Below are positions 1-23,566 of a stretch of 23,566 nt of DNA, piece after piece. The notes under the pieces are model-generated. The model was not told where the DNA came from. It was given only the letters and a program-made list of their open reading frames with translations, and did not search any database. Positions within the stretch are counted from its first letter, which is position 1, and every line of letters begins with the position of its first letter. Position numbers and translations under genes: made by a program. Source of the DNA: a virus; IMG/VR virus record IMGVR_UViG_3300044632_001529, positions 1 to 23,566 of that record. One strand, 5' to 3'.

Positions 1-2
1 TG

Positions 3-323
3 GAAGATTCTGAGAACTTATCACAAGAACAATATGACGAATTAAATGAAGAGTTGGACGAGTTAAAAGATAGTGATAAAACTATACCTGAAAATTTGAT
101 TGAAGAAAAGGTTGAGAGTTTGTTGGAGGATAAAACTTATGATGCGGCTACAACAATTAGAGATTACGGTCTAAATATGCAAGATTTTGTTGATATGGGC
201 GCGTTAATTAAAGATGTTGTTGATACTGACGGATATGGGAATACAATTAATTCATACGATGGTACAGAAGATACTGTTGAGTTTGATAACGAAACATACT
301 ATATTTTCCAAATAGATGGTTGA
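3..323 (+). CDS. Unknown acidic protein, 5' end cut by window
   Basis: The frame is open from the left edge to a TGA at 321-323, so the N-terminus lies outside the window; the first possible internal start is a TTG at 54. The visible ~106 residues are rich in Asp and Glu, with a helical, coiled-coil-like stretch at the beginning and a Tyr/Asp-rich C-terminus. I recognise no domain. The next gene starts inside its last codons (ATG at 316), which is the usual translational coupling of a phage operon. Function unknown. Confidence 0.75.
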   Translation, partial: EDSENLSQEQYDELNEELDELKDSDKTIPENLIEEKVESLLEDKTYDAATTIRDYGLNMQDFVDMGALIKDVVDTDGYGNTINSYDGTEDTVEFDNETYYIFQIDG

Positions 324-1086
324 TATGGAAAAAACCGACAAACGGAAATACAATAGAAAGAAAAAACACTTGAAGTTAAATCCTGAGTGGATAGTCGAAC
401 ACACTCCTGATTTTGAATATCACTATTATAAATTAATGGATTTTATTAAATATTCTGATTCACAGATTGATAAATTTGAGTTATATCCATTATTTAGTGA
501 AATGTCATTACATCTTGCTAACTTACAATCAATTAGTAATGACTCAAAATACATTACAATTGATAAAAAATTTAAAAGCGTTGATGATGAAATACTCATA
601 ACTGATTTAAAATTTAACCCAATTCCTAATATGACCGATAATGAAATTAAGGAGTTTGATAAAATTTTAAAATACTGTGGTCAAAAAATTTTTGAATATT
701 TTAACATCGTTAAAGCACTTTGGACAATAACTTACGATTCAATATCTATCAATATAATTAATACTGAAAAATTTGACACTATCGAAAAGGGTTACTTTTT
801 TACTGTATATAACGAAACAACGTACATTTGGGGATACAATGTTAAAATTTCTGATGTTGTCAGATTTGATAAAAAAAATGGAGTTAACATAATCTATGAA
901 GATGTGAGTCAAAAAAATGTATTTGAAATACTACGTGAAATAGATGAGGATGATAAATTACCGGTGTTTGAATTATCATCAAAAAATGAGTTACCTTTAG
1001 AAAACACACTATTACCAGTCTTTAAAAGAAAATTACTTACATATATTACGCAAGCTAAAACTATTGTTGTTTTGAAAAATCCGTAG
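316..1086 (+). CDS. Unknown phage protein, 256 aa
   Basis: Long open frame ending in TAG. The start at 316 overlaps the upstream stop by 8 nt; an ATG at 325 (MEKTDKRK) is an alternative. The protein has a basic N-terminus, then a helical region, then alternating hydrophobic and charged segments resembling a mixed alpha/beta fold. There is no signal peptide or membrane segment and no motif I recognise. It sits first in a run of small same-strand genes leading to a methyltransferase. Confidence 0.8.
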   Translation: MVDMEKTDKRKYNRKKKHLKLNPEWIVEHTPDFEYHYYKLMDFIKYSDSQIDKFELYPLFSEMSLHLANLQSISNDSKYITIDKKFKSVDDEILITDLKFNPIPNMTDNEIKEFDKILKYCGQKIFEYFNIVKALWTITYDSISINIINTEKFDTIEKGYFFTVYNETTYIWGYNVKISDVVRFDKKNGVNIIYEDVSQKNVFEILREIDEDDKLPVFELSSKNELPLENTLLPVFKRKLLTYITQAKTIVVLKNP

Positions 1087-1094
1087 TATATTTG
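1064..1094 (+). promoter_or_regulatory. Bacteroidetes-type promoter, leaderless
   Basis: TTGTTG at 1064-1069, 17 nt, then TATATTTG at 1087-1094. The ATG of the next gene follows after only 4 nt, so the transcript should begin at or next to the start codon. Confidence 0.7.
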
Positions 1095-1098
1095 TAAT

Positions 1099-1275
1099 AT
1101 GGGTTTTAATAAAAAAATTGTTGGGGAGTTACAGATAGACAGTATTTGTAAAAATTTGAATGAGATTAGATATTTTTTAAAATCCGATTGTTTATTATTT
1201 ACCACTAATGAAGTAGAACAAAAATTTAGAACATATGAGAAAAAATACATCTCCGACAGAAATTCTGTTAGCTAA
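1099..1275 (+). CDS. Small unknown protein, 58 aa
   Basis: ATG at 1099, exactly 4 nt after a good -7 element, then 58 codons and TAA. The product is a small, charged, mostly helical protein (starts MGFNKKIVGE, ends SDRNSVS). The tight promoter-start spacing, seen at five other genes in this window, is the main reason to believe it. Its last 41 nt overlap the next gene in another frame, which is more than usual here, so either the downstream gene starts later or the two truly overlap. No function recognised. Confidence 0.6.
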   Translation: MGFNKKIVGELQIDSICKNLNEIRYFLKSDCLLFTTNEVEQKFRTYEKKYISDRNSVS

Positions 1276-1438
1276 ACTTGAAACACCAATACATATCAAT
1301 TATATTTCTGAATATATTCTTAGAGTTGGTTTAAATGAAACTAAAGAAAGAATTGACAATTTAATTGAGGATGGATTAGTTAAAGAAAGTGAATATGGAA
1401 AAGGATATTATGTCGCAACAAAAAGAAATGGTAAATAA
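1235..1438 (+). CDS. Small winged-helix-like protein, 67 aa
   Basis: The 67-residue product reads as helix-turn-helix followed by a short beta wing: helix ~8-16, helix ~23-31 (YISEYILRVG), recognition-like helix ~34-46 (ETKERIDNLIEDGLVKE), then a wing ending in GYYVATK. This is the layout of small MarR/ArsR-like winged-helix DNA-binding domains, so a transcription regulator or DNA-binding role is plausible. That is inference from pattern, not a family match. It overlaps both neighbours. Confidence 0.7.
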   Translation: MRKNTSPTEILLAKLETPIHINYISEYILRVGLNETKERIDNLIEDGLVKESEYGKGYYVATKRNGK

Positions 1439-1640
1439 CCCTGAACACTATGGAGGAGTCTCAAATCCATATGAAGCAATAAAAGTAATTGATGCTTGGG
1501 ACCTTGGGTTCTGTTTAGGTAACACAGTGAAATATATTTCTAGAGCTGGTAAAAAACACAAAGAAAAAGAGTTGGAAGATTTGAAAAAAGCTCTTTGGTA
1601 TTTACAACATCACATTGAAAAGTTAGAAAATAATGATTGA
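1410..1640 (+). CDS. DUF3310 (SaV-like) phage protein
   Basis: Contains the DUF3310 signature: VNNPEHYGG near the N-terminus, then YEAIKVIDAWDLGFCLGN, TVKYISRAGKK and a C-terminal helix LEDLKKALWYLQHHIEKLE. The family is common in phages, often in nucleotide-metabolism or replication regions, and its biochemical role is not settled. Several starts are possible (GTG 1389, ATG 1395, 1410, 1428); 1410 gives a short leader before the conserved block while limiting overlap with the upstream gene, and 1428 (MVNNPEHY) is nearly as good. The downstream methyltransferase starts inside its final codons (ATG 1633). Confidence 0.85.
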   Translation: MSQQKEMVNNPEHYGGVSNPYEAIKVIDAWDLGFCLGNTVKYISRAGKKHKEKELEDLKKALWYLQHHIEKLENND

Positions 1641-2490
1641 AAATTATATTAATAAAGTTATTACCGGAGATTGCATTGAGGTGATGAAAGAAATGCCTGA
1701 AGGTTGGGTTGATTTAATTGTTACATCTCCACCTTACGGTGTTAATATCGCTTATGATGTTCACAATGATGACATGGAGATTGGTGAATATTTGGAATTT
1801 ACCCGACAATGGTTAACTGAAGCTTATAAAGTATTGAAAGACGATGGACGTATCGCTTTAAACATTCCTTATGAGATTAATAGACAATCAAAGGGAGGTA
1901 GAATTTTCTTCGTATCTGAAGTTTATCAGGTTATGAAAGAGATTGGGTTTAAGTTCTTTGGTGTAGTTGATTTAGAAGAAGATAGTCCTCACAGAAGTAA
2001 AACAACTGCTTGGGGAAGTTGGATGAGTCCATCTAGTCCGTACATCTATAATCCAAAAGAATGTGTTGTATTGGCTTATAAGAAGGTTCATATTAAGAAA
2101 GTTAAAGGTGAAACACAATGGAAGGGAGAACCAACAGTAACTGAAGAAGGTAAGAACAAGATGGTTTATCAGGATGAAGATAAAAAAGAGTTTATGGAGT
2201 TAGTATTTGGTCAGTGGAAGTATTTTGCTGACACAAGGTCCCTAACTAAGGCAACATTCTCAATGGATATCCCAAACAAGGCAATTAAAATTTTATCTTA
2301 TAAGAATGATATTATTTTAGACCCATTTAATGGAAGTGGTACAAGTTGTGTGGCGGCCGAGATTAATGATAGAAGATGGGTAGGGATTGAATTATCTGAA
2401 AATTATGCAAATATTTCTAGAGAAAGAATACAAGGATTTGTTGACCAAAAGAAACAACAAAAATTAGAATTTGAAAACGGGGGGCAATGA
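1633..2490 (+). CDS. DNA methyltransferase (N4-C/N6-A type, SPPY motif)
   Basis: 285 aa. Catalytic motif IV is TSPPYG at residues 31-36, preceded by the target-binding GDCIEVMKEMP. The S-adenosylmethionine-binding motif lies near the C-terminus as DPFNGSGTSCVAAE. This order (catalytic motif first, FxGxG last) is that of beta-class amino-methyltransferases, which transfer a methyl group to the exocyclic amine of cytosine or adenine; SPPY is most common in N4-cytosine enzymes but does not settle the base. No restriction nuclease is adjacent, so it is probably an orphan phage enzyme protecting or marking phage DNA. Its last codons form part of an intrinsic terminator. Confidence 0.92.
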   Translation: MIENYINKVITGDCIEVMKEMPEGWVDLIVTSPPYGVNIAYDVHNDDMEIGEYLEFTRQWLTEAYKVLKDDGRIALNIPYEINRQSKGGRIFFVSEVYQVMKEIGFKFFGVVDLEEDSPHRSKTTAWGSWMSPSSPYIYNPKECVVLAYKKVHIKKVKGETQWKGEPTVTEEGKNKMVYQDEDKKEFMELVFGQWKYFADTRSLTKATFSMDIPNKAIKILSYKNDIILDPFNGSGTSCVAAEINDRRWVGIELSENYANISRERIQGFVDQKKQQKLEFENGGQ

Positions 2491-2506
2491 CCTCCGTTTT
2501 TTATTT
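2474..2506 (+). terminator. Intrinsic terminator overlapping methyltransferase stop
   Basis: AAAACGGGGG pairs with CCTCCGTTTT (one G-U) around a 7-nt loop and runs into a T tract. The left arm and loop include the last methyltransferase codons and TGA stop (2488-2490). Confidence 0.85.
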
Positions 2507-2533
2507 TATGATATATTTATTAATAAAAGAATT

Positions 2534-2899
2534 ATGGAACAGGTTATTATTGAACTTTTGACAATACAAAATCAATTTAGAATATATCATTGGCAAACAA
2601 AATCATACGCTAGACACAATGCTTTTGGAACTGTTTACGGAGATTTAGACGGTTTGATTGATGAATTTGTTGAAATTTGTATGGGTAAACATGGAAGACC
2701 TGATTTCCAAGGGAAAGTAAGTTTAATACTTTCTGATTTAAAAGAATTGGACCCAACTCATTTCTGTGACACTGTTATTGAATTTTTAATTGATTTAAAC
2801 AATAAGTACGACAAAACAAAAGACAGTGACTTATTAAATTTACGTGATGAAATTATGGGTCTAATCAACAAGTTGAAATATTTGTTGACTTTAAAATAA
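2534..2899 (+). CDS. DUF5856-like helical phage protein
   Basis: 121 aa starting at MEQVIIELL; an upstream in-frame ATG at 2471 would run through the terminator and is rejected. Visible pattern: LLTIQNQFRIYHWQTKSYARH, then YGDLDGLIDEFVEICMGKHGRP. The HWQTKSYARH...LIDEFVE arrangement recalls small helical, ferritin/Dps-like proteins annotated DUF5856 in phages. All-helical, no signal peptide. The role is unknown; the family name is from memory and of moderate certainty. Confidence 0.8.
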   Translation: MEQVIIELLTIQNQFRIYHWQTKSYARHNAFGTVYGDLDGLIDEFVEICMGKHGRPDFQGKVSLILSDLKELDPTHFCDTVIEFLIDLNNKYDKTKDSDLLNLRDEIMGLINKLKYLLTLK

Positions 2900-2918
2900 T
2901 CAATTTTAATTTCTTATT

Positions 2919-3332
2919 ATGAAAGACGTAGCGGGTATTTTAGTTAAATATCAAGATAGGTGTTTGCTTTGTAAAAGAGCTCCGGGTGAGCATTTGGAAG
3001 GGTATTGGTCAATTCCTTGTGGAGGGGTTAATCCTAAGGAAGATTTAAAAGATGCTGCGGTAAGAGAATTTAGGGAAGAAACTTATTTGGTTTTGAATCC
3101 CCAAGAAGTTTCTTATGTAACATCAATTCTTAATTCAAACAAGAAAAAGGTAATAACATCTATATTACATGTATTTTATACAAGGGCTTCAACAATAAAA
3201 AAACCTAATTTAGAAAAGGCAAAAGATGGGTTTGAACATACTGAATGCCGTTATTTTGGGTTAAGTGAGGTGGATAATTTAAAAATTACTCCAAAACTCA
3301 AAGAAATTATCAAAAAAGCCTTGGCAAATTAA
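2919..3332 (+). CDS. Nudix hydrolase
   Basis: 137 aa with a Nudix box around residues 36-60: GGVNPKED ... AAVREFREETYL. The acidic metal-binding glutamates (REFREE) are present; the usual Gly after EEx is Tyr here, a tolerated variation. Nudix enzymes hydrolyse nucleoside diphosphates linked to another moiety, and phage members commonly clean or recycle nucleotides or act on capped RNA. The substrate cannot be told from sequence. A non-coding region of 1.2 kb follows. Confidence 0.9.
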   Translation: MKDVAGILVKYQDRCLLCKRAPGEHLEGYWSIPCGGVNPKEDLKDAAVREFREETYLVLNPQEVSYVTSILNSNKKKVITSILHVFYTRASTIKKPNLEKAKDGFEHTECRYFGLSEVDNLKITPKLKEIIKKALAN

Positions 3333-3410
3333 AAAAAAAGTATTAGATTTGTATCACTTTTGAAATATTAAAGATATTTATATTTCACAAGAAAAAAACT
3401 CTAAAAAAGT

Positions 3411-3441
3411 TTGACACTTTGAAAAAAATGTCGTAAGTTTG
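3411..3441 (+). promoter_or_regulatory. Strong promoter, upstream copy
   Basis: TTGACA at 3411-3416, 17 nt, TAAGTTTG at 3434-3441, followed by TAAAA. Near-consensus Bacteroidetes vegetative promoter. The surrounding sequence ('AAAAATGTCGTAA..TTTGTAAAA') is repeated at the second promoter 92 nt downstream. Confidence 0.8.
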
Positions 3442-3502
3442 TAAAAGATTTGAGATAGGTAACGATTCAGATACAAGTCTCAAAAAAAATAAAACAAATT
3501 AC

Positions 3503-3533
3503 TTGACAAGAACAGAAAAATGTCGTAACTTTG
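3503..3533 (+). promoter_or_regulatory. Strong promoter for the ~1-kb RNA
   Basis: TTGACA at 3503-3508, 17 nt, TAACTTTG at 3526-3533. The predicted start is at about 3538-3540, just before an 8-bp hairpin (AAATCTCA/TGAGATTT). Two tandem near-consensus promoters with no ORF downstream argue for high-level synthesis of a non-coding RNA. Confidence 0.85.
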
Positions 3534-3537
3534 TAAA

Positions 3538-4529
3538 ACAAATCTCAAATGTGAGATTTAAAACGGGGAAACGTTCTTTGAAAATACCTAAATACCCCCT
3601 TTGAAGTATATAGGTAATATTAATTATCCGTTCAGTAGTTGATTATGAGACCTTCGGGTTGATTATGAGACATTTAATCTGATAAACGATAATGGGCCGT
3701 GTATGGTCCTTAAATAAACTACGAAAGTAGGATAAAGTGGTCTCCCCTGTGTTGAGGAGACTGCGGTTTGAAACCCCGTAAGGGGAATTGAACTCAAGTA
3801 CACAAGTGGGATATCATCAAACCTTTAGTACCGAGGATAACTTCGTAGGGAAAATGGTAGGGTGACTTGGGAAAGTAGATTCTCAAGTTGAGTTCGGAAG
3901 AACAATAAGAATAACCCATAGGAACTCTGTAAGAAATGTGACCATCCAGTTACACTATTGCGGGTCCCAATATAATAGAGGACTTAAAACCGAAAGGTAA
4001 GATAGAGAACGAGTGGTGTCGCTACTATCCCTAAGGAATACCTACCAAGGTATCTTTATGAAGTAATCTTGAAATATGGAGGTGGGGACACTTCACGGAG
4101 TAGTTTAGTATTCTGTCGCTCAAAAGGAGACGGAGCTTACGGTGGACCACTACTCTGACACATCTACTACACAAACCTAACATTATTACAAAATAACTAA
4201 GGAAAAGTGTCCATCAGGTTTAGGTGAAAGGTCACTACATAGTAATGAGACGTTCATTGCACAGAAAGACCCCAAGTCTAACTGTAGTTTTACGAAAAAC
4301 CTTTAGTCCCGCAAGGACGAACTGGGACGGCAGTCTCGGAAAGAGTTGAGTAAGAAGAGAGTAACTTAAACCTCAAGGAGTGGTAAACCTAAAAGACCGT
4401 GACTGAGAAATACTTCTCAAAAGGAAGTGGATACGAAGGGAAACAATAATCCTTCAAAAGGTTCTCACATAAAGCTATAATCTCAGGCTATATTAACTTA
4501 TCTGACCTGTCGTTCTGACGGGTTTTTTT
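3538..4529 (+). ncRNA. Giant structured RNA (~990 nt), class not identified
   Basis: No ORF of meaningful length lies on either strand, yet base composition changes sharply from the AT-rich genes and the stretch is full of hairpins with stable loops. Examples: ACC-UUCG-GGU; GGGCC/GGTCC; CTAC-GAAA-GTAG; GTCTCC/GGAGAC (6 bp); CCCC-GTAA-GGGG; TGTGAC/GTTACA; ACC-GAAA-GGT; GATACC/GGTATC; GTGA/TCAC; GTCC/GGAC; ACTTC/GAAGT. A long-range 8-bp helix pairs GAACTCAA (3790-3797) with TTGAGTTC (3888-3895), enclosing other hairpins. A 14-nt direct repeat (3638-3651 and 3658-3671) flanks the UUCG hairpin. CCTAAG and TATGG, the two strands of the 11-nt tetraloop receptor, occur about 45 nt apart near 4030-4080, although their flanks do not pair well. 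It begins at strong promoters and ends at an intrinsic terminator. By size, phage setting and tRNA company it resembles the GOLLD and ROOL groups of ornate RNAs, but I cannot align it to either. Confidence 0.8.
4505..4529 (+). terminator. Terminator of the giant RNA
   Basis: ACCTGTC/GACGGGT stem (7 bp, one G-U), 5-nt loop GTTCT, then seven T. It marks the 3' end of the ~1-kb RNA. Confidence 0.85.
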
Positions 4530-4552
4530 GTTTATAATAGATACTTAATGAT

Positions 4553-4777
4553 ATGTCAATATTAGAAAATTTAAAAGAAGTTTTACCAGAGTGGTCAAAA
4601 ATTTCAGTTAGAGAGTTACCTAACAAAATCGAATACGAAATTCATATTCAACCAACAATTACTGATGATGAACATTTTAAATTGATGGTTAATATAAAAC
4701 AGGCTTGTCAGGGAAAATTTTTAGAAAGATATACAAAAGAAATCGGAGAACATTTTTATATTTATACAAAAAAATAA
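4553..4777 (+). CDS. Small unknown protein, 74 aa
   Basis: ATG 23 nt after the giant-RNA terminator. A soluble 74-residue protein with alternating beta and alpha character (EYEIHIQPTITDDEHFKLMV) and a basic C-terminus. No motif recognised. It is separated from the next gene by 1 nt, so the two are probably cotranslated; no good promoter is visible directly upstream, so read-through of the terminator may feed it. Confidence 0.75.
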   Translation: MSILENLKEVLPEWSKISVRELPNKIEYEIHIQPTITDDEHFKLMVNIKQACQGKFLERYTKEIGEHFYIYTKK

Positions 4778-4778
4778 A

Positions 4779-5003
4779 ATGGAAACAAGTCAAATAGAAA
4801 AGGAATTTATTAAGATTAAAAAATGTATTAATTCTGTTAAACATTTTGGACAAATCCAATCTTGTGAAAATTTAATTAAGTTATTTTCATCAAAACATTT
4901 TGATGAGGATATGTCAAACAATGAGGAATTACAATTTGGTTCTGAAATTACAATATTAAATAACCTTTTGAATAAAAAAATAAAAAAGTATAAAGAACTA
5001 TAA
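4779..5003 (+). CDS. Small unknown helical protein, 74 aa
   Basis: Starts 1 nt after the previous stop. The product is Lys/Glu-rich and predicted all-helical, with two long helices separated by a Ser/Asp/Asn loop (SKHFDEDMSNNEE) and a very basic tail. No recognisable domain. An intrinsic terminator follows at once, closing this two-gene unit. Confidence 0.75.
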   Translation: METSQIEKEFIKIKKCINSVKHFGQIQSCENLIKLFSSKHFDEDMSNNEELQFGSEITILNNLLNKKIKKYKEL

Positions 5004-5008
5004 GTTTT

Positions 5009-5038
5009 AACCTCACAAATGTGGGGTTTTCGTTTTTT
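5009..5038 (+). terminator. Intrinsic terminator
   Basis: AACCTCAC/GTGGGGTT (8 bp, one G-U), 4-nt loop, followed by TT, CG and six T. It lies upstream of the next gene's true start and rules out the earlier ATG at 5019. Confidence 0.75.
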
Positions 5039-5054
5039 ATGGTATTTATTAATT

Positions 5055-6125
5055 ATGAAAGTTATTCTTAAAGAGAGTCAATTCGGAAAATTATTGAATG
5101 AAGCTAAAGGTGTTAACGAGGCTTCAATAGAATATGTTAACTTATTATATAAAATCATTGAACCTAAGGTAATTGAAATGATTTCAATTGGTAAAAATGA
5201 TACTGATGAATTTTACGTTGAGGGGAATGAAATTTTAAAAAAATTCAGAAATAATTTAGACACATATTATGAGTTCCCAATAGAATATCTTGACGTTGAT
5301 TTAACTTTTAAAGTTACCAAGAAAAAACCTGAAAACGGGTTAACGTTCTCCACTGGTGGCGCGGCTTATCCAGTTACTCTTGATTCTAGTGGAGGTTCAT
5401 ATCTTAAAGAACCTGATGAAGATTTACCTGTAAAAGTTTTAAAAAATGTAGATAAAACAATCTACGCTAAATTTGAGTTTGAGGTTTATATTAATATTGA
5501 GTTTGATTTTAGTCAGATGAATGAATTATTGTTTGATTTAAGAGATACTATAACTCACGAATTAAATCATATGTACGAATTCTATAATAGAGTTCAAAAA
5601 ACTCCACCTTCTGAAGTTAGTTTAGCAAAATCTTTTTCCGGAGGTAAAAATATTAACACCCCTAAAAAAATATTTAAAGTTTACACCAAGTTTTTAGATT
5701 ATTTATATTATTCTGAACCATGGGAAATAAATGCTAATGTTCAAGAGGCGTATTCTAAAATACTTAGAATGTCATGGGAAGAATTTAAAAAAACAAACCA
5801 ATATAGAATTGCCGATGAGATGGAAAACTATAGTGGTGAAAAAATGTTTGATGAGTTATATAATGCAACAATGGAGAGAAGTCCTGAAGCAGTTCTTTTT
5901 CATATTAGAAATTTACATAAATTTTATTTGAAACAATATTTGGAATATATTGTCGCTGAGAGAGGTGATAAGATTAAAAATGAGGAAGAATTATTGAGAG
6001 ACGAAGTTTTCAAAACTAAAAATATTTTAGAATTGTTTAAAAAGTTTGAGTCAAGAATCAATAACGCAGGTAAAAAGTTAAAAAGAAACTATGCCAGATT
6101 AATGACAATTGAAAGAGATGAATGA
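5055..6125 (+). CDS. Zinc-metalloprotease-like protein with N-terminal tag
   Basis: 356 aa from MKVILKESQF. Residues 1-16 carry the ILKESQxxxLL tag-like segment that recurs in four other proteins here. The middle is beta-rich (~75-155). At residues 165-176, TITHELNHMYEF holds a zincin HExxH motif (HELNH, 168-172), with a downstream WEINANVQEAY segment that could give the third, Glu, zinc ligand, as in gluzincins. The C-terminal 150 residues are helical and charged. A virion-borne peptidase acting on phage or host protein is plausible but unproven. No signal peptide. The next gene overlaps its end by 8 nt. Confidence 0.85.
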   Translation: MKVILKESQFGKLLNEAKGVNEASIEYVNLLYKIIEPKVIEMISIGKNDTDEFYVEGNEILKKFRNNLDTYYEFPIEYLDVDLTFKVTKKKPENGLTFSTGGAAYPVTLDSSGGSYLKEPDEDLPVKVLKNVDKTIYAKFEFEVYINIEFDFSQMNELLFDLRDTITHELNHMYEFYNRVQKTPPSEVSLAKSFSGGKNINTPKKIFKVYTKFLDYLYYSEPWEINANVQEAYSKILRMSWEEFKKTNQYRIADEMENYSGEKMFDELYNATMERSPEAVLFHIRNLHKFYLKQYLEYIVAERGDKIKNEEELLRDEVFKTKNILELFKKFESRINNAGKKLKRNYARLMTIERDE

Positions 6126-6519
6126 TAAATTACATAAAATTAATAAGTTTATCGAAGGTAAAACTTTTGTTTACGACCATGATGTTAGGTTTAATCAAAA
6201 CCCTGTAAAGGTTTACTACCAATTTCATATTGATGGGGTTAAAAGATTGATTTCAATAGGAGAATGGAAAGACCATCTTTTTGTTTCGGTTAAAATTGTA
6301 AATGGGGAAGGGATGGTTAATCTGTATCTTAGTCATTTCAAAAATCAAAGAATTGTGGGAAGAGAGTCAGTTTCTAATAACTGGTTTGAGTTCTCCGTTC
6401 AGACGGGTCAAGATATTGAATCTTTTTTAAATTTTTTTAATATTGATATGAAAGTTGTAATTGATACGATTGAATTTGAACCAAATAAAGATTTTAAATC
6501 ATTTTTAAAAGATGAGTAA
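6118..6519 (+). CDS. Unknown phage protein, 133 aa
   Basis: Start taken at the ATG overlapping the upstream stop by 8 nt (a TTG at 6109 is possible). A compact, probably all-beta protein with a short helical start (KLHKINKFIEG) and alternating strands (KVYYQFHIDGVKRLISIGEW, HLFVSVKIV). No cysteines, signal peptide or known motif. Coupled to both neighbours by end overlaps, so it probably works with the protease-like protein and the tagged protein after it. Confidence 0.8.
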   Translation: MNDKLHKINKFIEGKTFVYDHDVRFNQNPVKVYYQFHIDGVKRLISIGEWKDHLFVSVKIVNGEGMVNLYLSHFKNQRIVGRESVSNNWFEFSVQTGQDIESFLNFFNIDMKVVIDTIEFEPNKDFKSFLKDE

Positions 6520-7003
6520 ATTTATAATTACAGAAGAAGAGAAAAAAAATATTTTATCGCAATATAATTTAATTAATGAACAAGATTACGGAGCTCAAAG
6601 ATTAAATTTGGGGGAGATTTCTGGTAAAACTTACGAATTTTATTTACAACCAGGTAAAAAAAGTGAAGAATTTAAGTTTACAGATTCCTCACAACCGCAC
6701 CCAACACCTAAAGCTTATTTACCAAAAGGTAAAAATAGATTTTTAATTAGTCCAAAAACACTTACTTATTGGAGTGGTGAGACTCAAATGAATTATTCGT
6801 TTGTAACTAAACCAATAACTGATGGTAGTGAAACTTATTCTTCAACTTCTTTATACACTGATAAAAATATGATACAAACGTCTCAATTTTTATTGACAAT
6901 CGCTTATAAGCCGGACTCACCAAAGTCTAAGTGGAGAAATGAAAGATTCTATGCTTACAGTGACGATTTAAAGAATGATATGGTGGCTAACAAATTAATC
7001 TAA
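6512..7003 (+). CDS. Unknown protein with N-terminal tag, 163 aa
   Basis: Begins MSKFIITEEEKKNILSQYNL, a form of the tag shared with four other proteins in the window. After a Gly/Gln linker the rest (about 30-163) is beta-rich with many Tyr and Ser, including a Ser/Pro/His stretch (SSQPHPTPKAY), resembling a small structural domain. No catalytic motif seen. Overlaps the previous gene by 8 nt and is last in that operon; a promoter follows. Confidence 0.8.
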   Translation: MSKFIITEEEKKNILSQYNLINEQDYGAQRLNLGEISGKTYEFYLQPGKKSEEFKFTDSSQPHPTPKAYLPKGKNRFLISPKTLTYWSGETQMNYSFVTKPITDGSETYSSTSLYTDKNMIQTSQFLLTIAYKPDSPKSKWRNERFYAYSDDLKNDMVANKLI

Positions 7004-7004
7004 T

Positions 7005-7035
7005 TTGGATTAATTAGAATTATTTCGTATCTTTG
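7005..7035 (+). promoter_or_regulatory. Bacteroidetes-type promoter
   Basis: TTGGAT at 7005-7010, 17 nt, TATCTTTG at 7028-7035; 8 nt to the next ATG. Confidence 0.7.
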
Positions 7036-7043
7036 TGCTCGTT

Positions 7044-7214
7044 ATGAGTAAAAAAGAACAATACCAACAAATTTACGAGGATGATGAGGCGGTTACCGTT
7101 TGGACTTATGATTTAACGAAGTTCAAGAATGGACCAATCTCTGTTGAGATTAAGTATAAGAATCCACCTGAAAAAAAACAAACCAACCGACAAAAATACT
7201 CCAAAAAGAAATAA
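7044..7214 (+). CDS. Small basic unknown protein, 56 aa
   Basis: ATG 8 nt after a well-formed -7 element; 56 codons, TAA, then 1 nt to the next ATG. An acidic start (QIYEDDEAVTVW) and a Lys/Arg-rich tail (KKQTNRQKYSKKK). No known motif. The promoter and the tight junction with the HAD gene support it as the first gene of a two-gene unit. Confidence 0.7.
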   Translation: MSKKEQYQQIYEDDEAVTVWTYDLTKFKNGPISVEIKYKNPPEKKQTNRQKYSKKK

Positions 7215-7215
7215 T

Positions 7216-7788
7216 ATGAAAGTTATATTTTTAGACCACGATGGGGTAATTTGTCTATCCAATAATTGGGGGTCACGATTTAAGAAACAAAAAAAGTATA
7301 GAAAAAAATTGAGTCAATCAGTAATGACAATGCCTCTTGATGCTCGTTTTGATAACTTTGATAAGAAAGCAATCAAGGTACTAAATGAAATCTTGGAACA
7401 GACTGGAGCTGAAATCGTTGTATCTTCCGATTGGAAAGTTTGGTGTTCAGTTGAAGAGATGGGTGATTACTATGAGAAAAAAGGTATAATCAAACGACCA
7501 ATTGATTTCACAACAAATATGATTGATGGAGACAAGGTAACTTGGTTCCGAAATTGGGATTTGGAAGGAACAAGAAGTGTACAGATTCAAGAATGGTTAA
7601 AGGAACACCCTGAAGTGACACATTGGGTGGCAATTGATGATTTGGAGATGGGGAAGACTGGACTACGCTACTCAATGGAATATGAACACGAGTGGGGATT
7701 GGATAATTTTGTATTAACACCTTTGAACAATGAAGGTATCAAACAGGTTGGGGTTAAAGAAAAGGTATTATCTTTCTTACAAGGATAA
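7216..7788 (+). CDS. HAD-superfamily phosphatase-like protein
   Basis: 190 aa from MKVIFLDHDGVI. HAD motif I is LDHDG at residues 6-10 (nucleophile D7, acid/base D9). Motif II is the Ser of IVVSSDWKVW near residue 75. HWVAIDDLEMG near residue 140 supplies the acidic motif IV. The layout matches the small HAD phosphatases related to those fused to RNA-repair enzymes ('HAD_SAK' group), so removal of phosphate from a nucleic-acid end or nucleotide is plausible. It starts 1 nt after the preceding small gene. Confidence 0.85.
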   Translation: MKVIFLDHDGVICLSNNWGSRFKKQKKYRKKLSQSVMTMPLDARFDNFDKKAIKVLNEILEQTGAEIVVSSDWKVWCSVEEMGDYYEKKGIIKRPIDFTTNMIDGDKVTWFRNWDLEGTRSVQIQEWLKEHPEVTHWVAIDDLEMGKTGLRYSMEYEHEWGLDNFVLTPLNNEGIKQVGVKEKVLSFLQG

Positions 7789-7795
7789 TATTTAT

Positions 7796-7825
7796 TTGTG
7801 GGTTCAAAAAAAAGTTGTATATTTG
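7796..7825 (+). promoter_or_regulatory. Promoter, leaderless
   Basis: A TTG lies at the -33 position; TATATTTG at 7818-7825; ATG 4 nt later at 7830. Confidence 0.65.
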
Positions 7826-7829
7826 TTAA

Positions 7830-8534
7830 ATGAAAAAAATAATACTATACACACTAATCTTAATTTTACCAATTTTCATTTGTGCTAAAATTGTAAGTAC
7901 CTATTCAAATGACTATTCATGTGAATATTTTTCTATTAAGTCTAGTAATAAGTTTCACGTAATTACTTTTAAAAAAGATAAAGTTAAGTTTGGAGTTTCA
8001 AACTCTACAAAAGGTAACTTTAATTTTTATGTGAATTCAAATTTCTTTGGTACCAATGGTAAAGCCATCGGTGGAGTTGTGATGGATGGTAAAAGAAAAA
8101 GTCAAAGAGTTAATAAAGGAGGGTCATTCATTGTTAAAGATGGTAAACCAAATATTGTTTTTGGTTCAGTGGATAATTGTCAGTATGAATCTCAAAGTAT
8201 TATATGGGTTTTAAAAAACGGAGTAAAGAATACTGGTATGTTAAAACAACCACATGCTAAAGAAAAAGTTATGCGTCTTTTGATGGGTAAAAACAAAAAA
8301 GGTGAAATTGTTGTAATCCATTCTAATCAATATATTTTAGTAACAATGTCTGAAATAGTTAATGTAGCGGTTGATAATGGAGTGACAGATGCTATAATTT
8401 TAGATAGTGGTTCTTCTGTTGATTTAATGTTAACTAACGGAAGTTTTTCACATAGTGTGAAGTCAGTACCTTCTGAAATTAAAGGTTTGGTTGGTATTAA
8501 AGAACCACCTGTTTACATTACAGGGTCTTTTTAA
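7830..8534 (+). CDS. Exported phosphodiester-glycosidase-like protein
   Basis: 234 aa. An N-terminal hydrophobic segment (residues 3-19, ILYTLILILPIFICA) indicates export or membrane anchoring. The rest matches the NAGPA / phosphodiester glycosidase family: VNSNFFGTNGKAIGG, GGSFIVKDGKP, and near the C-terminus AIILDSGSSVDLM, where the family usually has LDGGGSS. The family removes N-acetylglucosamine from phosphodiesters or acts on exopolysaccharide. In a phage, modification of host envelope glycans during or after infection is a reasonable guess. Its 3' end overlaps the convergent lytic transglycosylase gene by 4 nt. Own leaderless promoter. Confidence 0.8.
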   Translation: MKKIILYTLILILPIFICAKIVSTYSNDYSCEYFSIKSSNKFHVITFKKDKVKFGVSNSTKGNFNFYVNSNFFGTNGKAIGGVVMDGKRKSQRVNKGGSFIVKDGKPNIVFGSVDNCQYESQSIIWVLKNGVKNTGMLKQPHAKEKVMRLLMGKNKKGEIVVIHSNQYILVTMSEIVNVAVDNGVTDAIILDSGSSVDLMLTNGSFSHSVKSVPSEIKGLVGIKEPPVYITGSF

Positions 8535-9418
8535 CCACAAGTGAATCTTTTAATATTTTTTGCAACTTCTTTAACATAACCGTGAGTTGAGATGTTTACA
8601 CTATCCCATCTTTCGGTTGTGTAGTTTGGTAGATAATTAACGGCTTTTTTATCTTTATAAATTTGAAGACCTGACTTTGTTTGTGAGTCAGAACATTTAC
8701 CTTTAATTTTTGGGTCAGTTGTTTCACAATACGGTGTAATATAAGATGGACCCAAATTAAAAGTTGCAATTGCCATATCTAAAGCCGCATTACCGGTCCC
8801 CTCTTTAAAATTAGAGGATGGTTGATTCTGAGCATATCCGATACTAACTAGTTTGTCGTAATTATTTTTAATAATATTGTATGCTGCCCTTAAAGACCCT
8901 ATAGTTGTATATAAATCGTCGACTGGTATTCCAATCTCCTTGGCTGTTTCAGGTCTTATTTGTGCGTATCCAATAGAACTATCACCACCTAATTTTTGCC
9001 ATAATTGTTTAAGTGGGCCTAAATATTTGTATCTATCACTTGTCCCAAAGGTGGTTTCTCTACCAATGATTCCTAAAGCAGTCTTTAAAATATTGGTATT
9101 TAAACCTTCTTTTTTTAGAGTAAAATAAGCGTGTCTGAAAAGATAAGGAATACAGGCAATTTGTTGATATTTAGAAGTCAATATAGTTGGAACTGGACTA
9201 CCATCCTTCATTATTGGATTTTTATTTTTATCTAATTCTTTTGGGTACTGTTGTTCTGAATATGACGGAAAAAGTTTTTTTGCTTCAATTCCTTGATAAG
9301 GTCCGTTTATCAAAGTGTAACCACCTTTTTTATTAGATTGATAAACCCATTGTTCATTTAAAACTTTTTTAACTAATTTAACAATGTCTGATTCTGTAAG
9401 TTTGATAATTCTACTCAT
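8531..9418 (-). CDS. Lytic transglycosylase (SLT-like) with N-terminal tag
   Basis: 295 aa, the only minus-strand gene. The start is the ATG at 9416-9418 giving MSRIIKLTESDIVKLVKKVL, the clearest copy of the shared tag; upstream in-frame sequence is low-complexity Phe-rich and is rejected. The domain at ~110-230 has GIIGRETTFG (likely catalytic E121), SIGYAQIRPETAKEIGI (compare GxMQxxPxTA of Slt enzymes) and a late AIATFNLGPSYI (compare AYNxG). It should cleave the glycan strand of peptidoglycan. The absence of a signal peptide and the presence of the tag favour a virion-carried enzyme used at DNA entry. Confidence 0.88.
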   Translation of the reverse strand: MSRIIKLTESDIVKLVKKVLNEQWVYQSNKKGGYTLINGPYQGIEAKKLFPSYSEQQYPKELDKNKNPIMKDGSPVPTILTSKYQQIACIPYLFRHAYFTLKKEGLNTNILKTALGIIGRETTFGTSDRYKYLGPLKQLWQKLGGDSSIGYAQIRPETAKEIGIPVDDLYTTIGSLRAAYNIIKNNYDKLVSIGYAQNQPSSNFKEGTGNAALDMAIATFNLGPSYITPYCETTDPKIKGKCSDSQTKSGLQIYKDKKAVNYLPNYTTERWDSVNISTHGYVKEVAKNIKRFTCG

Positions 9419-9464
9419 AATTTTATAAATATTTGATAACTTAAAAAAAAATGTATGATACACC

Positions 9465-9495
9465 TTGTTAGAATAAGAAATCTGGTGTATATTTG
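9465..9495 (+). promoter_or_regulatory. Bacteroidetes-type promoter
   Basis: TTGTTA at 9465-9470, 17 nt, TATATTTG at 9488-9495. Drives the acidic protein at 9527 and probably the downstream structured RNA and clpP. The divergent gap to the transglycosylase is only 108 nt. Confidence 0.75.
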
Positions 9496-9526
9496 TAAAA
9501 GAAAATAAAAACAAAAAATAAATATT

Positions 9527-9892
9527 ATGAGCAAAAAAAACAAAAAACAAAACAGTGAGTTGATTGAGAAATTAAATGAAATCCAATCACAATTAAATGA
9601 AGTTAAATCAGATGCAGGTATCGTAGTTGAAGAAGCGGATATCGTTTTCACACGAGAACAACTTGAAAACTTCTTGGTTGAATACACCAACAAAATTAAT
9701 GAGTACATCTTTGATGAAATGATTAATTCATTAGATGCTAATGATGTGGTAACATTTGACGTAGATGGTCGTGAAATTGTACCAAGTATTGACGAAGATG
9801 TTTTGAGAGACGCATTCGTAAGTGCTACAGAAGGTGTTGAAAACGATATTATTATGGAATATGCTGACGAAGCAATTTCCGAAGTAATCTAA
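9527..9892 (+). CDS. Unknown acidic helical protein, 121 aa
   Basis: Starts MSKKNKKQNSELIEKLNEIQ, a basic tip followed by a coiled-coil-like helix (ELIEKLNEIQSQLNEVKSD). The remainder is strongly acidic and helical, ending DIIMEYADEAISEVI. No known domain; a small oligomeric scaffold or adaptor is possible but unsupported. It sits 424 nt upstream of clpP, with a structured RNA between, on one likely transcript. Confidence 0.8.
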   Translation: MSKKNKKQNSELIEKLNEIQSQLNEVKSDAGIVVEEADIVFTREQLENFLVEYTNKINEYIFDEMINSLDANDVVTFDVDGREIVPSIDEDVLRDAFVSATEGVENDIIMEYADEAISEVI

Positions 9893-10316
9893 TTTGTAAA
9901 GAAGACCCCACAATACCGATTTATCTGCGGTTGGACAGTGTGAACATGGCGGGAAGGCTCCAAGGCTATGGGGGAGGCTACACAAACTTGAATCAGATAC
10001 CCCAATTATGGATGGAAGGGGTTAGGGACCTTAAATGGTTGTAATACAATCCACAAGTTGTAGAAAGACTGGACAATTCTACAATATACACTCTTCTTAC
10101 GAGTGAGACCGACCATGTAACTTTGGGGGTAGGGTTAAGATGTCCTGAGGGTAACCCTGTAATATGGGTGAGAGTAGAGGTCTTCGGTGGATGGTTACTA
10201 CGGTCCCACTCTCTTGGGGCATATCCGAAGAAATACTATGGATGGTAAATACTACAAACCAAAGGTCGTCTCGTGAAATACCACACGGACAGAGAAGACG
10301 ACCTTTACCTTTTTAA
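9893..10316 (+). ncRNA. Structured RNA (~420 nt) upstream of clpP
   Basis: No ORF; G-rich compared with the neighbouring genes; dense in perfect helices. They include ACCCC/GGGGT (near 10000-10022), TTGTAGAA (10058-10065)/TTCTACAA (10077-10084), CACTC/GAGTG near 10090-10105, AGGGTTA (10131-10137)/TAACCCT (10152-10158), GAGAGT (10170-10175)/ACTCTC (10208-10213), TCTTCGG (10181-10187)/CCGAAGA (10225-10231), and a final 11-bp stem (10261-10271/10296-10306). The GAGAGT and TCTTCGG helices interleave, so they form a pseudoknot or are alternatives. I see no promoter of its own; it may be processed from the transcript of 9488, or act as a long leader of clpP. It is not tmRNA, RNase P or 6S RNA as far as I can tell. 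Confidence 0.75.
10261..10316 (+). terminator. 11-bp stem and T tract just before clpP
   Basis: AAAGGTCGTCT pairs perfectly with AGACGACCTTT around a loop that itself contains CGTG/CACG, then ACC and five T. It could terminate the upstream RNA or gate read-through into clpP, whose ATG is 3 nt further on. Confidence 0.6.
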
Positions 10317-10318
10317 AA

Positions 10319-11047
10319 ATGAATATGAATTACGGAAAAGAGTTTAGAAAGTATGCTATGAGTGAGGGGATTTCCTCGTTGAATTTGGATAGATTTGAAA
10401 ATGCTTTAACACCTTATGTGTTAGAGGAAAGAGAATTAAGAGCGACTCAGATTGATATCTTCTCACGATTAATGAGAGAAAGAATTTTGTGGGTATCGGG
10501 AGCGGTTAACCAACATATGTCAGATATTGTTCAGGCTCAGTTGTTATTTTTGGACTCGGTTGAACAACGTGATATTACATTATACATTAACTCACCTGGT
10601 GGTTCGGTTCTTTGTGGACTAGGAATTGTTGATTTGATGAACTATATTAAGTCAGATGTTGCAACAACAAATATTGGAATGTGTGCGTCTATGGGGTCGG
10701 TCTTACTATCATCAGGTACCAAAGGTAAAAGGTCATCTCTAGTGTATTCAAAAGTAATGACACATCAGGTAAGTCACGGAACCGAAGGAAATGTTCAGGA
10801 CACAAGAATTAATCAAATGGAGGCTGAGAAATATAACTACATTTTGTTTAAGATGATTGCCGAGAATTGTGGTAAAACGGTTGAGGAAGTGTTGGAGGTT
10901 TCAAGAAGAGACAAATGGTTCAACTCGGATGAGGCAAAAGAGTTTGGTTTGATTGATGAGGTAATTAAGAGTGAGGGAACCAAAACAATTTCTGAGATGT
11001 TAGTAGGTTTTGATGACTACTACAACAAGGAAGTTTTTAATAGATAA
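10319..11047 (+). CDS. clpP: ClpP-type serine protease
   Basis: 242 aa. Catalytic Ser124 (GMCASMGS), His149 (KVMTHQVSHG) and Asp198 (RRDKWF) have the same spacing (25 and 49 residues) as Ser97, His122 and Asp171 of E. coli ClpP. YINSPGGS at about 89-96 and EFGLIDEVI further support the family. ClpP forms a barrel that degrades proteins, usually with an AAA+ unfoldase; phage ClpP-like enzymes can also serve as prohead maturation proteases. No scaffold, portal or capsid gene is adjacent, so the role is open. The N-terminus is about 25 residues longer than mature host ClpP. ATG 10325 is an alternative start. An aberrant tRNA follows 8 nt downstream. Confidence 0.93.
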   Translation: MNMNYGKEFRKYAMSEGISSLNLDRFENALTPYVLEERELRATQIDIFSRLMRERILWVSGAVNQHMSDIVQAQLLFLDSVEQRDITLYINSPGGSVLCGLGIVDLMNYIKSDVATTNIGMCASMGSVLLSSGTKGKRSSLVYSKVMTHQVSHGTEGNVQDTRINQMEAEKYNYILFKMIAENCGKTVEEVLEVSRRDKWFNSDEAKEFGLIDEVIKSEGTKTISEMLVGFDDYYNKEVFNR

Positions 11048-11055
11048 TATAAAAT

Positions 11056-11130
11056 GAAGAAGTAGCTCAGCAGGTAGAGCATAGGGACAGAAATCCCTTG
11101 TGCCGCGAGGTTCGATTCCCGCCTTCTTCA
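11056..11130 (+). tRNA. Aberrant tRNA, anticodon not assignable
   Basis: Good acceptor stem (GAAGAAG/CTTCTTC), A73 then C, and a normal D arm (GCTC/GAGC). The anticodon stem AGGGA/TCCCT leaves a 6-nt loop CAGAAA without U33 (an 8-nt loop is the alternative). The T stem GCG(A)GG/CCCGC has a bulged base. By comparison with tRNA-Phe the loop could be a GAA anticodon with one base lost. It may be defective, or made by editing or a special function. Confidence 0.7.
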
Positions 11131-11135
11131 CTCTT

Positions 11136-11163
11136 AAAACCGAAGATTTCTTCGGTTTTTTTT
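11136..11163 (+). terminator. Intrinsic terminator after clpP-tRNA unit
   Basis: AAAACCGAAG/CTTCGGTTTT, perfect 10 bp with ATTT loop, followed by a T tract. Confidence 0.9.
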
Positions 11164-11192
11164 GTTTTAGTAAAAATAATTTTGTAAATTTG
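11162..11192 (+). promoter_or_regulatory. Bacteroidetes-type promoter
   Basis: TTGTTT at 11162-11167, 17 nt, TAAATTTG at 11185-11192; 19 nt to ATG 11212. Confidence 0.6.
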
Positions 11193-11211
11193 TAGAAATA
11201 AATAATGGACT

Positions 11212-11430
11212 ATGAAAGGTTGGTATGAAACAATGTTATGGGTAATCGGTGTTATTGACTCTTGTACCCATCCCATACAAGATATCGCTTGTCGAAAACT
11301 TGTAAAAAATTATTTAACCATGTATGGGAAACAATTAGGTGGACCGACGGGTGATTTATACAGGGCGACAGAACAACGTTTAAGAACGGCAATTGATGAA
11401 AACAGATACAATAGATTAATCAATCAATAA
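11212..11430 (+). CDS. Small unknown protein, 72 aa
   Basis: Follows a promoter and ends 9 nt before the endolysin gene. The first 20 residues are moderately hydrophobic (WYETMLWVIGVIDSCTHP), then a polar helical region rich in Arg (RATEQRLRTAIDENRYNRL). It might be a membrane-associated accessory lysis protein given its neighbour, but that is only context. No family recognised. Confidence 0.7.
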   Translation: MKGWYETMLWVIGVIDSCTHPIQDIACRKLVKNYLTMYGKQLGGPTGDLYRATEQRLRTAIDENRYNRLINQ

Positions 11431-11439
11431 AATAATATT

Positions 11440-12012
11440 ATGTATAAATTAAATCATGATTCATTAGAGTTTGTTAAGGTAAACAAATTTAAATTCTTTT
11501 CAAAGATTGGAGTTGTAACAATTACAATGGCTATCCTATCATCACTATTCACCTTTTTTTGGACTAAATCTCATATCGTAGAGACGATGACTGAGTATGA
11601 AAAAGTATTGTTGGTAGAAGAAGTTAACAAATTCTCGGAAGACAAGATGGTTGAAAAAATCAAAGAACTTGGATTTAAATATCCACACGTTGTTATGGCT
11701 CAAGCAATCCTTGAGACTGGTAATTTTAAGAGTCCTGTTTTCCAAGAGAACCATAACTTATTTGGAATGAAAGAAGCCACAAGCCGATTGAATTTGGCAA
11801 AAGGAACCCAAAATAATCACGCATCATATGCAAATTGGGAAGATAGTATTTTGGATTATGCATTGTGGTGTTCAACATACGCAAACAAAGCACAATCAGA
11901 GGACGAGTATTTCCAAATCTTAAATAGTCTTGGTTACGCTGAGGACGGGACATACGAAATGAAACTAAGAGAAATTATTAATAAGTACGATTTAAAGAAT
12001 AAGTTTAGTTGA
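11440..12012 (+). CDS. Membrane-anchored glucosaminidase (endolysin candidate)
   Basis: 190 aa. A single N-terminal transmembrane or signal-anchor segment (residues ~23-41, IGVVTITMAILSSLFTFFW) follows a basic tip. The catalytic domain (~75-185) matches the FlgJ-type glucosaminidase family: VVMAQAILETGNF (catalytic E92), NHNLFGMKEA, and ASYANWEDSILDYALW. It should hydrolyse N-acetylglucosaminyl bonds in peptidoglycan from the periplasmic side. The anchor suggests Sec-dependent delivery without a classical holin. This is the likeliest lysis enzyme in the window. Confidence 0.9.
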   Translation: MYKLNHDSLEFVKVNKFKFFSKIGVVTITMAILSSLFTFFWTKSHIVETMTEYEKVLLVEEVNKFSEDKMVEKIKELGFKYPHVVMAQAILETGNFKSPVFQENHNLFGMKEATSRLNLAKGTQNNHASYANWEDSILDYALWCSTYANKAQSEDEYFQILNSLGYAEDGTYEMKLREIINKYDLKNKFS

Positions 12013-12026
12013 TGTATTTATAGAAT

Positions 12027-12578
12027 ATGAAATACGTCATTACGGAATCTCAACATAGACAAATCATAAAAGAAATGAACGAGGAAACCCTTAAAAAGGT
12101 TTCAACCAATTGGTTCAAGAAACAAATTGCACGAGGTGAGGACCCACATATTGATGGGTCCTTACTTATGTTTTTAGGGATTAAAAAATACTCAACGGCT
12201 CACGATAGATTACTTAGGTCATTAAGGGAGTTTTTGGGTAATGGTATATATGAGGCAGCGGACAATAGGACTAATAAAGTATTTAACACATCTGACTACC
12301 CTGAAATATCAGGCGGATATGACTTTAAATTCAAAGTTAATATTGTTGATAGAGACATGTTTCAATTATTATTAGGGATTGATGTTTTACCTGGTGGTGA
12401 GGTGGATTTAATTATGACAGATGGTGGAGTTCGTGATTTAAAAGATGCAATGCTTGACGATGAAATTGGAATGGAAATTCACCATGAATCTGCTGATGTA
12501 ATTTATAGAATCATAGAAGAGGAAATTACTGACTATACTGGATTTAACTGCGTTGTAGAAGACATCAATTATATTTAA
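12027..12578 (+). CDS. Unknown protein with N-terminal tag, 183 aa
   Basis: Starts MKYVITESQHRQIIKEMNEE, one of five tag copies. After the tag comes a helical section, then a beta-rich domain with a conserved-looking acidic ending (EIHHESADVIYRIIEEEITDYTG). I recognise no domain or catalytic motif. Transcribed with the upstream glucosaminidase (14-nt gap). Probably a structural or injected protein if the tag marks virion components. Confidence 0.82.
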   Translation: MKYVITESQHRQIIKEMNEETLKKVSTNWFKKQIARGEDPHIDGSLLMFLGIKKYSTAHDRLLRSLREFLGNGIYEAADNRTNKVFNTSDYPEISGGYDFKFKVNIVDRDMFQLLLGIDVLPGGEVDLIMTDGGVRDLKDAMLDDEIGMEIHHESADVIYRIIEEEITDYTGFNCVVEDINYI

Positions 12579-12624
12579 CAAATCTTTTAACTCTTTCTTT
12601 GTAACCTTTTCTATTTATATGTAG

Positions 12625-12632
12625 TATATTTG
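12625..12632 (+). promoter_or_regulatory. -7 element upstream of the SiaB-like gene
   Basis: TATATTTG; the nearest TTG at -33 is 20 nt upstream, a weaker spacing. ATG follows at 12651 (18-nt leader). Confidence 0.5.
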
Positions 12633-12650
12633 TATACTGACACAAATCAC

Positions 12651-13127
12651 ATGGATAACACTTTACTTTATCTTAGTCAAAATTTTACACAAGAAGATGT
12701 GGATAATACGGTAAAGTTTATTGAGACATTAGATGAAAAGTTACCATTAATTAGAAAGATATCTTTTCTAACCGTTGAAACAATCCAAAACATTATCCAT
12801 CACTCAGATAAAAATAAAAAAGGTGAAACTTTTGCATATTTTGAATTAATTAAATCTGAAGAAGGTTATTTAATAAAAACTGGAAACCTAATCTCAAAAG
12901 AAAACACCGAAGGATTAGAAAAAAGACTGAACTGTGTTTTAAGTTCAACTGATGAAGAGATAAAAGAAAAAATATTAAATAGGTTACAAAATTCTGAATT
13001 TAGTGAAAAGGGTGGTGCGGGAATAGGACTCCTGTCAATTAAGAAAAGGGTAAGTCAAGGAATGTCATATAACATTGAAGTATTTGAAGGAGAGTATAAT
13101 TTTATACATTTTGAAATAAAAATTTAA
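12651..13127 (+). CDS. SiaB/DUF6272-like GHKL protein
   Basis: 158 aa from MDNTLLYLSQ; the earlier TTG start at 12630 lies in the promoter. VETIQNIIHHSDK (about 45-57) has the Glu/Asn-His pattern of a GHKL N box, and GGAGIGLLSIKKR (near 130) a Gly-rich lid/G2 box. This arrangement is that of SiaB family / DUF6272 proteins, related to anti-sigma-factor kinases. In bacteria such proteins phosphorylate small STAS-like antagonists to control signalling; no STAS partner is visible here, so it may act on a host protein. Confidence 0.75.
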   Translation: MDNTLLYLSQNFTQEDVDNTVKFIETLDEKLPLIRKISFLTVETIQNIIHHSDKNKKGETFAYFELIKSEEGYLIKTGNLISKENTEGLEKRLNCVLSSTDEEIKEKILNRLQNSEFSEKGGAGIGLLSIKKRVSQGMSYNIEVFEGEYNFIHFEIKI

Positions 13128-13133
13128 AAAAAC

Positions 13134-13164
13134 TTGACATAACTGAAAAATTATTGTAACTTTG
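13134..13164 (+). promoter_or_regulatory. Strong promoter ahead of the first tRNA array
   Basis: TTGACA at 13134-13139, 17 nt, TAACTTTG at 13157-13164. Near-identical to the giant-RNA promoter. Confidence 0.85.
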
Positions 13165-13193
13165 TCAAACAATTACATATTTAATTAGAAACA

Positions 13194-13307
13194 ATGAAAC
13201 AGAACTCAAAACATAACGTAACTAATCTCCCGATTAACGTGGGCCAATCTTGGTTTACGATTAAGGGGCAGGATTGCCGTAAGTTCAGGGTTCTTAATGA
13301 GATGTAA
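13194..13307 (+). CDS. 37-aa peptide, possible leader ORF
   Basis: ATG 29 nt after a strong promoter; 37 codons to TAA; product begins MKQNSKHNVTNLPINVGQ and ends RKFRVLNEM. A terminator lies 27 nt downstream and the tRNA array 60 nt beyond that, giving a promoter, small ORF, terminator, tRNAs layout like a transcription-attenuation leader. Nothing in the peptide is a run of one amino acid, so classical attenuation is not evident. It may instead be a very short phage gene. Confidence 0.5.
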   Translation: MKQNSKHNVTNLPINVGQSWFTIKGQDCRKFRVLNEM

Positions 13308-13333
13308 ACGTATCATCAAATATATAGAAAGAG

Positions 13334-13368
13334 ACCCTGGACTACAAAAAAGTTCAGGGTTTTTTTTT
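13334..13368 (+). terminator. Terminator between 37-aa ORF and tRNA array
   Basis: ACCCTGGACT/AGTTCAGGGT (10 bp, one G-U), 7-nt loop, then a run of nine T. The tRNAs begin 25 nt later, so they need read-through or an unseen promoter. Confidence 0.85.
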
Positions 13369-13392
13369 GGTTCTTTGACATATTGGAAAAAT

Positions 13393-13467
13393 GACTTCGT
13401 AGCTCAGCAGGTTTAGAGCATCGCACTTTTAATGCGAGGGTCGTGGGTTCGAGTCCCACCGGGGTCA
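13393..13467 (+). tRNA. tRNA-Lys(UUU)
   Basis: Acceptor GACTTCG/CGGGGTC, D arm GCTC/GAGC, anticodon stem TCGCA/TGCGA with loop CTTTTAA, T arm GTGGG/CCCAC, A73 followed by C. Confidence 0.95.
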
Positions 13468-13477
13468 CTTTTTATAC

Positions 13478-13560
13478 ACGTCAGTGGCAGAATGGTTATG
13501 CAACGGTCTCCAAAACCGTGAACACTATGTTCTATGAGGGTTCGAGTCCTTCCTGGCGTG
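13478..13560 (+). tRNA. tRNA-Trp(CCA) with long variable arm
   Basis: Acceptor ACGTCAG/CTGGCGT, anticodon stem ACGGT/ACCGT with loop CTCCAAA (anticodon CCA), T arm GAGGG/CCTTC. A1-U72 and G73 are the usual tRNA-Trp determinants. Unusually, the variable region is 16 nt with a GAAC/GTTC hairpin, as in class II (Leu/Ser/Tyr) tRNAs. Confidence 0.85.
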
Positions 13561-13566
13561 CAACAA

Positions 13567-13637
13567 GCCTCTATAGTTAAAAGGTATAACGATTGATTTG
13601 TAATCAATTGTTCTTGGTTCGATTCCGAGTAGAGGCT
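13567..13637 (+). tRNA. tRNA-Thr(UGU)
   Basis: Acceptor GCCTCTA/TAGAGGC, anticodon stem ATTGA/TCAAT with loop TTTGTAA, T arm CTTGG/CCGAG, T73 then C. Confidence 0.93.
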
Positions 13638-13644
13638 CTAACAT

Positions 13645-13719
13645 TCTCACGTAGCTCAGTTGGTTTAGAGCATTTGTCTGATACACAAAAGGTCGTTGGT
13701 TCGATTCCAACCGTGAGAA
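13645..13719 (+). tRNA. tRNA-Ile(GAU)
   Basis: Acceptor TCTCACG/CGTGAGA, D arm GCTC/GAGC, anticodon stem TTTGT/ACAAA with loop CTGATAC, T arm GTTGG/CCAAC, A73 then C. Confidence 0.93.
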
Positions 13720-13726
13720 CTTAATT

Positions 13727-13779
13727 CGGGATGTAGCTCAGTTGGCTTAGAGTACTTGGTTTGAGTCCAGTTATCCCGA
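13727..13779 (+). pseudogene. Mini-tRNA-Pro lacking the anticodon arm
   Basis: Acceptor CGGGATG/TATCCCG, complete D arm (GCTC/GAGT), then straight into a T arm (CTTGG/CCAGT, loop TTTGAGT), A73 then C. The anticodon arm and variable loop (about 22 nt) are absent. C1-G72 with A73 is the bacterial tRNA-Pro signature. TTGG occurs both in a Pro anticodon loop and at the T stem, so a microhomology deletion explains the junction. It cannot decode; it is a remnant or a tRNA-like RNA. Confidence 0.75.
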
Positions 13780-13880
13780 CTATAATGGGTAGAACCCGTG
13801 AAAAATGGGTGGAACTCAAGAAAAATGGGAGTAAAACCACCTTTCACAAGAAAAATGGGTGGAGAATATTTTTCATTATA
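13780..13880 (+). repeat. AAAAATGGG direct repeats between tRNAs
   Basis: AAAAATGGG occurs at 13801, 13821 and 13851, with a shorter AATGGGT at 13784. Two copies extend to a 13-nt repeat CAAGAAAAATGGG (13817 and 13847). A CCACC at 13837 can pair with GGTGG of the repeats. No ORF; purpose unknown. Confidence 0.7.
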
Positions 13881-13881
13881 T

Positions 13882-13957
13882 GGGGTGATAGCGCAGGTGG
13901 TCAGTTCGCGTCGGTCTGAAAAACCGAAGATGTGTGGTTCAACTCCCACTCACCCCA
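13882..13957 (+). tRNA. tRNA-Phe(GAA)
   Basis: Acceptor GGGGTGA/TCACCCC, anticodon stem TCGGT/ACCGA with loop CTGAAAA, A73 then C. The T stem GTG(T)GG/CCCAC carries one bulged base at the same position as in the tRNA at 11056. Confidence 0.88.
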
Positions 13958-14113
13958 CGAGGTCCTGAATTAACAGGGCAACCCCCACCTCCGATATGGC
14001 AGTCGGTCCGTTAATCCGACGAAGATGGGGTTTTAAAAAGTGTCTCGGTACGCTCTGACGAAAGTCAACGACGAGGTCTCGGTGGACAGAAGGCCTCTGA
14101 TTCCACCCAAACT
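13958..14113 (+). ncRNA. Structured spacer with Asn-like anticodon arm
   Basis: AACCCC (13980-13985) pairs with GGGGTT (14027-14032), enclosing GTCGG/CCGAC (14002-14006/14016-14020) whose loop contains CCGTTAA, like an Asn (GUU) anticodon loop with C33. No D arm or acceptor can be completed, so it resembles a decayed tRNA-Asn or a small RNA ending in TTTT. The following part holds TGAC-GAAA-GTCA (14056-14067), TGTC/GACA and a repeated GTCTCGG. Confidence 0.45.
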
Positions 14114-14186
14114 GCGGGTGTCGTATAACGGCTCATTATGTCACTCTTCCAAAGTGAAGACGGGGTTTCGACTACCCCCACCCGCT
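14114..14186 (+). tRNA. tRNA-Gly(UCC)
   Basis: Acceptor GCGGGTG/CACCCGC, anticodon stem TCACT/AGTGA with loop CTTCCAA, T arm GGGGT/ACCCC (a T-A rather than G-C pair next to the loop), T73 then C. Confidence 0.92.
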
Positions 14187-14192
14187 CTTTTT

Positions 14193-14265
14193 GGCTCCAT
14201 GGTTGAATGGCTACAATGCCGGCTTGTCACGCCGTGTGGTACGGGTTCGAATCCCGTTGGAGCCG
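14193..14265 (+). tRNA. tRNA-Asp(GUC)
   Basis: Acceptor GGCTCCA/TGGAGCC, anticodon stem CCGGC/GCCG with loop TTGTCAC, T arm ACGGG/CCCGT, G73. The only tRNA here followed by a full CCA (14266-14268). Confidence 0.92.
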
Positions 14266-14274
14266 CCAAAGAGG

Positions 14275-14322
14275 AGTAACTTGCGTAGGTGCCTCAGGGG
14301 ACTGCAGCCCCACTACGCTCCA
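14275..14322 (+). ncRNA. Compact hairpin RNA between tRNA-Asp and tRNA-Gln
   Basis: GCGTAG (14283-14288) pairs with CTACGC (14313-14318). An inner GGGG/CCCC stem closes a 7-nt loop ACTGCAG, which reads like an Ala (UGC) anticodon loop with C33. Not a full tRNA. Confidence 0.4.
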
Positions 14323-14325
14323 TAT

Positions 14326-14396
14326 TGTCCCTTCATCTAATGGCAGGATATCAGATTTTGATTCTGAGTATGTTGGTTCGAATCCATCAGGGACAA
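14326..14396 (+). tRNA. tRNA-Gln(UUG)
   Basis: Acceptor TGTCCCT/AGGGACA, anticodon stem TCAGA/TCTGA with loop TTTTGAT, T arm GTTGG/CCATC (one mismatch), A73 then C. Confidence 0.92.
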
Positions 14397-14403
14397 CTTT
14401 TTT

Positions 14404-14434
14404 TTGTTTTATTAATAAACTTGCTTTATCTTTG
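14404..14434 (+). promoter_or_regulatory. Promoter, leaderless
   Basis: TTGTTT at 14404-14409, 17 nt, TATCTTTG at 14427-14434; ATG 4 nt later. Confidence 0.75.
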
Positions 14435-14438
14435 TCCT

Positions 14439-14861
14439 ATGGAAAAAGAATTTGTTACATACGAAATTGCTTCAGAACTCAAGAAACTTGGATTTGATGA
14501 ACCTTGTTTAGTAGGATATAGCTCCTCAACCGAAAAGTTAGAGTATTATTCAAGACCGCTTGTTACAAAAGATTCATTTACTGTTGACACACCAACCTAC
14601 TCACAAACTTTCAGATGGTTTGAAGAGAAGTATTCATACTTTGTGGATGTTAAAACTGACACCACACCAAATGAGATTTTGGGATTTGACTATACGATTA
14701 AGAGTTGGAAGTTCCCACCGATGTATTTTGATTTCTTCAAAGATAAGAGAGAAGGGAACATTGAGGTAATCAAGAAGATGATTGAGATGGCGAAGAAAGA
14801 GAAACAAAAGGAGATTCTTATTGATTTAATGAATATGGATGATGACGATAAAAATAAATAA
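14439..14861 (+). CDS. Conserved-looking phage protein, 140 aa
   Basis: Start MEKEFVTYEIASELKKLGF, 4 nt after the -7 element; longer upstream reading runs through tRNA-Gln and is rejected. KLGFDEPCLVGYS near the N-terminus resembles a motif of small uncharacterised proteins common in Bacteroidetes phages. Then FRWFEEKYSYFVDV and a very charged C-terminal helix ending DDDDKNK. No known activity. The next gene begins 1 nt after its stop. Confidence 0.85.
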   Translation: MEKEFVTYEIASELKKLGFDEPCLVGYSSSTEKLEYYSRPLVTKDSFTVDTPTYSQTFRWFEEKYSYFVDVKTDTTPNEILGFDYTIKSWKFPPMYFDFFKDKREGNIEVIKKMIEMAKKEKQKEILIDLMNMDDDDKNK

Positions 14862-14862
14862 T

Positions 14863-15165
14863 ATGACACAGAAACAACAAGACGCTATTGATAGTATAAT
14901 GGATTACTTCAAGTTTGAACAAGTCCAAAAAGTAATGGAATCATTAAATTGGGAGTGGGCGGCTTCTGAAGAAGGTATCCCAACTGTACCTGAATTGAGA
15001 CAAGAAGCAAGACGATTATTAAAGATGGCGTTTAAAGAAAAAACAAATGTATCAACAGGAGGGTTCCACGTTAAGTATGAATCGGATGAAGATGGAGAGT
15101 TTATTCAATTATTATTTGCGGTTGATGAATGGTATGAAGAAATTGAAAAAGATTTGGTAGATTAA
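14863..15165 (+). CDS. Conserved-looking phage protein, 100 aa
   Basis: Start MTQKQQDAIDSIMDYF, 1 nt after the previous stop. Helical N-terminal half (KVMESLNWEWAASEEG, PELRQEARRLLKMAF), then a strand pair STGGFHVKYESDEDGEFIQLLF and an acidic tail. It looks like a folded accessory protein seen in similar phages; function unknown. Probably paired with its upstream partner. Confidence 0.85.
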   Translation: MTQKQQDAIDSIMDYFKFEQVQKVMESLNWEWAASEEGIPTVPELRQEARRLLKMAFKEKTNVSTGGFHVKYESDEDGEFIQLLFAVDEWYEEIEKDLVD

Positions 15166-15184
15166 AAAACTTACCATATCTTTG
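15154..15184 (+). promoter_or_regulatory. Promoter of the second tRNA array
   Basis: TTGGTA at 15154-15159, 17 nt, TATCTTTG at 15177-15184. The first tRNA-like gene begins 4 nt later, so its 5' end may be the transcription start. Confidence 0.7.
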
Positions 15185-15188
15185 TCGG

Positions 15189-15303
15189 AGTCAGGTGGGT
15201 GTAATGAGGGACGGTCCCAAGTCCTAAGAGCTAGTGGGTCTCGACACTTGGAGATTCCATTAGAAGTAAGGTTACTTATCCGGTTCGAGTCCGGCCCTGA
15301 CTA
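15189..15303 (+). tRNA. Oversized class II-like tRNA (115 nt)
   Basis: Perfect 7-bp acceptor AGTCAGG/CCTGACT, T arm CCGG/CCGG with loop TTCGAGT, A73 then C, and a variable-arm hairpin AAGTAA-GG-TTACTT. Between them are ~25-30 nt more than a normal class II tRNA. One fold gives stem CCAAGT/ACTTGG around a 23-nt loop starting CCTAAGA (Leu UAA-like, with C33); another puts GTG/CAC as the D stem with an insertion in the D loop. Identity unclear. Confidence 0.55.
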
Positions 15304-15440
15304 CAATGAGTAAGAGATACTCAACAGTCTTTGGTCCAAGACTCATTTAACAATGGACTCGGTATAGACTGGGAAATGCCGATAGTACCCAGCCGTGGAG
15401 TAACGGTCCTGACACACCGCCACGTAGTCTGACTTTTTTT
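15304..15440 (+). ncRNA. Mini-cloverleaf RNAs and U tract
   Basis: AATGAGT (15305-15311) pairs with ACTCATT (15341-15347), enclosing GAG-ATA-CTC and CTTxGG/CCAAG hairpins, like a 43-nt tRNA without an anticodon arm. Next, CTGGG/CCCAG and CCGT/ACGG hairpins lie inside GGA/TCC, then AGTCTGACT and seven T at about 15427-15441. Confidence 0.45.
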
Positions 15441-15520
15441 AACGGGGATGCCCAGCAGGTTTTTACAAATAGGAAAAAACCGATATGACTACTCACCATA
15501 ATCTCAGGGTGGGGAACTTT
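15441..15520 (+). other. Short spacer with a hairpin
   Basis: Contains GGTTTTT/AAAAACC around 15458-15481. No convincing ORF. Confidence 0.35.
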
Positions 15521-15607
15521 GGAAGGCTAAAGCGTAATTGGTATCGCCCCGGTCTTGAAAACCGGTATCGGGAAACTGATGTGTTGGTTCGAGTCCAACG
15601 TCTTCCG
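15521..15607 (+). tRNA. tRNA-Ser(UGA)
   Basis: Acceptor GGAAGGC/GTCTTCC, anticodon stem CCGGT/ACCGG with loop CTTGAAA, variable hairpin TCGG-GAAA-CTGA, T arm GTTGG/CCAAC, G73 then C. Confidence 0.93.
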
Positions 15608-15614
15608 CTTATTT

Positions 15615-15697
15615 ACCCCTTTGCTGGAATTGGTAGTCAGGGTGGTCTTAGAAACCATTGTCTTAAAGACGTGTAGGTTCGACTCCTACAAGGGGTA
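15615..15697 (+). tRNA. tRNA-Leu(UAG)
   Basis: Acceptor ACCCCTT/AAGGGGT, anticodon stem TGGT/ACCA with loop CTTAGAA, variable hairpin GTC/GAC, T arm GTAGG/CCTAC, A73 then C. Confidence 0.92.
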
Positions 15698-15698
15698 C

Positions 15699-15796
15699 AA
15701 AACACATAAACTCAAGTACCCATACTGAGGACGGTGGGCTAAGTAAGATACAATTCCGTCATGCAGGGAGTAGAATGCTTGAGAGTGTGTTTTTTA
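15699..15796 (+). ncRNA. Structured RNA closed by stem into U tract
   Basis: AACACA (15701-15706) pairs with TGTGTT (15786-15791), CTCAAG (15711-15716) with CTTGAG (15778-15783), and GACGG (15730-15734) with CCGTC (15756-15760). Five T follow the outer stem, so it may act as terminator and RNA at once. No tRNA fold. Confidence 0.6.
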
Positions 15797-15800
15797 CACG

Positions 15801-15874
15801 GTGTCTATTGACAAGAGGTTTAAGTCGCCTGATTGTGGTTCAGGTCATCGAGGGTTCGAATCCCTCTAGACACA
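15801..15874 (+). tRNA. tRNA-His(GUG)
   Basis: Acceptor GTGTCTA/TAGACAC, anticodon stem CCTGA/TCAGG with loop TTGTGGT, T arm GAGGG/CCCTC. A G precedes position 1 (the G-1 of tRNA-His), opposite A73; C follows. Confidence 0.92.
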
Positions 15875-15878
15875 CATT

Positions 15879-15966
15879 GGAGAGTAAAGGAGGGTAATGG
15901 TGACCCCGACTGTTTGCTAAACAGTAACCCATTAAGTTGGGCGTGGTTCGAGTCCACTGCTCTCCG
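15879..15966 (+). tRNA. tRNA-Ser(GCU)
   Basis: Acceptor GGAGAGT/GCTCTCC, anticodon stem ACTGT/ACAGT with loop TTGCTAA, long variable hairpin CCCA/TGGG, T arm GTGG/CCAC, G73 then C. Confidence 0.93.
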
Positions 15967-15970
15967 CTTT

Positions 15971-16043
15971 GCCCCTGTAGTTCAATGGATTAGAACCTAT
16001 CGCTACGGACGATAAAATGGAAGTTCGAATCTTTCCGGGGGCA
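15971..16043 (+). tRNA. tRNA-Arg(ACG)
   Basis: Acceptor GCCCCTG/CGGGGGC, D arm GTTC/GAAC, anticodon stem TATCG/CGATA with loop CTACGGA, T arm GGAAG/CTTTC, A73 then C. Confidence 0.93.
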
Positions 16044-16081
16044 CAACTATCAACGATGTATTTATGTCTTGAGCGATATTT

Positions 16082-17665
16082 ATGAGCATGAGAACAATCC
16101 TATTTTTCCTATTATTAATTCCCAATATTGTCCTTTCACAATGTGTTGGGGTCCAATCTTTTACATTAACTCCATCACCTACTAATGGGACTTACGAACC
16201 TGGAACTGTTGTAACTATGTGTTACACAATGAACGGTTGGAATGGAACTAACTTCGGGTCTAATTGGATTGAAGGGTTCGGATTAACTTTGGGACCGGGA
16301 TGGGTATCACATAGTCCTATTTCAGGACCTGATGATTGTGGAGGTGCGGTACTACCTCAACAATGGTTATGGTCTGAAAGTGTTACAAATAATGCAGGAA
16401 CATTAACTGTTGGACCGGGGTATTTCTATGAGGGACCTCAAGGGACTATTGATGGGAACCCTGGTAATGATTGGGGGGATTTTGGTCTTGATTGTTTATG
16501 GTCTTTTTGTATTCAATTACAAGTTACCGATGAATGTGACCCTTTATCTTTATTGATAGAAGTCACACCATACGCTGACGGAACTATGGGAAGTTGGGGA
16601 ACCGAATCTTGTTTTGATGCTCCGTTCCAAGTTTTCAATGGGACTGTTCTTGGAGGAGATGTGGTGACCTCACCCATTGATGTTCCAATGGATACGGTAT
16701 GTGTTGGACTTGCTGATACATACTCAGTCGTAAACACTGTTGGTTCAACATATGATTGGACTATTTCTGGTGGAGGTACTATGACTGAAAACGGAACAAA
16801 TACCATTGATGTTGAATGGGGTGGAGTACCAGGTGATTATGTAATATCGGTACAAGAGACAACTGTTGATGGATGTATTGGTGATATTATTGATACAACA
16901 ATAACTGTCGCGGATACTTTAATTACCTTTGGTCAAGACAATATTGGTATCTGTTTGGAAGAGACCGTTCAACTATCTGCAAGTCCTTCAGGAGGATTTT
17001 GGAATGGGGAAAATTTGGTTGGAAATGTTTTTACAGGATTTAATTCAGGTACATATCACCCATCATATTTTGTTAACATACATGGATGTCCTGTTGTGGA
17101 TTCCGTTGAGATTTATGTGAGACCGAAGTTTGAAGCTCCTGAAATATTTGCTCAATCAAACTTCATTGATTTTTGTACTGACCCTTATAACCATACTTAT
17201 TTGGCTCCTGATAGTGTTGGTATTGAATATACTTGGCATGTTGATGGTGTTTTACAACCTGATACTGACTTTGAATTAAATGTTCTTTGGCCTGACACTA
17301 CTATGGACCATATCATTACAGTCTATGGGACTGATACTTTGGGATGTGAGAGTGAGTTAAATGCTATTACCATTAGAACAAACACTTGTCATAGGTTATA
17401 TGTTCCAAATTCATTCACACCAAATAATGACGGGTTTAATGACGTATTTAAAATTGCTGGTATGTCAGTCTATGAACCTAATATGAAAATTTTTAATAGA
17501 GATGGTATGATGGTTTATAATATTAAATCATTAAGTCAAACTTGGAATGGTGATGATGGTAGTGGATACTATTGTCAGACAGGTGTTTATAATTGGATAA
17601 TGACATACAGAGACGATAGGGGAATTGGTCATGTAGAAAGAGGTCAAGTTATTTTGATTCGTTAA
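16082..17665 (+). CDS. Secreted T9SS-type protein with CHU_C sorting domain
   Basis: 527 aa (start MSMRTIL or ATG 16088). Residues 3-20 are a Sec signal peptide (RTILFFLLLIPNIVLS). A Cys-, Gly- and Trp-rich beta domain (~21-190) is followed by PKD/Ig-like modules (~205-350, e.g. STYDWTISGGGTMTENG) and another beta module. The C-terminal ~85 residues are a typical gliding-motility-associated / CHU_C (T9SS type B) domain: VPNSFTPNNDGFNDVFKI, MKIFNRDGMMVYN, WNGDDGSGYYCQTGVYNWIMTY, ending RGQVILIR. Such proteins are exported by the type IX secretion system and placed on the cell surface or released. It is flanked by tRNAs on both sides. Possible roles are blocking superinfection or altering adhesion; it could also be a gene taken from a host. 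Confidence 0.9.
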   Translation: MSMRTILFFLLLIPNIVLSQCVGVQSFTLTPSPTNGTYEPGTVVTMCYTMNGWNGTNFGSNWIEGFGLTLGPGWVSHSPISGPDDCGGAVLPQQWLWSESVTNNAGTLTVGPGYFYEGPQGTIDGNPGNDWGDFGLDCLWSFCIQLQVTDECDPLSLLIEVTPYADGTMGSWGTESCFDAPFQVFNGTVLGGDVVTSPIDVPMDTVCVGLADTYSVVNTVGSTYDWTISGGGTMTENGTNTIDVEWGGVPGDYVISVQETTVDGCIGDIIDTTITVADTLITFGQDNIGICLEETVQLSASPSGGFWNGENLVGNVFTGFNSGTYHPSYFVNIHGCPVVDSVEIYVRPKFEAPEIFAQSNFIDFCTDPYNHTYLAPDSVGIEYTWHVDGVLQPDTDFELNVLWPDTTMDHIITVYGTDTLGCESELNAITIRTNTCHRLYVPNSFTPNNDGFNDVFKIAGMSVYEPNMKIFNRDGMMVYNIKSLSQTWNGDDGSGYYCQTGVYNWIMTYRDDRGIGHVERGQVILIR

Positions 17666-17683
17666 AATTTTAACTTATATTTG
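17654..17683 (+). promoter_or_regulatory. Promoter of tRNA-Cys
   Basis: TTGATT overlapping the end of the T9SS gene, then TATATTTG at 17676-17683; tRNA-Cys begins 11 nt later. Confidence 0.6.
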
Positions 17684-17694
17684 TATTCACAAAA

Positions 17695-17766
17695 GGTCGG
17701 ATGTCTGAATGGTTTAAGTCGGACTCTGCAAAAGTCCTTATGTTGGTTCGATTCCAACTCCGACCT
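17695..17766 (+). tRNA. tRNA-Cys(GCA)
   Basis: Acceptor GGTCGGA/TCCGACC, anticodon stem GGACT/AGTCC with loop CTGCAAA, T arm GTTGG/CCAAC. T73, the Cys discriminator, then C. Confidence 0.93.
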
Positions 17767-17776
17767 CAAATTTATT

Positions 17777-17806
17777 TTGTAAGTTCAACTTTTTAAACTA
17801 TCTTTG
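17777..17806 (+). promoter_or_regulatory. Promoter, leaderless
   Basis: TTG at the -33 position; TATCTTTG at 17799-17806; ATG 4 nt later. Confidence 0.65.
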
Positions 17807-17810
17807 TCCT

Positions 17811-18335
17811 ATGAATATTTTCTTCTTGGATTGGGACACCGAAAAATGTGCAAAGTATCATTGTGATAAACACGTGGTTAAAATGATATTGGAAACTGCT
17901 CAACTATTGTGTGGAGCCCACCATGTAACCCCCCAAGTACCCACCAAGTACCCACCAAGTACCGACCAAGTAAACGACCAAGTACCGTACAAGTTATCTC
18001 ATAAGAATCATCCTTGTGCTATTTGGACTCGTGAGAGTTTAAGTAATTATCTTTACCTATGTGATTTGGGTCTTGAGTTGTGTAAGGAATATACGTACCG
18101 ATATGGTAAACGTCATAAATCACAGGACGTTATTGAGTGGTGTATCACAAATAAGTTAAACATTTGTGATAAAGGTTTTACTGAGCCACCTAAGGCAATG
18201 CCTGATGAATATAAAGTATCTGACGTGGTTGAGTCCTATAGAAATTATTACCGTGGGGCTAAGTCAGGGTTTGCGGTATGGAAAAATAGAGAAACACCCG
18301 AGTGGTATAAAAACGAAGAATATGTCTTGTTGTAA
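17811..18335 (+). CDS. Conserved-type phage protein, DKHVVKM motif
   Basis: 174 aa, starting 4 nt after the -7 element. N-terminal FFLDWDTEKCAKYHCDKHVVKM, then NHPCAIWTRESLSNYLYL, EYTYRYGKRH, PPKAMPDEYK and YRNYYRGAK...WKNRETPEW. This arrangement is that of an uncharacterised family seen in large phages; conserved Asp, His and Lys suggest an enzyme, but I cannot name the reaction. Codons ~42-60 derive from an 11-nt tandem repeat (17934-17995) that looks like an insertion. The next gene overlaps its end by 14 nt. Confidence 0.85.
   Translation: MNIFFLDWDTEKCAKYHCDKHVVKMILETAQLLCGAHHVTPQVPTKYPPSTDQVNDQVPYKLSHKNHPCAIWTRESLSNYLYLCDLGLELCKEYTYRYGKRHKSQDVIEWCITNKLNICDKGFTEPPKAMPDEYKVSDVVESYRNYYRGAKSGFAVWKNRETPEWYKNEEYVLL
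17934..17995 (+). repeat. 11-nt tandem repeat inside a coding region
   Basis: CAAGTA recurs at 17934, 17945, 17956, 17967 and 17979, and as CAAGTT at 17990: spacings 11, 11, 11, 12, 11. The unit is about CCAAGTACCCA. Since 11 is not a multiple of 3, each unit is read in a different frame; the single 12-nt unit brings the total from 17934 to 17979 to 45 nt. Confidence 0.9.
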
Positions 18336-18495
18336 AGAATGTCCTTGGAAGGTGGAAAATAACCACAACCAAAAATTAAAAGAATTTGTTAATAGAACTG
18401 GTAGAAAACACACCTGTCATATGGTGAACCCAAAACTTTGGGACACGTCCAATGAGAAACAAATTTGTAAGGGAATTGAAGAAATATTTGTGTAA
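18322..18495 (+). CDS. Small Cys-rich protein, DUF6283-like
   Basis: 57 aa starting MSCCKECPWKVENN. The CCxxCPW start and a later HTCHM provide Cys and His ligands for one metal ion, as in DUF6283 (CxxCP...CH) phage/bacterial proteins of unknown role. Overlaps the upstream gene by 14 nt, so probably translationally coupled. A longer upstream reading is only the shadow of that gene. Confidence 0.75.
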   Translation: MSCCKECPWKVENNHNQKLKEFVNRTGRKHTCHMVNPKLWDTSNEKQICKGIEEIFV

Positions 18496-18518
18496 CTGAA
18501 AAAATTGTATTATCTTTG
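18488..18518 (+). promoter_or_regulatory. Promoter, leaderless
   Basis: TTGTGT at 18488-18493 overlapping the previous stop, 17 nt, TATCTTTG at 18511-18518; ATG 4 nt later. Confidence 0.75.
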
Positions 18519-18522
18519 TCGT

Positions 18523-18726
18523 ATGAAAAATAAAGTTTGGCACAAAGTAACAATCTCAACAGAAGAGCAAGAAGTTGAGGTATACCCAACTGAGACGTAT
18601 AATGGAATCATCGTTGAAACAAAAGAGTTGGATGGTTCAGATAGTCCTCGTATGTACCTCAATATAGATGAAATGGAACTATTGATTTCCAAAATGAGAG
18701 AGATGATGGAATATGTTAAAAAATAA
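18523..18726 (+). CDS. Small unknown protein, 67 aa
   Basis: MKNKVWHKVTISTEEQEVEV..., beta strands followed by a C-terminal helix (IDEMELLISKMREMMEYVKK). Soluble and acidic. No domain recognised. Its leaderless promoter overlaps the end of the Cys-rich gene; an oversized tRNA starts 4 nt after its stop and is presumably on the same transcript. Confidence 0.8.
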   Translation: MKNKVWHKVTISTEEQEVEVYPTETYNGIIVETKELDGSDSPRMYLNIDEMELLISKMREMMEYVKK

Positions 18727-18730
18727 AGAT

Positions 18731-18836
18731 GCTCAGGTGGCGGAAGCGAGGTAATCATGTAATTCCCGATGGATAGACGCTAGGGTAACCTGCCCGAGTC
18801 AGAAATGACGTGAAGGTTCAAGTCCTTCTCTGAGTA
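18731..18836 (+). tRNA. Oversized class II tRNA with D-loop insertion (106 nt)
   Basis: Acceptor GCTCAGG/TCTGAGT (two G-U), D stem GCG/CGC with Leu-like flanks (GCGGAA...GGATAGACGC), variable hairpin GTCA-GAAA-TGAC, T arm GAAGG/CCTTC, A73 then C. The D loop has ~22 extra nt forming a GGxAAT/ATTCC hairpin. The anticodon stem CTAGGG/CCCGAG (one mismatch) leaves loop TAACCTG, with A in place of U33. Identity unclear; body resembles tRNA-Leu. Confidence 0.6.
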
Positions 18837-18907
18837 CAAACCCAACCAAGGGCAATGCGGGCTCATACCTGCGGAGCAAGGTGACGGTCAGGAAAGACTG
18901 ACAACAT
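18837..18907 (+). ncRNA. Hairpin-rich spacer between two odd tRNAs
   Basis: GCGGG/CCTGC closes a 6-nt loop CTCATA (like a Met CAU loop missing one base); ACCC/GGG lies before it and GTCAG-GAAAGA-CTGAC after it. That last CTGAC could instead pair with the acceptor GTCAG of the next tRNA. No acceptor stem found. Confidence 0.4.
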
Positions 18908-18983
18908 AGTCAGGTGGAAGAGTTGGTACTTCGCTCGGTGGGTAACTGCCGAGAGGTCATAGGTTCGAGTCCTATTCTGACTT
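18908..18983 (+). tRNA. tRNA with enlarged anticodon loop
   Basis: Acceptor AGTCAGG/TCTGACT, D arm GAAG/CTTC, T arm ATAGG/CCTAT, T73 then C. The anticodon stem CTCGG/CCGAG leaves a 10-nt loop TGGGTAACTG (8 nt if T-G pairs). GGTAA suggests a Thr (GGU) ancestor with three extra bases. Frameshift-suppressor-like or non-functional. Confidence 0.7.
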
Positions 18984-18996
18984 CAAAAAAAAAGGT

Positions 18997-19218
18997 ATGA
19001 AAAGAATAATTTTAATATTAGGTATCGGTATGTTTTTAACTGGTTGTTCAGATAAAACCACCATATCCCAAGACACGGAGATGCTACAAACAAAGTACCC
19101 TAATGGTGTTGTGTATAGAATAGATAGCGAAAGATATATAGTTATTGATTCGTTACACGCTTTAGATATTCGTGTTAATTTATCGGGAGAGATTACGTCA
19201 ACTGTAAAAATAAAATAG
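18997..19218 (+). CDS. Small lipoprotein, 73 aa
   Basis: N-terminal KRIILILGIGMFLTGCSDK: a lipoprotein signal peptide with lipobox LTGC (Cys17). The mature part is ~57 residues with two or three predicted strands (VVYRIDSERYIVIDSL, VNLSGEITSTVKIK) and no known domain. Phage lipoproteins often block superinfection or take part in lysis (spanins), but nothing specific is visible. It starts 13 nt after a tRNA and may be cotranscribed. Confidence 0.82.
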   Translation: MKRIILILGIGMFLTGCSDKTTISQDTEMLQTKYPNGVVYRIDSERYIVIDSLHALDIRVNLSGEITSTVKIK

Positions 19219-19257
19219 TTAGGTATTACGTAATGTGAAAGCGTACTACAAAAAAAT

Positions 19258-19288
19258 TTGTGGGGTAAAGTATTTCGCCTTATCTTTG
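19258..19288 (+). promoter_or_regulatory. Promoter, leaderless
   Basis: TTGTGG at 19258-19263, 17 nt, TATCTTTG at 19281-19288; ATG 4 nt later. Confidence 0.75.
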
Positions 19289-19292
19289 TGGT

Positions 19293-19775
19293 ATGAATAA
19301 CGAAATAAAATACATACCTACAAAAGATGCGATTATTGGATACAGTGATTCTAAAATCGCTCAGAGTGAGAGTAATGATTGTGTCGTTAGAGCTATTGCA
19401 TCTTCGTTTGAAATGCATTACGACGAAGCTCACAAGTTTGTTGCAAAAACTTGGTTTCGTGAAAATCGTCAGGGAACAAGAAACTTTGTTGGAGGTATGA
19501 GAAGTATGGTTAGAAAAGGAAGTTTGATTAATGGTAAATCATTCTCCAATTTGGGTGACCAAAACGGGAATATGAAATATGATGTTAAGGTTAAAGGTGA
19601 GATTGTTAAACGAAGCATGACCACAGGAACTTTCATTAAGAAATTCCCAAAGGGTAAATATCTTGTTGTTGTTCGTGGACACGCTTTCTCAATCATTGAT
19701 GGAGTTGTTGTTGGAAACACAGGTGATGCTAAAATGAAAAAAAGAATTATCTTGTATTCTTGGGAAGTTAAATAA
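19293..19775 (+). CDS. Papain/C39-like cysteine peptidase-like protein
   Basis: 160 aa. SESNDCVVRAIASSF has a likely nucleophile Cys30 at the start of a helix, and RGHAFSIIDGVVVGN has His130 followed by Asp136, the order and spacing of papain-fold peptidases and transglutaminase-like proteins (C...H...D/N). No signal peptide. Whether it cleaves proteins is unknown; a role in processing a phage or host protein is possible. Leaderless promoter directly upstream. Confidence 0.8.
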   Translation: MNNEIKYIPTKDAIIGYSDSKIAQSESNDCVVRAIASSFEMHYDEAHKFVAKTWFRENRQGTRNFVGGMRSMVRKGSLINGKSFSNLGDQNGNMKYDVKVKGEIVKRSMTTGTFIKKFPKGKYLVVVRGHAFSIIDGVVVGNTGDAKMKKRIILYSWEVK

Positions 19776-19783
19776 GATTTTTC

Positions 19784-19814
19784 TTGACACGAGAGTATTT
19801 ATTACTTACCTTTG
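19784..19814 (+). promoter_or_regulatory. Strong promoter of the third tRNA array
   Basis: TTGACA at 19784-19789, 17 nt, TACCTTTG at 19807-19814, then TAAAACAA as at the giant-RNA promoter. Confidence 0.85.
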
Positions 19815-19859
19815 TAAAACAATTCAGGAACGACTGAATGTTAAATTGAAATATTAAAT

Positions 19860-19933
19860 CGTGGGGTAGAGCAGATGGTCAGCTCGTTAGGCTCATAACC
19901 TAAAGGTCGCAGGTTCGAATCCTGTCCCCGCAA
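19860..19933 (+). tRNA. Initiator tRNA-fMet(CAU)
   Basis: Acceptor CGTGGGG/CCCCGCA with the C1xA72 mismatch of initiators, D stem GAGC/GCTC giving A11-U24 (also initiator-type), anticodon loop CTCATAA, A73 then C. The anticodon stem has only two of the usual three G-C pairs next to the loop. Confidence 0.9.
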
Positions 19934-19936
19934 CTA

Positions 19937-20048
19937 AGAGATAGAAGTAAGTTTCACCTGTTGCAGGCGACATAAAGTAAGATTCACAACTTGACTGGTC
20001 GTTACTTCTTATAGTGGAAAATGTGAACACTATGAGCTATCTTTTTTA
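19937..20048 (+). ncRNA. Three-helix RNA closed by stem into U tract
   Basis: AGATAG pairs with CTATCT just before TTTTT; AGAAGTAA pairs with TTACTTCT (8 bp, sharing AG with the first stem); ATAGTG pairs with CACTAT. Same general plan as the RNA at 15699-15796: closing stem, inner helices, U tract, between tRNAs. Confidence 0.6.
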
Positions 20049-20051
20049 AAC

Positions 20052-20126
20052 GCTCGGTTCGTCTAGATGGCTTAGGACATCCCCCTTTCACGGGGAAGGT
20101 CACGGGTTCGAATCCCGTACCGAGTA
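20052..20126 (+). tRNA. tRNA-Glu(UUC)
   Basis: Acceptor GCTCGGT/ACCGAGT, anticodon stem TCCCC/GGGGA with loop CTTTCAC, T arm ACGGG/CCCGT, A73 then C. Confidence 0.93.
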
Positions 20127-20132
20127 CTACAT

Positions 20133-20214
20133 TGTGGTGTTGAGCAATTGGTTGGCTCGCCTGTCTGTAAAACAGGTTCCTATGGACTTGGCGGTTCGAG
20201 TCCGTCCACCACAA
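20133..20214 (+). tRNA. tRNA-Tyr(GUA)
   Basis: Acceptor TGTGGTG/CACCACA, D arm GAGC/GCTC, anticodon stem CCTGT/ACAGG with loop CTGTAAA, variable hairpin TCC/GGA, T arm GGCGG/CCGTC, A73 then C. Confidence 0.93.
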
Positions 20215-20528
20215 CAAAAACACGACGAAGATAGGATTAAAAGCTCCTGTTATTACGACACCAAAACACAGTACGAGTGCGCGCTTAACGACTGTTGCGG
20301 TGAGGAGGGAATAAGTAGGGTTTAGCTAACCCAATTACGAAAACCTCATAACAATAATAAAGACCACCAAACTCCGGTGGGGTAATAAAATGTTTGGGTC
20401 GGATGTGGATGATGCTTCCACGCAGTGTTTTGAAACTAAATAACCAACTTTAAAAAGGGCGCTTCCTGAAATATTGGCTCGCTGGGCCCGAGTTTGTTAA
20501 ACCCCACCCCAAAAGAGTGGGGTTTTTT
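20215..20528 (+). ncRNA. Structured RNA after the last tRNA (~310 nt)
   Basis: No believable ORF. Hairpins: GGGTT/AACCC (near 20317-20332), CCACC/GGTGG (near 20364-20380), GTGGA/TCCAC (near 20405-20423), CTCG/CGAG (near 20478-20491), then the terminator. It is likely the 3' part of the transcript from 19807. No known RNA class recognised (not tmRNA: no tag ORF or tRNA-like end). Confidence 0.55.
20500..20528 (+). terminator. Terminator of the third tRNA array
   Basis: AACCCCAC/GTGGGGTT, perfect 8 bp, followed by six T. Confidence 0.9.
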
Positions 20529-20551
20529 ATTTACAACTATATTTATCAATA

Positions 20552-20872
20552 ATGAAATATCTAATAACTGAATCTCAATTTGATAATATTGTATTTAAGT
20601 ACCTTGACAATCAAGACTTTGTTACCATGGAATATGGGACTTATGAGTATTTTCTTAATTCAGAGAATGATGAATACGCTCAAATTAAATTTAATAAAAG
20701 TAGCCGTTGGTGTACCATAGAAAAAGAATTAATGGTTGAAATTGCTTCTTTCTTTTCTTTAGAATATCACGAAGCTATGTCACTTATTGGTAAATGGGTT
20801 GAAAATAAGATTGGGGTAGAATTTAACACCCTCGAAACCCAATCGGACATAATTGTACGTTATTTTAAATAA
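20552..20872 (+). CDS. Unknown protein with N-terminal tag, 106 aa
   Basis: Starts MKYLITESQFDNIVFKYLDN, nearly the same tag as the protein at 12027 (MKYVITESQ). The rest is a small mixed alpha/beta domain (IKFNKSSRWCTIEKELMVEI, LEYHEAMSLIGKWVENKIG). No motif recognised. It stands alone between two terminated units; no clear promoter visible in the 24-nt gap after the terminator. Confidence 0.8.
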   Translation: MKYLITESQFDNIVFKYLDNQDFVTMEYGTYEYFLNSENDEYAQIKFNKSSRWCTIEKELMVEIASFFSLEYHEAMSLIGKWVENKIGVEFNTLETQSDIIVRYFK

Positions 20873-20879
20873 CATTCAC

Positions 20880-21012
20880 AAAAAAACAAATTACCTTATA
20901 GTTATTAATGAAACCTTGTTGATGAGGTCCACCTGTCCGATGAGACAGTTGAGTTGGAGAAATACCAACGAAGTGGGGTTCAATAAACATAAAAAATAAA
21001 ATAAGGAAAAAA
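20880..21012 (+). promoter_or_regulatory. Structured leader of the zinc-ribbon gene
   Basis: Two perfect hairpins, CTGTC-CGATGA-GACAG and GTTGG-AGAAATA-CCAAC, with a repeated GATGAG (also at ~20922), lie 40-100 nt before the ATG. An A-rich stretch with AAGGA precedes the start. Possibly a cis-regulatory RNA. Confidence 0.4.
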
Positions 21013-21858
21013 ATGTATTACACAGAACTCAAGAAGTTTCCGTCGGCTCATATTACGACAGGGAAACAAAGATTAAAACAAAACGGCTCAAACGTTTATC
21101 TTAACGACGGGGAAGAATTTGAGGTAGAAATATTCAACCCAAAATCAAATTCAGTTTTAGCAAAAATAAAAATCAACGGGAATTACCTATCAGGTGGTGG
21201 AATTATTGTCCGACCTGGTCAAAGAGTATTCTTGGAAAGATATTTGAACGAGGCAAGGAAGTTCAAATTTGAGGTGTATGAGGTTAACTCATCATCAAAG
21301 GAAGTCCAAGACGCAATCAAAAACAATGGTGAGGTTATTGTTGAATTCTATGATGAGAATGTTTATTTCAATAACCCAACTATAACGTTGGCCGGTACTA
21401 ATAATACTTGGACTAATGATAATTGGTATGGTGATATAAACATTACAACTACAGGTGGTAATAATAAAATAACTTGGGGTGAGAATGCTAAGTACTATAA
21501 CACAAACGTTAATATGGTATCAAACAACAGTAATACTTTTGCTGGAGACTCAAATGCTTTTTATACCAACGATTCGTATAATACGAACAGTTCACAAAAC
21601 CTAAAAAAGTCATTACAAACTGACAGGTTCAAAGAGACTGGTAGAATTGAGAAAGGTTCAGATTCAAAACAGGAGTTTGAATCAGTTGAGATGGATTTTA
21701 ATTCATTCCCATCAAACTATTCAACTTGGAGAATTTTACCGTTATCTGAAAAACCATTTACCGCAAAGGAAGTTAATGTATTGTATTGTACAAATTGCGG
21801 AGTCAGACGAAAAAAAGATACACATAAATTTTGTCCGAACTGCGGAACAAAATTCTAA
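21013..21858 (+). CDS. Phage protein with C-terminal zinc ribbon
   Basis: 281 aa. N-terminal domain (~1-110): GSNVYLNDGEEFEVEIFNP, AKIKINGNYLSGGGI, VRPGQRVFLERYL, a beta-sandwich-like domain that I have seen described in environmental phages, probably structural. Middle (~120-200): low-complexity Asn/Thr/Ser/Tyr-rich, flexible or fibrous. C-terminus: CTNCG...FCPNCGTKF, a four-Cys zinc ribbon. Virion or DNA/RNA-contact role possible. An AAGGA before the ATG is one of the few SD-like sites here. A terminator follows. Confidence 0.85.
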   Translation: MYYTELKKFPSAHITTGKQRLKQNGSNVYLNDGEEFEVEIFNPKSNSVLAKIKINGNYLSGGGIIVRPGQRVFLERYLNEARKFKFEVYEVNSSSKEVQDAIKNNGEVIVEFYDENVYFNNPTITLAGTNNTWTNDNWYGDINITTTGGNNKITWGENAKYYNTNVNMVSNNSNTFAGDSNAFYTNDSYNTNSSQNLKKSLQTDRFKETGRIEKGSDSKQEFESVEMDFNSFPSNYSTWRILPLSEKPFTAKEVNVLYCTNCGVRRKKDTHKFCPNCGTKF

Positions 21859-21882
21859 ATAAAATATCAACAAGGTTTCTTA

Positions 21883-21908
21883 AGCCCCACAAAAATGTGG
21901 GGTTTTTT
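21883..21908 (+). terminator. Intrinsic terminator
   Basis: CCCCACA/TGTGGGG with AAAA loop, then six T. Confidence 0.9.
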
Positions 21909-21941
21909 ATTTAAATGATATTTATAACTAAATTAAAAATT

Positions 21942-22538
21942 ATGTCATATACAAAAGAACAAGTAGAAACTGCGGTGAAATCAAAAGGGTATGTTTGGTT
22001 TGAAGACTCTGCGAACAAAGGGTACGATGTTAATATCGTAGGAATCAGAAACAGTGCAACTGGTGATAAAGTAACTAATGTGTTTGATGACCATTTAACA
22101 ATTTCTTATAAAGAAAATGGAGAATGGAAATTTCACATTTGGCAGGCAACAACTGACCCGGGAAAAAAAGGTGTGATGGAATATCATAATAAAGATGGAG
22201 TGGCAAGATTAGTTGAAGGACAATATAGAGGGTCACACATCATCAGGTTACACCAAGGAAAATACGAAGCTTTAGGTCAAGACAAACCAGTTAAAGTTTA
22301 TCGTGATGCTAATAAAGACATGACTTATGATGAGAAAAAAATTTCTGAAGGAGTTTTTGGTATTAACATTCATAAAGCAGGTGCTGACTCAACATATGTT
22401 GAAAATTGGTCTGAAGGATGTCAAGTATTTAAAAGGGCTGCGGATTTTGAAGAATTTATGAAAATTTGTAGAAAGTCTAAAGAAATCCACGGAAATAGAT
22501 TTACTTACACATTAATTGAATCAAGTGACATAAAGTAA
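21942..22538 (+). CDS. L,D-transpeptidase-like (YkuD-like) protein
   Basis: 198 aa from MSYTKEQVETAVKSKGYVWF; the upstream ATG at 21915 adds only residues of doubtful value. GVFGINIHKAGADS...WSEGCQVF places His144 and Cys160 like the HxxxxxS/TxGC active site of YkuD-type enzymes, but with a slightly shorter gap. The N-terminal part suggests a peptidoglycan- or partner-binding helix. It could cut or exchange peptide cross-links, as a third wall-active enzyme of this phage. Moderate certainty; related catalytic-fold phage proteins of unknown substrate exist. Confidence 0.75.
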   Translation: MSYTKEQVETAVKSKGYVWFEDSANKGYDVNIVGIRNSATGDKVTNVFDDHLTISYKENGEWKFHIWQATTDPGKKGVMEYHNKDGVARLVEGQYRGSHIIRLHQGKYEALGQDKPVKVYRDANKDMTYDEKKISEGVFGINIHKAGADSTYVENWSEGCQVFKRAADFEEFMKICRKSKEIHGNRFTYTLIESSDIK

Positions 22539-22579
22539 TAGAACTTTACAATATAAAGTTAATATCTTATAATTGTTAC

Positions 22580-22933
22580 ATGAAAAAATATCTTACACTT
22601 AAAAATTTAGGTTGGTTGTTAACTGCAATTGTTACCTTTATGCTCGGAATGGGCGGATTATCTAAAATTGTTGGAACTGAAGAAATGACTACAAACTTCA
22701 CGGCAATGAACATGTTACCTTATATGGCTCTTGTTGGTGTTATGGAAGTTGCGGGAGTTGTTGCTCTTTGTATTCCAAGAACATCTATTTATGGGGCATT
22801 AGTTCTTTCATCGGTTATGTCAGGGGCTGTTGCGGTACATATTGCAATGTTTGGTGGGGCAGGATTGTTAGTACCAATTTTCCTTGGAGCTACTGCATGG
22901 ACGGGGCACTGTCTTAGAACTTACTCTAAGTAA
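22580..22933 (+). CDS. DoxX-like membrane protein, 117 aa
   Basis: Four hydrophobic segments (~10-28, ~44-63, ~70-88, ~92-110) with the DoxX_2-type pattern: GLSKIVGTEE after the first segment and VMEVAGVVALCIPRTSIYGALVL. These are small inner-membrane proteins of poorly known role, linked in bacteria to redox stress. It is unusual in a phage; it might be a host-derived gene or a holin-like protein, though the family match is better than holin. Its own terminator follows. Confidence 0.82.
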   Translation: MKKYLTLKNLGWLLTAIVTFMLGMGGLSKIVGTEEMTTNFTAMNMLPYMALVGVMEVAGVVALCIPRTSIYGALVLSSVMSGAVAVHIAMFGGAGLLVPIFLGATAWTGHCLRTYSK

Positions 22934-22940
22934 AAAATTA

Positions 22941-22968
22941 AAACCCCTCCAAGTCGAGGGGTTTTTTA
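22941..22968 (+). terminator. Intrinsic terminator
   Basis: AAACCCCTC/GAGGGGTTT, perfect 9 bp with 6-nt loop, then a T tract. Confidence 0.9.
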
Positions 22969-22997
22969 CTATCAATAATATTTATTAAATAAAGAAA

Positions 22998-23566
22998 ATG
23001 GAATATAAAGAATTAAATTTAGTAATAATCCCAATAACTGATGAAAAGGGACAGAAATTAGGGAAGATTTTAGGTAATGTTGAAATATCTCTTAGTGTTG
23101 TCATTTACAATGAATTAGTTGCAATTGGAGAATCTACTAAGGTGAGACCAAGTAACTACAAAGAAATGTTAAATTCTGGTATATTATTATCTCAAAAATT
23201 TGAGTCTGATGAAAATGGGAATACTGTGATTGATTTAACAACTATGATGTCAAATAAAAATTTCATTAAATTAATAAATTCTTATCAAGATAAATATTCA
23301 TTTATTCTTAACATTAAAGTTAGTGTTTTTAAAACTGAAAAATACTATCCTTATAATGGAATAATTACTAATCCATTTGAATATGCTAACAATCGTGAAG
23401 GAGGGATAGTATTTGACACGTTATTCTTAGATGAAATAACTTTAGAAAGTTTGGAAGTTAAATATTCACTTTCAGAACTTAAAAGTGAATTAAAACGTAT
23501 TGAAGATTTGTATACAATTACTAAAAGTAATATAGAACAAAAAATTAGTTTATCGGATAAAGAAAT
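22998..23566 (+). CDS. Unknown protein, 3' end cut by window
   Basis: ATG at 22998 with an open frame of 189 codons to the window end. Begins MEYKELNLVIIPITDEKGQK. Mixed alpha/beta at first (ILGNVEISLSVVIYNELVAIG), Tyr-rich in the middle, and a coiled-coil-like stretch at the visible end (LKSELKRIEDLYTITKSN). No recognised domain. It starts 30 nt after a terminator and has no clear -7 element nearby. Confidence 0.8.
   Translation, partial: MEYKELNLVIIPITDEKGQKLGKILGNVEISLSVVIYNELVAIGESTKVRPSNYKEMLNSGILLSQKFESDENGNTVIDLTTMMSNKNFIKLINSYQDKYSFILNIKVSVFKTEKYYPYNGIITNPFEYANNREGGIVFDTLFLDEITLESLEVKYSLSELKSELKRIEDLYTITKSNIEQKISLSDKE

Follow-up and report, generated by a model that had tools for sequence, protein, structure and literature searches.

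How does a phage make, and for what does it keep, about a kilobase of untranslated RNA? The question is raised by a locus near the left end of the window (the whole stretch of DNA analysed, a 23,566-base virus fragment that makes up its entire record). A sequence-only reading had described two strong promoters, some 1 kb without open reading frames, more than ten hairpins and a terminator, and had proposed a large RNA of the GOLLD or ROOL type.

A GOLLD RNA in a Bacteroidota phage

Examination of positions 3300-4600 against Rfam, the check proposed in that reading, revealed GOLLD (RF02032) as the sole family matched. The match lies at 4096-4489 on the plus strand, scores 317.6 bits, the gathering score being 150 (E = 1.5e-90), and spans the entire model (1-416 of 416). 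No other family, the ROOL model included, was matched in this interval up to E = 1, and the RNA at 3540-4490 is therefore a GOLLD; of the two large-RNA groups proposed, the end-to-end match selects this one. The coding content agrees with the earlier description, since the plus strand of 3332-4553 holds no open reading frame of at least 50 amino acids; the minus strand of the same region has a single chance frame of 50 amino acids. The abundance of hairpins was also borne out: the minimum free energy of 3549-4529 is -267.5 kcal/mol (z = -2.9), and comparative folding of the 5' domain by itself yields 20 helices. As known for GOLLD, the RNA is phage-borne and accompanied by tRNA genes, 17 in the window according to Rfam and 19 according to ARAGORN. 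Support for a Bacteroidota host comes from a 527-amino acid phage protein encoded at 16082-17665 (+), in which a CHU_C type IX secretion sorting domain was recognised (8e-17). Near the tRNA genes are also found a ClpP-like protease related to phage head maturation protease families (10319-11047) and an endolysin-type glucosaminidase (11440-12012).

The Rfam model covers the 3' domain only and leaves the upstream half of the RNA to be described by comparison. A pattern scan of viral contigs combined with blastn within the loci allowed us to recover about 64 relatives that resemble 3548-4096 in their 5' half as well; about 30 of the 117 first-scan matches were dropped, being near-identical sequences with no GOLLD similarity that were taken as coding. 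A second scan with the 5'-domain pattern AAATAAACNNNGAAANNNGGATAAAGTG brought the total to 171 anchored loci, 127 of them nonredundant and with 300 nt upstream. The same RNA is present in two metagenomic phages, LR745206 and LR756502 (635 and 642 kb). The 5'-domain pattern had no match in cellular genome contigs, and no GOLLD was found in plasmids; RF02032 matched none of 148 Bacteroidota genomes, a result that does not imply absence since the controls likewise gave none.

An alignment of 60 distinct viral relatives (A1) delimits the 5' domain at 3688-4095 (+), which by comparison with the solved GOLLD would be the cap domain, and folds into 20 helices with 101 pairs, 81 of which show compensatory changes on both sides. 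Paired cells amount to 97.2%, against 78.0% in shuffled alignments and 37-42% when the partners are slid, and the covariation score is 0.605 against 0.222 in shuffles; the structure was derived from A1 itself, which favours the fit somewhat, and the margin is very large. The covariation expected of homologs by the sequence-only reading is thus very strong. The same reading had noted an 8-bp long-range helix around some 90 nt. Such a helix exists at 3699-3704/3798-3803, encloses 93 nt and is 100% paired across the 60 sequences with two compensating pairs, but only six of its pairs are supported. In one related locus (L080:4432-4999), GOLLD lacks about 230 nt at the domain junction, with most of P17 and the linker gone, by deletion or assembly error.

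Promoters and leader

Two promoters precede the RNA on the plus strand: P1 at 3411-3441 (TTGACA at 3411-3416, -7 element TAAGTTTG at 3434-3441) and P2 at 3503-3533 (TTGACA at 3503-3508, -7 element TAACTTTG at 3526-3533), from which transcription is expected to start near 3540. A 36-nt block, 81% alike between the two, begins at 3411 and again at 3503, so that both the pair and the 92-nt spacing reported earlier are exact. Their type, implicitly sigma-70 in the earlier reading, had been misjudged: both fail an E. coli sigma-70 scan and read TTGACA-N17-TAnnTTTG, in the manner of the Bacteroidota consensus, TAnnTTTG with TTTG near -33 (PMC7366714). P2 is the conserved one of the pair: the arrangement TTG-N17-22-TAnnTTTG precedes GOLLD in 103 of the 127 relatives.

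Downstream of P2 come a small hairpin, AAATCTCA-AATG-TGAGATTT (3540-3559, +), at the place that boxB occupies in rRNA leaders, and then GTTCTTTGAAAATA. The sequence of the hairpin varies among relatives while its stem is preserved (ATCGGA/TCCGAT, CAGGA/TCCTG, CTTGGT/ACCAAG). On its 3' side lies GTTCTTTGAAAA (3573-3584), which contains a boxA-like element, GTTCTTTGA (3573-3581, +), common to GOLLD and rRNA leaders. The motif GTTCTTT[AG]A occurs in 116 of the 127 nonredundant GOLLD leaders, 37-147 nt from the anchor, against about 0.8 in shuffles; six more have GTTCTTT (122/127), and a further three carry GTTCTTAGAA. The element stands between the -7 element of P2 and the conserved GOLLD structure, which begins at about 3688. 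The intervening segment (3582-3687, +), with a TTCG hairpin, is not conserved among relatives. The 14-nt direct repeat singled out by the sequence-only reading, GTTGATTATGAGAC, is present there at 3638-3651 and 3658-3671; it was misweighted, and was rejected as a functional element since relatives do not conserve it. Some leaders take a longer, alternative form, in which internal-loop sequences are repeated between promoter and boxA (AGGTGATGAAAGATACTCGGT in L123, L136, L184 and L188; AGGTTGTAAAGATTCCT in L221, L226 and L096).

Because the leader element looked like boxA, Bacteroidota rRNA leaders were collected for comparison, by means of a 16S signature and independently of the boxA motif. 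Exact copies of GTTCTTTGA were found in 29 of 104 leaders (0.17 in shuffles) and a boxA-like match in 60, at a median of 127 nt upstream of 16S; the other 44 have no boxA by the search pattern within 400 nt. A host variant reads GTTCATTGA, and in Flavobacteriaceae most leaders either carry GTTCATT or give no match. The core columns of this comparison were fixed by the search pattern; independent of it are the choice between G and A, which is alike in the two groups (82/17% in GOLLD and 77/22% in rRNA leaders), the 3' flank, A-rich in both, and a de novo count in which GTTCTTTGA is the top 9-mer (82/118 GOLLD leaders, 26/93 Bacteroidota rRNA leaders). In addition, six 16-mers are identical between GOLLD and rRNA leaders, including the window's own ACGTTCTTTGAAAATA (3571-3586). 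The element therefore has the sequence found in rRNA leaders of the host group.

In E. coli, the rRNA antitermination complex depends on boxA, which also suffices for it; the complex is Rho-resistant and may assist the folding of rRNA; in rRNA leaders, a hairpin precedes boxA and both follow promoter P2. The GOLLD leader resembles the boxB-boxA-boxC leader of rrn operons (PMC10250234, PMC6614801, PMC5725501) in its tandem promoters, small hairpin and GTTCTTTGAAA, followed by a long structured RNA. It differs from it in serving a phage noncoding RNA, in that boxC was not identified, and in that its boxA is a candidate predicted from sequence.

The boxA-like element at other RNAs

The only other plus-strand copy in the window, GTTCTTTGA(CATATT) at 13370-13378, lies 23 nt 5' of tRNA-Lys, the first gene of an array whose first part (13393-14397, +; Rfam and ARAGORN searches) encodes tRNAs for Lys, Trp, Thr, Ile, Phe, Gly, Asp and Gln. 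A Bacteroidota-type promoter, TTGACA...TAACTTTG, stands upstream at 13134-13164 (+). With the boxA-like element shared in this way, GOLLD is probably co-expressed with other stable RNAs. Within 13335-13378, a terminator-like hairpin with T9 ends immediately 5' of this boxA, and transcription from the promoter at 13134 may thus read through to the array.

In related phages the element lies 14-15 nt 5' of the tmRNA in 10 of 27 cases, several of these tmRNAs being confirmed by Rfam, and precedes 14 of 149 tRNA clusters, against a background of 2.2%. It also precedes an RNA of about 125-165 nt that adjoins GOLLD. Among promoter-plus-boxA sites, 101 belong to GOLLD, 8 to tmRNA, 7 to tRNA and 5 to the 125-165-nt RNA, while 6 are near the start of an open reading frame and 1 is inside an open frame; 44 more are unclassified, about 14 of which begin like tmRNA when judged by eye. 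Since these loci were gathered with a pattern and are related by descent, the counts are not independent events, and the best independent evidence is the recurrence of the element at unrelated RNAs. As a control, tmRNA genes of 30 Bacteroidota genomes were examined, and the exact element was found within 120 nt in 3.

Several tmRNA genes of GOLLD phages have boxA 14-15 nt upstream; such genes were seen at L011:861-1249, L140:5916-6334, L096:8044-8416, L224:2478-2878, L025:6034-6424 and L149:787-1201, and in L153 and L087. The 125-165-nt RNA, found just upstream of GOLLD at L215:3230-3410 (+) and L089:6490-6620 (+), in L087 (-) and in L055, L124, L164, L181 and L189, has its own promoter, hairpin and boxA and a covarying end helix. 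It holds GUGAGGAAAGUGACUACGG, which recalls P4 of RNase P RNA and its surroundings; an identity as RNase P was set aside, as the copy in L215 matched no Rfam family at E values up to 10.

This distribution bears on what the element does. It could be a structural part of GOLLD, pairing with a conserved loop and without any role in antitermination; the loop UUCAAAAG of P17 is indeed conserved in GOLLD and able to pair with CUUUGAA with one bulge. This is improbable, as the element also precedes tmRNAs, tRNAs and host 16S rRNA, all of which lack that loop, and as GOLLD RNAs of other clades fit the 3' model and lack the element. We consider it just as doubtful that the element is a mere feature of early transcripts after strong Bacteroidota promoters, connected for example with promoter escape. 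Its frequent position 10-60 nt past the -7 element fits such a role, but among the 163 other promoters of this type that these phages have, it follows only 18, most of which lead stable RNAs (before GOLLD, 64/99), and in rRNA leaders its median position is 127 nt upstream of 16S. That the copies of boxA serve chiefly as decoys, taking NusB-S10 from host rRNA operons and shutting down ribosome synthesis, would suit the several copies per phage on stable RNAs and is very improbable, since their position at the start of each RNA is explicable without host shut-off.

The element is absent from GOLLD RNAs with other 5' domains (L004, L010, L036, L051, L064 and others) and from the GOLLD of an Acinetobacter phage, and is thus a trait of the Bacteroidota-phage clade rather than of GOLLD at large.

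Proposed production by rRNA-type antitermination and possible assembly

A kilobase of untranslated RNA shares the problem of rRNA, and borrowing of the host's solution by the phage is the simplest interpretation. We thus favour, with a probability of about three in four, a GOLLD cage RNA of a Bacteroidota phage that is made by rRNA-type antitermination, in which the action of boxA and the cage are the conjectural parts. Host RNA polymerase would initiate at the tandem pair of host-type promoters; as the leader emerged, it would display the small hairpin and boxA, to which host NusB-S10 would bind as on rRNA; and the polymerase would become an antitermination complex, Rho-resistant over about 1 kb of untranslated RNA, which may also aid folding. 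The RNA would then fold into its 5' and 3' domains, terminate at 4504-4531 and, if it behaves like the solved GOLLD, assemble into a 14-copy cage. It would probably be expressed alongside the other stable RNAs of the phage and support translation late in infection, a role suggested by the company of tRNAs and tmRNA. Production in large amounts, as supposed by the sequence-only reading, is plausible given the two promoters and the boxA-like antitermination element. Whether there is a wider stable-RNA regulon of Bacteroidota phages, in which GOLLD, tmRNA, tRNA arrays and the 125-165-nt RNA start with the host rRNA boxA and are made like rRNA, seems to us an even bet.

The predicted intrinsic terminator (4504-4524 plus a T run to 4531, +) agrees with the terminator of the earlier reading. 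Chance alone would give one site of this kind in the region, but this one lies 15 nt past the end of GOLLD, and a T5 run occurs within 70 nt of the GOLLD end in 52 of 75 relatives. The 3' domain (4096-4489) contains a short A-rich linker (4159-4203, +) at the site of the cage's disordered loop. In the alignment this linker holds no tRNA; none of the 75 relatives has a tRNA inside GOLLD, and 16 have one 7-17 nt past its end.

GOLLD is one of the few known RNA-only cages. The solved GOLLD (env-38, cryo-EM) is a 14-mer in which 5' domains form the cap and 3' domains the ring, joined through the self-kissing loops L21a and L21b (PMC12286853). By our own mapping of its residues 656-657 to Rfam positions of about 238-239, the corresponding loops of the window are CCCGCAAGG and CGGCA. 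Their centres are kept as GC or CG in relatives, that of L21a being self-complementary in 34 of them (GC in 33, CG in L119), which is compatible with a cage and no proof of one. The L20-J13/15 kissing contact was sought in the window's GOLLD and not located; pairing of L20 with 4003-4011, then with 4079-4091, was rejected as this bridge because covariation was inconsistent.

GOLLD itself is already known, and one Lactobacillus brevis prophage was reported to produce phage without it; what is added here is the rRNA-type leader with boxA, by which the RNA departs from described GOLLD. No earlier mention of boxA or antitermination at GOLLD was found in a literature search that left most subscription journals outside, so that a prior report is possible. 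The conserved leader suggests how phages could make long untranslated RNA in quantity, and links GOLLD with the tRNAs and tmRNA of phages and, through them, with translation. If this holds, boxA antitermination would reach beyond rRNA and lambda-type operons to include noncoding RNAs of phages.

ROOL RNA and the ICP1 RNA of about 800 nt (PMC7567579) are likewise large noncoding RNAs and often phage-borne; ROOL differs in having no match here, and the ICP1 RNA is likened by description alone. With env-38 (PMC12286853) the window's GOLLD shares a complete 3' domain, a separate 5' domain, phage tRNAs nearby and self-complementary L21a/L21b. It differs in its short linker with no tRNA inside and in the 5' domain, which is that of the Bacteroidota-phage clade (by eye also that of an Acinetobacter phage). 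One phage contig bearing a GOLLD of another 5' type also carries a Pistol ribozyme (L010:837-912, -).

Follow-up and report, generated by a model that had tools for sequence, protein, structure and literature searches.

We found that unrelated proteins encoded in a 23,566-base viral fragment without head genes (this whole stretch is referred to as the window) begin with a common short tag, and we consider it probable, at roughly 0.78, that this tag is a T4-type capsid-targeting propeptide sending its cargo to the prohead. The N-terminal 16-23 residues of the cargo proteins would attach to the scaffolding core of the prohead as it grows, and by this binding the cargo would become enclosed; the S77 prohead protease would then cut after the Glu of a hydrophobic-x-E motif (hxE) that closes the tag, as in the trimming of the major capsid protein (MCP), and the mature cargo would remain in the head and enter the next host together with the DNA. 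Packing into the virion, cleavage, core binding and injection of the tagged proteins are predicted here from sequence.

Five tagged proteins in the window

On the plus strand, a 356-aa HELNH metallopeptidase-like protein (5055-6125) starts with MKVILKESQFGKLLNE↓A (5055..5102; the arrow marks the predicted cut, in this case after E16), a 163-aa protein without assigned function starts with MSKFIITEEEKKNILSQYNLINE↓Q (6512..6580; predicted cut after E23, LINE↓Q), a 183-aa protein (12027-12578) with MKYVITESQHRQIIKE↓M (12027..12074; predicted cut after E16) and a 106-aa member of a large paralogous family (20552-20872) with MKYLITESQFDNIVFKY (20552..20602), which has no clear hydrophobic-x-E end. 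On the minus strand, MSRIIKLTESDIVKLVKKVLNE↓Q (9353..9418; predicted cut after E22) opens a 295-aa protein (8531-9418), a possible lytic transglycosylase. These N-termini lie at the coordinates and on the strands reported in an earlier note on this DNA, and their sequences are exact; those at 5055 and 9418 truly start inside longer, mechanically called ORFs. The note had described the five proteins as unrelated, and indeed they fall into five separate families once the tag is removed.

Its picture of a strand followed by a helix holds in part: the AF2 model of the 5055 protein has a helix at residues 7-17, at low confidence (pLDDT about 50-69), and no strand, and the body of the model is confident from about residue 21. 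The same protein had been called metalloprotease-like, which agrees with an HE-x-N-H motif invariant in its family but is not matched by any Pfam domain or PDB fold, as the search of the AF2 model against the PDB gave no match below E 0.001. The transglycosylase assignment of the 9418 protein is unproven, with neither a Pfam nor a PDB sequence match and a mean AF2 pLDDT of 38.7 (four sequences). In the 5055 family (13 homologues) E16 is invariant and the remaining tag residues are variable; the tag of the 9418 protein is nearly identical in a homologue that is only 40% identical over its whole length.

The tag is commoner than expected by chance

A profile search of the kind proposed in the earlier note was run with a PSSM trained on four relatives (G002, G004, G006 and G007; genomes of 208-321 kb), the window being held out. 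Among the 34 ORFs of the window it picks exactly the five named proteins (20552, 30.5 bits; 6512, 27.2; 12027, 26.2; 9418 on the minus strand, 24.0; 5055, 16.0), the sixth-best ORF scoring 0.3 bits, and at 10 bits none of 680 shuffled N-termini and none of 68 internal Met windows passes. In the four relatives, N-termini reaching at least 10 bits number 39/406, 42/375, 26/245 and 31/302 (~10% of ORFs), compared with 3/1114, 3/1192, 1/835 and 0/758 internal Mets (0-0.3%) and about 0.1-0.16% of shuffled N-termini. The relatives' own counts are partly circular, as these genomes supplied the training set, and the window is the true hold-out. A training-free count of similar pairs likewise gave 92, 61, 58 and 57 for N-termini versus 8, 0, 0 and 4 for internal positions. 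Taken together, the held-out window and the training-free count show that the motif is commoner than chance expectation. The closest near-complete relative is G007 (208,634 bases), which has homologues of 22 of the 34 window ORFs at a mean identity of 66.6%.

Without their first 30 residues, 143 tagged proteins split into 100 unrelated families; thus the tag is a module. Several classes coexist: MKYIITESQxxxLxE, MxKIIKLTESDLxRIVKKVIKE, MxxFxITExEKxxILxxY/H...LxE, MNLxENIxRIKExMGxxxE and short MxxLIKKVLKE forms. In an alignment of 100 tags only M1 and E9 are near-invariant. Read directly, the tags are charged, with E, K and S throughout, and lack a hydrophobic core of the Sec type. In the window, four of the five end in hydrophobic-x-E (LINE↓Q, VLNE↓Q, LLNE↓A and IIKE↓M), the 20552 family being the exception. 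An hxE[QASGN] sequence at residues 10-38 is present in 68 of the 143 tagged proteins, versus 24.3 ± 4.2 after shuffling and 20% of untagged ORFs, so that about half of the tagged proteins, 20552 included, are without the strict end; the residue that follows is usually Q, N, S or G. At P3 the 68 sites have I (33), L (23), M (6), V (5) or F (1), the search pattern having demanded a hydrophobic residue there.

Few of 100 tagged proteins examined for cargo domains have any match; those found include M23, C39, lysozyme, GH19, TseH-like, YkuD, LysM, OmpA, HNH endonucleases and RNA ligase. Some of them, such as the cell-wall hydrolases and the HNH endonucleases, are not obvious head cargo, and a few domain-matched proteins (e.g. 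a sigma factor) may be false tag calls. A superoxide dismutase (G006, 138446, minus strand) has a borderline tag of 13.4 bits and was excluded from the firm set.

Distribution and lineage dialects

Ninety IMG/VR stretches have the pattern MKY.ITESQ[FY] at a start codon, and at least 120 have the M..IIKLTESDL form. The MKY.ITESQ tag was absent from the bacterial genomes scanned for the exact pattern, which argues against a host or common prophage feature. In the 634-kb megaphage LR745206 the window's tag is nearly absent; its place is taken by a local one, MK[YH]L[KR]x[FY]... (MKYLKxF..E), in 127 of 882 ORFs (14%) versus 2 of 2385 internal Mets; position 4 is L/I in 120 of the 127 and position 7 is F/Y in 120 of 127. 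A simple hxE test of this tag showed no clear excess (69 vs 62.9 ± 5.3 shuffled), perhaps owing to an E- and F-rich region, and its predicted cleavage site therefore rests on the MCP site and on its likeness to T4. LR756508 has a third dialect, MKLxExKLRKIVKEEI, with 16 members in one cluster, and the isolated Flavobacterium phage immuto, the nearest tagged isolate found, a small one, MKKSQLRxIIKE; N-terminal similarity clustering of RM378 gave no tag dialect.

Tags are exchanged between homologous proteins

The earlier note had suggested a modular sorting signal, perhaps for virion packing or for proteolytic removal, and the relatives support this reading: in them the tag is a swappable N-terminal module, usually ending in a hydrophobic-x-E site of the T4 gp21 type, and their genomes also encode the gp21-type protease and a capsid protein with this site. 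Homologous cargo bears differing tags or none. For example, MKYIISENQYNFLLE↓GLHDTSWQNEEGDK is paired with MNLQEQISRIQSMMGVINE↓GLHDTSWENEEGDK, where GLHDTSW follows the site in both; further pairs are MKKIIRLTESQLISLVKRVINE↓SDPKDGTGKKP and MNLQENINRIKEMMGVITE↓GKDPKTGTGKKP, and MRRVQRLTERDLTRLVRRVLRE↓EDDRKFCHGGNVKS and MGTKRFTITESEIKSIKKLYMME↓QSEEKEDRKFCHGGNVRS. The contig that encodes the tagged MKYIITERQYRVISE↓EVNPRIKEIIFNKLLNDMKG also has a copy without the tag, which begins MNDRIKKIIFDKLLNDMKG, and the homologue of the 5055 protein in the megaphage wears the local tag, MKYIKPYSNFSINE↓AVGLAEATL. Over 52 automatically picked swap pairs, identity is 15% ahead of the site; it reaches 24% over the ten columns that follow and 46% farther on. 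Thus the swap point lies at or shortly after the site and is not always exact, many junctions carrying a variable linker. When all swap pairs are put to a strict junction test the outcome is noisy, with BLAST extending through similar helices and sites guessed by pattern.

A probable link to the prohead protease and the major capsid protein

A Peptidase_S77 match is present in all ten large records (relatives and megaphages, G007 included), in eight of them above the curated cut-off, and a gp23-type MCP in all eight large records tested. In the wider set, 17 of 33 tag-bearing records have S77; among the 16 without it, the MCP is absent in all five tested, as expected of partial records. As the window is a fragment without head genes, its protease and MCP are inferred from G007. 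The MCP N-terminus ...NQAS(H/Y)LINE↓A or S, with the site at residue 60, is conserved in the four relatives; G007 has LINE↓S there, where T4 is cleaved, and the MCP of the megaphage (W01) reads ...FHSINE↓N. With these sites at the expected place, the MCP would be processed at the same motif as the tags. T4 gp23, read with the same script, has ...FLTE↓A, and the core and vertex proteins of T4 have IAE↓A, ITE↓A, LIE↓T and LLRE↓S; immuto has IAE↓A in the protein at the scaffold position, LLTE↓S in the protease and IVSE↓A in the MCP. Tagged genes flank the MCP gene, and G002 has five consecutive same-strand tagged genes beside it.

Alternative explanations

The tag could instead dock proteins on another part of the virion (baseplate, tail or outer head) or on an assembly chaperone, the hydrophobic-x-E end being incidental. 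M23, C39, lysozyme, GH19 and TseH-like cargo would suit a tail, and part of the tagged set is without the strict site. However, such ends exceed their frequency in shuffled tags about threefold and agree with the MCP site. Immuto has the same kind of end in its scaffold and protease region, and where a tag has been swapped, the short amphipathic peptide in its place has little in common with it beyond that end; we therefore regard docking elsewhere as improbable. Less probable again is an intracellular signal unrelated to the virion (for localisation, for degradation by a phage ClpP or as an anti-defence decoy). A ClpP homologue is indeed encoded at 10319, between tagged genes of the window, but such a signal fails to predict the site shared with the MCP, the head-gene neighbourhood and the T4-like tag of the megaphage. 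An export signal of the Sec or lipoprotein type, which the cell-wall hydrolases among the cargo might suggest, is hardly credible given charged tags without a hydrophobic core; moreover, the export-like signals of immuto (MKKLFLLL...) form a separate group in the same clustering.

The similarity might also lie at the nucleotide level, as a start-codon-region sequence aiding late or leaderless expression or as a recent duplication of a start cassette. Four of the five tagged window genes have a TATTTAT element 5-6 nt upstream of the start: at 5043..5049 (plus strand, 5 nt before 5055), 9425..9431 (minus, 6 nt before 9418), 12015..12021 (plus, 5 nt before 12027) and 20540..20546 (plus, 5 nt before 20552). 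Within 0-20 nt before the start it occurs in 83 of 138 tagged genes, mostly at 4-6 nt, versus 148 of 950 untagged ones (Fisher p 3e-27). The element may be a late promoter giving nearly leaderless transcripts; ten untagged genes with TATTTAT include a connector, a virion structural protein and a peptidase match, the rest being without assigned function. Against a nucleotide-level origin, 17 copies of MKY[IL]ITES have 16 distinct DNA encodings, and the tags follow the codon preferences of the remaining gene sequence at T, E, S, K and Q, differing weakly for Leu and clearly only for Ile (p 9e-7). As the DNA spellings differ and codon choice matches for five of the seven residues tested, the conserved thing is the peptide, and we give this explanation very little weight.

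Comparison with known systems

The nearest parallel to a capsid-targeting propeptide is found in T4, where IPIII and foreign proteins enter the head by virtue of a 10-residue N-terminal propeptide; targeting depends mainly on residues 4 and 7, and processing on residues 8 and 10 (PMC9026906; PMC9958956). Replacing the cleavage-site Glu by Asp in T4 prevents processing and leaves targeting intact (PMC9026906). Like the T4 capsid-targeting sequences (CTSs) of IPI, IPII, IPIII and Alt, which are cut by gp21, the tags are short N-terminal peptides on unrelated internal proteins with a hydrophobic-x-E↓ end, and the relatives encode a gp21-type S77 protease and a gp23-type MCP with the same site. 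Unlike those of T4, they are longer (16-23 aa), have other sequences, fall into several classes per phage and stand on about 10% of ORFs (14% in the megaphage) rather than on a handful, and homologous cargo swaps class. The window tags differ in sequence from the IPII/IPIII propeptide, whereas the megaphage tag conserves positions 4 and 7; the cleaved N-termini of T4 also differ from each other.

The head propeptides of phiKZ and SPN3US, cut by gp175 and gp245, respectively, share the Glu at P1 and the many head cargo proteins of giant phages (PMC9026906, PMC5694885), but their motif is S/A-x-E and most are far longer, whereas the tags here have I/L-x-E and go with a gp23-type MCP. Cleavage of the phiKZ type was not found, a verdict drawn mainly from the MCP sites, the tag pattern having fixed a hydrophobic P3. 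In P1, too, an N-terminal signal directs DarB, and likewise a reporter, to the head (PMC9024508), but DarB is a single protein and not a family of short tags. Literature searches on the motif strings, huge-phage capsid targeting and immuto proteomics gave nothing relevant, the jumbo-phage reviews consulted do not mention capsid targeting and no virion proteome was found for these phages. CTSs are known from T4; tag families, their scale and their swapping were not found in the literature searched, which covered few subscription papers.

Implications for large T4-related phages

Beyond the window, we think it rather likely, though with less assurance than for the tag itself, that large T4-related phages, probably infecting Bacteroidota, possess a general cargo-loading system, in which a per-lineage N-terminal dialect would direct dozens to more than 100 proteins (10-14% of ORFs) to the head, to be injected, and a cargo gene would change dialect by exchanging its tag. 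Injected phage proteins are hard to identify and proteomics is usually needed. Should the tags indeed direct entry into the capsid, sequence would reveal which proteins huge phages inject, about 26-42 of them per 200-320 kb relative and about 127 in the 634-kb megaphage. Nearly all such proteins are unannotated, and they would be candidates for host takeover or counter-defence.

Gain or loss of the tag separates the protein encoded at 6109-6519 (+) of the window from its homologue in G007 (187305, minus strand), the closest near-complete relative: the window product lacks the tag and the G007 homologue carries it. The window gene adjoins a tagged gene. The family represented at 20552-20872 is held by relatives as tandem copies (2873-4220 of L086, a stretch of a related record), with some paralogues untagged, and has no clear cut site; it may be a special case among the tagged proteins. 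Two phage Fe/Mn superoxide dismutases, in the large related phage records G006 (138446, minus strand) and G004 (58955, plus strand), carry variable N-terminal extensions with the ends FINE|M or LITE|M (the bar marks the predicted cut). Their tags are borderline, and the enzymes are possible virion cargo.

Start codons of tagged genes in the window are preceded at 4-6 nt by TATTTAT (5043-5049; 9425-9431, minus strand; 12015-12021; 20540-20546), possibly a late promoter giving leaderless mRNAs. The same element (16077-16083) likewise precedes the secreted-protein gene at 16088.

In the large phage LR756508, N-terminal clustering found five similar proteins of 430-440 aa (53491-198365, loci L380-L388), four of which begin M(K/R)LTKTLKFKL; this repeated family is perhaps a transposon-type nuclease. 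The Peptidase_S77 match (prohead protease family) of Prevotella phage Lak-B5 (492862-493179) reads through two TAG codons, consistent with TAG reassignment.

The window ClpP (10319-11047, +) is 62.5% identical to that of the 634-kb megaphage LR745206, yet few further window genes are common to the window and this megaphage. Nineteen tRNA genes lie at 11056-20215; those at 11056 and 18908 gave odd anticodon calls. G007 encodes a homologue (72%) of the secreted protein (16082-17665, +), as does the megaphage (36%). This protein has an apparent signal peptide and, at E 8.3e-17, a CHU_C type IX secretion domain, which points to a Bacteroidota host.

Follow-up and report, generated by a model that had tools for sequence, protein, structure and literature searches.

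A previously uncatalogued, highly structured noncoding RNA borne by large phages amid their tRNA genes

Few RNA classes are as poorly understood as the large ornate RNAs of phages, those known from phage tRNA islands being GOLLD, a homo-oligomeric RNA nanocage, and ROOL, which attains high abundance in the cell. Both are large phage RNAs encoded near tRNA islands that form RNA-only cages, and their function is still unknown; GOLLD increases in the course of lysis, and pull-downs are reported to show binding of bacterial ribosomes to it (PMC12286853). An unrelated third RNA that often lies beside GOLLD offers an independent case for comparison, and the one described here comes with a structural model that includes pseudoknots and a defined core, as well as with natural deletions and empty sites.

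The stretch of DNA analysed, hereafter called the window, is a virus record of 23,566 bases with about 19 tRNA genes. It contains a GOLLD RNA (RF02032) at 4096-4489 on the + strand (317.6 bits) and, about 5.4 kb downstream on the same strand, a region of ~420 nt that a preliminary description had taken to lack an open reading frame; indeed, none of gene size is present, the longest frame inside 9893-10316 encoding 50 aa. The results of our sequence analysis indicate that this region is very probably the gene for an autonomous, highly structured noncoding RNA, which would act as an RNA molecule and not as a leader. Its limits, first placed at 9893 and 10316, are about 9900 and 10306, and the window gives a single match, 9900-10305, to a full-length profile of the RNA. 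The RNA and its immediate neighbours are the following.

9900-10306, + strand: whole RNA gene, its 5' end near AAGACCCC, its 3' end the last hairpin plus T run 10310-10314
9527-9892, + strand: p121, a small acidic protein of 121 aa directly upstream of the RNA in the window clade (context only)
10319-11047, + strand: ClpP-family protease (Pfam CLP_protease, E 9e-56; PHROGs head maturation protease), a neighbour outside the element

The p121 protein, conserved before the RNA within a single phage clade, has no significant match in Pfam or PHROGs. (Two tRNA genes of the window, 11056-11131 and 18908-18984, have irregular anticodon loops, to which ARAGORN assigns anticodons of 2 nt [ga, in a loop that may have 8 nt, ACAGAAAT] and of 4 nt [gtaa]; they are possible frameshift-type or decoy tRNAs.)

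The noncoding RNA is previously uncatalogued and is borne by large phages amid tRNA genes. No family of Rfam 15 matches it, even in permissive scans (4227 families, E up to 5), no prior description was found in the main text of open-access papers, and three divergent queries found no match among deposited or isolated phage records, the one candidate being a 26-base chance match (E 6). Bacterial and archaeal genomes, scanned with a pattern covering the subgroup of the window, returned three matches that were judged to be due to chance because the model of domain A fails on them.

Relatives of the RNA were present in about 60 IMG/VR contigs, which we gathered via clpP, p121 and sequence patterns taken from separate parts of the RNA; pattern matches resembling a protein gene (four records) or unrelated (one record) were dropped. 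After dereplication, the comparison set comprised 47 distinct full-length RNAs of 405-537 nt, while genomic context was counted in 49 copies with both ends, among which absences are soft since many records are fragments. The length of the RNA varies by module: some copies have ~40-75 nt inserted behind domain A, and a central module (~50 nt) that the window has in short form is longer in most relatives.

Considered as a single sequence, the window RNA gives a weak signal. The many perfect helices noticed initially are present, but those of at least 5 bp (65, vs 49.9 +/- 6.7 in dinucleotide shuffles) are weakly above chance, longer ones are not clearly significant and the MFE z-score is -0.6, so that the visual evidence of the first reading was insufficient alone. 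It is the homologs that settle the structure, since their covariation is overwhelming and resolves thirteen helices together with five loop-mediated pseudoknots. The helices are listed below, with the proportion of paired cells and the pairs showing double changes in the alignments.

9906-9910/9969-9973, + strand: P1 (CCCCA/TGGGG), closing helix of domain A, invariant and hence outside the covariation test
9915-9918/9928-9931, + strand: hairpin P2, 4 of 5 pairs with double changes, loop forming PK1
9945-9949/9960-9965, + strand: hairpin P3, 98.2% of cells paired, 2 pairs with double changes
9999-10022, + strand: hairpin P4, 83.7% paired, 3 of 6 pairs with double changes
10027-10040, + strand: hairpin P5, 99.5% paired, 3 of 4 pairs with double changes
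10057-10085, + strand: hairpin P6 of 9 bp, 99.8% paired, 7 of 9 pairs with double changes
10089-10105, + strand: hairpin P7, 99.6% paired, 2 of 5 pairs with double changes
10108-10130, + strand: hairpin P8 with conserved loop GTAACTWT, 96% paired, 5 of 7 pairs with double changes
10154-10169, + strand: hairpin P9, in the variable module, short in the window and ~50 nt longer in most relatives
10181-10187/10225-10231, + strand: helix P10 (TCTTCGG/CCGAAGA), 99.7% paired, 6 of 7 pairs with double changes
10203-10220, + strand: hairpin P11, 98.9% paired, 6 of 6 pairs with double changes, 6-nt loop CTCTCT forming PK4
10261-10271/10296-10306, + strand: terminal stem P12 of 11 bp, intrinsic-terminator-like, its sequence replaced many times with pairing kept
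10272-10275/10284-10287, + strand: inner stem P13, 92.9% paired, 4 of 4 pairs with double changes

Compensatory changes are found in 12 of these 13 helices, the exception being P1, which never varies. Domain alignments were built without structural guidance and then scored against the named helices, and pairing is retained while the region varies across homologs, whichever domain is considered. In the 5' domain 97.3% of cells are paired (56% when the partners are slid) and 6 of 15 pairs show double changes; the corresponding values for the middle domain are 95.7% (43-44% slid) and 20 of 31 pairs, and for the 3' domain 96.5% (41-46% when partners are slid by one column) and 21 of 22 pairs. Across the three domains, slid-partner controls gave 31-56% paired cells. 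The 3' domain further contains 281 double-change cells vs 87 in shuffles, a count that derives from related sequences of one collection and is thus not made of independent events; it is safer to rely on the number of pairs with double changes and on how diverse the pair types are. Helix P10, which encloses the invariant GGTTACTA and hairpin P11, illustrates the pattern, since both of its strands are replaced in relatives, for example CCCACCG with CGGTG-GG.

An unsupervised covariation scan revealed further contacts beyond the named helices: the loops of P2, P4, P6, P11 and the last hairpin each pair with a distant strand, forming the pseudoknots PK1 to PK5.

9922-9927/9994-9999, + strand: PK1 (TATCTG/CAGATA), in relatives ATCC/GGAT, ACTC/GAGT and ACCA/TGGT, exceeding all 1000 strand swaps
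10009-10013/10049-10053, + strand: PK2 (TGGAT/ATCCA), 99.1% paired, in relatives TGGGT/ACCCA and AATGT/ACATT
10071-10074/10142-10145, + strand: PK3 (P6 loop GGAC/GTCC), 99.5% paired, in relatives GAAC/GTTC, AGAC/GTCT and GATT/AATC
10210-10214/10291-10295, + strand: PK4 (P11 loop TCTCT/AGAGA inside the last hairpin), 98.7% of cells paired
10243-10247/10279-10283, + strand: PK5 (TGGTA/TACCA, loop of the last hairpin), 5 of 5 pairs with double changes

PK4 and PK5 are the clearest of these contacts. The former is found in relatives as GAATC/GATTC, GAATT/AATTC, AAATC/GATTT, GTATC/GATAC and ACTC/GAGT, and strand swaps reach at most 77.4% of paired cells in 1000 trials; the latter is found as CGCCA/TGGCG, CACTA/TAGTG, TACCA/TGGTA, CATCA/TGATG and TGGGA/TCCCA. 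By covariation PK2 is the weakest, with few variants. The RNA is thus pseudoknotted, as had been supposed, but not in the way originally drawn. That proposal interleaved TCTTCGG/CCGAAGA, which is the conserved P10, with GAGAGT/ACTCTC (10170-10175/10208-10213); both occur in the sequence, but the second is paired in 62.8% of cells, at the level of chance given by strand swaps (mean 60.5%, maximum 62.8%), and was rejected, ACTCTC being mostly P11 loop with AGAGA at 10291-10295 as its conserved partner.

The ends of the RNA are conserved amid changing surroundings. At the 5' side, conservation starts at AAGACCCC and the sequence upstream changes abruptly across five different contexts: the 3' end of a tRNA (five copies), the motif TAnnTTTG at a distance of 16-20 nt (four copies), a 62-nt cloverleaf-like element (12 distinct sequences), p121 (13 copies) and other genes. 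We take TAnnTTTG to be the Bacteroidota promoter element. Nearly all members close at the 3' side with a covarying stem, mostly followed by T-rich sequence, and a stable stem with a 3' T run is the arrangement of intrinsic terminators; in the window the T run comes after ACC. The same limits amid unrelated surroundings argue for an independent RNA unit, as do the promoter-like element in some copies and the compensated helices, in agreement with one of the two readings initially offered.

The 5' end would then come either from a TAnnTTTG-type promoter belonging to the RNA itself or from processing that trims the transcript after a preceding tRNA or tRNA-like element; a terminator hairpin would set the 3' end. 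In the window, the nearest TAnnTTTG-like sequence, TATATTTG, lies at about 9487, upstream of p121, which suggests that the RNA is probably made together with p121, either as part of its transcript or cut from it. The cloverleaf-like element of ~62 nt, which ends 2-4 nt before the RNA, has a covarying outer stem (GTAGAG...CTCTAC) and three small hairpins but no Rfam match at gathering thresholds; it may be a tRNA-like processing signal for the 5' end of the RNA.

Could the region instead serve one of its neighbours? A structured 3' UTR of p121, serving the stability or control of its mRNA, is highly unlikely: p121 does end about 10-20 nt upstream of the RNA in 13 of the 49 copies, but it was not seen there in the remaining 36, most of which follow tRNA genes, the tRNA-like element, a promoter or other genes, and p121 also occurs without the RNA. 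The latter situation is found in records L057-L063, close relatives which keep p121, tRNA-Phe, other genes and clpP, while the site of the RNA, between p121 and tRNA-Phe, is occupied by a short terminator-like hairpin (about 4330-4400).

The second reading of the preliminary description, a cis-acting leader in which the structured region and its terminator hairpin govern read-through into clpP, is more improbable still. As had been noticed, the 11-bp stem P12 and its T run stop close to clpP, namely 4 nt before the ATG at 10319, and in the window clade they could damp read-through as a side effect. However, the homologs do not always precede clpP, since the gene starts no more than 30 nt away in only 3 of 49 copies, each of them from the window's own clade, whereas a tRNA gene is present within 150 nt downstream in 22 of 49. 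Among the 14 records over 100 kb, clpP was found in seven, at a distance of about 1 kb in a single record and of 11-246 kb in the other six, and L057-L063 retain p121 and clpP without the RNA. The fixed position before the same gene that characterises cis-regulatory leaders is therefore absent from the copies compared, and this reading is already largely refuted by the contexts of the homologs.

Least credible of all is the idea that sequence models failed to recognise a divergent version of a known catalytic or housekeeping RNA, be it RNase P, tmRNA or an intron of group I or II. The size, several pseudoknots and tRNA-gene company would fit, but the permissive scans of all Rfam families, including tmRNA, RNase P and introns, were empty over the RNA, record L109 carries a recognisable tmRNA and group I intron elsewhere beside it, and the RNA showed neither a tRNA-like domain nor an exon junction nor a reading frame. 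(The tmRNA match of L109 [RF00023; 8352-8942, - strand] overlaps the group I intron match [RF00028], possibly representing an intron-containing phage tmRNA.)

The company of the autonomous RNA is rather that of tRNA genes. Besides those downstream, which in many copies lie only 5-10 nt away, a tRNA gene is found within 100 nt upstream in 11 of 49 copies, and some copies sit directly between tRNA genes. The RNA is single-copy in every one of the 14 records over 100 kb. Record L007 keeps only the 3' third (about 3613-3764), the 5' two thirds being gone, an allele suggesting that the full RNA may be dispensable. Several of the neighbouring tRNA genes are themselves unusual. In L105 (about 1195-1310), L109 (about 700-830) and L133, tRNA-like genes with paired GTCAGG/CCTGAC ends and abnormal or much enlarged interiors directly follow the RNA. 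The gene immediately before the RNA in L119 is called by ARAGORN as tRNA-Pyl; given its CUA anticodon, it may be an amber suppressor.

With regard to function, the terminator-like hairpin is itself bound into two of the pseudoknots, and loops pairing back to distant strands imply either a compact tertiary fold or contacts between copies; judging from the sequences, some loop contacts could indeed be made between molecules rather than within one. By analogy with GOLLD and ROOL, the least certain step of the proposed mechanism is that the RNA would accumulate during infection as a stable, trans-acting RNA of the tRNA and translation region. The same analogy makes a scaffold role, possibly oligomeric via loop contacts and involving neither coding nor antisense pairing, a tentative proposal that is somewhat less likely than not. 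Rather more doubtful is a wholly new class of large RNA having its own biochemical activity beside GOLLD in the infected cell, for instance a ribozyme with tRNA or ribosomes as its target, or an assembly made of RNA alone whose copies exchange the five loop contacts.

Comparison with described RNAs places the new one as follows. The freshwater-1 RNA (RF02979) is also uncharacterised and occurs in the same tRNA regions (L110, 8418-8479; L143, 6397-6459 on the - strand; L095, 996-1056, below the gathering score), but it has 62 nt and is unrelated. OLE RNA is likewise large and ornate, with a biochemical function that is not established, but it is bacterial, mostly from Gram-positive extremophiles, and the Rfam scans gave no match between it and the new RNA. 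ROOL (RF03087) shares the large size, the proximity to tRNA genes in phages and the multiple pseudoknots; its covariance model does not match the new RNA at permissive thresholds, and it was not found in 15 records carrying the new RNA by a scan whose positive control gave no signal. GOLLD is similarly a large structured phage RNA of tRNA islands, but it exceeds 800 nt and has another fold, and its covariance model of 416 positions matches the window only at 4096-4489, with nothing over 9900-10306 at E up to 5. Moreover, the two coexist in one genome: 24 of the 49 records contain GOLLD as well, so that the new RNA is separate and does not replace it, and in all 8 of the records over 100 kb that hold both RNAs, they share a strand and are separated by about 6-29 kb. 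By analogy of context and complexity, the RNA at 9900-10306 would be a third large phage RNA of the GOLLD and ROOL kind, and we file it as a new family of that kind, a member of neither.
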